NCBI GenBank assembly: GCA_001695595.3
Contig: MBPM02000010.1
Location: 992,001 to 1,056,000 of the forward strand
Origin: Plasmopara viticola
Lineage: Eukaryota; Oomycota; Peronosporomycetes; Peronosporales; Peronosporaceae
DNA length: 64,000 nucleotides
Direction of reading: 5' to 3'
Positions 1 to 64,000 of this stretch are shown here, in pieces (the first letter of the stretch is position 1; each line of letters opens with the position of its first letter). Below the pieces are notes generated by a model. That model saw only the letters and a program-made list of their open reading frames with translations, did no database searches and was not told the DNA's origin. The position numbers and the translations under genes are program-made.

Positions 1-86
1 GCTCTTTATATCGTGTGATATCACATTTGTGGAATAGACCCCAAATCTGACTCGCCCCAGTAACCCGAGCACCTCGTAATCAGCTT

Positions 87-293
87 GAGCTGCTCGAGCT
101 ACTGAGGAAAGTTCAAATTGCGAATGAGCATTTGTGGGAAATAAGTACACTGGACATCAAGAACGCGAGTGAATCGTTGCGATTAACGGAAAGTAGCGGT
201 CAGACATTGCGCAAACAAGCAGACGTAGCCACTGCGTGGCTTAATGAAGCGTGCAAGCATACCCATCCCCAGCGTTGTCGTGACGTCATTTAA
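87..293 (+). pseudogene. Family Y fragment, copy 1
   Basis: An open stretch of 68 codons ends in TAA at 291. It encodes a helical, charged peptide with the motifs LLRKVQIANE, TLDIKNASESL and ATAWLNEACKHTHPQ. The same peptide, with changes, recurs at 18.1 and 38.8 kb (plus) and, more diverged, at 10.4, 31.2 and 47.1 kb (minus), which argues that it was once coding. There is no start codon here because the window begins inside the unit. I do not recognise the family. It lies between a family N fragment (just left of the window, judged from the 18.0 and 38.7 kb copies) and family V. Confidence 0.4.
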
Positions 294-299
294 AAAGCC

Positions 300-640
300 T
301 TTTTAGATCTTTGACTTGTGAATTCGATCGACCTTGCCCTTAGTACTATGTAGTACATCGTATCCAAGTGACTCCACTAGCCTCAATAGCTTTTGTCTCA
401 GGTCATACAATGTCACTATCGATGACACTGGATGACTCATCTCGTGACACACTGTTTTGATGATTTAGAGGAGGTATCAATAGTATAATTCGATCTATAC
501 TAATGACGTGATGACACCTCTTCGATATATACTTCAAATCAAAGATAATAGAGTAGTAGGTAAAGTAGTCTAATAGACAATATTGAAATTTAAGTTCGCT
601 TTTGTTGCATAGCATCCAACGGAAACTATATATCAAATCA
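300..640. repeat. Intergenic repeat segment with GTCAC/GAGTCATC motif
   Basis: No convincing gene. The segment around 405-480 carries a conserved block built from GTCAC and GATGACTC half-sites that is found next to nearly every Y or N copy in the window (for example 10.15, 18.43, 30.9, 39.15, 46.8 and 58.53 kb). An AT-rich stretch with ATATATAC follows. Confidence 0.4.
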
Positions 641-1108
641 ATGCAATGAACGTCGCGTCACATTCGTTGTGGATGAATTTTTGGCATTACTAGTCTGTAG
701 GTACGCATTAACTACATCACTGACAGCGCCGATGTCAAGCGAGTACCATTTTATAACATTTCTCTCATCAATCTGAATGCATAGCCCGGTATCAATGAAA
801 TTAAAAAAAGGCATAATTTTCTTTATCAATCGAATTCTTGACTTTTAAATTAGAAGTTTGATCCCCTTCGTATACAGTGGCATCTGTGATCACCGGTTCA
901 ACTTTCGGCTTATAGTTCCCGACTACTTTGAATTTCATATTTAAGGCCTCGACTGCCTCGATCACTGATAAAACTAGCAAAACGACTTCAATGACGACTA
1001 GGGTACCGACTTGTGACGGTAATTCTTCATCTATAAAATTCTCCACGTTAACAGTCGGAAACTTGCCGCATCGTTACTTGTTGAGAGCGGGTCCCCCTTT
1101 ATCTAATA
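640..1108 (-). pseudogene. Family V fragment, copy 1
   Basis: Read on the minus strand, this encodes a peptide with SQVGTLVVIEV, VVGNYKPKVEPVITDATVYE and LKVKNSI, followed after a frameshift by a second conserved part with LCIQIDER and DVVNAYLQ. The same protein is seen at 18.8, 39.6 and 46.4 kb, and a relative is joined to family W at 17.5, 38.2 and 47.8 kb. The valine-rich, alternating pattern suggests beta strands. No known domain was recognised. It is broken by at least one frameshift and lacks a credible start. Confidence 0.4.
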
Positions 1109-1224
1109 AATTATAACATTGTGTATGACTGTCTGTGAATTACTTCTTTCTATACATGTTCGCTCACGTTCATAATTTTCTCACCACATATCTGTATTTA
1201 GAAAAACATTCTATTTATATCTCA

Positions 1225-1372
1225 CAGTCTATAATGTACTCACCAAATATCTATTTTTTTCGAAATCTGCTACCACCCCTATTGCTTAATTGTTATTTTT
1301 ATTATCGACTAAAAATTCGAAGTGTCATTGTGTCATTAACCTACAGTGAAAGCATTAGAACAATGTAAGTGA
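1225..1372 (-). repeat. Boundary repeat with ATA/AAT microsatellite, copy 1
   Basis: About 140 bp, inverted relative to copies at 5,465-5,575, 28,197-28,325 and 45,995-46,140. It contains CACCCCTA, an AAT/ATA-rich microsatellite and the stretch AATGACACAATGACA. The four copies coincide with the ends of the large duplicated and inverted blocks. Confidence 0.6.
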
Positions 1373-1639
1373 TGGGTTTCTTATACATATCCGGATAATT
1401 ACAACTTCAAGAAGCCTTCCTCCCTCTCATGCTTACGACAGATTTTTCGTCGCACTTGTGTCGAATTCTGATCGACAACCGTGGCAACAAATACATAGTA
1501 CTAGTACAAATTACTTTACCTCTATAAACAGATATTTATTACAGAATTATAACAACAACCAATAACAACGTGGGAGACGTGATCAGTAGCCAATCTACTC
1601 AATGAAACTTAGCTCGCATTTGCACGGGGTGTTGCTATT

Positions 1640-4090
1640 TCATGCAAAATTTATCCAGAAAAGTTTTTTTGGTGATGCGACCAAAGTCATCCAAAGACTT
1701 TCTCGACTCAATTATTACTTTCAAATTAAATAACGAGCTGTTGATGAGTTGTATTTATCGTCGTTTTAAATTGGCTGTGGATGTTGTGCATCGATGTACT
1801 CGACATTTATTGCGTGGCTTTGTGTATAATGCTACGATACAAAGTTATGTCGTAACTCAACCTCGTGACAGCCTACGTCTGTCATAACGAGTTGCCCGTA
1901 TTAAAAAAAATCATCTTTCAATAGTCTATTTTTAAGCCACAAGTGTCGGTTGGGAAGAGATTGAAATCAAGCTACAAGTGTTAGTGTTCAGGTTGCTATT
2001 GACGGAGCCACGGTTCAGATTGATCAAGTTCATGCAAATATGAATTCAAATTTAAGAATCTGACAAAAACAGATTATTACATCTATGTCAAGCATGGCTC
2101 AACGAGCAAAAATGTATTTGATGACTATTCCACCCCAACGAGCCAAGGGACTAGCCAGGCAGCACGATCGCTCGATGCCTTAATAACATTGTCGTGTATC
2201 ATCGCTAATAATATCGTTGATCAGGATTTATAGGATAAGACCTTTTCAGATATGAGGGTCGACGCACATTTGCTTCTTACCGCTCTTCATCATTAAAGAT
2301 CGAACTTTGCATTCGATGTTGTGGAAGGAGTGCAAAGCCTCAATCGGTATTGAAGCCAAGCTTTTTTGCTGTTGTGTAGGTTGTTGCTGCTGGTTCGCCT
2401 TTCTACGCCGCAAATTTTCGGGTTTGCCTCAAATCGCGGAACATCTCTAATTATTTCCAGAAAAACAAACACAGAAGAGCGCGAGCGGTTTCATCAACCT
2501 CAATTTCAACAATTTATCTACTCATTCGATTTTAACTGGTACTGCCGGCATTGTCGCGCCTGTTATTTTTGCCAGTTTGAACATTACTTCGAATCTCAGA
2601 AGCACGCGCCCAGTACTTTAAAGTTCAAGTGGTGGCGCAACAACAGTTGCCTTGGCGTGCGGCTCCGCTCTCTTCATTCATCTTCACGTCTCATAACCCT
2701 AACATATTCGATTACTCCAAGCGCTTACCATGCGTTGACTCAAAAGAAAACTTCTGCCACTTTGAGCAAATTGCAAACAAATTTTCTGTTTCTCCAGGCG
2801 CTTTCTTCACTTGATAACGAACAATATAGCATATTTAAAGCGCTTGATCGTGCAACCTATTGTATACAATCCAAACGGCAGGTGCTACAACGTCGAACGC
2901 GACCAATCCGCTCTGTTGTCCATTCCCAACAGTTCCAGCCACAACTTCGGCGCTTGCCACAACTAAAATTCACAGATCACAGTTGCAAACATTCCCAATC
3001 TGAACAATTCCGTGAGTTTCGGATGCGATTTGTTCGTGCAAGGGATGTCAAAGTCGGGAGTTAATAATGTTATTGATGACATGACATCGGCTAATTTGCT
3101 GTCTTTACGTCAATGGGAGTCGCTGTATTCATTCGTGGCCGTAAATTTTGGTTGTTGTCTTCCAAGTGAAGACAAGCCAGTAAGAGTGTCATCGTTTCTT
3201 GATCTTCCAAGTGTAACTGCGGTTCAGCAATCTATTCCCACGTGTATCGTGGAGTTGTCGCAAGCATTAATACGGCAATGGGTATTATATAGGTTAATGC
3301 TAATTCATCAGCTGAAACAAGTGCAAAAAGCAAAAAATATTACTTATCTTCAATACACACAATCCATTCAAGTGCGTCCTTTTATCCGAAAATCAGATCA
3401 AGCAAAAAGCATACAGTTGCTAGTACAATACAATAGCGAAGAGCGAGTTTGTTTAGGGAAGTTACAGGCTTTTTATCTTGAACGATTTGGACGATGCTAG
3501 GGTAAATTCACGATTTATTCTGGTGCAGCGAGTAATGGCCAAGAAACGTAAGTATAAATTTGACCAAGTCACAATAGAACTACTGTAGTGTCGTTATGGT
3601 CCTCCTAAAATTATCAATAGAAAGCAATATAAACTTCCAAAGCCAGTAATGAGAAGCATACTCAAGCCACAACATCGACTGACACAGATGTAATTATAAA
3701 ACAGCCTGCCACACAAGAATATTTACTCATTAAGTTCTACAGCGGAGTAGATGACGTTGCCTGAAGATAGTCAATACTCGTGCAAACAATAAAAACGGTT
3801 ATAAGAGAGGCGTTTGACGACTACGGTAGAAACACTTTACAGCTAACAGAGTCTGGAAAATAGCATTTGACTCGAAGACGTTAAGATACGGCTACTTAAT
3901 TTGTTGATTAGTCATGTGAGAATCCGATCAACTTCTGAAACAGAAAAGAAGCAGAATTTCACCTATCTCCCAGCGACAAACGAGCTGCTAAAAGTGCTGC
4001 TGAGCAATCTGAAGAAAACCTTTCCTCACTCGACAACTATTTCTTACAATCGAATGAATAACAGAGCTGCGACAACGAAGAGATAAAAGG
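1640..4090 (+). pseudogene. Family U: long Ser/Thr-rich surface or fibre-like protein, copy 1
   Basis: A decayed gene of about 2.4 kb with many frameshifts. Conserved islands in order: YVVTQPRDSLRLS (near 1,840), a Ser/Thr-rich middle (2.45-2.7 kb), SFGCDLFVQGMSKSG and LLSLRQWESLYSFVAVNFGCC (3.0-3.2 kb), a basic, Lys-rich part (3.3-3.6 kb) and SYNRMNNRAATTKR (4.05 kb). The same islands are collinear on the minus strand at 25.1-27.6 kb and, with an internal deletion of about 0.9 kb, at 44.2-45.7 kb. In the 27 kb copy the segment YYIYVKHGSTSKY recalls beta-rich fibre proteins; this is a weak resemblance. The function is unknown. Low-complexity Ser/Thr content and paired cysteines suggest an extracellular or virion-surface protein. 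Confidence 0.4.
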
Positions 4091-4589
4091 AGAGCAGAAA
4101 TTACACAAGTGAGATGATGGCGTAAAAGAGCATAATTAGATGATGAAAAAATCTAATAGCGTAACATCACAGTTACAAAAGACTATTTGAAAGAATTTCT
4201 ACACAAATATCAAACATTAAATTGAGGAGCACTCGAGTAACAAAAAGGCAAAGTTTGTTTTAAGACAATGTTTCTTGAGCGCCAAAAAGGCATAAAATAT
4301 CGAAAGTCACGATAGATTAACGCAAAAACGAGCTAATAGGCTGGCTCAATTGAATCTTTTTTAATTTAGTGCAAATCTTTGTTTAGTACTTGGTACACGT
4401 TTTTTTAGTACAAGAAATCAATTGTTTGATTACAGCAACAATGATTACAGAAACAAGGAAAGCTAATTGTTGCTCTTTCATGACTCCTTCTTTTTTACTT
4501 TCATATCAACAATTTTGTTAAATGTCAATGACACTTCGCATACTTAAGCGACATCTTGAGCAATTAAGTCAATTTGAAGTCTTGTAGAG

Positions 4590-5183
4590 TTAATTCTTTT
4601 TATTATTGCTACCCGGCTTTTGTCTCTCAATGTCATTTTTTTTCAGTTTAAAATTCTCCTCCAATCGTCCATTCGAACATGTATTGACGCTGTTTTGAGC
4701 ATAGATATCGTCATTAGAGAGTGCAGCAATTCTTATGTTTACCAGACGTCCGCCCAAATCGACCCATGTGTACATTTTTTTCGTGCAATATAAGTAGTTG
4801 TATAGTTTGTTACACGGGACACATGAAGTAGAGCTACGAAGGTTGTCGCTCTGAGATGCTCAGTTGTAGTTTGATACATATTCGTTGTATTATTTGTTCG
4901 AAGTCGAAGATATGTATTGTCAACATTATCCAACCATGTATCCCGACATAAGCATTCGTAATCGGATTCGTGATTCATTTGCTAAGTAAGAAATTGTGAT
5001 ACGCAGCGCTTTTTGTATCATTTATCCACAAAGCATGTATTGACATAGATAGTAAAGTTTCTCGTTGGTGTAAATTTTGAACTATTAATTTAACTATTTG
5101 TTGTAATCATAAAAGCTTGTCCAAATATAGCATGAATACTGCTACAAAAGTCTACGTTAGGCATAGACGCATATGCCCCAATT
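4590..5183 (-). pseudogene. Family T C-terminal part (peptidase S74-like end), copy 1
   Basis: The minus strand encodes the last quarter of family T: VDNTYLRLRTNNTTNMY, then HVSRVTNYTTTYIA, then after a frameshift NDDIYAQNSVNTCSNGRL and a Lys/Asn-rich tail. The order PLHVS-like, then YAQ...NT.S.GRL, matches the layout of the intramolecular chaperone (peptidase S74) at the end of phage and giant-virus fibres, where a Ser-Asp-x-Arg-x-Lys motif is the cleavage site. Here Asp and Lys are replaced, so autocleavage would not be expected. The upstream stem is missing at a breakpoint near 5,185. Copies at 24.0-24.6 and 43.1-43.7 kb. Confidence 0.45.
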
Positions 5184-5186
5184 GTT

Positions 5187-5405
5187 ATCCCCCCAAATAG
5201 CATCACCTGTCAGTTTTCGTATTCGATACCGACTTGGAGCAGAGGTATTTCAGGCACTGCACCCAAAAAACCCTTTATGAAAACAAGTAATTTCAGTGCT
5301 TGCTCTGGATGATTCTTCGGCTCCCTATGTGACTGAAAGTTTGTATGCCTGCCATCCTCGACTTACACTTTTAACCTACTTTGGTATACTTCTAGATACT
5401 ACGAC
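5187..5405 (+). pseudogene. Family Q fragment, copy 1
   Basis: A short conserved open segment containing SVLALDDSSAPYVTESLYAC and LLTYFGILLD. It recurs on the minus strand at 11.11-11.34 and 31.87-32.10 kb, where it lies beside the last residues of a macro-domain relic. Not recognised. Confidence 0.3.
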
Positions 5406-5464
5406 ACTAGCTAGGCAATTTGCTGGATAAAAGTGTAATGAAATTTGTTCAACTATTTTTAGCT

Positions 5465-5575
5465 TATAATAATAATAATAATAAGTTAGTATTAGGGGTG
5501 GTAGTAGAATTCGAATTTTTTTTTAGAAAAGTTGGAGACTTGGTGAGTATATTATAAACTGCGAGATCGACTTCA
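5465..5575 (+). repeat. Boundary repeat with ATA/AAT microsatellite, copy 2
   Basis: Contains a run of about six AAT/ATA units followed by GTATTAGGGGTGGTAGTAG. It marks the left end of the first 20-kb unit and joins directly to a minus-strand family N relic. Confidence 0.6.
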
Positions 5576-5593
5576 AACGCTATCGATCACTAG

Positions 5594-5891
5594 ATTCATC
5601 ACGGTACGTTGATCGACAACGGCGGTTGCATTTACACCAGTTGGGAGAGCTTAGTTTGCAGGAACTAACAAGATTCGGCGCATGTCGAAGGTGACATTGA
5701 CAGCAGATTCAACAGCGTTGTGTCGAAATACTACGCTCGCTGTTGGTCTAATTGTTGGAGTCGGACGGGTCGTACAGCATGTCGAGTCTGAGTACAACAA
5801 TACATACTGGATTCCAGCTTAACTACACCACCATCTGGCAGCATCTCTTAAAGTTGCCCAAGATTGAAACGTCACAACCTCCACTGTCAGT
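5594..5891 (-). pseudogene. Family N (PD-(D/E)XK-like) C-terminal relic, interrupted by hAT
   Basis: On the minus strand this matches the last third of the open family N genes at nucleotide level: the end of the nuclease-like domain, the Thr-Arg-Pro region and the conserved 3' end. Reading frames are broken. The match stops at 5,891, exactly where the hAT terminal repeat begins. At the equivalent point of the 28.4-29.2 kb minus-strand copy the gene continues, so the rest was lost or displaced when the hAT arrived or rearranged. Confidence 0.55.
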
Positions 5892-6061
5892 CAGGGATGG
5901 GGACGTCAGTTCAACGTTAAGAACGTTAAACCGGTATCCATTAACGTATTGCAAACGTTGATGAGACGTCCCGGCAATTAATGTATAGTACACAACACGA
6001 GCACTTTTGAACGGCTGAGATTGCAGGATAGAAGAAAGAACCTACAACTCATCATTCCCGG

Positions 6062-8250
6062 ATGAAGCCTCCACCATCAAGTGATCCTGCGCCACCGCCC
6101 CTGTTCAAGATGCGCCGTATTAAGAAGGACGATTACTGGTCGTTCATCCGACTTGTAGCTCCAAACGCACAGCTACCACCGGGAAAGAAGGCGTGGAAAT
6201 CGTCTGATACAAACTTGGCTTATTGTCTAAAGTGCAAAGCTCTTTCAGCTTTAAATCAGGAAGTAGCGCCAGCATTCGAAAGCACATGAATCAAAAACAT
6301 CCACAAGATCTCAGCAGAGCTGGGCATGAACAGGCATCCAAGCGAGTGGCGATCGCACTTCGTGCAAAGCGAAAATCTGATGCAACGACGATTTCGCCGA
6401 CAAAGAGAACAAGAAAGATCGATCCAGCTGACAAAGAGATGGCCAAAAGAGCTTTCATTGATTGGATTGCCAAACGACTGCGCCCACTAAGTGTTGCCGA
6501 CGACAAGGAGCTTCGTTTTTTCTTTACGTTGATTCAGACGATGAGAGGTCTGTACGAGCTACCCTCTCGCCGCACTGTTACTGAAAAAATGCAAAATCAC
6601 TGTCAGTTCAAGCGATCGCTGGTAAAGACGCAGATTGCTGAAGATGCAGACTTCTATTTTCTCACATCTGACATGCGGACATATCGAGCAACAGATAGCT
6701 ATATTTCGCTGACTATCCATTTTGTGAATACCAATTTTGAGTTGATGGCGTACACTTTAGAAGTTATGAGTTTTCGTGGGTAGCACACCGGCATCAGGAT
6801 TAAATGCAACCTGGGCGTGCTCATGCGCAACTGGGGACGCTACATTTGATTGTATCAGGAGCTCTCTCGAAAACAAGTGTCGAAGTGACAAATGTGGAAG
6901 AGGATAGTGACGGGAACGAGGAAGTTAGGGAGGAGGTTAAAAATATTGCTGACAGTGAAGATGAGGAGGAGCAGTGGAATGAGGACCTTGCAATTGAACT
7001 GGAAGCTATTGCGTTCTTGGAGCAAGAACTGGTAGATATCATATCCCAAACGATTGCAAGTTCTATCGACAATTTTTCGCATGAATCTGAGCCACTGGAT
7101 GTTAATGCTGATGACACGCTGGATGGAGGTCTTCTTGATGGTTGTCTTAGTGTGCGGACAACAATTTCAATTCTAAACGCTATGAAGTAAGCCATGAGTG
7201 AAACAAGAATGCATGTTTCTAGCTTTCGCAAAATTGTTCACTACTTCAACAAAAGTTCTAAAGGAAAAAACAAGTTGAAGTCGCTACAAAATGTGGCCGC
7301 ACCTCTTACCGTTATTTCAGATGTAGCCACCTGCTGGAATAGCACGCATCACATGATTCAACGCCTTCTGCAACTTAGTCCTAGTATCCAATCATTCATG
7401 GAGTTTATATTGACAGCGAAAGGCAAAGAAGACTTCAGCGACGCAAGTATTGTGAGGCACAATGGAGAAATGTGGTTTAGCATCCAATGCCTCCACAAGC
7501 TTCTCGTGGTTTTTGAGCTGGTAACTAAGACACTATCAGGTGGAACATACCCCACTGCTACATTGATATATCCACGTATACGCCTTCTTGAAAAACGACT
7601 ATTAAATCAGGGGATATTTGCCAAAATATCGCCTGCTCACGCTGGAGAAGATTACTATAGCTCGGTGCTGGAACGCATGCATCTCGTCCGTTGGTTTTTC
7701 TTGTTTTTGCTCCGAAAAAGATTCAAGCAATTACCTTTGGATGTGAAATATTGCTGCTTGCTTGATCCTCAATTCGTGCATGGTGAGTCACTGAACGCAA
7801 CAGAAAAAAAGAAGGGAGGGAGTTCTTGGTGAGCGAGGCAATGCACTCTGCTGGTGCTGATATCTACAGCACGAGCTTCGATGAGGTTAGCGATGAAGAA
7901 GAGAACTTTATAAATGATCTCCTTGGACGCAAGCGAAGATCGCCTCATCCTCGAGTGCAAAACGGGTTGTCGCTTCGTGCAAAAGTAGAGGCAGAGGTGA
8001 ATCGATACTACGATAGATCCCACCAAAAAGCTCAAGAAAATACGTGCCAAAAGCAGAAGTCGAAAACACAGAAACTTGACGATGGTCGCAAGTGGTGGCG
8101 CGAAAATGGCAGTGATTTTCCGCTCTTAGCTCCTTTTGCGAGGAAATATCGGCAAGGTAGCTACATCAGTACCTTCAGAGCGCTGCTTCTCGTGGGCAGA
8201 GAACATTATTACAGCACGGCGTAATAGGTTGTCTTGAGATCTCATTTTTC
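6062..8250 (+). pseudogene. hAT transposase (BED finger, RNase H-like core, dimerisation domain), frameshifted
   Basis: Pieces in order: a Pro-rich N-terminus; a BED zinc finger split by a frameshift near 6,240 (YCLKCK, then IRKHMNQKHP, giving C-x2-C and H-x4-H); RRTVTEKMQ; and FLTSDMRTYRATDSYISL, which holds the first catalytic Asp of the RNase H-like core. The middle is shortened and carries an acidic run near 6.9 kb. Then come DVATCWNSTHHMIQRLL (about 7,320) and LSGGTYPTATLIYPR. The hAT dimerisation region WWRENGSDFPLLAPFARKY (about 8,095) is followed by a frameshift before the expected PSERCFSWA. At least four frame changes and the shortened core make it inactive. Confidence 0.85.
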
Positions 8251-8277
8251 TTTACAGCAATACGATTGGCGAGGAAT

Positions 8278-8336
8278 TAGAGGAGTAGCTGAAGACGTAC
8301 GGTAGAAGCAGTAGCTGAAGACGTACGGTAGAAACG
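8278..8336 (+). repeat. Short tandem duplication in hAT 3' region
   Basis: The 22-base segment GTAGCTGAAGACGTACGGTA with its flanks occurs twice back to back. It lies between the end of the transposase relic and the 3' terminal repeat. It is probably a replication slip or an element-specific subterminal repeat. Confidence 0.6.
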
Positions 8337-8589
8337 TGCTAAAGAGTTACATGTTGTAAATAGACTTTTTGCACAATTCACGTCAGCTTTAATGTGCCAG
8401 CAGCCGACTTGTCTTCCAAACTCTTCTCCCGTCCGTTCTTATGTTTGTGCAGGTTGAACATGGCATGGTTTCAAAATCTTTAGTTTGACAGGTTACAGTG
8501 ACTTTCTAAAAAAACGTGAACGGGAACTTTTGGACGGGAACGAGAGCCACAGTTTTTTTACGTTAACACCGTTTACTTTCCCATCCCTA

Positions 8590-8748
8590 CCGTACATGCA
8601 CCTATCGTACTGGACCGCAACAATCGCCATCGTGTGCTTCGACGCAGACGTCTATGCTGCTTTTGTTGAGAGCAAGACAAGGGTGATGAATAGGTTTTAT
8701 GCAAAGAATTTCCTTCCTCTTCGAAATCACTCAGTCACTGCGAATTAA
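8590..8748 (+). pseudogene. Macro-domain C-terminal tail, copy upstream of N1
   Basis: Encodes YWTATIAIVCFDADVYAAF and ESKTRVMNRF, ending in TAA at 8,746. This is the last beta strand and helix of a macro domain, as judged from the fuller copy at 61.8-62.2 kb that also has the STGHMGLP phosphate loop. Only the tail is kept here because the hAT 3' end replaces everything upstream. The same tail lies immediately upstream of the N genes at 29.7 and 60.6 kb. Confidence 0.5.
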
Positions 8749-9070
8749 TTGTTTATCGAGTTGCATGATCGAGTTGGAGGTTTTGCGCACGAAGGATGAT
8801 TATTTAGTTGTGATCGTATGTTTACGTGTAGATGTCAATCTAGCGCGATCCCCGTCGCAGATGCGCGCTAGTAGCTAGCACAATTCCCGTCGCAGCTCGT
8901 GCACATTCTCTTTTTCTCGTGTTAAGCGAACCGATTTCCTTGGTTCCCTTCCTCATTTGGGAAAAGAAGCAACGGATTGAAAAGTGAGCGCCTATTGCGA
9001 AGGAGATTCGTATAATTCTTCCGGCGCAAGAGACGACGTAGTTCGGCCAAGATCAACTGCCGCAGCAAGC
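8749..9070 (+). promoter_or_regulatory. Leader/promoter region of family N copy 1
   Basis: Conserved at nucleotide level with the regions before the N genes at 29.66 and 60.57 kb: TTGTTTATCGAGTTGCAT, CCCCGTCGCAG, CATTCTCTTTTTCTCGTG and a CTTGGTTCCCTTYCTCATT pyrimidine-rich block about 30 bp before the start. The last block resembles the initiator-like CTCATTY element of oomycete promoters; that assignment is an inference. The GTCGCAG-containing segment is partly duplicated here (8,840-8,905). Confidence 0.4.
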
Positions 9071-9853
9071 ATGACGCCTTTTAGAACCGCCAAAGAAATT
9101 CGCGGCGTCATGAATGCGCTGAAGCTCGATGTAGTGGCGAGTTATTTCGACAAAGAAGACGAAGTCGACCCATACGTCGTTTGTGACAGAGTTTCTGTAA
9201 ATGCCTTCAATGAGTACGTCGGGGATGGCGAAGGACTGCGGATCGCGCTTCGTTTTCTCGCCTTTAATGATGGGCGTATTGGGATCGTAGACCTTCCAAC
9301 CAGTGTACATGAGAGTACAGCGGTAGAATTTACGAAAAAGTTCTTCCGTGCGGCAGGAAATGACGACAAGGTTGCAGGTCGTGGCTCGATGACTGCGAGA
9401 AGAGCTGCCAACCCGAACAAGGAGGCCGATGCGACATTCGGTCCGATGGGATCTACGCCTCTCCGAACACCGCCACCGGCACCTCGCATCATCGCTGATT
9501 GGGTGACACTGGCAGTGGAGGTTGGGAGATCTCAATCTTGGTCAAGTCTGACAGATGCTGCCAGATGGTGGTTCGGTTATGCTGGGATCCAGTATGTGTT
9601 GCTACTGAAAATCAGTGCCCCTGGCACTCAGATTCGATATGCTCTCTATGACAGTACGACCCGTCCGACTCCAATGGATAGACCAACAGCGAGTGGAAGA
9701 TTTCGACACAACGCTGCTGGAGCTGCTGTCAATGTCACCTTCGACATGCGCCGAATCTTATCAATCCCTGCAAGCCAAGCTCTTCGAACTGGTGTGAATG
9801 CCGCCGTTGTCGATCTACGTACCGTGATGAATGAAGTGATCGATAGCCTTTGA
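9071..9853 (+). CDS. PD-(D/E)XK nuclease-like domain protein, family N copy 1
   Basis: Open gene of 260 residues from the ATG at 9,071. In the 29.7 kb copy the protein starts 29 residues earlier, but here that ATG is GTG (8,984), so the downstream Met is the likely start. The N-terminal half contains DEVDPYVVCDRVSVNAFNEY and EGLRIALRFLA. The second half has NKEADATFGP, then VTLAVEVGRSQSW and DAARWWFGYAG. An Asp in KEAD and the Glu in VEVG, followed by SQS, fit the PD-(D/E)XK-type domain common in fungal and oomycete genomes (Uma2-like). The canonical Lys is not obvious. DNA binding or cleavage is inferred, not shown. No signal peptide or membrane segment. A segment around residues 75-105 varies between copies while both flanks are nearly fixed. 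Confidence 0.65.
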   Translation: MTPFRTAKEIRGVMNALKLDVVASYFDKEDEVDPYVVCDRVSVNAFNEYVGDGEGLRIALRFLAFNDGRIGIVDLPTSVHESTAVEFTKKFFRAAGNDDKVAGRGSMTARRAANPNKEADATFGPMGSTPLRTPPPAPRIIADWVTLAVEVGRSQSWSSLTDAARWWFGYAGIQYVLLLKISAPGTQIRYALYDSTTRPTPMDRPTASGRFRHNAAGAAVNVTFDMRRILSIPASQALRTGVNAAVVDLRTVMNEVIDSL

Positions 9854-10290
9854 TAGAAGATGCGTCGTGGTTTTACCGTTTACAATATACTCAGCTTTCT
9901 GTTATATGACTATATCGCTTCGACTGACCTTGGCACACGAATTTTGATGCCTTGAAGCGGAATCATTATGCATTATACACTTGACCATAAAGAGCAGTTG
10001 CGATACAACGAATGTGACGCAACGTGCATTGCATCGATGTGTTACTACTTTTGCTGTGTCACGTTGGGATGCATCTCCGTCAAAATGTCATTTGTATAGA
10101 TTGAAGTTATCTTCCACTATTGATACCTCCTCGACAATATCATTATAATGGATCACTTAAAGAGTCATCGAAAGTGACACCACATCTAATGACAATAGAC
10201 GAAAAATTCTGAGGCTAGTGAAGTCACTTGGTGATGATGTGCTGCATTGTACTAAGGGTAAATGGATTGCTGGTCGACCGAGTCCACGAG
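9854..10290. repeat. Conserved family N 3' region and GTCAC/GAGTCATC motif
   Basis: No gene. The first about 230 bp are conserved after N1, N4 (30.54 kb) and partly N10 (61.36 kb), and appear inverted at 59.88-60.06 kb. The motif with AGAGTCATCGAAAGTGACAC lies at about 10,158-10,180, followed by AATGACAATAGAC. Confidence 0.5.
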
Positions 10291-10317
10291 TTGAAGAACC
10301 TAGAGGCCTTTGGGTGA

Positions 10318-10540
10318 CGTCACGATCACACTGAGGATGAGTGCGCTTTATAAAGCCACGCAGTAGCTTCGTCTGCTTGTTTGGTCAATATCCGACCGCT
10401 ATTCTCCGTGAGGCGAAGCGACTCAACCGCGTGCTTGGTGTCCAGTGTTTCATTTTTTCACAGACGCTCATTTGCAATCTGGACTCGCCCCAGTAGCTCG
10501 AGCTTTTGTATATACCTCGATCTGACGTCGGTCCCCCCCA
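10318..10540 (-). pseudogene. Family Y fragment, copy 2
   Basis: Minus-strand relic with the family Y islands for the ATAW and THP regions, close to the better-kept copy at 31,079-31,327. It lies head to head with family Z. Frames are broken. Confidence 0.35.
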
Positions 10541-10553
10541 AATGTAATATCAA

Positions 10554-10835
10554 TTGAAACGTTCTTGTTACCAATTTTCGTCAACGTGTACAGCACTTTT
10601 AAACCTCATTTTTTATCAATGTGATTCCTGTGGTCGTAACGCTACACCAATATGCTCTCTAGTGGTAACACTCTTCCGTTCTAACGAGATCAAAGCCATG
10701 TTAGTGAGAATAACTTATTTCTTGAAGGAGACCATTGAAGAGGCGATAGCTTCATCGAGGAAGAGTCACTCTATTTTCAAGTGCTTAGGAGATTTTGCAA
10801 TGATCTTTCAAAGGTCCGCAGATTTCATGAGGTAA
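10554..10835 (+). pseudogene. Family Z fragment, copy 1
   Basis: Open for 93 codons. It contains NEIKAMLVRITYFLKETIEE and ASSRKSHSIFKCLGDFAMIF. The second motif is kept at 31.5 kb (plus), 51.5 kb (minus) and 61.6 kb (plus), so the frame was probably once coding. No domain recognised. Confidence 0.35.
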
Positions 10836-11049
10836 CCCGCAAGGCCTTTAGAGACCGCAAAGTAGTATACCACTAGAAGTATTAACACAAGTACTTGATT
10901 CAAACAGTCGCTAAAGTACAATGGTTGAGCTCGCATACAAGAATTGACCTAACTTGAACATGCAACGTGCACAATACTGAGTAGACAACCAATCGTTCCT
11001 TTGCAACGACTTACATATTTCGAAGCGCAGGTGTCACGCGCAGATATCC

Positions 11050-11345
11050 TGCATTTAACTCGTTCATCACCTTGTTTTGTTCTCAACAAAAGCTGCATAG
11101 ACGTCTGCTGTAGTGTCTAGAAGTATACCAAAGTAGGTTAAAACTATAGATCGAGGACGGCAGGCATACAAACTTTCAGTCGCATAGGGAGCCGAAGGAT
11201 CATCCAGAATAAGCACTGAAATTCCGTTGTTTTCATAACGGTTCTTTTGGTGCAGTGGTTTAAATACATCTGCTCCAAGTCGGTATCGAATCCCACCGTG
11301 GACGAAAGCTGACAGGTGATGCTATTTGGGGGGATCACAATGGGG
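11050..11345 (-). pseudogene. Macro-domain tail plus family Q fragment
   Basis: Minus strand: the Q segment (SVLILDDPSAPY, ESLYACRPR, VLTYFGILLDT) runs directly into ADVYAAFVENKTR, the end of the macro domain. In the 62 kb copy the residues before ADVYAAF are WTATLVIVCHN instead, so Q either replaced or was inserted between these parts. Decayed, with stops after the tail. Confidence 0.4.
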
Positions 11346-11801
11346 AGTCGAAAAGTTGATAGCTTGCGATAATTGCCGAAGGCACTGTCGTGAGGGAGTC
11401 GTTACAACACCTAGTCATAAGACTTCGGTATGCGAAGCCCCTACTAAGGGTAGACAACACCTTGGCGCAGCCCAATGCAAATTGGGAGAGACGGTAATAC
11501 TGGGTAACGGAAAGCTGCAAGGATCGCTAACTTGACAGTAGTCCCACCGAATCGGTATGTAACATGTGACGTAGATCGGGTTAATCCGTGACCTCAAACA
11601 GGCGCAATTAGCATATCGGCTACGACTAATTCCAGGAGTAAAAAACCCTTAAAAGACGAAAGGCCAAAAATGCCAAATTGTTCAAAAGGTGCTAAGGCCG
11701 GATTAACGAAAGGCCGAAAAAAGCAAGCTTTTTTGTGTTGAGCCCCTTTTTTCTTTGCAAAGGAGCTAAGAGGGTCATCTTCCAGCTAGAATAGGGCCCA
11801 A
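11345..11801 (+). repeat. 450-bp interspersed repeat, copy 1
   Basis: Starts at GAGTCGAAAAGTTGATAG and ends near AGCTAGAATAGG. A direct copy at 32,099-32,541 has the same flanks and is part of the 20-kb duplication. A third at 22,118-22,584 has different flanks and interrupts a family T gene, so this unit has moved. No terminal inverted repeats or open gene. The end contains AAGGCCG repeats and a CTTTTTT/AAAAAAG pair that could form a hairpin. Class unknown. Confidence 0.65.
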
Positions 11802-12816
11802 TCGATAACAAGTGTTGCCGTCCACTCCGCAGAGCGCATGCTGCGCTAGATTGCACACACTGCATGCCTCGCTGCCGTGGCCGTGGGCAAGCCCATTTGC
11901 CTGTGGAAAGGATGCCATAGCGACACAATTAAGACTTCCTGCTTGTACGCACTGTAGGACGGTCCTATACGTCTGTGAGAATCCGTTGGGACACACAGTG
12001 AATAAGACGGTCCACACCTGCATCAAAATCAGGAGTTGCACGAGCCTTCCCCATATATAGTTAAACATCTAAGGTTGACACAAAATCCCGCAGTCCTTGT
12101 TCAGCACGTCGAAAACGGCCGATGCTGTACCAGCGTGCGGGTCTTTTACGAACGAAGCAATTGAAGATGCTAGTCCATGAATTTTTGATTGCCAACAGCC
12201 TAAATCGTTCCCAGATCTCCACGAACAATCTGCACGCGAGCACGAAAGTGCACCAATTGCTCTGCAGAGCGCAAAAAGCTCTTTGTGTTTAAACATGCTG
12301 CCTCGTGTACCAGTTGACTCGATCCTGCATCGATCCATTGGACTGAAGCCACCTCAACCGGTTCAGCAATAGCGTCCGTGCTATTTTGTGACGACTGCTT
12401 TGCTCTGTTTGCTGCTCTGGGTCGAGGGCTTCATTCCATGTCCGGGTCCAAGTTCCGCTTCTCATCATCTTTCTCTTCCTCCTCTCCCTCTTCATCTTGT
12501 TCCTCCTGTTTCTCCTCTCCAGTCTCTTCCTCTTCTTCAACAACATGAAACTGATAAACGGGTGGCAAATTCTTCCAAGGTTTATCCAAAGCATTTCCTT
12601 CCACAATTTATCTTCCCTCAACACACTTCGCCACGAACCTTCAGCTAATAGCACCTCAAGAAGGGGCAGATCGAGCAGTAGGGACAGCCTTTGCAACAGC
12701 GTCTCTATGTTAAACACACGGATGCATGCTTTACGACAAGAGACTTCCTTTGAATTACGCGGACGCTTGGTCATTAGCGTATCGCAGGGCGTTAAGCTGG
12801 CGTGATTATACATCAC
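11802..12816 (-). pseudogene. Macro-domain protein with F-box-like N-terminal region, family M copy 1
   Basis: Read 12,816 to 11,802. The N-terminal part contains LLLDLPLLEVLLAEGSW and RSVLREDKLWKEM, which has an F-box-like look (weak). An acidic, Glu/Asp-rich stretch near 12.5 kb follows, then VQIVRGDLGTI (first strand of a macro domain), GKARATPDFDAGVDRLIHCV and, after further frameshifts, the NCVAMAS region. Macro domains bind ADP-ribose or remove it from proteins. The copy is broken by several frameshifts, and its end is cut off by the 450-bp repeat. Confidence 0.5.
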
Positions 12817-12895
12817 ATTCTCATCGCAAGGTGTCGCATGTCTTGTTCAAGTGAGGAGATAGCTTGTTAAAAAACCGACGTGATTGGTTAGAAAG

Positions 12896-12908
12896 AAGAG
12901 AATGAAAT
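12896..12908. repeat. Target-site duplication, left
   Basis: The 13-base sequence AAGAGAATGAAAT is found here and again at 13,229-13,241, flanking the SINE-like repeat exactly. Confidence 0.7.
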
Positions 12909-13228
12909 GTAATGTAATTTATTACGTTACCGCGTTGCCAAGTTATGCACGTGCTAGGCTCAGTCTGGCTAGTCCACGGCATAGAGTGGTGTCCGCATAC
13001 GTCGGGTCTCGTTCGGCGGGCAGTGCATCCAGCACCGAAGACGTGAGGGTCTTCCATTTTATTTAGATCTGACTTGGTAAGAGCCCAGGTGGCCTGGTGC
13101 TGGACACCGTCGCGTCGAGAGTGAGACTCGTTAGAGACCTGCAGATGCCCGAGAGCACCTGCCCGAAGCGCGCGAGCATTTAGCCCCCGTGCTTGGAAGC
13201 AGGGCGTCACCCCAACCTTTTCCGAGCT
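12909..13228 (-). mobile_element. SINE-like GC-rich 320-bp repeat, copy 1
   Basis: A GC-rich unit in AT-rich surroundings, flanked by a 13-base direct repeat. Read on the minus strand it begins CGGAAAAGGTTGGGGTGACG and ends in TACGTAATA/TTACAT repeats. The copy at 51,984-52,313 ends in repeated TACAA units, a typical SINE or LINE tail. No reverse transcriptase is present. Clear A and B boxes were not found, so it could instead be a truncated LINE end or a solo LTR. The copy at 33,636-33,955 shares its flanks through the 20-kb duplication. Confidence 0.65.
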
Positions 13229-13241
13229 AAGAGAATGAAAT
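13229..13241. repeat. Target-site duplication, right
   Basis: Identical to 12,896-12,908. Confidence 0.7.
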
Positions 13242-13442
13242 ACAGCGTAAAAAGTAGTCTTTGCACTAAATGACTCCAACTAGCCATCACTGTGACCCCC
13301 ATCTTAACATCGTCACTTTCTAACTCATCAATGTATTGTGGATTTTTTTTATCGTCACTATGCCGGGATCTCATTCACACCGCCAGCTGGGCATTCTTAG
13401 CGTCCATCACATATTTTAACGTCAGCGGTAGTCCAGGGGGCA

Positions 13443-13807
13443 CTGTTGATTCGGTGACACCGGCAGTGGAGGTTGGGATATCTCAATCTTGGGCAAGTCT
13501 GACAGATGCTGCCAGATGGTGGTTCGGTTATGCTAGGATCCAGTATGTGTTGCTACTGAAAACCAGTGTTCGTGGCAATCAGATTTGATATACTCGCTAT
13601 GACAGTACGACCTGTCCGACTTCAACACTAAGACCAAAAGCGAGCGGAACGTTTCGATACAACACTGATGGCGCCACTGTCAATGTCACCTTCGACATGC
13701 ACCGAATCTTGTCAATCCCTGCGAACCAAGGTGTACCAACTGGTGTAAATGCAACTGCCGTCGTCGATCGACGTACCGTGATTAATCGAGTGATCGGTAC
13801 CATTTGA
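13443..13807 (+). pseudogene. Family N 3' half, truncated, copy 2
   Basis: Starts abruptly at the VEVGISQSW region of the nuclease-like domain and runs to the normal C-terminus. There is an in-frame TGA after RGNQI at 13,586. The 5' half, with the KEAD motif, is absent. The copy at 34,170-34,533 is nearly identical and has the same truncation and stop, so both defects predate the 20-kb duplication. Confidence 0.7.
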
Positions 13808-14560
13808 TAGTAGATGCGTCGTGATCTTTATCTCTATAATTTACTGAGCTACCCATTGAATGACTGCATCGCTTTTAACGACCTTGGCATACGAATAATT
13901 GCCTCTGAGCAAAGCCATCATGTACTATCTACTTAGTTGTGTCACAAGAAGTGAGTCACACCGTGCAATCCATTACTTGCGATACTATTGTTGCTGAAAT
14001 CCGCTGCGCGGAAAGTGATGTCGGATATCACCATCGAACTTCCTATTTCAATTACCATCCCTAGTACTCCACTATTAGTAATATTATAGTGTAAAAATAA
14101 TAAAGTGTCCTTTCGGAATGATCATTAATCTCACTACTGATACCCACTCTTCTTCAGTGGCAGCATCAGATTGATGTGTCACTAGAAGTTCGTCAATGAA
14201 TAACTGGTAGTGACACCCAGATTGTTCCATTCAATGACAATAGACGGGAGTAACCGACGCTATCGAAATCATTCGGCGATGATGTACTATAACGTACTCA
14301 GGGCAAACGTATTACTGGTCGATCGAATCCACAAGTCGAATATCGAAAAGGGATGAATGGATAACGATAACAATGAGGATAAGTGCGCATGTATGACTTT
14401 AACGGTCACATAGTAGCTCCATCTGCTTGGTTGTGCAATGTCTGACCGCTGCTTTCCGTTAGGCGCAATGACTCACTCGCGTGCTTGTATCAATTTCCAC
14501 AAACGCTACCACCATGTAATTACCCTAATCTGACGTCTGTTTCCCCTTCAAGCTGGCAAT
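13808..14560. repeat. Intergenic repeat region with motif and decayed Y
   Basis: No intact gene. A diverged copy of the GTCAC motif lies at about 14,175-14,250 with an extra insertion. A strongly decayed minus-strand family Y relic spans roughly 14,330-14,540. Confidence 0.35.
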
Positions 14561-14561
14561 C

Positions 14562-14957
14562 GAAACGCTAAATATTAAACAGCCACGGTCAACGTGTCCG
14601 GCACTTCAACCTGACATTTTTATTAATGAATTACGTGTAGTCGTTACGGTCCACCAATTTGCAAGTAGTGGCAGCACTCTCCCTTTTTAACAAAATTAAC
14701 GCCATGTTAGTAAATGTAGATTTTGTACCATTAAAAAGGCGATCGTTTTTTGTCTAGATGGAGCTGTAGCAATGCCAAGCGCCTGCAATGATCTTGAAAA
14801 TGGCTGCAGATCCCGTGAGGTCGTCCTTAAGGCCTATGACCAAAATTGCCGTGATCTGTCAAGTGACAAGATCGCAATGTCACTTTTGACTATTATAACA
14901 CGGTTTGTATACGCAAAAAATGGGTGCTGTTTAAAAAGGTCTGTAGTACATATCTAG
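14562..14957 (+). pseudogene. Family Z relative, copy 2
   Basis: Nucleotide-level relative of 10,554-10,835. An open piece of 61 codons begins at 14,772. The better-kept residues, in a shifted frame, correspond to the AMILK...ADPVR region. Equivalent copies lie at 35,262-35,654 and, inverted, at 51,118-51,300. Confidence 0.3.
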
Positions 14958-15234
14958 ACAGCAGCCCTATTTTTGCGAGGGTTAGTTCATCAATACTTTA
15001 CTAAATCGTTGCATTACCCGATCGGGCTTTACTTTCAAATAAAAAGGATCGCATTACCAAAAGCATTTAAGATATTAAATTCATTGTGTTTGGACTACAT
15101 ACTAGCATAGATATGTACTTTCATCGCTGCCTCTAAGCGTGTCCAAGAATACTGTGGATGCTCTTATGTGCGAAACATGTGGCCGCTAGCGTATGAATGT
15201 TTTTCAATTCATTGTCATTCATACGCTTACGCTA

Positions 15235-15530
15235 AAAGGCTGAAAATCATTCCTGCAATTTTCTTTATTAACTTTTGTCGGCATATCTCGTTCTCCAAGA
15301 TCGATAGTGTCATCGTGTTCATGAATGCAATCGGTATCACTTCGAATAAAAGTCGATTGAGTATAATTCGTCACGATCCCAAACACGACCGGTCACTGCT
15401 CCACCTCCGATAGCACCTTATATCCCAGAACTTTTCAAGCCATTTCTTGCTTTATGTTTTTCTTCTTGGCCTCAACAACACCAACACGCTTAAATCCACG
15501 ACTAATGACAAATCTCTCACCAAAAAGTTC
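15235..15530 (-). pseudogene. Crinkler-type C-terminal domain relic, copy A
   Basis: Minus strand: FVISRGFKR, then KKKNIKQEMA, LGYKVLSEVE, VVFGIVTNYTQ and an Asp-rich end. This matches the C-terminal part of the CRN relic at 50.6-50.9 kb. In this copy it joins directly to the sequence that precedes the CRN N-terminus at 49.82 kb; about 770 bp with the N-terminal domain are missing. Several stops. Confidence 0.55.
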
Positions 15531-16501
15531 GAGACTTAAAGGAGCAACGAACAAAAAGAGACAGCCAATTTGATACCGTCCTCAAATCAATGATTCGGTT
15601 GACGTCATTTGTATAACCTTCGACTCAGATAGCGTTTTTTGACACCGAAACCTCCTGACAGCATTGGAACAATATGTCACTAAAAGAGTCATCGATGTGC
15701 CATTAATAGTGGAACCGATATTGCTACATCCAATGACAATAGGCGGGAGATTTTGTCGCTAGTGAAATCACATGCACATTGCAAGTGACGATTTGTAGTA
15801 ACACAAAAAATATTGTATCAATCAGAATTACTAGGCCAAATGGCATCGAAAACCTTCAGTTCAATGATGCCGTGTCGGATTAAAAGTTTGCACAGATACG
15901 ATCCCTTTATTCATTGCGCACCATTCCTTGTCGAATTTGGAAGCGCACTTTCTAACAATTACAATATATCGTCTGACACTAAAAATAAGGATCACTCTTG
16001 AACTCTTTGTGAAAAGTTCACGATGTTCGACTACTTTGATTAAGTGTTTGTAGGCTTCCGCAATGACGGCTAAGCTTTAGTAGTCAATGCTTTAAGCAAA
16101 CCCTCTCAGACTATCACATTCAAAAGATACGTAGCGAAATTGTTAATGAAAGACTGCATCTGGTAACGTTCTTTAAAACTGCGGAGGTACGAAATGTCTT
16201 GCTTTTGCTCGAATGATACCTTAGCAACTGCAAAAAAATCGACTTTTTTAAGATGTTCTTATTATTTGTCGTCATAGTGGGCTCGACCAAAATACGAGAG
16301 GTCGTTTTGTTTGCATATAACGGTCAGACCGCGATGTAATCATCTGCAATGAATGTATTAAAACTTCCATGCATCCCCCGCATTCCTCTTTGTTCTCACG
16401 CACACTGCAAACTTCCTTTCGACTATATACAAGGATCGCTTAAATACTTTACTAATCACACAACCTCCGGATTGACTTGTAAATCTGGTCAGTCCATTTT
16501 A

Positions 16502-17655
16502 TCAACACACGTACAGCTCGCATTGTTGTTGACAATGATCAAGTTCACAAAGTGAGAAAGCGTGCAATAGCTTGTCATCAATAGATTTCCCATGGATGAA
16601 AGCATGTGCTAAAAATGATGGTGGGACATCATCCCATTGATTAGCGTATTGTTTAAATGTATATAAACGGGGCTTCCATCGGTCATATACCTTCGGAGCC
16701 TTAAATGACTCGTGTTCGATTGTATCTTTGCACCAATAAATCATAGCTATCTCGTCTACTTTGTCTCGGGTTGATGCATCGTTTGTATAATTTGAACTCA
16801 GTTCGTATCGACAGAAAAACGAATTGCCTATTAGAATGATGTTACGATCAACGTCATCGCCAACAAAGCTGCCTTTTTAACGAATGTACATATCTAAATC
16901 GCTTAAAGCTAGCGAATACACTCTGGCCATGTACGCTTAAATTCCGAGGTGGGGCCATTAGTTTTGGTTACACAATCTTCCAAACAATTCTCTTCAAGTA
17001 TTGTGTAAACAGCAGTGAACTACTCATGCTCGAAGTCCATTTCAAATTAATTTATACAAACAATTTTCTGTATTCGCAAAAGGCAATTGTCGGTAAATCC
17101 TAGATTGTCTAGATTAATGTTGTTCTGTTTTTAAGAGGCAAGGTGGATTTATTCCTCGCATTTCATTTTTTGTACCTTCCAAGATCTTGCCTGCTAGCAA
17201 TCTACTTCGTCTTGGTTTCAACGAGTCCGAAAACAGCTCGTATCTCTCGTAATGACTCCTGAAATCTTCGGTGAATACCTTTATGTCAAACTTTGCCAAA
17301 TCGGATTTCAATCACACGCATATGTTGTCAACATCAGGTAAATCATAATCCGAGGCTAAGAATTAGCGCGATTTTAAGGGAAGAACACACTATTTTCTTC
17401 ATCAATCGAATCATTTACTTTTAAATTTGAAGTGTGATCTCCCTCCTTAGATACAGTGACTTCTGCGATCACCTGTCGAACATCCAGCATTAAATTTCTT
17501 GGCTTGTTTCATTTTCATTGTAGAGGCGTCGACTGGCTCAAACACAGATGACACAGGCAGAACGACCTCAATGACAACTAAGGTATTGACTTGTGATGGC
17601 ACTTCTGCTTCTCTTCACAATAATAGTCGGATGATTGCCGCATCGTCTTTGGTTG
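16502..17655 (-). pseudogene. Families V and W joined, copy 1
   Basis: Read from 17,655 down. A V-like start (17.4-17.65 kb, frame broken) is followed by KSDLAKFDIKVF and LKPRRSRLLAGKILEG (17.1-17.3 kb), then a decayed stretch, then KVYDRWKPRLYTFKQYANQW, AHAFIHGKSIDDKLLHAF and LCELDHCQQQCELYVC (16.5-16.75 kb). The same series is collinear at 38.36-37.15 kb (minus) and 47.69-48.98 kb (plus), which implies one ancestral gene of about 430 codons. Not recognised. Confidence 0.4.
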
Positions 17656-17751
17656 CGGACTAGCTTACACTGCTTCTCATTCGATTTAGTTAACGAACAC
17701 ATTGTACAGGACTAGATTGGTATATTTCTTTATTCTAAAAATAGTTACCGA

Positions 17752-18022
17752 GGGTGGCTTGATGACCGCGAAAAGATCTGCCAACCCGAACAAGGAGGCC
17801 AATGCGACAATTGGACAGATGGGATCTTCGCCCAACCAAACACCGGCACCAGCACCTCGTACCCATGCAGATTGGGTGACATTGGCAGTGGGGGTCGGGA
17901 GATCTCAATCTTGGGCAAGTCTAAAAGATGTTGTCAGAATATGGTGCGATTATGCTGGGATCCGGTATGCGTTGCTATATAAAAACAGTGCCCCTCGCAC
18001 TCAAATCCAACATGCTCTCTAA
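17752..18022 (+). pseudogene. Family N middle fragment, divergent subfamily, copy 3
   Basis: Encodes SANPNKEANATIGQMG, ADWVTLAVGVGRSQSWASL and AGIRYALLYKNSAP, then stops after QIQHAL. The key Glu of VEVG is Gly here. Both ends are missing. The 38.46-38.73 kb and 47.27-47.59 kb (inverted) copies belong to the same subfamily. Confidence 0.6.
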
Positions 18023-18111
18023 TTCGTTTGATATCACATTTGTGGAACAGACCCCAAATCTGACTCGCCCCCAGTAGCTCGAGCACAGCGTAATCACCTT
18101 GAGCTGTTTAC

Positions 18112-18318
18112 GAGGTGCTCGAGCTACTGAGGAAAGCTCAAATTGCGAATGAGCGTTTGTGGGAAATAAGTACACCGGACATCAAGAACGCAAGTGAATC
18201 GTTGCGATTTACGGAAAGTAGCGGTCATACATGACGCAAACAAGCAGACGAAGCCACTGCGTGGCTTAATGAAGCGTGCAAGCATACTTATCCTCAGCGT
18301 TATCGTGACGTCGCTTAA
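18112..18318 (+). pseudogene. Family Y fragment, copy 4
   Basis: Same 68-codon frame as at 87-293 and ending at the same codon, but with an internal TGA where the other copies read TLRKQ or TWRKP. It follows the family N fragment and a CTCGCCCC...AGTAGCTCGAG block shared by all Y copies. Confidence 0.4.
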
Positions 18319-18774
18319 AAAGCCTTTTCAGATCTTCGACTTGTGGACTTGATCGACCTTGCTCTAGTACTATGTATCCAAAAGACTTCACCAGCCTCAG
18401 TATCTTTCGTCTCGGGTCGTACGGTGTTACTATCAATGACGCAGGATGACTCATCTCGCGACACACTGTTTTGATGTTTTGAAGAAGGTATCAATAGTGG
18501 AGTATAAATTCGATCTATACTAATGACACGATTACACCTCTTCGATATATACTTCAAAGCAAAAATAATAGAGTACTAGGTGTGGTGGTCTAATAGACAA
18601 TTTAAAGTTTTAGATCCGCTTTTCCTGTGAAGCAATCCAACGTAGCTCATATATCACACCAGTGCAACGCACGTCGTGTCACATTCGTTGTAAATAAATA
18701 TTCAGCATTACTAGCCTGTAGGTATGAAAGTACTGCATAACTGACAGCACCGATGGATAAACACTAGCATTACT

Positions 18775-19226
18775 AGCCTGTAGGTACGCATTAACTATAT
18801 CACTGACGGCGCCGATGTCAAGCGGGTGCCGGGTCATATCACCTCTCTCATCAATCTGAATGCATAGCTCGGGATCAATAAAAAAAACGCATTATTTTCT
18901 TCCTCACTCGAATTCTTTACTTCTAAATAAGAAGTTTGATCCCCATTATATACAGTGGCATCTGTGATCACCGGGTCAGCATTCGGCTTTATAGTTCCGA
19001 CTACTATTACTTGTATATTTGAGGCCTCGACTGGCTCGATCACTGATAGAACTGGCATATCGACCTCGATGACGACTAGGGTACCGACTTGTGACCATCT
19101 ATAAAACTCTCCACAAAAATAGTCGGATGCTTGCCGCATCGTTACTTGATGAGAGCAGGTTCCCGTTTGATTTAATGAATGGAAACATTGTGTATGACTA
19201 TCTGTATATATCTTCTTTCTATACAT
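18775..19226 (-). pseudogene. Family V, copy 3
   Basis: The longest open V copy: 130 codons with CFHSLNQTGTCSHQVTMRQ, SQVGTLVVIEVDMPVLSVIE, DPVITDATVYNGDQTSYLEV and an EEENNAFF stretch. It may start at the Met at 19,226, but paralogues differ in frame nearby, so no start is trusted. Confidence 0.4.
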
Positions 19227-19284
19227 GTTCGCTCAAAAATATGATTTTCTTACCACATTTCTGTATTTAAAAAAAAACATTTAT

Positions 19285-20450
19285 CTACTGAGCTTCGGAC
19301 CCGTCAGTATGATCTTGACATTTGTAGCGAGTAGACGGCTAACCAAATGTATGTCTCCCACCGCAACCTCGAATATACTTTTGATTAAGCTTGACTTTGA
19401 GTTCTTCTTTTCGATCTTGCACCTGATGTGTTTCTAGTTACTTTTGCTTCATACCTTACTGCACTGTATTGTCTCTTTTGCCCAAGGAATTTCGCTTCAC
19501 TCGCTTCGTAATACCGTTTCTCCTTTCAGCGATTTTAGTCCGTATTCCTTATAAGACAGTTTCGTAATCTCAAATGTACTCTGAAGATTGACAGCAGTGT
19601 TTCTGAGTCTGAAATCCAAAGTTGTTACTAGGTAAACAAGTGGTTTTGGGCGACCTCGTCGCTCTTATTAATCGAAGTGATATTAAATTATTCAATTCCG
19701 TGTTCTTGAAACTGAGTCACTTCGTGTTAGAGCTTTAATACATTTCAGATCTTTGGCTCAGCTCATCCAATGTGCTCCCAATGGATTTTTTTTACTCTCA
19801 TCCTGAGATCATGCCGGATACCACATTTGTTGTATTGTATAAATACATACAAAACTTTAAACTTCCCAATCAATAAAATCGACCCTTGATACGACGACAA
19901 GTCATATAAGGTGCCAGCTTTGCGCCACTCACAATTTCGCCCCAGCACACGTAGTGGGGTTGCTTCAGGTCCGCTTGCTGTAGCAATACTAATTAGATAT
20001 TTTCTTGTAGTCGGGCGCCAGATATTTCACGAGTAATAACCAAATACTCTCGAGGCAGATTTGTTTCAATCCCACAACGATTTCCAGAAATCAAAGCAAC
20101 TGAGTATCAATTGATGCGTTTGCAATGTTTCTCCGTGCGGCGTGTGCAAAGTCGCATTAATGGCTGATTCGTAAGCCTTTACTAGCTCTTTGTAGTTCTA
20201 ACGTTAAAGATAATGCGCGTTGTCTGTGTATGACTGCGCGTGTGATAAATGGATACGCTAGCCATGTACAACCTTGACAGCTTGCAAATGATCTAATCCG
20301 AATACTTTGTACGTCTAAATTGACAAATTTGTGGTATAATTTACAGAGCAAGAAACAAAAAATGTCAAAGGTTAGTAAAATTAAATCACTCAGATGAGGT
20401 TACATTTATAATTATTGTGATGCTGATATTATAAGGAAGCATAATGTTTG
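19285..20450. other. Unassigned stretch present in both tandem units
   Basis: No gene recognised. It is kept nearly unchanged at 39,990-41,160, but absent from the left arm, whose match to this unit ends near 1,217/19,285. It contains only short open pieces on both strands. Confidence 0.3.
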
Positions 20451-20454
20451 TCGG

Positions 20455-21020
20455 AGGCAAACCTGTTCACCCGGCAACTGATCAAGCTCTACAAGGTCGA
20501 TGTTGCGGAATAGTAATGACTCTATAGCGAGTACATCGTCAACATCCAATATCAAAAATTGACGACGACGATTCGCTTCTAAAGACATTCAAAGCGAAAA
20601 CCTCGGGTATTGTTGCGCTTCTGCTGGGGCGTCTTTACGAGCAAAAAGAGTCGGATCATAACATTAAATGCAATGGGCAAAACGGTCAAGCACAAATTAC
20701 ATGATGCGTTCAATACAAAACAATTTGAAACGGACTAGGTAAGCAAAACGCGTCCGCAAAATTACAAAACGAACTGACGCCCGAAGAAGAGAAGAAGTGC
20801 ATCAGTTTTAAAAAGTGAAATTCATCCCTGACGAAGTTGCTTAGGTACTCACCGAAAAGTGTGATAAAGTATTTCTATCTCGGTTTAACCTTGATGAGCC
20901 GAGCGACATGATGGCGCAAAGCTCGTGTTTGATTACGTCAAGCTGTAGTTAAACATGCTTATTCACTACGCCAAATGTTGATCTCACTCCCAAAGGAGGT
21001 GCTAGTTAAGTTGGACGTCA
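20455..21020 (+). pseudogene. Possible RXLR/WY-type effector C-terminal relic, copy 1
   Basis: Decayed plus-strand gene. Islands across frames: FTRQLIKLYKVDV, EYIVNIQYQKL, KTFKAKTSGIVALLLGRLYE, an ELTPEEEKK region, then VLTEKCDKVFLSRFNLDEPSD. The spacing of Leu, Tyr and Phe with LLKTFK and LGRLYE recalls the helical repeats of RXLR effectors, but no signal peptide or RXLR-dEER region was found upstream. The second copy is at 41,165-41,730. The assignment is tentative. Confidence 0.3.
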
Positions 21021-21239
21021 TTTGAATAAATATAAGAATGTTAGGCGTCTGAGGTCGCAAACATTCCAGTTTGATAGCACGATCGTGAACTTGATCAAAT
21101 GATATCTCGTATTCTTGAGTGTTATGCTTGGAAAGCGGCCTAGTATGCCACTATGACGCATTTAAATAAACAGCCAGGATAGGATCATGTAATTAAAGCA
21201 ATACCTTCAGTCAGATTTTATCAAAGCTTTTTAAGACAT

Positions 21240-22117
21240 TCAGAGCTAAGTCAGTAATGAGTTGTAGCAATTCTGCATTGGATGCTTTAGTAAACAGGAT
21301 ATTTCTCTCCCTTCAATTACAGTTCGCTTTTATTCAACAGCTTTAATTTTGACGCAATTAATTCATATCTCATTCTAACCCCAGGTATTTGCAGCTTGGC
21401 GGTATTGAAACGGTATGTGCTTTCAGCGTGATTGGCAATCTCGACATTGATGTGTTGTTTATTAGCGGATCACCTACTTATTTTTCCTTTTTGGTGACAC
21501 CACCTCTTACCGCTCTTCCTAGCAAAGTGCTCTACTTGGATTGAACTGGTTCTTTATCGACAATTACATCACTTGCATCAGCAACCTACAACGGAAGAAT
21601 TGCTAATCATAGTTCATGAATACTGATATTTTCTCAGCTGTTATCAATTGTAATTCATCTGCAATTTTTGGTTCTACTGCTAGAATTACTGCAACCAATC
21701 AAGCATATTAATCCTGGTCAAATACGTATTTAGCGCCTACCGCCGCCGGTATGTAAATTATAGATGTTTTACCGAGTTTCGAAGCTGTAACGAATCCTCC
21801 ATTTCGAATGATGAATAACAACTTTTAAAAGCTTACCATTGACTCAGGCGGTGATGTAACAGATGTAAATAACAACTATGCCTATGAATTTTACGTTAGT
21901 GGACATTCGACTACTTTTTTTAGAATTGGAGCAATTGGATATTGCCTCGCCATGCTTATGATGGGATTAGTGGAAGAACCCAATTCTTATGCATATATAC
22001 CGCAGGTCAGAATTACGTACATATATTTGAATACGTTTACTCTTATCCTGCAAAATCTGTCAATGCTGCAACTATTTAACTGTGTATTGAGATGGTTTCC
22101 ATCAATTTGTCTCAGAT
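21240..22117 (+). pseudogene. Family T fibre-like stem, cut by 450-bp repeat, copy 2
   Basis: Encodes LGGIETVCAFSVIGNLDIDV, VTPPLTALPSKVLYLD and SLSTITSLASATYN, then AIFGSTARITATNQAY and SGGDVTDVNNNYAYEFYVSG in shifting frames. Units of the form PNK-LYLD-TGTLSTITSL are characteristic of stems of viral and phage fibres (established pattern); equivalence here is inference. The copy ends at 22,117 where the 450-bp repeat begins, so the C-terminal chaperone-like part is missing. Confidence 0.4.
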
Positions 22118-22584
22118 GAGTCGAAAAGTTGGTAGCTTGCGATAAATGCCGAAGGCACTGTCGTGAGGGAGTCGTTACAACACCTAGCCATAAGACGTCG
22201 GTATGCGAAGCCCCTAATCAGGGTAGACAACACCTTGGCGAAGCCCAATGCCAATTGGGAGAGGCGGTAATACTGTGTGGCGGAAAGCTGCAAGGATCGC
22301 TAACTTGACAGTAGTCCCACCGAATCGGTATTTAACGTGTGACGTAGATCGAATTAACCCGTGACCTCAAACAGGCGCAATTAGTCTATCGGCTACGACT
22401 AATTCCAGGAGTAAAAACCCTCAAGAGACGATAGGCCAAAAATGATAAATTGTTCAAAAGGTGCTAAGGCCGGAATAACGAAAGGCCGAAAGCAAGCTTA
22501 AAAACAGCATTTTTGTGTTGAGCCACTCTTTTTCTTTTGCAAAGGAGCTAAGAGGTCATCCTTTCAGCTAGAATAGGATCCAAT
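22118..22584 (+). repeat. 450-bp interspersed repeat, copy 3
   Basis: Same unit as 11,345-11,801, with new flanks on both sides. Its left edge interrupts the family T sequence CTCAGA, which continues uninterrupted at 23,990 in the next T copy. Confidence 0.65.
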
Positions 22585-23115
22585 TGTGGCGGCTGCTAAT
22601 AAGGGTCCAGGGTAACGTTGAGGGCACAATTATCAACACTGCTCCGAGTTCATTTCCATCGTAAAGAGAACGTGCCGAAGCGTTATTTAGCTGCACTAAG
22701 TCTTCATTGTGGAATTTCAGCTGTAAATTGCTTGTGGATTTCAGTCTGGCTAGCAACTCAAGTAGTTGCCGCAGTTTGGCACTGGAATGGCCTAGACTTT
22801 TGCAGCATAAGTCTCGATAGAAGTGTTGTATGTGAAGCACTATAACAGCCTCGACTTGAGCGATAACTTCGATAATGTTGGCTTGAATCGCATGAAGGTG
22901 AATATCATTCCTGTGCATCCACAAGCAACGTAGAACCCGTACTCGAACAATGTGGAAAATCACAGATAAACTATAACCGTAACGTGACTCTTAGTAAATC
23001 ACTTTCTGGCAATTTTCTGCCAAACTGTGCTACTTCTGCTTTTTTTCGGTAGGCGATGCTACAATCATATTGGAAGAAGCCCGAAGTGCTTATATTCAGA
23101 AAAGTCCTTACGCTT
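22585..23115. other. Segment unique to unit 1
   Basis: A minus-strand open stretch of 131 codons (22,568-22,963) overlaps the repeat end and shows no recognisable motif. The segment has no counterpart in the second 20-kb unit. Unassigned. Confidence 0.25.
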
Positions 23116-24572
23116 TGACTTCGGTAAAGAGTTGTAGCAATTCTGTATTAGATAATTTAGTAACAACATACTTATCTCCCTTCAATTAAAGTTCTCTTTA
23201 CACTAGCTTTCATTTTGACGCAATGGATTCATATCTTATTCTAGCTTCAAATAATTGATACTTGCAGCTTGGCGGTATTGAACCGATATGTGCAGTAAGC
23301 GTGATTGGCAATCTCGACATTGATTTGTTGTTTCTTAGCGGATCAACAACTTATTCTTCCTATCTGATGACACCACCTCGTGCTGCTCTTCCTAACAAAG
23401 TGCTCTAGTTGGATTAAACAGGTACTTTATCGACGATTACATCACTTGCACCAGCAACCTACAATAAAAGAATTGCTAATTATAGTTCATGAATACTGAT
23501 ATTCTGTCAGCTGCTATCAATTGTTATTTTCATCTGCAATTTATGGTTCTACTGCGAGAAATACTACAACCAATCAAACATATCAGTCCTGGTCAAATAC
23601 GTTATCAGCGCCTACCGCCGCTGGTATGCAATCAAAGATGTTTCACCGATATTCGAAGCTTTAACGAATCATCCATTTCGAATGATGAATAACAACTTTT
23701 AAAAGCTTACCATTGACTCAGGCGGTGATGTAACATATGTAAATAACAACTATGCTTATAAATTTACGCTAGTGGACATTCGACTACTGATATCTTAATA
23801 TTTGGAACAATTGAATATCGCCTCGCCATGCTCATGATGGGATTAGTGGAAAAACTTAATTATTACGCATATATACCGCAAGTCGAAATTTACCTACATA
23901 TATTTGAATGCGTTTTCCTATCCTACAAAATCTGTCAATTCTGCAGCTATTTAACTGTGGATTGAAATGGTTTTTATCAATTTGTCTCAGAAACATATGC
24001 GTCTATGCCTAACGTAGGTTTTTGTAGCAGTATTCATGCTAAGTTCGAACAAGTTTTTATGATTACAACAAATAGTTTTATTTATAGTTCAGAATTTACA
24101 CCAACGAGATTATTTACTTTCTATGTCAATACAGGTTTTGTGGATGGACGATACATAAAGCGCTGCGTATTACAAATTCTTACTTCGCAAACGAATCGCA
24201 AATCCGATTACGAACGCTTATGCTGGGATACATGGGTAGGTAATGTTGGCAATACAAATTTTCGAATTCGAACAAATGATACAACGAATATGTATTTAAC
24301 TACAACTGAGCGTCTCAGAGCGACAACTCTCGTAGCCCCGCTTCATGTATCACGTGTAACTAATTATACTACTGCTTATATTGCTTGGAACAATATACAC
24401 ATGGGCTAATTTGGGCGGACGTCTGGTAAACATAAGCATTGCTGGGCTCTCTAATGACGATGTATATGCTAAAAAAGCGTCTAAACATGTTCGAATGGAC
24501 GATTAGAAGAGAAATTTAACCAAAAAATGACATTGAGAGACAAAAGCCGAGTAGCAATAATAATAAGAATTA
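23116..24572 (+). pseudogene. Family T fibre-like protein with S74-like end, near full length, copy 3
   Basis: In order: SCSNSVLDNLV, LGGIETICAVSVIGNLDIDL, ALPNKVL, SLAPATYN, a decayed middle with MLMMGLVEK, then an open 134-codon piece (24,005-24,409) with SIHAKFEQVFMITTNSF, VNTGFVDGRYIKR and RLRATTLVAPLHVSRVTNYT. After a frameshift come VNISIAGLSNDDVYA and CSNGRLEEKF. The stem, then APLHVS, then S-x-GRL matches fibre proteins with a C-terminal peptidase S74 chaperone. The gene has several stops, and the S74 Asp and Lys are substituted. Confidence 0.45.
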
Positions 24573-25080
24573 ACTCAATAAGACTGGAATTGACTTAATT
24601 GCTCAAAATGTTGCTTAAGTATGCGAAGTGTCATTAACATTTCATGAAATTGTTTGTATGAAAGTGAAAAAGAAGGAGACATTAAAGAGCATCAATTAGC
24701 TTAACATTTGCCCTTTTTCTGTATTTAATGTTGCTGTAATTAAACAATCGATTTTTCGTATTAAAAAAACTTAAATCAAGTACTAAACAAAGATTTGCTT
24801 TAAATTGAACAAGATTCGATTGAGCCAGCCTATTGGTCCTGCGCAAATGCATCGTGACTTTTGACATTTTATGCCTTTGGGCGCTCAAGAAGCATTGTCT
24901 TTAAACAAACTTTGCCTTCTTCTTACTCGAGTGCTCCTCTATTTCATGTGTTAATATTTGTGTAGAAATTCTTTCAAATAGTCTTTTGTAACTGTGATGT
25001 TACACTATATGCAGTTTTTCATCATTTAATTATGCTTTTTAACGCCATCATCTAAATTGTGTAATTTCTGCTCTCCTTTT
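24573..25080. other. AT-rich spacer between T and U
   Basis: No gene. The spacer is shared with 43.65-44.16 kb (direct) and about 4.09-4.59 kb (inverted). T (plus) and U (minus) converge on it. Confidence 0.3.
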
Positions 25081-27640
25081 ATCTCTTCGTCGTCGCAGCT
25101 CTGTTGGGCATTCGATTGTAAAAAATAGTTGTCGAATGAGAAAAAGGTTTTTCTTCAGCTTGCTCAGCAGCACTTTTAGCATCCCGTTTGTCGCTTAAAG
25201 ATTAGATAGACGAGGCCGGTTTATCGACGTTTCAGAAGTTGATCGGATTCTCACATGACAAATCATCAGATTTAGTAGCCATATCTTGACGTCTTCGAGC
25301 CAAACGATTTTTTCAAACTCTGTTAGTTGTAAAATGTTTCTACCGTGGTCGTTAAACGCCTCTCTTATAATCGTTTTTATTATTTGCTCGAGTATTGGCT
25401 ATCTTTAGGCAACGTCGTTTACTCCGCTGTAAAAATCTTCGAGGAAACATTCTTGTGTGGCGGGCTGTTTCATAATTACATCTTTGCCAGTCGATGTTGG
25501 GGCTTGAGCATGCTTCTTGTTACTGGCTTTGGAAGATTTCATTGTTTTTCCATTTGATAATTTCAAGAGGGTCATAACGACACTACAGTAGTTCCTTCGT
25601 GACGTGATCAAATTTATACTTACGTTTCTTGGCCATTATTTGCTGCACCAAAATAAATCGCGAATTTCCCTTTAACTTCCTAAACAAACTCGCTCTTTGC
25701 CATTGTATTGTACTAGCAACCCTATGGTCTATGCTTGATCTGATTTTCGGATACAAGGACACACTTGAATGGGTCGTGTGTGTTAGAGGCAAGTGATATT
25801 AATTGCTTATTGCAATTGTTTCAGCTGATGAATTAGAATCAAGCTATACAGTACCCATTGCCGTATTAATGCTTGCGACGACTCCACGATACACGTGGAA
25901 ATATATTGCTGAACCGCAGTTACAGTTGGAAGTACAAGACACGATGACACTCTTACTGGCTCTTCTTCACTTGGAAGACAACAAACAAAATTGATGGCAA
26001 CGGATGGATACAGCGATTCCCATTGACGTTAAGACAGCAAATTGGCCGATGTCATGTCATCAATACCATTATAAACTCCCGACTTTGACATCCCTTGCAC
26101 AAACAAATCGCATCCGAAACTTACGGGATTGTTCCAAATCAGGAATGATTGCAACTGTGATCTGTTAAGTTGTGGCAAGCGCCGAGGTTGTGGCTGGAAC
26201 TGTTGGGAATGGACAACAGAACGGATTGGTCGCGTCCGACTTTGTAGCACCTGCCGTTTGGATTGTATACAATAGGTTGCACGATAAAACGCTTCAAATT
26301 AGCAATATTGTTACTTATCAAGTGAAGGAAGCCCCTGGAGCAACAGAAAATCTGTTGCAATTTGCTCAAAGTTGCAGTAGTTTTCTTCTGAGTCAACGCA
26401 TGGTCATCGCTTGGAGTAAGCGAATATGTTAGAACTATGAGACGAGAAGATGAATGAGAGAGAGTGAATTCAAATTCGATTGTTGAAGTACCGTTGACAT
26501 CGACTGTAATCGTTTTTGTGACCGCAGATGCAGCTAGAGCGGGGCCGCACGTCAAGGCAACTGTTGTTGCGCCACCACTAAATCTGCAAAGTACTGGGCG
26601 CGTGTTTCTAGAATTCGAAGTATTGTTCAAACTGGCAATAGTAGCCGGCGCGATAGCGCCGGCAGTACCAGTTGAAATTGAAGACGTAAAAATCGTTGCA
26701 GTTGAGGTTGATGAAACCGCTCGCGCTCTTCTGCGTTGATTGTTTTGGAGATAATCAGATATATTCCGCAATTTGAGGCAAATTGATAATTTGTGACGTA
26801 GAAAGGTGAACCAGCAGCTTCAGCACACACAGCAGCAAAAAAGGCTTGAAGCTTTGATACCGATTGAGGCCTTGCACTTCCTTCCACGACATCGAATGCA
26901 AAGTTCGAGCTTTAATGATGAAGACCGGTAAAAACCGAATGTGCGTCGACCCTCATATTCAAAAAGGTCTTATCCAATTAAACTCACCAACGGTATTAGT
27001 AGCGATGATACACGACAAAGTTATCATGTCATCGAGCGATCGAGCTGCCCGGCTAGGCCCTTGGCTCGTTGGGTTAGAATAGTCATCTAATACATATTTG
27101 CTCGTTGAGCCATGCTTGACATAGATGTAATAATCTGTTTTTGTCAGATTCTTAAATTTGAATTCATATTTGCATTAACTTGATCAATCTAAACCGTGGC
27201 TCCGTCAATAACAACCTGAACACTAACAGTGAACTGCCATTTTTCGGCGTTCGATACCAATTGATCAGTAGTGCACTTGAAGAGACCAAACCAGCACCGC
27301 CATTTTAATTGAAGTTTCGCTTGTAGCTTGATTACAACCTCTTCCCGACCGCCAGATGACAGATGTAGGCTGTCGCGAGGTTGAGTTACGACATAACTTC
27401 GTATCGTAACATTATACACTGAGCCACACAATAAATGTCGAGTTTACCGACGCACAACATCCACAGCCAATTCGAAGTGAGCAAAATACTACTTGTCAAC
27501 AGCTCGTTACTAAAGTTGAAAGTAATAGTTGAGTCGAGAAGGTCTTTGGATGACTTAAATCGCATCACCAAAAATACTTTTCTGGATAAAGTTTGCATGG
27601 TGGAAATAGCAATACCCCGTGCAAATGCGAGCTAAGTGTC
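25080..27640 (-). pseudogene. Family U long surface or fibre-like protein, copy 2
   Basis: Most complete U copy, read 27,640 to 25,080: RKVFLVMRFKSSKDLL, RSYVVTQPRDSLHLSSGG, KLQLKWRCWFGLFKC, TVSVQVVIDGATV, YYIYVKHGSTSKY, then a 210-codon open piece (26,139-26,771) with a Ser/Thr/Ala-rich segment, KTITVDVNGTSTIEFEFTLS and an Asn-rich part. SFGCDLFVQGMSKSG and the basic tail follow. Frames change at least five times. The beta-rich, Thr-rich composition suggests an extracellular or capsid-associated protein; the family is not identified. Confidence 0.4.
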
Positions 27641-28196
27641 ATTGAGTTGATTGGCTATTAATCACCTCTCCCACGTTACTATCAATTAACTGTTATGATG
27701 CTGTGAGGACTTCTTGAAGCTGTAGTGATCCGGATATGTATTTTGGAGACCCCTGTTTCAGTCGTAGAATATAACCTGAACGCTCGGTACTTATGTGGCA
27801 ATCTTCGCAGCATAGAAGTTCACCTCGACGAGTTGGAGATGATTTAGTTTCAAGAAGAGTCTGATGCTTCTCTCGTGTGCAGCGATTTTGGTAGAGAACG
27901 CACGTGATGACCCTAGACTTCAAAAGTAATGCTAAGCAACCATTTTTTTGACGTGATTACTTTCGAGGGATAAAAAACTTGAAGATGGTGGGTGAGACGT
28001 CCGCGGACACCAACTCATCTGCTGGTTTGGTAGCACGAAAGCCTTTTGTAATACTGGTTAATGCAGTGCATTTTTCGTGTCAACTACGAAGTGTCACTTG
28101 TATACAAGTAAATTCAAAAGCGTCAGAATCTCCGGTCTTTTGTCATCAAAAGTAGCAATCTGGGTGTCGCAATGAATGAGACCTGATCACTCACTT
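27641..28196. other. Unassigned spacer at end of unit 1
   Basis: A minus-strand open piece of 76 codons (27,693-27,923) with several Cys residues (LCCEDC) is seen only here. The segment from about 27.7 to 28.2 kb differs from the corresponding 45.8-46.0 kb. No gene can be supported. Confidence 0.2.
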
Positions 28197-28325
28197 TGTT
28201 GCAATGCTTTCACTGTAGGTTAGTGACACAATGACAGTTCTACTTTTAGTTGAAAATAATAATTATATGTTAATTCTAGGGGTGGTAGTAGATTTCGGTG
28301 AGTACATTAAAGACTGTGAGATCAC
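28197..28325 (+). repeat. Boundary repeat, copy 3 (junction of the two units)
   Basis: Contains GTTAGTGACACAATGACAG, an AATAAT run and CTAGGGGTGGTAGTAG. It sits at the junction between the two 20-kb units and abuts a minus-strand family N relic, exactly as at 5.5 kb. Confidence 0.65.
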
Positions 28326-28354
28326 GACGCATCGACTTCAAACGCTATCGATCA

Positions 28355-29188
28355 CTAGAATCATCACGGTACGTGAATCGACAACGGCGAGTGCATTTTC
28401 ACCAGTTGGGAGATGTTGGTTTGCAGGGATTAACAAGATTCGGCGCATGTCGAAGGTGACATTGACAGCAGATACAACAGCGTTGTGTTTGAAATATTTC
28501 GCTCGCTGTTGGATTTATCGTTGGAGTCGGACGGGTCGTACAATCATAGAGAGCATGTCGAGTCTGAGTACCAGGGACACTGATTTCGAACATCAACACA
28601 TACTGGATCCCATCATAACCGCACCACCACCTGGCAGCATCTCTCAAAGTTGCCCAAGATTGAAATGTCCCAACCTCCAAAGTCAGTATCACCCAATCAG
28701 CAATAGTGCGAGATGCCGCTGCCGGTGTTTGGTTGGGCGTAGATCCCACCGGACCAAATGTTGCATCGACCTCCTACTTCGGGTTGGCAGCTCTTTTCGC
28801 GGTAATCGAGCAACCACACACCTCGCGTCCATTTCCCGATGCAGCTCGGAACTCGTACATAATTTCTGCCGCCGTACTTTCATGCACTTTGGTTGGAAGG
28901 TCGACAATCAAGACTCGCCAATCATTGTGGTCGAGAAACCGAAGCGCAATCCACAGTCTCTCACCGTCTCCTACTTTTTGCCTGCATTAACGGAAACTCT
29001 GTCACAAACGACGTATGGGTCGACTTCGTCGTCTTTGTCGAAATAAATCGCTACTACATCGAGCTTCAGCGCACTCATGACGCCGCGAATTTCAGCGACG
29101 GTTTTTAAGGCGTCATGCTTACTGCGACAATCACGTCGTGTATTGCGCTGGAAAAACAATGTAGATCTTGGTCGCGGTGAGCGCTCAT
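28355..29188 (-). pseudogene. Family N, full-length but frameshifted, copy 7
   Basis: Read 29,188 to 28,355. The ATG (CAT at 29,186-29,188) and the MSAYC-like leader context are preserved. The first exon-like piece has EIRGVMSALKLDVVAIYFDK and DPYVVCDRVSV. The middle is shifted. The domain end reads DWVILTLEVGTFQSWATL and DAARWWCGYDGIQYVL, then QTRHALYD. Frame changes and substitutions inactivate it. It is head to head with N4 (29,661), with 470 bp between the two start codons. Confidence 0.65.
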
Positions 29189-29279
29189 TTTTCTCTATCT
29201 TGCCGAAATGGGAGAAGAAGCCGAGGAAAAGAATGGTTTTCTTCGTCCACTTAATGGTTTTGAGCTTACACTTTGAGAC

Positions 29280-29466
29280 AGGTTATGGGCGTGCTAGTCA
29301 ATTCCATTGCGTGGTTTGTAATGTGTGAAAACCAGCCGTACATGCACCCAACGTACTGGACCGCAACAATCGCCATCGTGTGCTTCGACGCAGACGTCTA
29401 TGCTACTTTTGCTGAAAGCAAAACAAGGGTGATGAAATGCAGAAATCGCTCAGTCACTGCAAATTA
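29280..29466 (+). pseudogene. Macro-domain C-terminal tail upstream of N4
   Basis: Encodes YMHPTYWTATIAIVCFDADV and ESKTRVMK and ends in SVTAN at 29,463, then TAA. Same arrangement as before N1 and N10. Upstream it joins at about 29,240 to the inverted leader of N7. Confidence 0.5.
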
Positions 29467-29660
29467 ATTGTTTATCGAGTTGCATAATCGAGTAGAGTCA
29501 ATTCTTGCAGAGTTTTGCGCACGGAGGATACTTTTTAGTTTGTATCGTATTTGCTGCGCAATCCCCGTCGCAGCTTGCGCGCATTCTCTTTTCTCGTGTT
29601 GAGCGGACCGGTGTCCTTGGTTCCCTTTCTCATTTGGGAAAAGAAACAACGGCTAGAAAA
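29467..29660 (+). promoter_or_regulatory. Leader/promoter region of N4
   Basis: Contains TTGTTTATCGAGTTGCAT, CCCCGTCGCAGC, CATTCTCTTTTCTCG and CCTTTCTCATTTGGG at 29,623-29,637, 25-40 bp before the ATG. Conserved at 8.95 and 60.48 kb. The CTCATT block is like oomycete initiator elements. The N reading frame is also open upstream from 29,505 without a stop, so an N-terminally extended product cannot be excluded. Confidence 0.4.
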
Positions 29661-30536
29661 ATGAGCGCCTACTGCGACGGAGATACGTATAGATATCCCA
29701 GCGCAAGACACGACGTGGTACGGCCAAGATTAACTGCCGCAGCAAGCATGACGCCTCTTAAGACCGCCGAAGAAATTCGCGGCGTCATGAATGCGCTAAA
29801 GCTCGATGAAGTAGCGAGTTATTTCGACAAAGACGACGAAGTCGACCCATACGTCGTTTGTGACAAAGTTTCTGTAATTACCTTCAATGAGTACGTCGGG
29901 GATGGCGAAGGACTGCGGATCGCGCTTCGATTTCTCGCCCTTGATGATGGACATATCGTGATCGTAGACCTTCCAACATGTGTACATGAAAGTACTGCGG
30001 CAGAATTCACGAGCAAATTTCTCCGGGCGGCAAAAAATGAAGACGAGATCGCAAAACGTGGCTCGGTGACCGCGAGAAGAGCTGCCAACCCGAACAAGGA
30101 GGCCGATGCGACATTTGGTCCGAAGGGATCTACGCCTCTTCGAACACCGCCACCGGCACCTCGTACCATTTCTGATTGGTTGACACTGGCGGTGGAGGTT
30201 GGGAGATCTCAATCTTGGGTAAGTCTGACAGATGCTGCCAGATGGTGGTTCGGTTATGCTGGAATCCAGTATGTGTTGCTACTGAAAATCAGTGCCCCTG
30301 GGACTCAGATTCAATATGCTCTCTATGATTGTACGACCCGTCCTACCCCAACAATTCGACCAACAGCGAGTGGAAACTTTCGACACAACGCTGCTGGAGC
30401 TGTTGTCAATGTCACCTTCGACATGCGCCGAATCTTGTCTATCCCTGCCAACCAAGCTCTCCCAACTGGTATAAATGCAATCGCCGTTATCGATCTACGT
30501 GCCGTGATGAATCAAGTGATCCGTAGCCTTAGATAG
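29661..30536 (+). CDS. PD-(D/E)XK nuclease-like domain protein, family N copy 4 (reference copy)
   Basis: Open gene of 291 residues, the best-kept member. The ATG at 29,661 follows a conserved leader. The N-terminal region (about 1-30) is Ser/Arg-rich. Residues 30-110 form a conserved alpha/beta part (EIRGVMNALKLDEVASYF, FNEYVGDGEG, RFLALDD). Residues 110-135 are variable. The nuclease-like core spans about 138-225: Asp149 in NKEAD, Glu179 in LAVEVGRSQS, Gln184, and Lys209 after YVLLL. The tail has NVTFDMRRILSIPANQALPT. Family members elsewhere are predicted PD-(D/E)XK nucleases; catalysis here is inferred. No stop or frameshift, and most differences from N1 and N10 are conservative, which suggests recent function. 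Confidence 0.7.
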   Translation: MSAYCDGDTYRYPSARHDVVRPRLTAAASMTPLKTAEEIRGVMNALKLDEVASYFDKDDEVDPYVVCDKVSVITFNEYVGDGEGLRIALRFLALDDGHIVIVDLPTCVHESTAAEFTSKFLRAAKNEDEIAKRGSVTARRAANPNKEADATFGPKGSTPLRTPPPAPRTISDWLTLAVEVGRSQSWVSLTDAARWWFGYAGIQYVLLLKISAPGTQIQYALYDCTTRPTPTIRPTASGNFRHNAAGAVVNVTFDMRRILSIPANQALPTGINAIAVIDLRAVMNQVIRSLR

Positions 30537-31070
30537 AGAATGCGTCGTGGTTTTACTATTTATAATATACTGAGCTTCCCGTTATATGACTATATCGCTA
30601 TAAACGACCTTGGCATACAAATTTGTTTGCCTTGAAGCGGAATCATTATGCACTATTTGCTTCACCATAAAAAGCAGTTGTGATACAACGAATGTGACGC
30701 AACGTGCATTGCATTGAAAAGATGCTACTTTTGCCGAGTCACGGTGGGATGCATCTCCAACTTTTTTATCATTCAATTATTTTCACTACCACCCCCGGTA
30801 CTCTAGTATAATTGTCTATAACTTGTAGAGGAGGTGCCATTTTGTCATTTGTAATAAATTGAAGTTATCTTCCACTATTGACAACAGAATAATAATTTGT
30901 TACTTGAAGAGTCATCAAAGGTGACACCACTTCTAATGAAAATAGACCAAAAATACAGAGGCTAGTGAAGTCACATGGCGATGATGTGCTACATAGTTTT
31001 AATAGCAAATGGATTGCTGGTCGACCGGGTCCACGAGTTGAAGATCTTAAAGGCTTTTTGGGTGACGTCA
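30537..31070. repeat. Conserved family N 3' region and motif, unit 2
   Basis: No gene. Same content as 9,854-10,290, with an extra piece at 30,760-30,890. The motif with AGAGTCATCAAAGGTGACAC is at about 30,910-30,931. Confidence 0.5.
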
Positions 31071-31078
31071 CGATCACA

Positions 31079-31327
31079 CTATGGATGAGTGCGCTTGTGC
31101 GCTTTATAAAACCACGCAGTAGCTTCGTCTGCTTGTTTGGTCAATATCCGACCGCTATTCTCCGTGAGGCAAAGCGACTCAACCGCGTGCTTGGTGTCCA
31201 GTGTTTCGTTTTCACAGACGCTCATTTGCAATCTGGACTCGCCCCAGTAGCTCGAGCTTTTGTAAATACCTCGATCTGACGTCGGTCCCCCCAAATGTAA
31301 TATCAATTGAAACGTTCTTGTTACCAA
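31079..31327 (-). pseudogene. Family Y, longest open copy (copy 5)
   Basis: Minus-strand open stretch of 82 codons containing SSYWGESRLQMSVCENETLD, AVESLCLTENSGRILTKQAD and EATAWFYKAHKRTHP. The second half is in the same frame as the plus-strand copies at 0.1 and 38.8 kb. Not recognised. It is head to head with family Z. Confidence 0.35.
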
Positions 31328-31590
31328 TATTCGTCAACGTGTACACCACTTCTAAATCTAACTTTTTATTAATGTGATTCCTGCGGTCGTAACGCTACAC
31401 CAATATGCTCTCTAGTGGTAAGACTCTTCCATCCTAACGAGATCAAAGCCATGTTAGTGAGAATAACTTATTTCTTAACGGAGACCATTGAAGAGGCGAT
31501 AGCTTCATCGAGGAAGAGTCACTCTATTTTCAAGTGCTTAGGAGATTTTGCAATGATCTTTCAAAGGTCCGCAGATTTCATGAGGTAACC
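31310..31590 (+). pseudogene. Family Z, copy in unit 2
   Basis: Counterpart of 10,554-10,835 (offset about 20.75 kb), with a stop in the middle. The ASSRKSHSIFKCLGDFAMIF block is intact. Confidence 0.35.
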
Positions 31591-31809
31591 CGCAAGGCCT
31601 TTAGAGACCGCAAAGTAGTATACTACTAGAAGTATCAACACAAGTACTTAATTCAAACAGTCGCTAAAGTACAATGGTTGAGCTCGCATACAAGAATTGA
31701 CCTAACTTGAACATGCAACGTGCACAATACTGAGTAGACAACCAATCGTTCCTTTGCAACGACTTACATATTTCGAAGCGCAGATGTCACGCGCAGATAT
31801 TCTGCATTA

Positions 31810-32098
31810 AACTCGTTCATCACCTTGTTTTGTTCTCAATAAAAGCTGCATAGACGTCCGCTGTAGTGTCTAGAAGTATACCGAAGTAGGTTAAAACTAT
31901 AAATCGAGGACGGCAGGCATACAAACTTTTTGTCACATAGGGAGCCGAAGAATCATCCAGAGTAAGCACTGAAATTCCGTTGTTCTCATAACGATTTTTT
32001 TGGTGCAGTGGTTCAACATCCTCTGCTCCAAGTCGGTATCGAATCCCACCGTGGGCGAAAGCTGACAGGTGATGCTATTTGGGGGGATAACAATTGGG
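31810..32098 (-). pseudogene. Macro-domain tail plus family Q, unit 2
   Basis: Same arrangement as 11,050-11,345, a little more decayed. Confidence 0.35.
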
Positions 32099-32541
32099 GA
32101 GTCGAAAAGTTGATAGCTTGCGATAATTGCCGAAGGCACTGTCGTGAGGGAGTCGTTACAACACCTAGTCATAAGACGTCGGTATGCGAAGCCCCTACTA
32201 AGGGTAGACAACACCTTGGCGCAGCCCAATGCAAATTGGGAGAGACGGTAATACTGGGTAACGGAAAGCTGCAAGGATCGCTAACTTGACAGTAGTCCCA
32301 CCGAATCGGTATGTAAGATGTGATGTAGATCGGGTTACCCCGTGACCTCAAACAGGCGCAAATAGCATATCGGCTACGACTACTTCCATAAAAGACGAAA
32401 GGCCAAAAATGCCCAATTGTTCAAAAGTTGCTAAGGCCGGATTAACGAAAGGCCGAAAAAAGCAAGCTTTTTTGTGTTGAGCCCCTTTTTTCTTTGCAAA
32501 GGAGCTAAGAGGGTCATCCTTTCAGCTAGAATAGGACCCAA
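32099..32541 (+). repeat. 450-bp interspersed repeat, copy 2
   Basis: Direct copy of 11,345-11,801 with the same flanks, so it was carried along by the 20-kb duplication rather than newly inserted. It lacks a short piece near 32,385. Confidence 0.65.
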
Positions 32542-33543
32542 TCGATAACAAGTGTTGCCGTGCATGCCTCGCTGCTGTGTCGACGGCCAAGCCCATATTC
32601 CCCGTGGAAATGGATGCCATAGCGACACAATTAAGACTTCCTGCTTGAACGCACTGTAGGACGGTCCTGTACGTCTGTTAGAATTTTTCATACAAAAGGA
32701 TTTAAATCCGTTGGGGCACACAGTGAATAAGACGGTCCACACCTGCATCAAAATCAGGAGTTGCACGAGCCTTTCCCACATATAGTTAAACATCTAAGGT
32801 TGACACAAAATCCCGCAGTCCTTGTTCAGCACGTCGAAAACGGCCGATGCTGTACCAGCGTGCGGGTCTTTTACGAACGAAGCAATTGAAAATGCTAGTG
32901 CAGTAATTTTTGATTGCCAACAGCCTAAATCGTTCCCAGATCTCCACGAACAATCTGCACGCAAGCACGAAAGTGCACCAATTGCTCTGCAGAGCGCAAA
33001 AAGTTCTTTGTGTTTAAACATGCTGCCTCGTGTACCAGTTGACTCGATCCTGCATCGATCCATTGGACTGAAGCCACCTCAACCGGTTCAGCAATAGCGT
33101 CCGTGCTATTTTGTGACGACTGCTCTGCTCTGTTTGCTGCTCTGGGTCGAGGGCTGCATTCCATGTCCGGGTCCAAGTTCCGCTTCTCATCATCTTCCTC
33201 TTCCTCCTCTCCCTCTTCATCTTGTTCCTCCTGTTTCTCCTCTTCAGTCTCTTCCTGTTCTTCAACAACAAGAGACTGCTAAACGGGTGGCAATTTCCCT
33301 TCCAAGGTTTATCCAAAGCATTTCCTTCCACAATTTATCTTCCCTCAACACACTTCGCCACGAACCTTCAGCTACTAGCACCTCAAGAAGGGGCAGATCG
33401 AGCAGTAGGGACAGCCTTTGCAACAGCGTCTCTATGTTAAACACATGGATGCATGCTTTACGACAAGAGACTTCCTTTGAATTACGCGGACGCTTGGTCA
33501 TTAGCGTATCGCAGGGCGTTAAGCTGGCGTGATTATACATCAC
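32542..33543 (-). pseudogene. Macro-domain protein with F-box-like N-terminal region, family M copy 2
   Basis: Counterpart of 11,802-12,816, with the same frameshifts and the same acidic stretch. It keeps CVQIVRGDLGTI and NCVAM-like parts, plus a segment NGFKSFCMKN between the IHCV strand and the next helix that is missing from copy 1 but present at 62.1 kb. Copy 1 therefore lost about 25 bp after the duplication. Confidence 0.5.
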
Positions 33544-33635
33544 ATTCTCATCGCAAGGTGTCGCATGTCTTGTTCAAGTGAGGAGATAGCTTGTAAAAGA
33601 ACCGACGTGATTGGTTAGAAAGAAGAGAATGAAAT

Positions 33636-33955
33636 GTAATGTAATGTATTACGTTACCGCGTTGCCAAGTTATGCACGTGCTAGGCTCAGTCTGGCTAGT
33701 CCACGGCATAGAGTGGTGTCCGCATACGTCGGGTCTCGTTCGGCGGGCAGTGCATCCAGCACCGAAGACGTGAGGGTCTTCCATTTTATTTAGATCTGAC
33801 TTGGTAAGAGCCCAGGTGGCCTGGTGCTGGACACCGTCGCGTCGAGGGTGAGACTCGTTAGAGACCTGCAGATGCCCGAGAGCACCTGCCCGAAGCGCGC
33901 GAGCATTTAGCCCCCGTGCTTGGAAGGAGGGCGTCACCTCAACCTTTTCCGAGCT
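33636..33955 (-). mobile_element. SINE-like GC-rich 320-bp repeat, copy 2
   Basis: Same length as copy 1 (320 bp), flanked by the same AAGAGAATGAAAT duplication at 33,623-33,635 and 33,956-33,968. Differences from copy 1 are few, which gives an impression of how young the 20-kb duplication is. Confidence 0.65.
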
Positions 33956-34169
33956 AAGAGAATGAAATACAGCGTAAAAAGTAGTCTTTGCACTAAATGA
34001 CTCCAACTAGCCATCACTGTGACTCCCATCTTAACATCGTCACTTTCTCACTCATCAATGTATTGTGGCTTTTTTTATCGTCACTATGCCGGGATCTCAT
34101 TCACACCGCCAACTGGGCATTCTTAGCGTTCATCACATATTTCAACGTCAGCGGTAGTTCAGGGGGCAC

Positions 34170-34533
34170 TGTTGATTCGGTGACACTGGCAGTGGAGGTT
34201 GGGAGATCTCAATCTTGGGCAAGTCTGACAGATGCTGCCAGATGGTGGTTCGGTTATGCTGGGATCCAGTATGTGTTGCTACTGAAAACCAGTGTTCGTG
34301 GCAATCAGATTTGATATACTCGCTATGACAGTACGACCTGTCCGACTTCAACACTAAGACCAAAAGCGAGCGGAACGTTTCGATACAACACTGATGGCGC
34401 CACTGTCAATGTCACCTTCGACATGCACCGAATCTTGTCAATCCCTGCAAACCAAGCTCTACCAACTGGTGTAAATGCAACTGCCGTCGTCGATCGACGT
34501 ACCGTGATTAATCGAGTGATCGGTACCATTTGA
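34170..34533 (+). pseudogene. Family N 3' half, truncated, copy 5
   Basis: Counterpart of 13,443-13,807 with the same truncation and the same internal TGA. Here the core reads LAVEVGRSQSW and keeps the Glu. Confidence 0.7.
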
Positions 34534-35029
34534 TAGTAGATGCGTCGTGATCTTTATCTCTATAATTTACTGAGCTACCCATTGAATGACTGCATCGCTT
34601 TTAACGACCTTGGCATACGAATAATTGCCTCTGAGCAAAGCCATCATGTACTATCTACTTAGTTGTGTCACAAGAAGTGAGTCATACCGTGCAATCCATT
34701 ACTTGCGATACTATTGTTGCTGAAATCCGCTGCGCGGAAAGTGATGTCGGATATCACCATCGAACTTCCTATTTCAATTACCATCCCTACTACTCCACTA
34801 TTAGTAATATTATAGTGTAAAAATAATAAAGTGTCCTTTCGGAATGATTCAGTGGCAGCATCAGATTGATGTGTCACTAGAAGATTCGTCAATGAATAAC
34901 TGGTAGTGACACCCAGATTGTTCCATTCAATGACAATAGACGGGAGTAACCGACGCTATCGAAAAAATTCGGCGATGATGTACTATAACGCACTCAGGGC
35001 AAACGTATTACTGGTCGATCGAATCCACA

Positions 35030-35654
35030 AGTCGAATATCGAAAAGGGATGAATAGATAACGATAACAATGAGGATAAGTGCGCATGTATGACTTTAAAC
35101 GTCACATAGTAGCTCCATCTGCTTGGTTGTGCAATGTCTGACCGCTGCTTTCCGTTAGGCGCAATGACTCACTCGCGTGCTTGTATCAATTTCCACAAAC
35201 GCTACCACCATGTAATTACCCTAATCTGACGTCTGTTTCCCCTTCAAGCTGGCAATCGAAACGCTAAATATTAAACAGCCACGGTCAACGTGTCCGGCAC
35301 TTCAACCTGACATTTTTATTAATGAATTACGTGTAGTCGTTACGGTCCACCAATTTGCAAGTAGTGGCAGCACTCTCCCTTTTTAACAAAATCAACGCCA
35401 TGTTAGAAAAATGTAGATTTTGTACCATTAAAAAGGCGATCGTTTTTTGTCTAGATGGAGCTGTAGCAATGCCAAGCGCCTGCAATGATCTTGCAAATGG
35501 CTGCAGATCCCGTGAGGTCGTCCTTAAGGCCTATGACCAGAATTGCCGTGATCTGTCAAGTGACAAGATCGCAATGTCACTTTTGACTATTGTAACACGG
35601 TTTGTATACGCAAAAAATGGGTGCTGTTTAAAAAGGTCTGTAGTACATATTTAG
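35030..35654. pseudogene. Decayed Y (minus) and Z relative (plus), unit 2
   Basis: Counterpart of 14.33-14.96 kb. The Z-like plus-strand piece is open for 99 codons from 35,355 because one frameshift of unit 1 is absent. Nothing recognisable in the protein. Confidence 0.3.
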
Positions 35655-35931
35655 ACAGCACCCCTATTTTTGCGAAGGTTAGTTCATCAATACTTTACTA
35701 AATCGATGCATTACCCGATCGGGCTTTACTTTCAAATAAAAAGGATCGCATTACCAAAAGCATTTAAGATATTAAATTCATTGCGTTTGGACTACATACT
35801 AGCATAGATATGTACTTTCATCGCTGCCTCTAAGCGTGTCCAAGGGTACTGTGGATGCTCTTATGTGCGAAACATGTGGCCGCTAGCGTATGAATATTTT
35901 TCAATTCATTGTCATTCATACGCTTACGCTA

Positions 35932-36227
35932 AAAGGCTGAAAAGCATTCCTGCAATTTTCTTTATTAACTTTTGTCGGCATATCTCGTTCTCCAAGATCG
36001 ATAGCGTCATCGTGTTCATGAATGCAATCGGTATCACTTCGAATAAAAGTCAATTGAGTATAATTCGTCACAATCCCAAACACGACCGGTCACTGCTCCA
36101 CCTCCGATAGCACCTTATATCCCAGAACTTTTCAAGCCATTTCTTGCTTTATGTTTTTCTTCTTGGCCTCAACAACACCAACACGCTTGAATCCACGACT
36201 AATGACAAATCTCTCACCAAAAAGTTC
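35932..36227 (-). pseudogene. Crinkler-type C-terminal domain relic, copy B
   Basis: Counterpart of 15,235-15,530, also lacking the CRN N-terminal domain. The KKNIKQEMA and FGIVTNYTQ-type motifs are kept, with stops between them. Confidence 0.55.
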
Positions 36228-37149
36228 GAGACTTAAAGGAGCAACGAACAAAAAGAGACAGCCAATTTGATACCGTCCTCAAATCAATGATTCGGTTGAC
36301 GTCATTTGTATAACCTTCGACTCAGATAGCGTTTTTTGACACCGAAACCTCCTGACAGCATTGGAACAATATGTCACTAAAAGAGTCATCGATGTGCCAT
36401 TGATAGTGGGACCGATATTGCTACATCCGATGAGAATAGGCGGAAGATTTTGTCGCTAGTGAAATCACATGCACATTGCAAGTGACGATTGGTAGTAACA
36501 CAAAAAATGTAATGTATCAATCAGAATTACTAGGCCAAATGGCATCGAAAACCTTTAGTTCAATGATGCCGTTTCGGATTAAAAGTTTGCACAAATACGA
36601 TCCCTTTATTCATTGCGCACCATTCCTTGTCGAATTTGGAAGCGCACTTTCTAACAATTACAATATATCGTCTGACACTAAAAATAAGGATCACTCTTGA
36701 ACTCTTTGTGATAAGTTCACGATGTCCGACTACTTTGATTGAGTGTTTGTAGGCTTCCGCGATGACGGCTAAGCTTTAGTAGTCAATGCTTTAAGCAAAC
36801 CCTCTCAGACTTTCACATTCAAAATATACGTAGCGAAGTTATTAATGAAAGACAGCATCTGGTAACGTTCTTTAAAACTGCGGAGGTACGAAATGTCTTG
36901 CTTTTGCTTGAATGATACCTTAGCAACTGCAAAAAATCGACCTTTTCATGATGTTCTTATTGTTTGTCGTCATAGTGGGCTCGACCAAATAACAAGAGGT
37001 CGTTTTGTTTGCATATAAAGGTCAGACCGCGATGTAATCATCTGCAATAAATGTATTAAAACTTCCATGCATCCCCCGCATTCCACTTTGTTCTCACGCA
37101 CACTGCAAACTTCCTTTCGACTATATACAAGGATCGCTTAATTATTTCA

Positions 37150-38360
37150 CTAATCACACAACCTCCGGATTGACTTGTAAATCTGATCAGTCCATTTTAT
37201 CAACCACACGTACAGCTCGCGTTGTTGTTGGCAATGATCAAGTTCACAAAGTGAGAAAGCGTGCAATAGCTTGTTATCAATAGATTTTCCATGGATGAAA
37301 GCATGTGCTAAGCAATGATGGTGGGACATCATCCCATTGATTAGCGTATTGTTTAAATGTATATAAACGGGGCTTCCATCGCTCATATACCTTCGAAGCC
37401 TTAAATGACTCGTGTTCGATTGTATCTTTGCATCAATAAATCATAGCTATCTCGTCCACTTTGTGTCGGGTTGATGCATCGTTTGTATGATTTGAACTCA
37501 GTTCGTATCGATACAAAAACGAATTGCCTATTTGAATGATGCAACGATCAACGTCATCGCCAACAAAGCTGCCGCTATCTTCTGTAACGAATGTACATAT
37601 CTGAATTGCTTAAAGCTAGCGAATACACTCTGGCCATGTACGCTTGTATTCCGAGGTGGGGCCATTAGTTATGGTTACACAATCTTCCAAACAATTCTCT
37701 TCAAGTATTGTGTCAACAGCAGTGAACTACTCATGCTCGAAGTCCATTTCGAATTAATTTATACAAGCAATTTTCTGTATCCGCAAAAGGCAATTGTCGG
37801 CAAATCCAAGATTGTTTAGATTAATGTTGTTTTTTTCTATAGAGGCAAGGTGGATTTATTCCTCGCATTTCATTTCTTGTACCTTCCAAGATCTTGCCTG
37901 CTAGCAATCTGCTTCGTCTTGGTTTCACCGAGTCCGAAAACAGCTCGTATCTCTCGAAATGATTCCTGAAATCTTCGATGACTGCCTTTATGTCAAACTT
38001 TGCCAAATCGGATTTCAATCACACGCATATGTTGTCAACATCAGGTAGATTATAATCCGAGGCTAAGAATCAGCGTGATTATTAAAGAAGAACACACTAT
38101 TTTCTTCATCAATCGAATCATTTACTTTTAAATTTGAAGTGCGATCCTCCTCCTTATATACAGTGACTTCTGCGATCACCTGTTGAACATCCAGCATTAA
38201 ATTACTTGGCTTGTATCATTTTCATTGTAGAGGCCTCGACTGGCTCAAACACAGATGACACAGGCAGAACGACCTCAATGACAACTAAGGTATTGACTTG
38301 TGATGGCACTGCTGCTTCTCTTCACAATAATAGTCGGATGATTGCCGCATCGTCTTTGGT
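37150..38360 (-). pseudogene. Families V and W joined, copy 2
   Basis: Counterpart of 16,502-17,655. Open pieces: KSDLAKFDIKAVIEDFRNHF (37,821-38,018) and YVWLIKWTDQIYKSIRRLCD (37,150-37,386). A shift near 37,390 separates them from the ERWKP-type part. Confidence 0.4.
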
Positions 38361-38459
38361 TGCGGACTAGCTTACACTACTTCTCGTTCGATTTAGTTAA
38401 CGAACACATTGTACAGGACTAGCTTGGTGTATTTCTTTATTCTATAAATAGTTGCCGAG

Positions 38460-38729
38460 GGTGGCTCGATGACCGCGAAAAGAGCTGCCAACCCGAACAA
38501 GTAGACCAATGCGACATTTGGACAGATGGGATCTACGCCCAACCAAACACCGGCACCGGCACCTCGTATCCATGCAGATTGGGTGACGTTGGCAATAAGG
38601 GTCGGGGGATTTCAATCTTGGGCGAGTCTAAAAGATGATGTCAGAATATGGTGCGATTACGCTGGGATCCTGTATGCGTTGCTATATAAAATCAGTGCCC
38701 CTAGCACTCAAATCCAATATGCTCTCTAA
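38460..38729 (+). pseudogene. Family N middle fragment, divergent subfamily, copy 6
   Basis: Counterpart of 17,752-18,022. Stop codon in place of the Glu of KEAD, and VEVG changed to IRVG, so both putative catalytic positions are lost. Confidence 0.6.
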
Positions 38730-38820
38730 TTCGTTTGATATCACATTTGTGGAACAGACCCCAAATCTGACTCGCCCCAGTAGCTCGAGCACCGCGTAAT
38801 CACCTTGAGCTGTTTACGAG

Positions 38821-39024
38821 GTGCTCGAGCTACTGAGGAAAGCTCAAATTGCGAATGAGCGTTTGTGGGAAATAAGTACACTGGACATCAAGAACGCGAG
38901 TGATTCGTTGCGATTTACGGAAAGTAGCGATCAGACATGGCGCAAACCAGCAGACGAAGCCACTGCGTGGCTTAATGAAGCGTGCAAGCACACCCATCCT
39001 CAGCGTTATCGTGGCGTCGCTTAA
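38821..39024 (+). pseudogene. Family Y, open copy 7
   Basis: Open for 67 codons with an ATG: LELLRKAQIANERLWEIST, LRFTESSDQTWRKP and EATAWLNEACKHTHPQRYRG. It follows the N fragment, as in unit 1. Expression is doubtful. Confidence 0.4.
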
Positions 39025-39429
39025 AAAGCCTTTCAGATCTTTGACTTGTGGACTCGATCGACCTTGCTCTAGTACTATGTATCCAAAAGACTTCACCAGC
39101 CTCAGTATCTTTCGTCTCGGGTCGTACGGCGTTACTATCAATGACACAGGATGACTCATCTCGCGCCACACTGTTTTGATGTTTTGAAGAAGGTATCAAT
39201 AGTAGAGTATAAGTTCGATCTATACTAATGACACGATTACACCTCTTCGATATATACTTCAAAGCAAAAATAATAGAGTACTAGGTGTGGTAATCCAATT
39301 GACAATATTAAAGTTTCAGATCTGCTTTTCCTGTGAAGCAATCCAACGTAGCTCATATATCACACCAGTGCAATGCACGTCGTGTCACATTCGTTGTAAA
39401 TAAATATTCAGCATTACTAGCCTGTAGGT

Positions 39430-39935
39430 TCGAAAGTACTGCATAACTGACAGCACCGATGGATAAACTCTAGCATTACTAGCCTGTAGGTACGCATTAA
39501 GTATATCACTGACGTTGCCGATGTCAAGCGGGTGCCGGGTCATATCACCTCTCTCATCAATTTGAATGCATAGCTCGGGATCAATAAAATAAAAAAACGC
39601 ATTATTTTCTTCATCACTCGAATTCTTTATTTCTATATAAGAAGTTTGATCCCCATTATATACAGTGGCATCTGTGATCACCGGGTCAGCATTCGGCTTA
39701 TAGTTTCGACTACTATTAGTTGTACATTTGAGGCCTCGACTAGCTCGATCACTGGTAGAACTGGCATATCGACCTCGATGATGACTAGGGTACCGACTTG
39801 AGACCATCTATAAAACTCTCCACAAAAATAGTCGGATGCTTGCCGCATCATTACTTGATGAGAGCAGGTTCCCGTTTGATTTAATGAATGGAAACATTGT
39901 GTATGACTATCTGTGTATTTTCTCGTTCTGTACAT
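39430..39935 (-). pseudogene. Family V, copy 6
   Basis: Counterpart of 18,775-19,226. A frameshift near 39,700 splits it into two open pieces (39,678-39,935 and 39,385-39,807). The distal part keeps FIDPELCIQIDERGDMTRHP and DIGNVSDILNAYLQASN, the best view of the family V C-terminus. Confidence 0.4.
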
Positions 39936-39989
39936 GTTCGCTCACGTTCATGATTTTCTTACCACATATCTTTATTTAAAAAAAAACAT

Positions 39990-41160
39990 TTATCTACTGA
40001 GCTTCGGACCCGTCAGTATGATCTTGACATTTGTAGCGAGTAGACGGCTAACCAAATGTATGTCTCCCACCGCAACCTCGAATATACTTTTGATTAAGCT
40101 TGACTTTGAGTTCTTCTTTTCGATCTTGCACCTGAAGTGTTTCTAGTTACTTTTGCTTCATACCTTACTGCATGGTATTGCCTCTTTTGCCCAAGGAATT
40201 TCACTTCACTCGCTTCGTAATACCTTTTCTCCTTTCAGCGATTTTAGTCCGTATTCCTTATAAGACAGTTTCGTAATCTCAAATGTACTCTGAAGATTGA
40301 CAGCAGTGTTTCTGAGTCTGAAATCCAAAGTTGTTAGTAGGTAAACAAGTGGTTTTGGGCGACCTCGTCGCTCTTATTAATCGAAGTGATATAAAATTAT
40401 TCAATTCCGTGTTCTTGAAACTGAGTCACTTCGTGTTAGAGCTTTTATATATTTCAGATCTTTGGCTCAGCTCATCCAATGTGCTCCCAATGGATTTTTT
40501 TTATTCTCATCCTGAGATCATGCCGGATACCACATTTGTTGTATTGAATAAATACATTCAAAACTTTAGACTTCCCAATCGATAAAATCGACCCTTGATA
40601 CGACGACAAGTCATAGAAGGTGCCAGCTTTGCGCCACTCACAATTTCGCCCCAGCCCACGTAATGGGGTTGCTTCAGGGCCGCTTGCTGTAGCAATACGG
40701 CTTAGAAATTCTCTTGTAGTCAGGAGCCAGATATTTCTCGAGTAACAACCAAATACTCTCGAGGCAGATTTGTTTCAATCCCACGACGATTTCCAGAAAT
40801 CAAAGCAACTGAGTATCAATTGATGCGTTTGCAATGTTTCTCCGTGCGGCGTGTGCAAAGTCGCATTAATGGCTGATTCGTAAGCCTTTACTAGCTCTTT
40901 GTAGTTCTAACGTTAAAGATAATGCGCGTTGTCTGTGTATGACTGCGCGTGTGATAAATGGATACGCTAGCCATGTACAACCTTGACAGCTTGCAAATGA
41001 TTTAATCCGAATACTTTGTACGTCTAAATTGACAAATTTGTGGTATAATTTACAGAGCAAGAAACAAAAAATGTCAAAGGTTAGTAAAACTAAATCACTC
41101 AGATGAGGTTACATTTATAATTATTGTGATGCTGATATTATAAGGAAGCATAATGTTTGT
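39990..41160. other. Unassigned stretch, unit 2
   Basis: Nearly identical to 19,285-20,450. No gene recognised. Confidence 0.3.
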
Positions 41161-41164
41161 CGGA

Positions 41165-41730
41165 GGCAAACCTGTTCACCCGGCAACTGATCAAGCTCTA
41201 CAAGGTCGATGTTGCGGAATAGTAATGACTCTATAGCGAGTACATCGTCAACATCCAATATCAAAAATTGACGACGACGATTCGCTTCTAAAGACATTCA
41301 AAGCGAAAACCTCGGGTATTGTTGCGCTTCTGCTGGGGCGTCTTTACGAGCAAAAAGAGTCGGAAAATAACATTAAATGCAATGGGCAAAACGGTCAAGC
41401 ACAAATTACATGATGCATTCAATACAAAACAATTTGAAACGGACTAAGTAAGCAAAACGCATCCGCAAAGTTACAAAACGAACAGACGCCCGAAGAAGAG
41501 AAGAATTGCATCAGTTTTAAAGAGTGAAATTCGTCCCTGACGAAGTTGCTCAGGTACTCACCGAAAAGTATGATAAAGTATTTCTATCTTGGTCTAACCT
41601 TGTTAGCCGAGCGATATGATAGCGTAAAGCTCGTGTTTGATTACGTCGAGCTGTAGTTAATATGCTTATTCACTACGCCAAGTGTTGTTCTCACTCCCAA
41701 AGGAGGTGCTAGCTATTTGGACTTTATTTG
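41165..41730 (+). pseudogene. Possible RXLR/WY-type effector relic, copy 2
   Basis: Counterpart of 20,455-21,020 with the same frame breaks and further losses near 41.6 kb. The assignment has the same limits as copy 1. Confidence 0.3.
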
Positions 41731-41949
41731 AATGACTTCAAGAATGTTAGACGTCTGAGGTCGCAAACATTCCACTATAATAGCACGATCAAGAACTTGA
41801 TCAAATGGTATATCGTATTCTTGAGTGTTATGCTTGGAAAGCGGCCTAGTATGCCACTATGACGCATTTAAATAGGCAGCCAGGATAGGATCATGTAATT
41901 AAAGCAATGCCTTCAGTCAAATTTTATCAAAGCTTTTTAAGACATAAAG

Positions 41950-43654
41950 AGCTAAATCAGTAATGAGTTGTAGCAATTCTGCATTGGATGCTTTAGTAAA
42001 CAGGATATTTCTCTCCCTTCAATTACACTTCTCTTTTATTCAACAGCTTTTATTTTGACGCAAATAATTCATATCTAAGTCCAGGTATTTGCAGCTTGGC
42101 GGTATTGAAACGGTATGTGCTTTAAGCGTGATTGGCAATCTCGACATTGATGTGTTGTTTATTAGCGGATCACCTACTTATTTTTCCTTTTTGGTGACAC
42201 CACCTCTTACCGCTCTTCCTAACAAAGTGCTCTACTTGGATCGAACTGGTTCTTTATTGACGATTATATCACTTGCACCAGCAACCTACAATAAAAGAAT
42301 TGCTAATCATAGTTCATGAATACTGAAATTCTGTCAGCTGCTATCAATTGTAATTCACCTGCAATTTATGGTTCTACAGCAAGAAATACTACAACCAATC
42401 AAACATATCAGTCCTAGTCAAATACGTTAAAGCGCCTACCGCCGCTGGTATGCAATCAAAGATGTTTCACCGATATTCGAAGCTTTAACGAATCATCCAT
42501 TTCGAATGATGAATAACAACTTTTAAAAGCTTACCATTGACTCAGGCGGTGATGTAACAGATGTAAATAACAACTATGCCTATAAATTTTACGTTAGTGG
42601 ACATTCGACTACTTTTTTTTAGGATTGGAGCAATTGGATATTGCCTCGCCATGCTTATGATGGGATTAGTGGAAGAACTCAATTCTTACGCATATATACC
42701 GCAGGTCAGAATTACGTACATATATTTGAATACGTTTACTCTTATCCGCCAAGCACAGTCCTGGATCACTTGCAAAGTATTTGGTTCTACGATGCTCGCG
42801 ACTGTGCGAGCACGACGAGACTGCTACTGCAATCAAGACGATTGTGGACTATGGCATTCCTCTGGACTCGGATGCGCTTAGGATTTGGAACAATTGAATA
42901 TTGCCTTGCCATGCTTATGATGGGATTAGTGGAAGAAGTTAATTATTACGCATATATACCGCGAGTCGGAATTTACCTACATATATTTGAATGCGTTTTC
43001 CTATCCTACAAAGTCAATTCTACAGCTAATCAACTGTGGATTGAAATGGTTTTTATCAATTTGTCTTAGATACATATGCGTCTATGCCTAACGTAGGTTT
43101 TTGTAGCAGTATTCATGCTAAGTTCGAACAAGCTTTTATGATTACAACAAATAGTTTAATTAATAGTGTAAAATTTACACCAACGAGAAAATTTACTATC
43201 TATGTCAATACAGGTTTTGTGGATGGACGATACATAAAGCGCTGCGTATAACAAATTCTTACTTTGCAAACGAATCGCAAATCCGATTACGAACGCTTAT
43301 GCTGGGATACATTATATGGTAATGTTGGCAATACAAATTTTCGAATTCTAACAAATGATACAACGAATATGTATTTAACTACAACTGAGCGTCTCAGAGC
43401 GACAACTCTCGTAGCTCCGCTTCATGTATCCCGTGTAACTAATTATACTACTGCTTATATTGCTTGGAACAATATACACATGGGCTAATTTGGGCGGACG
43501 TCTGGTAAACATAAGCATTGCTGGGCTCTCTAATGACGATGTATATGCTCAAAAAAGCGTCTTAACATGTTCGAATGGACGATTAGAAGAGAAATTTAAC
43601 CAAAAAAATGACATTGAGAGACAAAAGCCGAGTAGCAATAATAATAAGAATTAA
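41950..43654 (+). pseudogene. Family T fibre-like protein with S74-like end, copy 4
   Basis: The stem is open for 76 codons from 42,089 (LGGIETVCALSVIGNLDIDV, ALPNKVLYLDRTGSLLTI). The middle is interrupted by a 130-bp foreign segment, then the MLMMGLVEE part is repeated. The C-terminal part has VGNVGNTNFRI, APLHVSRVTNYT, VNISIAGLSNDDVYAQKSV and CSNGRLEEKF. Compared with unit 1 this looks like a fusion of T2 and T3, with loss of the 450-bp repeat and the sequence between them. Confidence 0.45.
42752..42885. repeat. Foreign 130-bp segment inside family T
   Basis: GC-richer than its surroundings and without a counterpart in the other T copies. It is followed by a second copy of the ATTGGAACAATTGAATATTG-type sequence that precedes it, so it lies between two partial repeats of T. 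Origin unknown. Confidence 0.4.
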
Positions 43655-44159
43655 CTCAATAAGACTGGAATTGACTTAATTGCTCAAAATGTTGCTTAAG
43701 TATGCGAAGTGTCATTAACATTTAATGAAATTGTTTGTATGAAAGTGAAAAAGAAGGAGGCATTAAAGAGCATCAATTAGCTTAACATTTGCCCTTTTTC
43801 TGTATTTAATGTTGCTGTAATTAAACAATCGATTTTTCGTATTAAAAGAAACTTGAATCAAGTACTAAACAAAGATTTGCTCTAAATTGAACAAGATTCG
43901 ATTGACCCAGCCTATTGGTCCTGCGCAAATGCATCGTGACTTTTGACATTTTATGCCTTTGGGCGCTCAAGAAGCATTGTCTTCAAACAAACTTTGCCTT
44001 TTTGTTACTCAAGTGCTCCTCTATTTCATGTGTTAATATTTGTGTAGAAATTCTTTCAAATAGTCTTTTGTAACTGTGATGTTACACTATATGCATTTTT
44101 TCATCATCTAATTATGCTTTTTAACGCCATCATCTAAATTGTGTAATTTCTGCTCTCCT

Positions 44160-45725
44160 TTTATCTCTTCGTCGTCGCAGCTCTGTTGGGCATTCGATTG
44201 TAAGAAATAGTTGTCGAGTGAGAAAAGTTTTTCTTCAGTTCGCTCAGCAGCACTTTTAGCAGCTCGTTTGTCGCTGGGAGATTAAATAGGTAAAATTCCG
44301 GTTCTTTTTTGTTTCAGAAGTTGATCGGATTCTCACATGACTAATCAACAAATTAAGTAGCCGTATCTTAACGTCTTCGAGTCAAATGCTATTTTCCAGA
44401 CTCTGTTAGCTGTAAAATATTTCTACCGTGGTCGTCAAACGCCTCTCTTATAATCGTTTTTATTGTTTGCACGAGTATTGACAATCTTTAGGCAACGTCA
44501 TCTACTCCGGTGTAAAAATTTATGAGTAAATGTTCTTGTGTGGCAGGCTGTTTTATAATTACATCTGTGTCAGTCGATGTTGTGGCTTGAGTATGCTTCT
44601 CACTACTGGCTTTGGAGGTTTTCATTGCTTTTCTATTGATAATTTTAGGAGGGCCATAACGACACAACAGTAGTTCTATTGTGACTTGGTTATATTTATA
44701 CTTACGTTTCTTGGCCATTACTCGCTGCACCAGAATAAATCGTGGATCTACCCTAGCATCGTCCAAATCGTTCAAGATAAAAAGCCTGTAACTTCCTTAA
44801 ACAAACTCGCTCTTCGCTATTGTATTGTACTAGCAACTGTATGCTTTTTGCTTGATCTGATTTTCGGATAAGAGGACGCACTTGAATGGATTGTGTGTAT
44901 TGAAGATAAGTAATTTTAATTGCTTTTTGCAATTGTTTCAGCTGATGAATTAGCATTAAACTCCATAATACCCATTGCCGTATTAATGCTTGCGACAACT
45001 CCACGATACGCGTGGGAATAGATTGCTGAACCGCAGTTACAGTTGGAAGTACAAGACACGATGACACTCTTACTGGCTTATCTTCACTTGGAAGACAACA
45101 ACCAAAATTTACGGCCACGAATGAATACAGCGACTCCCATTGACGTAAAGACAGCAAATTAGCTGATGTCATGTCATCAATAACATTATGAACTCCCGAC
45201 TTTGACATCCCTTGCACGAACAAATCGCATCCGAAACTCACGGGATTGTTCAAATCGGGAATGTTTGCAACTGTAATCTGTGAATTTTAGTTGTGGCAAG
45301 CGCCGAAGTTGTGGCTGGAACTGTTGGGAATGGACAACAGAGCGGATTGGTCGTGTCCGACGTTGTAGAACCTGCCGTTTGGATTGTATACAATAGGTTG
45401 CACGATAAAAGCTTCAAATTAGCAATATTGTTCCTTATCAAGTGAAGAAAGGGCCTGGAGAAACAGAAAATTTGTTCGCAATTTGCTCAAAGTGGCAGTA
45501 GTTTTCTTCTGAGTCAACGCATGGTAAGCGCTTGGAGTTTGCGAATATGTCAGGGTTATGAGACGTGAAGATAAATGAGAGCAATTAAAAACGACGATAA
45601 TTACAACTCATCAACAGCTCGTTACTAAATTTGAAAGTAATAGTTGAGTCGAGAAAGTCTTTGGATGACTTTAGTCGCATCACCAAAAATACTTTTCTGG
45701 ATAAATTTTGCATGAAATAGCAACA
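44160..45725 (-). pseudogene. Family U, internally deleted copy 3
   Basis: Open for 166 codons (44,753-45,253): SFGCDLFVQGMSKSG, LLSLRQWESLYSFVAVNFGCC, VELSQALIRQWVLWSLMLI and a basic tail. About 0.9 kb present at 1.77-2.68 kb and in copy 2 (the strand-rich and Ser/Thr-rich middle) is absent. The junction lies near 45,590. Confidence 0.4.
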
Positions 45726-45994
45726 CCCCGTGCAAATGCGAGCTAATTTTCATTGAGTTGATTGGCTACTAATCACCTCTCCCACGTTATCATTGGTTGT
45801 TGTTATAATTCTGTAATAAATATTTGTTTATAGAGGTAAAGTGGTGTGTACTAGTACTTTGTATTAGTTGTCACGGTTGTCGATCAGAATTCGACACAAG
45901 TGCGACGAAAAATCTGTCGTAAGCATGAGAGGGAGGAAGGCTTCTTGATGCTGTAATTATCCGGATATGCATTTACGAAACCCATCACTTACAT

Positions 45995-46140
45995 TGTTCT
46001 AATGCTTTCACTGTAGGTTAATGACACAATGACACTTCGATTTTTAGTCGATAATAATAATAATAATTTAGCACTAGGGGTGGTAGCAGATTTCGAAAAA
46101 AAATAGATATTTGGTGAGTACATTATAGACTGTGAGATAT
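45995..46140 (+). repeat. Boundary repeat, copy 4
   Basis: Direct relative of 28,197-28,325 and inverted relative to 1,225-1,372. Contains AATAATAATAATAATTTAGC and GGGGTGGTAGCAG. It ends the second 20-kb unit. Confidence 0.65.
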
Positions 46141-46259
46141 AAATAGATTTTTTTTTAATACAGATATGTGGTAAGAAAATTATGAACGTGAGCGAACATG
46201 TATAGAAAGAAGTAATACAAAGATAGTCATACACAATGTTCCAATTTATTAGATAAAGG

Positions 46260-46690
46260 GGGACCCGCTCTCAACAAGTAACGATGCGGCAAGTTTCCGA
46301 CTATTATCGTGGAGAGTTTTATAGATGAAGAATTACCGTCACAAGTCGGTACCCTAGTCGTCATTGAAGTCGATTTGGCAGTTTTATCAGTGATCGAGGC
46401 AGTCGAGGCCTCAAATATGAAAGTGAAAGTAGTCGGAAACTATAAGCCGAAAGTTGAACCGGTGATCACAGATGCCACTGTATACGAAGGGGATCAAACT
46501 TTTAATTTAAAAGTCAAGAATTCGATTGATAAAGAAAATTATGCCTTTTTTTAATTTCATTGATACCGGGCTATGCATTTAGATTGTTAAGAGAAATGTT
46601 ATAAAATGGTACTCGCTTGACATCGGCGCTGTCAGTGATGTAGTTAATGCGTACCTACAGACTAGTGTTGCCAATTCAATATTGTCTATT
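46260..46690 (+). pseudogene. Family V, copy 7 (inverted arm)
   Basis: Inverted counterpart of 640-1,108. Open for 81 codons (46,309-46,554) with SQVGTLVVIEVDLAVLSVIE and VVGNYKPKVEPVITDATVYE, then a shifted FIDTGLCI and DIGAVSDVVNAYLQ. Confidence 0.4.
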
Positions 46691-46978
46691 AGACTACCAC
46701 ACCTACTACTCTATTATTTTTGATTTGAAGTATATATCGAAGAGGTGTCATCACGTCATTAGTATAGATCGAATTATACTCCACTATTGATACCTCCTCT
46801 AAATCATCAAAACAGTGTGTCACGAGATGAGTCATCCAGTGTCATCGTTAGTGACATTGTATGACCTGAGACAAAAGATATTGAGGCTAGTGAAGTCACT
46901 TGGATACGATCTACTACATAGTACTAAGGGCAAGGTCGATCGAATCCACAAGTCAAACATCTAAAAAGGCTTTTTAAA

Positions 46979-47185
46979 TGACGTCACGAGAATGCTGAGG
47001 ATAGGTGTGCTAGCTCGCTTCATTAAGCCACGCAGTGGCTACGTCGGCTTGTTTGCGCAATGTCTGACCGCTACTTTCCGTTAATCGCAACGATTCACTC
47101 GCGTTCTTGATGTCCAGTGTACTAATTTCCCACAAATGCTTATTCGCAATTTGAACTTTCCTCAGTAGCTCGAGCAGCTCAAGCT
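46979..47185 (-). pseudogene. Family Y, copy 8 (inverted arm)
   Basis: Inverted counterpart of 87-293. Decayed, with the same order of conserved blocks. Confidence 0.35.
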
Positions 47186-47270
47186 GATTACGAGGTGCTC
47201 GGGATACTGGGGCGAGTCACATTCGGGGTCTATTCCACAAATGTGATATCACACGATAATAAGAGCATAT

Positions 47271-47590
47271 TGGATTTGTGTGCCAGGGGCACTGATTTTA
47301 TATAGCAACGCATACCGGATCCCAGCATAATATCACCATATTCTGACGGCATCTTTATAGACTTGCCCAAGGTTGAGACCTCCCAACCCCCAAAGCCAAT
47401 GTCACCCAATCTGCGTGGGTCCGAGGTGCCGGTACCAATATTTGGTTGGACGTGGATTCCATCGGATTAAATGTCGCATCGGCCTCTTTTTTGGGTTGGG
47501 CGTGGATGTCGTAGGACCAAATGTCGCATCGGCCTCCTTTTTGGGTTGGCAGCTCTTTTCGCGGTCACCGAGCCACCCTCGGCAACCAAA
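47271..47590 (-). pseudogene. Family N middle fragment, divergent subfamily, copy 9
   Basis: Inverted counterpart of 17.75-18.02 and 38.46-38.73 kb. It contains a local duplication of about 60 bp around the CATCGGCCTC segment (47,475-47,545), which repeats the KEADATF coding part. Confidence 0.55.
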
Positions 47591-47684
47591 TATAGAACAA
47601 AGAAATACACCAAGCTAGTCCTATGCAATGTTTTCATTAACTAAATCGAATGAGGAGCAGTGTAAGCTAGTCCGCAACCAAAGA

Positions 47685-48975
47685 CGATGCGGCAATCATC
47701 CGACTATTATTGTGAAGAGAAGCAGCAGTGCCATCACAAGTCAATACCTTAGTTGTCATTGAGGTCGTTCTGCCTGTGTCATCTGTGTTTGAGCCAGTCG
47801 AGGCCTCTACAATGAAAATGATACAAGCCAAGTAATTTAATGCTGGATGTTCAACAGGTGATCGCAGAAGTCACTGTATATAAGGAGGAGGATCGCACTT
47901 CAAATTTAAAAGTAAATGATTCGATTGATGAAGAAAATAGTGTGTTCTTCTTTAATAATCACGCTGATTCTTAGCCTCGGATTATAATCTACCTGATGTT
48001 GACAACATATGCGTGTGATTGAAATCCGATTTGGCAAAGTTTGACATAAAGGCAGTCATCGAAGATTTCAGGAATCATTTCGAGAGATACGAGCTGTTTT
48101 CGGACTCGGTGAAACCAAGACGAAGCAGATTGCTAGCAGGCAAGATCTTGGAAGGTACAAGAAATGAAATGCGAGGAATAAATCCACCTTGCCTCTATAG
48201 AAAAAAACAACATTAATCTAAACAATCTTGGATTTGCCGACAATTGCCTTTTGCGGATACAGAAAATTGCTCGTATAAATTAATTCGAAATGGACTTCGA
48301 GCATGAGTAGTTCACTGCTGTTGACACAATACTTGAAGAGAATTGTTTGGAAGATTGTGTAACCATAACTAATGGCCCCATCTCGGAATACAAGCGTACA
48401 TGGCCAGAGTGTATTCGCTAGCTTTAAGCAATTCAGATATGTACATTCGTTACAGAAGATAGCGGCAGCTTTGTTGGCGATGACGTTGATCGTTGCATCG
48501 TTCTAATAGGCAATTCGTTTTTCTATCGATACGAACTGAGTTCATACAAACGATGCATCAACCCGAGACAAAGTGGACGAGATAGCTATGATTTATTGAT
48601 GCAAAGATACAATCGAACACGAGTCATTTAAGGCTTCGAAGCTATATGAGCGATGGAAGCCCCGTTTATATACATTTAAACAATACGCTAATCAATGGAA
48701 TGATGTCCCACCATCATTGCTTAGCACATGCTTTCATCCATGGAAAATCTATTGATTACAAGCTATTGCACGCTTTCTCACTTTGTGAACTTGATCATTG
48801 CCAACAACAACGCGAGCTGTACGTGTGGTTGATAAAATGGACTGATCAGATTTACAAACAATCCGGAGGTTGTGTGATTAGTGAAATAATTAAGCGATCC
48901 TTGTATATAGTCGAAAGGAAGTTTGCAGTGTGCGTGAGAACAAAGAGGAATGCGGGGGATGCATGGAAGTTTTAA
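47685..48975 (+). pseudogene. Families V and W joined, copy 3 (inverted block)
   Basis: The clearest view of this gene: VTVYKEEDRTSNLKVNDSID (47.87 kb), then KSDLAKFDIKAVIEDFRNHF and VKPRRSRLLAGKILEG (48.02-48.2 kb), FVTEDSGSFVGDDVDRCIVL (48.46 kb), RYELSSYKRCINPRQS (48.53 kb), AFIHGKSIDYKLLHAFSLCE and YVWLIKWTDQIYKQSGG. The end is VERKFAVCVRTKRNAGDAW at 48,975. Four or more frame breaks. Not recognised. Confidence 0.4.
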
Positions 48976-49825
48976 TACATTATTGCAGATGATTACATCG
49001 CGGTCTGACCTTTATATGCAAACAAAACGACCTCTCGTTATTTGGTCGAGCCCACTATGACGACAAACAATAAGAACATCGTGAAAAGGTCGATTTTTTG
49101 CAGTTGCTAAGGTATCATTCGAGCAAAAGCAAGACATTACGTACCTCCGCAATGTCAAAGAACGTTTCCAGATGCAGTCTTCCATTTACAATTTCGCTAC
49201 GTATCTATTGAATGTGAAAGTCTCAGAGAATTTGCTTAAAGCATTGACTACTAAAGCTTAGCCGTCATTGCGGAAGCCTACAAACACTTAATAAAGCATA
49301 CTAGTGGGACATCGTGAACTTTTCACAAACAGTTCTAGAGTGAATTTTTTCTTTAGTGTCAGACGATATATTGTAATTGTTAGAAAGTGCGCTTCCGAAT
49401 TTGGCAAGGAATGGTGCGCAATGAATAAAGGGAGCGTATTTGTGCAAACTTTTAGTCCGACACGGCATCATAGAACCAAAGGTTTTCGATGCAATTTAGT
49501 CATAGTAATTCTGATTAAATACATTACATTTTTTGTGTTACTACAAATCGTCACTTGCAATGTGCAGGTTATTTCACTAGCGACAAAATCTCCCGCCTAT
49601 TGTCATTGGATGTAGCAATATCGGTTCCACTATCAATGGCACATCGATGACTCTTCTAGTGACATATTGTTTTAATGCTGTCAGGAGGGTTCGGTGTCGA
49701 AAAACGCTATCTGTGTCGATGGTGATACGAATGAAGTCAACCCAATCATTGATTTGAGGACGGTATCAAATTGGCTGTCTCTCTTTGTTCGTTGCTCCTT
49801 TAAGTCTCGAACGTTTTGGTGAGAG
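48976..49825. other. Decayed spacer between W and CRN
   Basis: Shared, inverted, with 15.53-16.5 and 36.23-37.15 kb. It includes the GTCAC/GAGTCATC motif at about 49,600-49,680. A plus-strand open stretch of 103 codons (49,304-49,615) crosses the motif and is not kept in the other copies, so it is probably accidental. Confidence 0.3.
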
Positions 49826-50890
49826 GGAATACGGAAGAGACGGAGCTGAATCGTGGTTCACGGCAACGAATCTGTGTTTTCCGTGAGGTTAGCACGTGAT
49901 GCAAAAGTGAGCGCGCTGCAGGAGACTAATGCTGACAGCTTGAAAGTCGTGAGCAATCGTGTTGAAGTGTATACAGTGGCTTTGACGCTGTACTTTGCGA
50001 AATAACGACGAGCAGTTGAAGGACGACCAACGTGTGAAGATTTTTCTACAAGTTGGCAAGAGCACTGAGTATGAGAAGACGCGACCATTACGAAATCTCA
50101 ACAAGCCGGAGTCTTTGGGGAATTAAAGCTCGGAGAAGAAGTGATTCACATCTTGTTGGAACTCCTAGAAGCCGCGGCCGGTGTGAAGAAGGCGACGGCT
50201 TATGTTGACGCAAGCCCACAATAAAACGAAAACGACGGAAACCTTCCAACCATAAGAATCAAAACCACAAGAAGTCAAACCTAAACATGCTAGAAGAAGT
50301 ATGCATTCCTTATTTGAATGTCATGTGGAGCAATCTTGAGCCTCTTTATCGATCGTTTTCGAACCATTTATCTTAGAACCGATTCCGATTGCCCATCCAG
50401 GAGTTGATGCGCTACAATCGCACCTTATGCGCTTTGCTTAAGAATTTGGTGAACTTTTCTCTGGCTAAAACTCAAAGCGGTTGTTTTTTATTGCCCTGGT
50501 ATTCGCACTTGTATCTTGTTTGTTTGACGACGGTCGATTGCTCGTGAAGAATTTGTGGTTGGAAGACAAGTACAGGCCACTGGGCGTTTAAGTTTGTCAT
50601 CAGTCGTGGATTAGAGCGTGTTGTTGTTGTTAAAGCCAAAAAGGAAAATATAGAGCAAGAAATGGCTTGAAACCTTCTGGGGTATGAGGTGCTATCGGAT
50701 GTGGAGCAGTGAACGGTCGTGTTTGGGATCGTGATGAGTTATACTCAATGGAGTTTTCTTCGAAGTGATACGGATTGCATTCATAAACACGATGACACTA
50801 TCGATCTTGGGGAACGAGCTTTGCCGACAAAAGTTGATAAAGAAGATTGCAGGAATGATTTCCAGCCTTTTAGCGTAAGCGTATGATTGA
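49826..50890 (+). pseudogene. Crinkler-type (CRN) effector gene, decayed
   Basis: Plus-strand islands in order: VFSVRLARDAKVSALQE (N-terminal ubiquitin-like CRN domain), VALTLYFAK (variant of the LFLAK translocation motif, near 49,990), DDQRVKIFLQVGKSTEYEKT, then GEEVIHILLELLEAAAG (variant of the HVLVVVP-type junction, near 50,130). A spacer follows, then the C-terminal domain FVISRGLERVVVVKAKKENI, NLLGYEVLSDVE, FGIVMSYTQWSFLRSD and a final Asp-rich part. CRN proteins are host-cell effectors of oomycetes, many with nuclease-like C-terminal domains. This copy has several stops and frameshifts and no clear start codon. It is the only one here that keeps the N-terminal half. Confidence 0.65.
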
Positions 50891-51117
50891 CAATGAATTG
50901 AAATATTCATACCCTAGCGGCCACATGTTTCGCACATAAGAGCATCCACAGTACCCTTGGACACGCTTAGAGGCAGCGATGAAAGTACATATATATACTA
51001 GTATGTAGTCCGAATGCAATGAATATAATATCTTTAAATGATTTGGTAATGCGATCCTTTTTATTTGAAAGTAAAGCCCGATCGGGTAATGCATCGATTT
51101 AGTAAAGTATTAAAAAA

Positions 51118-51300
51118 ACTGAAAAAAGGGGTGCTGTCTAAATAGGTTCTACAGATCATTTCTGCTACTACTGCTAGTCGTATACAACCGTGTTACAATA
51201 GTCAATAGTGACATTGCGATCTTGTCACTTGACAGATCGCGGCAATTCTGGTCAAAGACCTTAAATGCGACCTCACGGGTGGCTACTGAGTATCGGACAC
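51118..51300 (-). pseudogene. Family Z relative, inverted copy
   Basis: Inverted counterpart of the ends of 14,562-14,957 and 35,262-35,654, with an added piece (near 51,155-51,185) that resembles the CTACTACTGCTAGTAGTATAC block seen again at 51,390 and 61,715. Confidence 0.3.
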
Positions 51301-51449
51301 GTTGCATGTCTTAGTTAGGTCAACCTTTGTGTGCGAGCTCGACCATACTACCTTAGCGACTATTCGAATCAAGTACTACAGACCATTTCTGCTACTACTG
51401 CTAGTAGTATACTACTTTGTGGTCTCTCCTATACATGAATTCGATCTTG

Positions 51450-51770
51450 TCACATGGCCAGTCTACTCAAAGGCCTTGCGGGTAACCTCATGGGATCTGC
51501 AGACGCTTGCAAGATCATTGCAGACTTTCCTAAGCACTTGAAAATAGAGTGACTCTTCCTTGATGAAGCTATCGCCTTTTCAATGGTCTCCGTAAAGGAA
51601 GAAGTTACCCTCTCTAACATGGCTTTGATCTTGTTAGAAGGGAAGAGTTCTACCACTAAAAAGCAAATTGGTGGAGCGTTACGACCACAGAAGTCACATT
51701 AATAAAAATATTAGGTTTGAAAACCTGGACACGCTGACTTTGCCTGTGAGCTCGATTTGAACATTGGTAA
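51450..51770 (-). pseudogene. Family Z, inverted copy
   Basis: Open for 68 codons (51,450-51,656): NKIKAMLERVTSSFTETIEK, ASSRKSHSIFKCLGKSAMIL and SADPMRLPARPLS. It keeps more of the C-terminal side than the other copies. Confidence 0.35.
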
Positions 51771-51983
51771 CAAGAACGTTTTAATTGATATCACATTTGG
51801 GGGGATGGACGTCAGCTCGAGGTATTTACAAGGTGCTAGAGCTACTGCGATGGCATTCCCGTTCCAGCCCCTAAGCTTTGAATTGTGTAACCAATACATT
51901 TAATACACAATGCGTTGTTTTGATCACTATGAATCCGCACTAATTCTCAAAATTCAGAATTAGTTCGGTCCATGCTATTTCCA

Positions 51984-52313
51984 TATTGTATTGTATTGTA
52001 TTACGTTATCGCGTTGCCAAGTTATGCACGTGCTAGGCTCAGTCTGGCTAGTCCACGGCATAGAGTGGTGTCCGCATACGTCGGGTCTCGTTCGGCAAGC
52101 AGTGCAGCCAGCACCGAGGTCGTGAGGGTCTTCCGTTATTTTGTTTAGCTCTGACTTGGTAAGAGCCCAGGTGGCGCCCTGGTGCTGGAGACCGTCGCGT
52201 CGAGGGTGAGACTCGTTAGAGACCTGCAGATGCCCGAGAGCACCTGCCCGAAGCGCGCGAGCATTTAGCCCCCGCGCTTGGAAGGAGGGCGTCACCCCAA
52301 TTTTTTCCAAGCT
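51984..52313 (-). mobile_element. SINE-like GC-rich repeat, copy 3 (independent insertion)
   Basis: Same unit as at 12.9 kb, but with unrelated flanks. Its tail is a run of ATTGT/TACAA repeats (51,985-52,002). No obvious target duplication. It is near a palindrome with CGCACTAATTCTCAAAATTC at 51,935-51,970. Confidence 0.6.
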
Positions 52314-52582
52314 CTCAAGCCCATAATTAGTGCGAATTCAGTGATAGTGTGGTCCACACTAATACCTTTTGGAGACTTAAGAATGGGAGGTTGAGAATTA
52401 GTATGATCCGCACTAACTACGGTCATCGGTGTAGCTTGCTTAGTTTTTATTGACTGCTGCAGTACTTTGACAGTCATGATTTCTACACAGCGCCTTGACT
52501 CGAACTATTTCAATAGAAAAACCTTTAGATTTTTTTATTAAGTCATTTTTCGACACAAGAGGACGCCAATTTAAATTGGGAA
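52314..52582. other. Spacer with repeated GCACTAA blocks
   Basis: No gene. The heptamer GCACTAA or its complement TTAGTGC appears several times between 51,933 and 52,425, in both orientations. Confidence 0.25.
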
Positions 52583-52741
52583 TCGTTAAACTGCCGGTAC
52601 CCCTTTGGTAAACTGCCGGTACCACTTGATTTAAGCCAATGAGATTAGACTAAATCCACCAATAAGAGTACTTTATCTCTGTTAATAAACACAGAGTTTT
52701 AACAACCAATAAAAGCGAAAGCAATACCCACCCGGTGCCCC
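52583..52741. repeat. GGTACC-rich terminal repeat, copy 1
   Basis: Contains two AAACTGCCGGTACC units 24 bp apart, then about 100 bp kept at 55,629-55,775 (CCAATRRGAGTACTTTATCT). Its end at 52,709-52,741 (CCCGGTGCCCCTTTTTGT) is inverted at 53,652-53,690. Confidence 0.55.
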
Positions 52742-53690
52742 TTTTTGTCAACTGCCTTGTTTTCTTAAAAAAACTCCTACTCAATATCACTCTTTTCAAC
52801 ATTAATCTTCTCAATATCACTCTTCTCGCACTCTTCTTCTCGCAATAAACACTATGCAACCCCCAAGAGAGCTCTCGTACAGCACTCTGAAAGAGGCAAA
52901 GTCGGCGGTTCTCATGCACTCGCGCGCCCAAGGTTATGAGCTTTGTGTTTGCTGTTTATATCTGGTTTATTCCGTCCCGATCGTTCGATTAGAATAGGTT
53001 ACACTAAATATCTACTTGACGCACCCGTAAGGACTGTAATGAAGTTGGCCACCGAGACCTCGAAGCCGCGATAATCGACCTCGGCGTTTTTTTTCATAGC
53101 TGCGTTGGACATCAAATCGAATCAGCAGGGGCATACAAAGCTAATGTGATGCAGGATAAACACATACAGATTTTATTTTGGCTTCGACTGTTAAACACTT
53201 GTCCATGAAAGCAATTGCGAGGATTGCACGGCATTTGAGAGATCTACAACAGTAGCGTCGCATTGTCAATAAGCAAGGTATGACAAATTGTCTCTCAACA
53301 TTGTCTTGCCTGGCTGTCTGGGATCCCAAGACGCTTGACTGAGATGTAGTGTGATGACGCATTCGCAATGTGTCTGTAATTACTCCAAAAGCGAGTCGTG
53401 TCGACCTGCAGCAAATGACGCACATTATTATACAAGGCATGGAGCCATACTACAGATGCCTTGCTTATTGTCACCGCCCAATTGTTCATGTGACGATGGT
53501 ATTCCTCTCCGCAAGCGCTACTCACAATCAGCAGTAGCAACTTCCAGAAAGACGACGTAAAGGAAGGCGCATTTCGATAACTTGTTCAGTGCTGCTTTCA
53601 TTGACAGCTCTCTTTGACGGAATTGCTCCTTTTTTCATTGGCTAAAAACAGGGGGAACCGGTAATTTACAAAAAAGGGGTACCGGATGGG
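52709..53690. mobile_element. Possible TIR-bounded element without transposase
   Basis: Imperfect inverted repeats of about 33 bp (52,709-52,741 and 53,652-53,690) bound roughly 0.9 kb. The interior has only short minus-strand open pieces (53,141-53,440 and 53,295-53,540) with no recognised motif. It could be a non-autonomous DNA element. No target duplication was identified. Confidence 0.35.
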
Positions 53691-53692
53691 TT

Positions 53693-54090
53693 GCTTGCTC
53701 AAGAAGCTAGGTATGACGTATCTGAGCCGTAGGAAGCCTCGACGCTTCAAATGGAGCAGTATTTGCTAATTTACGCTTGAAACGCGTGTCTGCATGGCCA
53801 AGAAGATGGACTGGACGTATCTGAGGCCGGAGGAAGAATCGGCGCTCGAAACGGAGCAGAACTCGCTAAGTTACGGTTGGAACGCGTATGTGCTTGCTCA
53901 AGAAACTAGATTTGACGTATCTGAGCCGTAGGAAGAATCGGCGCTTCTATTGAAGCAGCAAATGCTAAGTTCTACTTGAATCGCGTGGCTGCATGTCCAG
54001 GAAGCTGTATTGGGCGTATCTGAGGCTGTAGAAAGAATCGGCGCTTCAAATGTGAAAGAACTTGCTTAATCACGCTTGGAACGCGTGCGC
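53693..54090. repeat. Four tandem repeats of about 100 bp
   Basis: Units start at 53,693, 53,792, 53,892 and 53,991, each with GACGTATCTGAG, AGGAAGAATCGGCGCT and CGCGT near its end. All three frames have stops in at least one unit, so it is not a current coding repeat. A former coding repeat (Glu/Leu-rich in one frame) is possible. Confidence 0.7.
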
Positions 54091-55610
54091 TTTAGCGTGG
54101 CCTCGAGGTCGGCCGGGCTGGTTGTCGTCATATAAATAACTTAATAATTGCAGTGTTTTAGCGTTTCGATTTTTTCTGCAAGAAGAAGCCGATGAAATGC
54201 CCCAATACAAGCAAAGGTAGAAAAGAAACGCCACTATGACAAAGTTGATTTGCGATCACCTTTTGCAGTTTTTTGAGTGCATACTTGTACGACTGTCCCA
54301 CGCAGTTCAGACACCTTCTGCTGGGACGCGCGGCGGGTGTACCCGACTGTAATGCTCATAGGTAATATAGCTAAAAGAGTATATTTCCCATTCAAGAGCC
54401 TCAAAGGTCCGGGGTCACCTCAAAGAAAGTCTGGTCTAAGCAATAGGACCTGCCCTACGAGCAATTGTTTTCGGTGTCTGAGTAATCCCTTTCACTGCCT
54501 TGACTTTTTTTTATCGTTCAGCATTCTGCTCAAGCTGGTTTTTTTTAGCAGTCTGCTTCTCATCATCACTATCACAATAAGTACCTTTTTTATTTAAAAT
54601 ACTATTGTCGCGAGCTTTCTCTTCACGTTACATGTCAAAGCCTTTACTGTAGCGTGATTGTCTACTTTTCAAGTCATCGACTACTTTAACAAATGTACTA
54701 TTATCCGAAACATTACCACCAACATAACGGCAATTTCAAAAAATCGGCTTGACTCGCTGAATCAGTTCAAAATAAAGGTGTGGCGTAATCGTTGTCACCG
54801 GCAGTTTTGCCGGTAACGGCTTTTACGCACTATAAATAAAATATTCCTTAAATACATATGCATCAGTACTTGTCATAGGAGGCGATTATTCGGAAGACAA
54901 TTACAGGTGTTTCATAGAAACTGGTGACCAAGAGACCTTATGGGCTGAAAGTAATATAGGATGTGTAAGAACCAGATGATATAAAGAAGATGGAAAGCAT
55001 TTAGGGATGATAGCAGCAGATGGCTGAGGGTCACCAATCAGGCTGTAGCAAGAAAATAAGTCGTAAAATTTCTTCACTAAATATCACTTCTATATTTGCT
55101 TTAAGCGATTAACACTTCTCCTCTTCCACGACTCCACCTCGCCCGCGTCTAAGCCTCGTCCGACGGCCGACTTTAATCAGCTTCCTTCGCGACTGTGTTC
55201 GTATGCTTCGCTACGGCATTTTAAAAAAAAAGCCGTAAAGGTAAGGCTAAAACCTAATCCATCGGCGTCCTTTGACTGCTGAGGTCAGCCGCATTTCCAT
55301 AAAGAGTGCGTTATACGGCGGAGGTGCGACGAGTTCATCGCGTTTGACAGAATGGTCTCATCGACAACATCTGACATAAGTGTTAAGTCTTTTAAATTTT
55401 TCCATTCTCGATTCCGTGCGTCATGAACATACAGCGTAGATGCGACAACATAACCGTATAGCAACTCGCTTGTGCGTCAGTTGCAACCTTTTAAACTATC
55501 GTGTTAAGTGAACACTCAATGATATTTTAGTTTAAAATAGTAAACAATCACACAAACGAATTTGATTTACATATAACTTAGGCAGAAGTAATTAATAGGC
55601 ACCGGTAATA
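54091..55610. other. Unassigned 1.5-kb stretch
   Basis: No gene supported. A plus-strand open stretch of 106 codons (54,277-54,597) ends in a hydrophobic Leu/Ile/Phe run but has no conserved copy or motif. A CACCGGCAGTTTTGCCGGTAA near-palindrome is at 54,799-54,819, and a poly-A run is near 55,220. Confidence 0.25.
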
Positions 55611-55628
55611 GAGGAAATTTAAAGGGAA

Positions 55629-55775
55629 CGGTTAAACTGCCGGTACCCTTTTGGTAAACTGCCGGTACCCTTTGATTTAAGCCATTGAGATTATACTAAA
55701 TCCACCAATGGGAGTACTTTATCTCTGTTAATGAACACAGTGTTTTATCAACCAATAAAAAGAGAAAGCAATACA
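55629..55775. repeat. GGTACC-rich terminal repeat, copy 2
   Basis: Direct copy of 52,583-52,725, including both AAACTGCCGGTACC units. No partner inverted repeat was found nearby. Confidence 0.55.
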
Positions 55776-58130
55776 AGAATGTAAAATGGGTAACACAAAG
55801 TTAAATGTTGTCGCACGATTTGATATTACTAAATATTTTGACGAGTCAAGTGCTGTTTCGTAAGTGCATAATGCGAGATCCATGCAATCACCTGACAGCC
55901 ATTAACAATGATACAATCAGCAGAGTGCTGGTGGAATAAATCTCGAGCATCGGAAAATCAAAGATTAAAAACGGTGTAGGACGACATTTTTAAACGGCAC
56001 GTCAACATGGTAAAAATCAAACCGCTTTTTTAGATGATCTGAGAGGGCCTTTGATAGAGAAGGCAAGATGCAGCTCACACCATATTGCACGATATATGCA
56101 CAATCAGACGCTTACTCATTGTGGCAACTCACACAACAGTGTCGGCTAGAGCTAGTGTAGTTCATGACAGTGACATTAATCACCTTTTAACGGATAATAC
56201 CACATCACATATGGTTGATTTCGACAAACGAGACTTGCAAATAAATTACAGGCAAGACTTCGTTGCGGCAAATTCATGTTGCTAATTTGAGACGAAAGAT
56301 CAAGGAGGTGGAATATTGCGGGCAGTAAGTATTGTGGTTCTGACGCCGGTTGCCGGAGCTTATTAAGCACCCGACCAGACGATGACGTTACGTAGCACAT
56401 GGTTCACGTGACGATATACGAAGATGAGTTCAAATAAGGGATTGCAATACCACGCTATGTAACAAATCGTCAAAAAATGTTCAGGAATTGCATAGTACAG
56501 ACTTCAACCTTTATCAATTTTAGAGCCGAAAGATGCACGCTTGATCGGCTTTACCATATAAAGTGCGACCACTTTGACCGAATACTGCCATTTAAAAAAT
56601 TTGAAGTACTTGGTTCAATTTTTATGCCTGGCATATGGTAAAGACCGAAGACCTTTCCAATCATCTAGTTGTTTACCTTGTTGCACGACCATCCTGTCGT
56701 AAAAGTAGTATTGTGTGTTCCTCACGAGAAAGTAACAAATTAAAAACAAAATACCGAATTAAAAAAAATGGAAGCGGAGACTCTCAGTGCTTGCTTGGAG
56801 CAGATTTCGCTGGTACGTGACATGCTTATCGAAAACAATCAAGGTAAATTGAGATGTTTTACCTTGGAGCGACAAGTGTTTTGTGCTTATTGTGGTTCTT
56901 TCTTCAAAAATTTTATACTCCTTCCCGAGTAGGTGGAGCGTAGGTGGGACATCAGCATGTGAGATCAGCTTCCTTGTACGTCTGCTGCAGCCGTAAAATG
57001 TTATTTTATGGAGGATAGAAACATGTCATCGTGAAAGAAACGGCTTGGGTGTCGCTTCTGCTTTTGATTTATGCAACATCTGACTGGCAAATTAATGTAA
57101 TGGCATTTAAAGCGCTTTGCAAGTATCTCCAAATAAAAATATTATAAAGAGGAATGTTCATGACAACTATATAGCCGACTGAGAGAAATTAAAATCTCTC
57201 CATGATGCGATGAAAAGTATATGTTTTTATGTCCATGTCGGGATAAGCTCTCACGGTAACATTTGAAAGTTTCAATAGATTAATATTGATGTAACATCAG
57301 AACGGAATTCACCAAAAATCTGAAGACGTAAGTAGCTAAATCCTGTGCTAAGAAACAAAATTTCTGGACTCTCATCAGTATATATTCCAGTGTACAAACC
57401 GAGGTCAATCAAAGGCTTACTCAAAGAGGCACAGTCCATGCTTAAAAGACAAAATTTTAAACACACAAAAACGAATTATTATTAAGTTGCAATTGATCGC
57501 ACACATCGAACCCAGGAAGTTCGTGCATCTTTCTCTATGCTTCCTGTGGCGAAATACTGTGTAAGAGTGATATTTTTGTCAGGCTATTAGTAAGCCAAGG
57601 TTACATTCTGCAACAATTATTAAAAATCGTCCAGTTGCCCAACATTTTGAACTGATACCTAGTTAAGTCATGATAGCAAAGACTGATTCGTATCCTATAT
57701 GTTTAAAGGAAAATCTAGCAAATTCCTGAGCAGCCTTTACGTCCTACAAAAATACTTAGGCTATTGATCTGAATATTCACTATTTTTCCTTAAGCTTTTT
57801 GGCTATAAGTATTGTCTATAGAGTCTGTTATAGTGTCAATTGTATATATTGATTTTCATAGCATACAAACATTTTAGCAGGGCAATCTCTTCAAGACAAT
57901 GTTTGTTCTTGTTTGAAGAAGCGGTAAGAATGACTGGTCGACGCTAATATCATGGAAATATTAGACTACTGGTACATTTCTCATCACGACATTGACCCTT
58001 TACAATTACGATACAGCCAAATTTAATAATGCTTATCAATTTACACAATCTTTGCTTTAGCTCTCATCCGTGAGAAAAGTAGTCCATACCATTACAGTTT
58101 TTGCTTTGACTACAATTTTATCACTTGCTA
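55776..58130. other. Unassigned 2.3-kb stretch
   Basis: Single-copy within the window. Only short open pieces, for example 56,085-56,285 (plus) and 57,272-57,466 (minus), with no recognised domain. AT-rich. Confidence 0.25.
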
Positions 58131-58199
58131 GTATACAATGCTCACTGCAGAGTCTGCTTCATCGAATGGCATGGGAAAGAATAGACTTAGGTCTGCTAG

Positions 58200-58620
58200 T
58201 TGTTTCTCTTGTGACTGGGGCGAGTCTAAATTGCAAATGAGCGTCTGTGAGAAATTGAGACACTGGACACCAAGCACGCGATTGAGTCGTTTTACAACAC
58301 GAAGAGTTGCGGTCGGACATTACACAAAATAGCAGACGAAGCTACTGCGTGGCTTTATAAAGCGTACAAGCGCATTCATCCATAGAGTTACCGTGACGTC
58401 ACCCGAGAAGCCTTTTTAGATCTTCGACTTGTGGACTCGATCGACCAGCAATCTATTTGCCCTTATTACAATGTAGCACATCATCGCCAAGTGACTTCGC
58501 TGGCCGCGCGGTCGATTGTCATTAGATGTGGTGTCACTGTTGATGACTCAACAAGTGACACATTATTATGATGTTTTCGAGGAGGTTTATAAAGATGGAG
58601 GCCGCGCATTCGAAGTAAGG
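58200..58620 (+). pseudogene. Family Y, copy 9, with motif
   Basis: The Y blocks GACTGGGGCGAGTC, CAAATGAGCGTCTGTGA, GCAGACGAAGCTACTGCGTG and GACTCGATCGACC are collinear with 31.3-31.0 kb (inverted). Frames are broken. The GTCATTAGATGTGGTGTCAC motif follows at about 58,527. Confidence 0.4.
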
Positions 58621-58662
58621 TTAATTTCCTTTCGAGGCAAAAAATTCTGCTGGTGAAAGACT

Positions 58663-59529
58663 ACGTTCCTCCAATGAGTGTAGCTAAATACACACCATAG
58701 TTGCTTTGCACCGAAGAGCTTGGCAAAAAAATAGTATAGCTATGTGCTGGCGTGACATAAATGTTCCAAGAATGTGTAGGAGAACGGGATGCGATATTTG
58801 CCAATAATTTGTTGCAGTTCCGCGTCAATTGCGATACATGCCATCGACCACCGACATCAAGTGCCACGCCACAACGTATCGAGGCCTTACGAGCGTATGT
58901 CAAGCCGCAACTGTCCCGATACCGCCCGACACACATCGGCGTATTTGACCTCAGTATCACCACGAAAACCAGGTGTACGGCCGTTGTCGCAGTTGATCAC
59001 GCAATGACTTTCGCCCATGTTGTAAAGCAGGTCCTCGTCCAGGTCGCCTAATTTGAAACCCCGGCGTAACTAGCCCATTTGGTACGCAACCGTTTTCGCG
59101 ATACGGCGGCACAGCAGCTTCGCGGCACAGCAGCTTCCCGGTCTGTGCATGCCATGCACCTCCTATCACAGCAAACTATTGCAATCAGTAAACGTTGTGT
59201 AGATACAAGTGTAATAATACAACATACCATGAGCTGCTGAACCCATCGTGTCTTGATTTTGCGACTATAGGTTTGTTGTCGACTGGATCAATGAAGGTGG
59301 AATCGTATACTGGTGCATCGTTCATGACAGTGCGAGCAAGCTGACCGATTAGGGCTGGAGAGGACTTGACTCCAGCGGTCTTAAGCCGCATGAATTCGGA
59401 CAACAACTTGACGTATAGGTTGGAAATCCATTCAGATCGGTGTCGTCCTCTGCCAGTAACAGCCTTGAGGTTGACCCTCTTTCGCACTGATGGCACGACT
59501 ACTGATATCGACTTTGGATTCAAACCGCC
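58663..59529 (-). pseudogene. pogo-like DDE transposase relic
   Basis: Read 59,529 to 58,663. An open piece of 112 codons (59,185-59,523) contains RVNLKAVTGRGRHRSEWISN, EFMRLKTAGVKSSPALIGQL and IDPVDNKPIV, the helix-turn-helix region of oomycete CENP-B/pogo-type transposases. After stops, near 59,050-58,930, comes EDLLYNMGESHCVINCDNGR then TPGFRGDTEVKYADV, the start of the DDE domain with its first Asp region (family pattern ENxDETHF). The rest is shifted and incomplete. No terminal repeats were found. Confidence 0.6.
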
Positions 59530-59879
59530 ATATTAAACAAGTCTATTGCGCATCTTTCACCACCTTGTGGCATTGGTATGATTGGCCTGCCAATATCATT
59601 GGTTCAAGGAGACAACTCGACATACCTTGTAGTTTCCGCGAAAGTATGAGGGAAATTTGACGATCGCTCGAAGGACTAAGCCTTGTTTAACTTTCTGGTT
59701 TGCATCGGTAATCATCCATTTGATCACGGTGACCCGCAACGATATCGAAACGACCTCTTGAAGCTTGCGCTTGCGCTTGTTGACGATCTGATCGTATCAA
59801 AAGTGGAATGTATCTTCACGCTTTGCAAATGGCTTAATGACGCCTCTTGTACAAGTTTTAGACAATTATACTAGATAAT
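59530..59879. other. Spacer next to pogo relic
   Basis: A plus-strand open stretch of 63 codons (59,683-59,874) has no recognised motif. It may belong to the lost 5' side of the pogo-like element. Confidence 0.2.
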
Positions 59880-60062
59880 GAGGGTTGGTAGTGAAATTTA
59901 TTAAACATTGAAGAGGTGGAGATGCATCCCAACGTAACTCAGCAAAAGAAGTATCGGATCAATGCAATGCAAGTTCGTTGTAACACAGCTGCTGAATTTT
60001 GGAGGTCGTCCAAAGCTATGTGGTCATATAAGGGGTAGCTCAGTATGTTATAAACGGTAAGA
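59880..60062 (-). repeat. Inverted family N 3' region
   Basis: Reverse complement of the region that follows N1 (about 9,870-10,080) and N4, including GATGCATCCCAACGT. It joins the macro-domain tail at about 60,065. Confidence 0.5.
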
Positions 60063-60082
60063 TCACGAGCTTACACTTCGAG

Positions 60083-60290
60083 ACAGGACGTGGGCTTGCC
60101 AGTTGACTCGGCAGCGTAGGTTTGTGATGTGTGCAATCCAGCTGTACATGCACCTTACGTACTGGACCGCAACAATCGCCACCGTGTCCTTCGACGCGGA
60201 CGTCTATGCTACGTTTGTTAAAAGCAAGACATGGGTGATCAATAGGTTTAATGCAGAGAAGTTCCTTCACTTCGAAATCGCTCAGTTACT
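60083..60290 (+). pseudogene. Macro-domain C-terminal tail upstream of N10
   Basis: Contains MCAIQLYMHLTYWTATIATV, FDADVYATFVKSKTWVINRF and EKFLHFEI. Upstream, GLPVDSAA is readable in a shifted frame, corresponding to the STGHMGLP loop region of the macro domain. Confidence 0.5.
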
Positions 60291-60573
60291 TCAAAATTAT
60301 TGTTTATCGAGTTGCATAATAAAGTTGGGTCAATTCTTGCAGAGATTTTGCGCTGATAGTTTAGTCTTTATTGTATACTTTTTGACTTGGTCGTGTAGAT
60401 GTCAATCTAGCGCAATCTTCGTCGCAACTGCGCGCATTCTCTTTTCTCGTGTTGAGCGAATCGGTTTCCTTGGTTTCCTTTCTCATTCGGGAAAGAAACA
60501 ACGGATTGAGAACGGAGATTCTTCCAGCGCAAGATACGACGTGGCACGGCCAAGAGCAACTGCCGCAGCAAGC

Positions 60574-61359
60574 ATGACGTCTTTTAAAACCGCCAAAGAA
60601 ATTCGCGGCGTCATGAATGCGCTGAAGCTCGATGAAGTAGCGAGTTATTTCGACAAAGACGACGAAGTCGACCCATACGTCGTTTGTGACAGAGTTTCTG
60701 TACATGCCTTCAATGAGTACGTCGGGGATGGCGAAGGACTGCGGATCGCACTTCGATTTCTCGCCCTTGATGATGGGCGTCTCATGATATTCGATCTTCC
60801 AACCAAAGTGCATGAAAGTATTGCGCGGTCTTTCGAGAAGCTGTTCAATCGTGCATCAGGAAATGATCTTGAGGTTGCAAGTGGTGGCTCGATGACCGCG
60901 AGAAGAGCTGCCAACCCGAACAAGGAGGCCGATGCGACATTTGGTCCGAAGAGATCTACACCCCTCCGAACACCGCCACCGGCACCTCGCACCATCGCTG
61001 ATTGGGTGACACTGGCAGTGGAGGTTGGGAGATCTCAATCTTGGGCAAGTCTGACAGATGCTGCCAGATGGTGGTTCGGTTATGCTGGGATCCAGTATGT
61101 GTTGCTACTGAAAATCAGTGCCCCTGGCACTCAGATTCATTATGCTCTTTATGACAGTACGACCCGTCCGACTCCAATGGATAGACCAACAGCGAGTGGA
61201 ATATTTCGATACGACGCTGCTGGAGCTGCTGTCAATGTCACCTTCGACATGCGCCGAATCTTGTCAATCCCTGCAAACCAAGCTCTTCCAACTGGTGTGG
61301 ATGCAACCGCCGTTGTCGATCTACGTACCGTGATGATTGAAGTGATCAATAGCCTTTGA
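60574..61359 (+). CDS. PD-(D/E)XK nuclease-like domain protein, family N copy 10
   Basis: Open gene of 261 residues from the ATG at 60,574. The upstream ATG used by N4 has been deleted together with about 18 bases. The open frame extends upstream to 60,103 through the macro tail, so a macro-tail-nuclease fusion is formally possible. The core is intact: ANPNKEADATFGP, VTLAVEVGRSQSWASL, DAARWWFGYAGIQYVLLLKI. The variable segment reads FEKLFNRASGNDLEVASGG, very different from N1 and N4, while both sides are almost identical. It ends with TGA at 61,357. Confidence 0.65.
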   Translation: MTSFKTAKEIRGVMNALKLDEVASYFDKDDEVDPYVVCDRVSVHAFNEYVGDGEGLRIALRFLALDDGRLMIFDLPTKVHESIARSFEKLFNRASGNDLEVASGGSMTARRAANPNKEADATFGPKRSTPLRTPPPAPRTIADWVTLAVEVGRSQSWASLTDAARWWFGYAGIQYVLLLKISAPGTQIHYALYDSTTRPTPMDRPTASGIFRYDAAGAAVNVTFDMRRILSIPANQALPTGVDATAVVDLRTVMIEVINSL

Positions 61360-61822
61360 TAGAAGATGCGTCGTGATTTTACCGTTTAAAATATACTGAG
61401 CTAACCGTTATATGACTTTATCGCTTCGACTGACCTTGGCACACGAATTTGTTTGCCATAAAGCGGAATCATTATGCATTATACACTTGACCATAAAGAG
61501 CAGTTGTGATAGTTAGTGAGGGTAAATTTTTCCTTAATGAAGACCACTGAAATGGCGATAGCTTCATCATGGAAGAGTCACTCCATTTTCAAGTACTTAG
61601 AAAAGTCTGCAATGATGTCGCAAACGTCTGCAGATCCCGTGAGGTTACCCGCGAGGCCTTAGACTAGACTTGCCATGAGACAAGATCGCTTCATTAGTAT
61701 AGGAAAGACCGCAAAGTAGTATACTACTAGCAGTAGTAGCACAATTGGTCTGTAGTACTTTATTCAAACAGTCGCTAAAGTACAATAATTAACCTAATTT
61801 AAATATGCAACCTGCACGATAC
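61360..61822. pseudogene. N 3' region followed by Z relic
   Basis: The first 150 bp match the N1 3' region, then it jumps at about 61,510 into a plus-strand family Z relic (ASSWKSHSIFKCLEKSAM, SADPVRLPARP in shifting frames). The Y copy found between these parts after N1 and N4 is missing. Confidence 0.4.
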
Positions 61823-62250
61823 TCAATTGAACATATTTCGAAGCGGAGGTGTCTCGCGCAATTTTTTTGCACTAACCTCGTTCATCACCCTTGTCTTGCT
61901 CTTAACGAAAGCTGCATAGACGTCTGCATTATGGCACACGATGACAAGTGTTGCCGTCCACTCCGTAGAGCGCATGCAGCGCTGAATTGCACACATTGCA
62001 CACCACGCTGCCGTGTCAGCGGGCAAGCCCATATGCCCAGTAGAAATAGATGCCATAGCGACACAATTGAGTCTTTCTGCTTGAAGTCACTGTAGGACGC
62101 TCCTGTACGTCTGTTGCAAATTTTCTATACAAAATGCATTAAATCCGTTGGGAGTCACACAGTGAATAAGACGGTGCACACCTGAATCAAAACCAGGAGT
62201 TGCATGAGCCTCCCAAAAACATATGGACGAACATTTAAGGTTGACACATA
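61823..62250 (-). pseudogene. Macro-domain protein, best-kept C-terminal two thirds, family M copy 3
   Basis: Open for 77 codons (61,823-62,056) and readable upstream to 62,250: HATPGFDSGVHRLIHCV, then NGFNAFCIENLQQTYRSVL, NCVAMASISTGHMGLPAD, then TEWTATLVIVCHNADVYAAF and KSKTRVMNEVS. This matches macro-domain layout: the strand before IHCV, the helix with TYRSVL, the strand before the STGHMGLP phosphate-binding loop, and a last strand ending IVCH.AD.Y. The N-terminal strand is missing because a SINE-like repeat and the Ty1/copia LTR begin at 62,261. No intact copy exists in this window. Confidence 0.6.
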
Positions 62251-62260
62251 ATGACATTTA

Positions 62261-62290
62261 CGGAAAAGGTTGGGGTGACGCCCTCCTTCC
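62261..62290 (+). mobile_element. SINE-like repeat, copy 4, cut by LTR
   Basis: The 30-base start CGGAAAAGGTTGGGGTGACG plus CCCTCCTTCC, in plus orientation, is identical or nearly so to the starts of the other copies. It is interrupted exactly at 62,290 by the LTR. The remainder should follow the 3' LTR outside the window. Confidence 0.65.
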
Positions 62291-62523
62291 TGTTAAAGAT
62301 TGATGTGCTGATCGAAGAAAGGCGGACGTTACTATGACCAGTGATTGGTCAATGCGATTGAATGGCTATCGTGCGCGAAAGGAATGAATGGCCAGCAAGA
62401 GAGACAGCAAAGAGTAGGACAAGGATAAACGCACAAATACAACTTACTTTTCGGTTTGCAATCCCGACCACAAGTCCATTAGAACATCCTAGTAGATCCG
62501 ATCCCGAGTTTATTTTATTAACA
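62291..62523 (+). repeat. 5' LTR of Ty1/copia element
   Basis: 233 bp bounded by TGTTAA and TTAACA, a perfect 6-base terminal inverted repeat of the usual TG...CA form. The left flank is CTTCC, the probable 5-bp target site. A CCAGTGATTGGTCAAT block at about 62,338 includes a CCAAT-type motif. The 3' LTR is beyond the window. Confidence 0.8.
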
Positions 62524-62535
62524 GGTTATGAGCCC
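62524..62535 (+). promoter_or_regulatory. Primer binding site (half initiator tRNA-Met)
   Basis: GGTTATGAGCCC directly follows the LTR. It is complementary to the anticodon stem-loop of initiator tRNA-Met (GGGCTCATAACC), the type of primer site used by Drosophila copia and relatives. The first codon of the polyprotein lies inside this site. Confidence 0.7.
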
Positions 62536-64000
62536 AAGTAACGACTCCGGTGTCAAGATCGAGCCATTCGACGGATCCAACTACGCGTTATGGAGCTACA
62601 AGATGAAGATGTCTTTGATGTCCAAGGGATTGTGGGGAGCCGTCTCTGGCGAAGGCGCACCCAATGCGGTCAAGGAGCAGCAAGCACACGCTGCGATCGC
62701 ACTCAACTTGAGTGACTCTCAGCTGATGCACGTGATCGACGCAACGTCAGCGACCGAAGCGTGGGGAAGGCTGGCAAGGTTTCATCACACTCAAGACATG
62801 GCGAATCGGCTTTGGCTGAAGGAGAAGTTCGCTTCGTTCAAGTACACGGAGTCGAACATGAGTGGACATGTGATGGAGCTTGAAGACCTGGTGATGAAGA
62901 TGAGAAGTGCAAACTGTGCTCCAAGTGAAGAAGACATATGCGCAGTCATGCTAAGGAGCCTTCCTGCAAGCTACGACAGCTTAGTGCAGGCGTTCCGGAT
63001 GTCGATCACCAGCTTCGAATTCAGCAGTCTCGTGAGTAAGCTGATTGCTGAAGAAGTGCGCCAGAAGGAGGCGGCACGAGTAGAGGAAGCAACGGCTCTC
63101 TACACAAACAAGCGAAGCGTCAAGCAGCACCCGAAGAAGCAACAAGGACGACGTCCCAAAGGACCGTCGGGGGTGTGCTACAATTGTGGCAAGGTCGGCC
63201 ACTATGCTAGAGATTGCCGTTCAAGTCGGATTCCAAGAGAAGCAAACCATGACCAGTCCAACATCGCGTTCAATGCCAGTGAGGGCTACGCGAGCAACTG
63301 CTGGGTCATGGACAGCGGAGCATCGGCGCATATGTGCAAGGATCGAGGATCCTTCGTGGAATACAAGATAGTTGAACAGCCGCGCAGTGTTTCAAGCGCG
63401 AAGAACGATGTGAAGCTCAAGGTCATCGGCTACGGAACGGTCAAGCTTCGGGTTTGGACCGGGCATGCGTGGATCGATGCCACGCTGGAAAATACTCTGC
63501 ACGTTCAAGAACTGTCGAAGAATTTGTTCTCGCTTACGGCTGCATCAGCACGAGGAATGACGATCGAGATTACCCGCGACGAGTGCGTGGTGAAGCGTGG
63601 CGGCACACCGGTTGCCACGGGAAGAAAACAGGGTTTCCTGATGTACCTCAACATCGAGGCTGATGCGGAGTGCCATGTTGCAGAGACAGAAGCAGAGCTA
63701 TGGCACCGAAGACTGGGTCACGCATCGTATGGCACGGTAAACGCTCTGGTCAAGGATGGAAGAATCAAGGGAGAAGAGATGAAGATGGACTTTGTATGCG
63801 ATGTGTGCGCAACATCCAAGCAAGTGCGAAAGTCTTTCAATACAAGTGAGGAAGACGCAGAGCTCAGGGAGGCTGCGCGTTCCGATGAAGTGGTGTGTTC
63901 TGACGTACTCGGGCCAATCACGCCACTCTCAAAGTCCGGCTACAAGTACATTGTCAGCTTCATCAAGATGAAAAACCGGTACACGACGGTCTTCCCGTTG
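62528..64000 (+). CDS. Ty1/copia gag-pol polyprotein, 5' partial
   Basis: Open from the ATG at 62,528 to the window end, 491 residues so far. Gag (about 1-200) starts with IEPFDGSNYALWSYKMKMSL and has the copia-type gag fold (UBN2-like). A CCHC zinc knuckle, CYNCGKVGHYARDC, spans residues 217-230. The protease motif WVMDSGASAHMC has catalytic Asp262-Ser-Gly. The pre-integrase zinc finger has His393, His398, Cys424 and Cys427 (LWHRRLGHASYG, then CDVC). The integrase core begins with SDVLGPI, where Asp459 is the expected first catalytic Asp. Reverse transcriptase and RNase H should follow outside the window. It encodes all the proteins needed for particle formation and copying; closest in type to oomycete copia elements. 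Confidence 0.92.
   Translation, partial: MSPSNDSGVKIEPFDGSNYALWSYKMKMSLMSKGLWGAVSGEGAPNAVKEQQAHAAIALNLSDSQLMHVIDATSATEAWGRLARFHHTQDMANRLWLKEKFASFKYTESNMSGHVMELEDLVMKMRSANCAPSEEDICAVMLRSLPASYDSLVQAFRMSITSFEFSSLVSKLIAEEVRQKEAARVEEATALYTNKRSVKQHPKKQQGRRPKGPSGVCYNCGKVGHYARDCRSSRIPREANHDQSNIAFNASEGYASNCWVMDSGASAHMCKDRGSFVEYKIVEQPRSVSSAKNDVKLKVIGYGTVKLRVWTGHAWIDATLENTLHVQELSKNLFSLTAASARGMTIEITRDECVVKRGGTPVATGRKQGFLMYLNIEADAECHVAETEAELWHRRLGHASYGTVNALVKDGRIKGEEMKMDFVCDVCATSKQVRKSFNTSEEDAELREAARSDEVVCSDVLGPITPLSKSGYKYIVSFIKMKNRYTTVFPL

Follow-up and report, generated by a model that had tools for sequence, protein, structure and literature searches.

In the available portions of PMC2701414 and PMC4102429, the Uma2 family is described as large in cyanobacteria and its role as unsettled; the former portrays the cyanobacterial Uma2 protein as a likely solo toxin, encoded mostly in cassettes of paralogous genes. 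Where a literature search for Uma2 together with Phytophthora or oomycetes pointed to PMC10575705 and PMC8227670, the matching text was a grant number and a row in a table of Uma2 genes that the fungus Diversispora acquired from endobacteria. The retrieved part of PMC9997571 mentions neither Uma2 nor gene conversion, and the words nuclease and restriction are likewise absent. Here we describe family N, a multicopy gene family analysed in a stretch of 64,000 nucleotides of Plasmopara viticola DNA (the window), which is predicted to have the Uma2 fold and varies mainly at one exchangeable helix.

Copies in the window and distribution of the family

The window is part of a family N cluster of about 330 kb. 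In a scan of the assembly, at least 12 open copies were found at C10:793-1097 kb and at least one on C8; these counts are lower bounds, because 134 of 142 candidates were scored. Given at least 12 open cluster copies and 98 homologous proteins, the presence of family N in the window is not due to chance. The cluster is similar in size to the centromeres of P. sojae, for which the available part of PMC7082073 gives 211-356 kb, and it might conceivably be a centromere.

A preliminary description of the window listed ten places of this family, three of them open. All ten carry family N sequence, but only four are full-length or nearly so and six are fragments. The three open copies lie at 9.0, 29.7 and 60.5 kb, all on the plus strand. 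The first (8984..9853; genome C10:1000987) has its conserved ATG at 9071 and carries an island, as the variable segment is called below, of type A (9317..9391, plus strand; 25 codons, model residues 112-136). The second (29505..30536; C10:1021661; ATG at 29661) carries an island of type C (29994..30068, plus strand) and stands head to head with a decayed near-full-length copy on the minus strand (28299..29129). The third (60103..61359; C10:1052523) is matched from 60523 onward, with the conserved ATG at about 60574 and more ATGs upstream in its long frame; its island (60820..60894, plus strand) is of type D. The six C-terminal fragments match query residues 130-290 only. Three of them contain internal stops: 5576..5890 (minus strand, residues 176-290, several stops), 13433..13801 (plus, 167-289, one stop) and 34174..34527 (plus, 172-289, one stop). 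The other three start inside the island: 17747..18079 (plus), where the DNA 5' of the fragment is unrelated, 38451..38729 (plus) and 47258..47560 (minus).

The number of ten copies is partly explained by a direct duplication, together with inverted blocks that are also present in the window. Two direct copies of one segment, about 20.7 kb apart, occupy 8912..46000, the first starting at 8.9 kb and the second at 29.6 kb, with approximate outer ends; from 23.9 kb on, part of the duplication has an offset of about 19.1 kb. The copies at 9.1, 13.4 and 17.8 kb are thereby paired with those at 29.7, 34.2 and 38.5 kb.

All of the 98 homologous proteins with a named organism come from oomycetes, including Aphanomyces and Thraustotheca. 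A profile search with family N and its sister subfamily M retrieved 46 proteins among the 7995 best candidates, the named organisms again being oomycetes throughout. No relative was found among viral contigs, a set from which records near this genome may be absent, and an NCBIfam search gave no match. In a tree of 44 named and five unnamed homologues, Lagenidium proteins fall inside Phytophthora groups, perhaps through contamination or transfer. Crinkler (CRN) effectors carry an N-terminal LFLAK header; membership in this group was considered and rejected, as no LFLAK occurs in the first 80 residues of the 98 homologues (some of them partial) and the single LFLA is in P0038.

Fold and putative active site

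The AlphaFold model of family N (pLDDT 88, pTM 0.84) has a helix at residues 107-124, and the best PDB matches in a fold search with this model are Uma2/DUF820 entries. On the basis of the model, family N is predicted to have a Uma2/DUF820-type PD-(D/E)XK fold. The acidic residues of PD-(D/E)XK motifs I, II and III, assigned by their position in the fold, are all present: in a set of 72 proteins, E110 and D149 are invariant and E179 is present in 90% or more. The identification of the genes as PD-(D/E)XK-like, for which a match to an unrelated fold lacking the Asp149/Glu179 pair would have been fatal, is supported by the predicted fold and by the conserved E, D and E, with the reservation that the lysine of the helix is alanine. 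The catalytic lysine is absent from motif III, which reads VEVG, and the next helix has A192/A193 in at least 90% of the 72 proteins, where subfamily M and Uma2 plus zinc-finger proteins have lysine (compared by eye). The accessible text of PMC1913061 describes migration of the catalytic lysine to another place in other PD-(D/E)XK families. In family N, the invariant K146 could be the substitute.

At the level of sequence the relationship is distant. With Pfam PF05685 the 60.5 kb copy scores 15.4 bits against a cut-off of 27 and the 9.0 and 29.7 kb copies give no match; 11 of 72 relatives match at E <= 0.1, the best at E 0.00041. Searches of PDB sequences by phmmer and by profile yielded nothing meaningful, and a profile-profile comparison of family N with the three canonical Uma2 proteins of the genome failed (probability 0.6%, E 0.098), so the link to Uma2 rests on the fold and on weak Pfam hits. 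The nuclease fold would be either the acting part of the protein or a relic that binds.

A helix exchanged between copies

In an alignment of the copies, the KEAD and VEVGRSQS core is conserved and the sequence following VHES is variable, just as first described. This "hypervariable island" comprises helix alpha-1, the first core helix, and the turn after it, following the invariant His109-Glu110. F116 and F120 are kept, and the other face of the helix and the following turn are variable.

Among the 12 open cluster copies recombination is evident (PHI test, 0 of 5000 permutations). Distances in the upstream and downstream parts of the gene are correlated (r 0.82, p 0.004), and those in the island correlate with neither (r -0.03 and 0.12, respectively): the two gene halves have one shared history and the island has another. 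In the recent duplicates 857767 and 877118, for example, differences per base are 0.016 in frame bases 0-190, 0.191 in 190-420, 0.091 in 420-870 and 0.021 in 870-1110. Conversely, in 12 of 15 pairs with the same island type, pS is lower within the island than elsewhere in the gene (0.115 vs 0.341 for 823285/1072828), although in the other three the island is no more alike than the rest, which counts against exchange. Islands that diverge more than their backbones are also seen in six other species. Among 25 close pairs within species, drawn from 44 of the 98 homologues hand-picked for having a species name, 22 are less similar in the island than in the backbone (four of the 22 by one island residue), and the remaining three have identical islands. 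The island thus behaves as a cassette exchanged between copies. It is the main but not the sole exchanged stretch, because the 60 bases preceding it show a weak correlation with the island (r 0.25, p 0.036) and there is another, smaller dip in a variable patch at about residues 225-246.

At three pairs of island positions the charges switch in concert, and no other couplings in the protein are as strong. Among 95 distinct islands, residues 119 and 128 have opposite charges in 58 and like charges in one (shuffle means 23.7 and 22.7), 114 and 117 in 54 and none (22.4 and 19.0), and 122 and 127 in 42 and none (18.0 and 12.5). For each pair these counts were reached in 0 of 5000 shuffles, which take related islands as independent; in 25 representatives under 60% identity, too, no like-charged pair occurs. 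The three are the top MI-APC pairs of all those at least three residues apart from residue 30 on, and they occur in 44 combinations. Depending on the type, positions 119, 127 and 128 bear acidic or basic residues, and the island's net charge centres on 0. Simple salt bridges inside a single chain may account for the pairs.

Island types across species and selection

In a comparison made on protein sequences of other species, like island types are common to several species, and backbones group mostly by species. Monophyly of the 12 cluster copies is rejected with the island data (p-AU 0.00075), and that of type D, a group defined after the sequences had been inspected, with the backbone data (p-AU 1.8e-10). 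These AU tests kept 47 of 62 rows, leaving out Lagenidium, Aphanomyces and Thraustotheca. One member of type D, P0063, has a C-terminal end like that of subfamily M, which lowers its backbone identity. In the tree of 44 named and five unnamed homologues the backbone does not strictly follow species, cluster copy 1096078 stands apart, and a clade of the 12 copies is neither rejected nor shown. Like islands of different species may also have arisen by convergence.

Whole-gene dN/dS over the 12 open cluster copies is 0.38, demonstrating purifying selection on the gene as a whole. Selection on the intact copies had been proposed from the surrounding decay, and a ratio near 1 throughout the gene would have spoken against it; the proposal agrees with this value. 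That 12 copies stay open under neutral decay is unlikely, the product being 1.3e-6 at 5% divergence and 2.6e-4 at 3% in a calculation that has no indels and uses copies picked for being open. The variable segment had been attributed to diversifying selection or to a swappable specificity segment. Exchange of the cassette favours the second, but dN/dS above 1 was not found in the 12-copy set, island included: there the island has dN/dS below 1 and raised pS. In the window's three copies a ratio above 1 is reached in single windows, which rest on few sites.

Discussion

Exchange of the helix and recurrence of like helix types in other species suggest that variability is being maintained at a recognition surface. 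We consider it probable that the island is a protein-recognition surface whose polymorphic versions are transferred by gene conversion and preserved by selection over the long term. Family N would be an oomycete branch of Uma2-fold (PD-(D/E)XK) proteins maintained as a multigene cluster, in which the turn and the face of alpha-1 that does not carry F116 and F120 come in several charge-matched alternatives. Conversion between paralogous genes would transfer these, as cassettes of about 75-230 bp, into genes that are otherwise homogenised; selection would keep several versions per genome long enough for like versions to occur across species and genera. Instead of DNA, the surface would bind a protein partner, which might be a cognate ligand or, in a dimer, a like copy; the role would be of the recognition kind, such as telling self from non-self or defending against foreign nucleic acid. 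A more specific and rather speculative form of this proposal is an oomycete recognition locus with a three-pair electrostatic code on the exchangeable helix, in which each type pairs with its like or a cognate partner, and the types persist across species and genera through negative frequency-dependent selection. Neither family N nor such a recognition system is reported among the literature matches listed.

The low dN/dS and raised pS of the island would also fit a cold spot of conversion, where ancient paralogues were homogenised except for a short stretch whose variation is tolerated, not used; loose constraint on a helix surface is possible. We give this limited credence: the island is itself exchanged, as the same-type pairs and the missing correlation with the flanks indicate, its types are common to several species, no other part of the protein covaries as strongly, and variability in subfamily M peaks at the same helix. 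Alternatively, alpha-1 might read DNA in the manner of target-recognition segments of restriction or homing enzymes, so that a swap would change the cleaved sequence. The PD-(D/E)XK fold with its conserved acidic residues favours this reading, which shares the cassette part with the recognition-surface proposal, so that the odds of the alternatives are not exclusive; it is nevertheless doubtful, since the catalytic lysine is missing and the charge at 119, 127 and 128 is acidic or basic by type around a net of 0.

Transposition and segmental duplication might have amplified family N as the passenger of a mobile element, in keeping with a repeat-rich cluster full of fragments and duplications. 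This is improbable, because homology among 10 of the 12 open copies of the cluster, compared with flanks of 4 kb, ends at differing points without common ends, dN/dS is 0.38, and neutral decay would hardly leave 12 copies open. Least probable is a secreted effector family diversified by host recognition. Many of the source species are plant pathogens, and diversification of paralogues is common in effector genes, but a crude hydropathy check found a signal-like stretch in one of 93 homologues, borderline at that, RxLR and LFLA occur in one of 98 each, and Aphanomyces and Thraustotheca, not all of which live on plants, also carry the family.

With respect to the recognition-surface proposal, repeated cassette exchange and matched charge changes mark which surface of the Uma2 fold matters. 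Family N is a candidate recognition system for oomycetes, and its function is directly testable because natural variants differ in a 25-residue segment.

Comparison with known systems

Family N resembles Uma2/DUF820 proteins (PF05685, COG4636; PDB 1wdj, 3ot2, 6okh, 9y1l) in its predicted fold over about residues 63-288, in the core acidic positions and in a tendency to form groups of paralogues (available part of PMC2701414). It differs in that the window copies fall under the Pfam cut-off, the helix lysine is replaced by alanine, and an N-terminal extension precedes about residue 63. Exchange of the alpha-1 helix as a cassette may be a further difference from bacterial Uma2. The sister subfamily M (L032 and L033, in the same genomes) is about 27% identical to family N, adjoins it in Plasmopara according to locus tags, and shares the order of secondary structure and a hypervariable alpha-1 after the histidine, its lowest-identity window lying at the same helix as the island. 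Unlike family N, it keeps the lysine, is scattered over other contigs and includes several copies with stops.

The logic of an electrostatic code would be like that of allorecognition or clustered immune-receptor systems, but on a Uma2 fold. We know of no incompatibility phenotype for family N, and homology with fungal allorecognition (het) genes is not claimed. In het genes, variants are kept for long and variation is confined to the recognition surface; by analogy, family N would be comparable to them in both respects.

Copies of family N in the window and the assembly

The preliminary description placed ten copies of family N, a PD-(D/E)XK-like gene family, in the window, which spans C10:992001-1056000 of the assembly. 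N DNA is present at all ten places, of which three are open copies, one is a near-full-length decayed copy (28.4 kb, minus strand) and six are C-terminal fragments. The copies at 9.0, 29.7 and 60.5 kb are open over the gene, as first described. The N count in the window is raised by a direct duplication of about 20.7 kb and by inverted blocks. In the 93 Mb assembly at least 12 open copies cluster at C10:793-1097 kb, with a further one at C8:948679; the top protein match to N is from Phytophthora lilii (80% identity).

Three of the window fragments (17747-18079, 38451-38729 and 47258-47560) are chimeric, beginning inside the island, the 25 codons for model residues 112-136 (helix alpha-1 and the next turn), with unrelated DNA on the 5' side. 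Five further fragments with island-internal starts lie in the cluster (C10 near 797.9, 818.0, 832.0, 978.2 and 991.6 kb), so that a chimeric repeat fusing unrelated DNA to N within the island is found at 8 sites in the 264 kb examined. Four open copies each have, about 220-530 bp upstream, a decayed N partner in head-to-head orientation, and the minus copy is broken in all four pairs (C10:792-794, 856-859, 875-878 and 1020-1023 kb, the last being window 28299-30536). The surrounding repeat-rich cluster (C10:767-1097 kb, about 330 kb) is near the centromeres of Phytophthora sojae in size. Two open frames at window 6223-7832 (plus strand) resemble BED-finger/hAT transposase remains; their sole Pfam hint is a zinc finger (E 0.096).

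The island as a cassette

The island of N is a cassette. Among the 12 open cluster copies, pre-island and post-island distances agree (r 0.82, p 0.004), whereas island distances agree with neither flanking part (r -0.03, p 0.48; r 0.12, p 0.26); with the preceding 60 bases they correlate only weakly (r 0.25, p 0.036). None of 5000 permutations was as extreme as the observed PHI statistic. With island types assigned by eye, island pS is 0.00-0.18 in the 15 same-type pairs, except for a single type B pair (0.27); backbone pS, from the rest of the gene, is 0.09-0.34 and exceeds island pS in 12 of them. The 51 different-type pairs have island pS of 0.31-0.76. The duplicates 857767 and 877118, named by C10 position, are 95-100% alike by window from 1.7 kb upstream into the early part of the frame; likeness falls to 75% across the island, then recovers, with a second, lesser dip at about bases 600-800. 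Judged by eye, the decayed copies include types A, B and D plus one other, and could therefore serve as island donors.

Diversifying selection in the strict sense, raised in the preliminary description, is unsupported, because dN/dS in 20-codon windows never exceeds 0.70 in the 12-copy set, and the values above 1 in some non-island windows of the window's three open copies come from very few sites. Island windows give 0.37-0.68 in the 12 copies, with pS and pN both elevated, and 0.30-1.03 in the three. Overall NG86 dN/dS is 0.38 for the 12 copies, 0.36 once the C8 copy is added and 0.53 for the three. In a neutral decay simulation without indels, each copy kept its frame open with a probability of about 0.33 at 5% divergence.

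Island types across species

Outside this genome, 25 within-species pairs from six species have backbones at least 0.88 identical. Of these pairs, 22 show lower likeness in the island than in the backbone (four of them by one residue) and three have identical islands; some pairs may be alleles, since several strains supplied the P. nicotianae proteins. In this genome the island is the less alike part in 25 of 30 pairs, and the sliding-window minimum falls at the island in both sets. Copy 968184 has 24 of 25 island residues in common with P. lilii P0001 (backbone 0.84) and 23 with P. nicotianae P0028 (backbone 0.71); the 29.7 kb copy has 22 in common with P. fragariae P0018 (backbone 0.68). In 47-row analyses, a single clade of cluster copies is rejected by the island (p 0.00075) and not by the backbone (p 0.66). 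Type D from several species forms one group in the island tree (support 84, not strong), and a single type D clade is rejected on backbone data (p 1.8e-10). Islands are closer than backbones in 236 of all 1446 between-species pairs, which would be expected were most pairs of unlike island type. The proteins P0015, P0029 and P0035 of Lagenidium giganteum group within Phytophthora, perhaps through contamination or transfer.

Charge pairs in the island

F116 and F120 are conserved in N, and variability is greatest at residues 114, 115, 117-119, 121, 122, 124, 127, 128 and 132. Charge alternates in three residue pairs, with opposite and like charges in 58 and 1 (119/128), 54 and 0 (114/117), and 42 and 0 (122/127) of 95 distinct islands. 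Opposite charge occurs at 2.3-2.4 times its frequency in shuffles, which treat related islands as independent, and like charge is nearly missing. The same pairs are the top three MI-APC couplings (95 proteins, pairs at least 3 apart, from residue 30 on). A few founder types would not easily explain this pattern, because the charge pairs occur in 44 combinations and the pattern is kept in 25 representatives below 60% identity (opposite/like 11/0, 14/0 and 6/0 for 119/128, 114/117 and 122/127). We infer a protein surface rather than a DNA-contacting one, since individual positions carry acidic residues in some types and basic residues in others.

Subfamily M and other Uma2 relatives

A variable first helix is a wider property, beyond N. 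The sister subfamily M shares about 27% identity with N; its lowest-identity window lies directly past the homologous His (148 pairs), and its model has a helix there (112-128; pLDDT 84, pTM 0.81). N stands close to and head to head with a clear M relative at C57:363008-364966, and close to a more distant relative at C8:948679-952476 and at the Plasmopara locus tags PHALS_08042/08043; such a unit of two genes may be ancestral. The Plasmopara N protein P0063 has a C-terminal end resembling M, possibly as an N-M chimera or a gene-model error. Canonical Uma2 proteins of the same genome (L042, L043 and L044, on C66 and C79; 32-42 bits, over the cut-off) carry a C2H2-like zinc finger close to the C-terminus, the finger matches being below the cut-off in two of the three.

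Discussion

We hold the anatomy and evolution, namely a Uma2 fold with an exchanged helix whose types are shared between species, with high confidence. That the exchanged helix is a protein-recognition surface has roughly even chances, and a self/non-self or defence role of N seems rather unlikely. Bacterial Uma2 is described in one study as a likely solo toxin, mostly in cassettes of paralogous genes (PMC2701414). That picture fits a role of N in recognition and conflict, though it is no proof of one.
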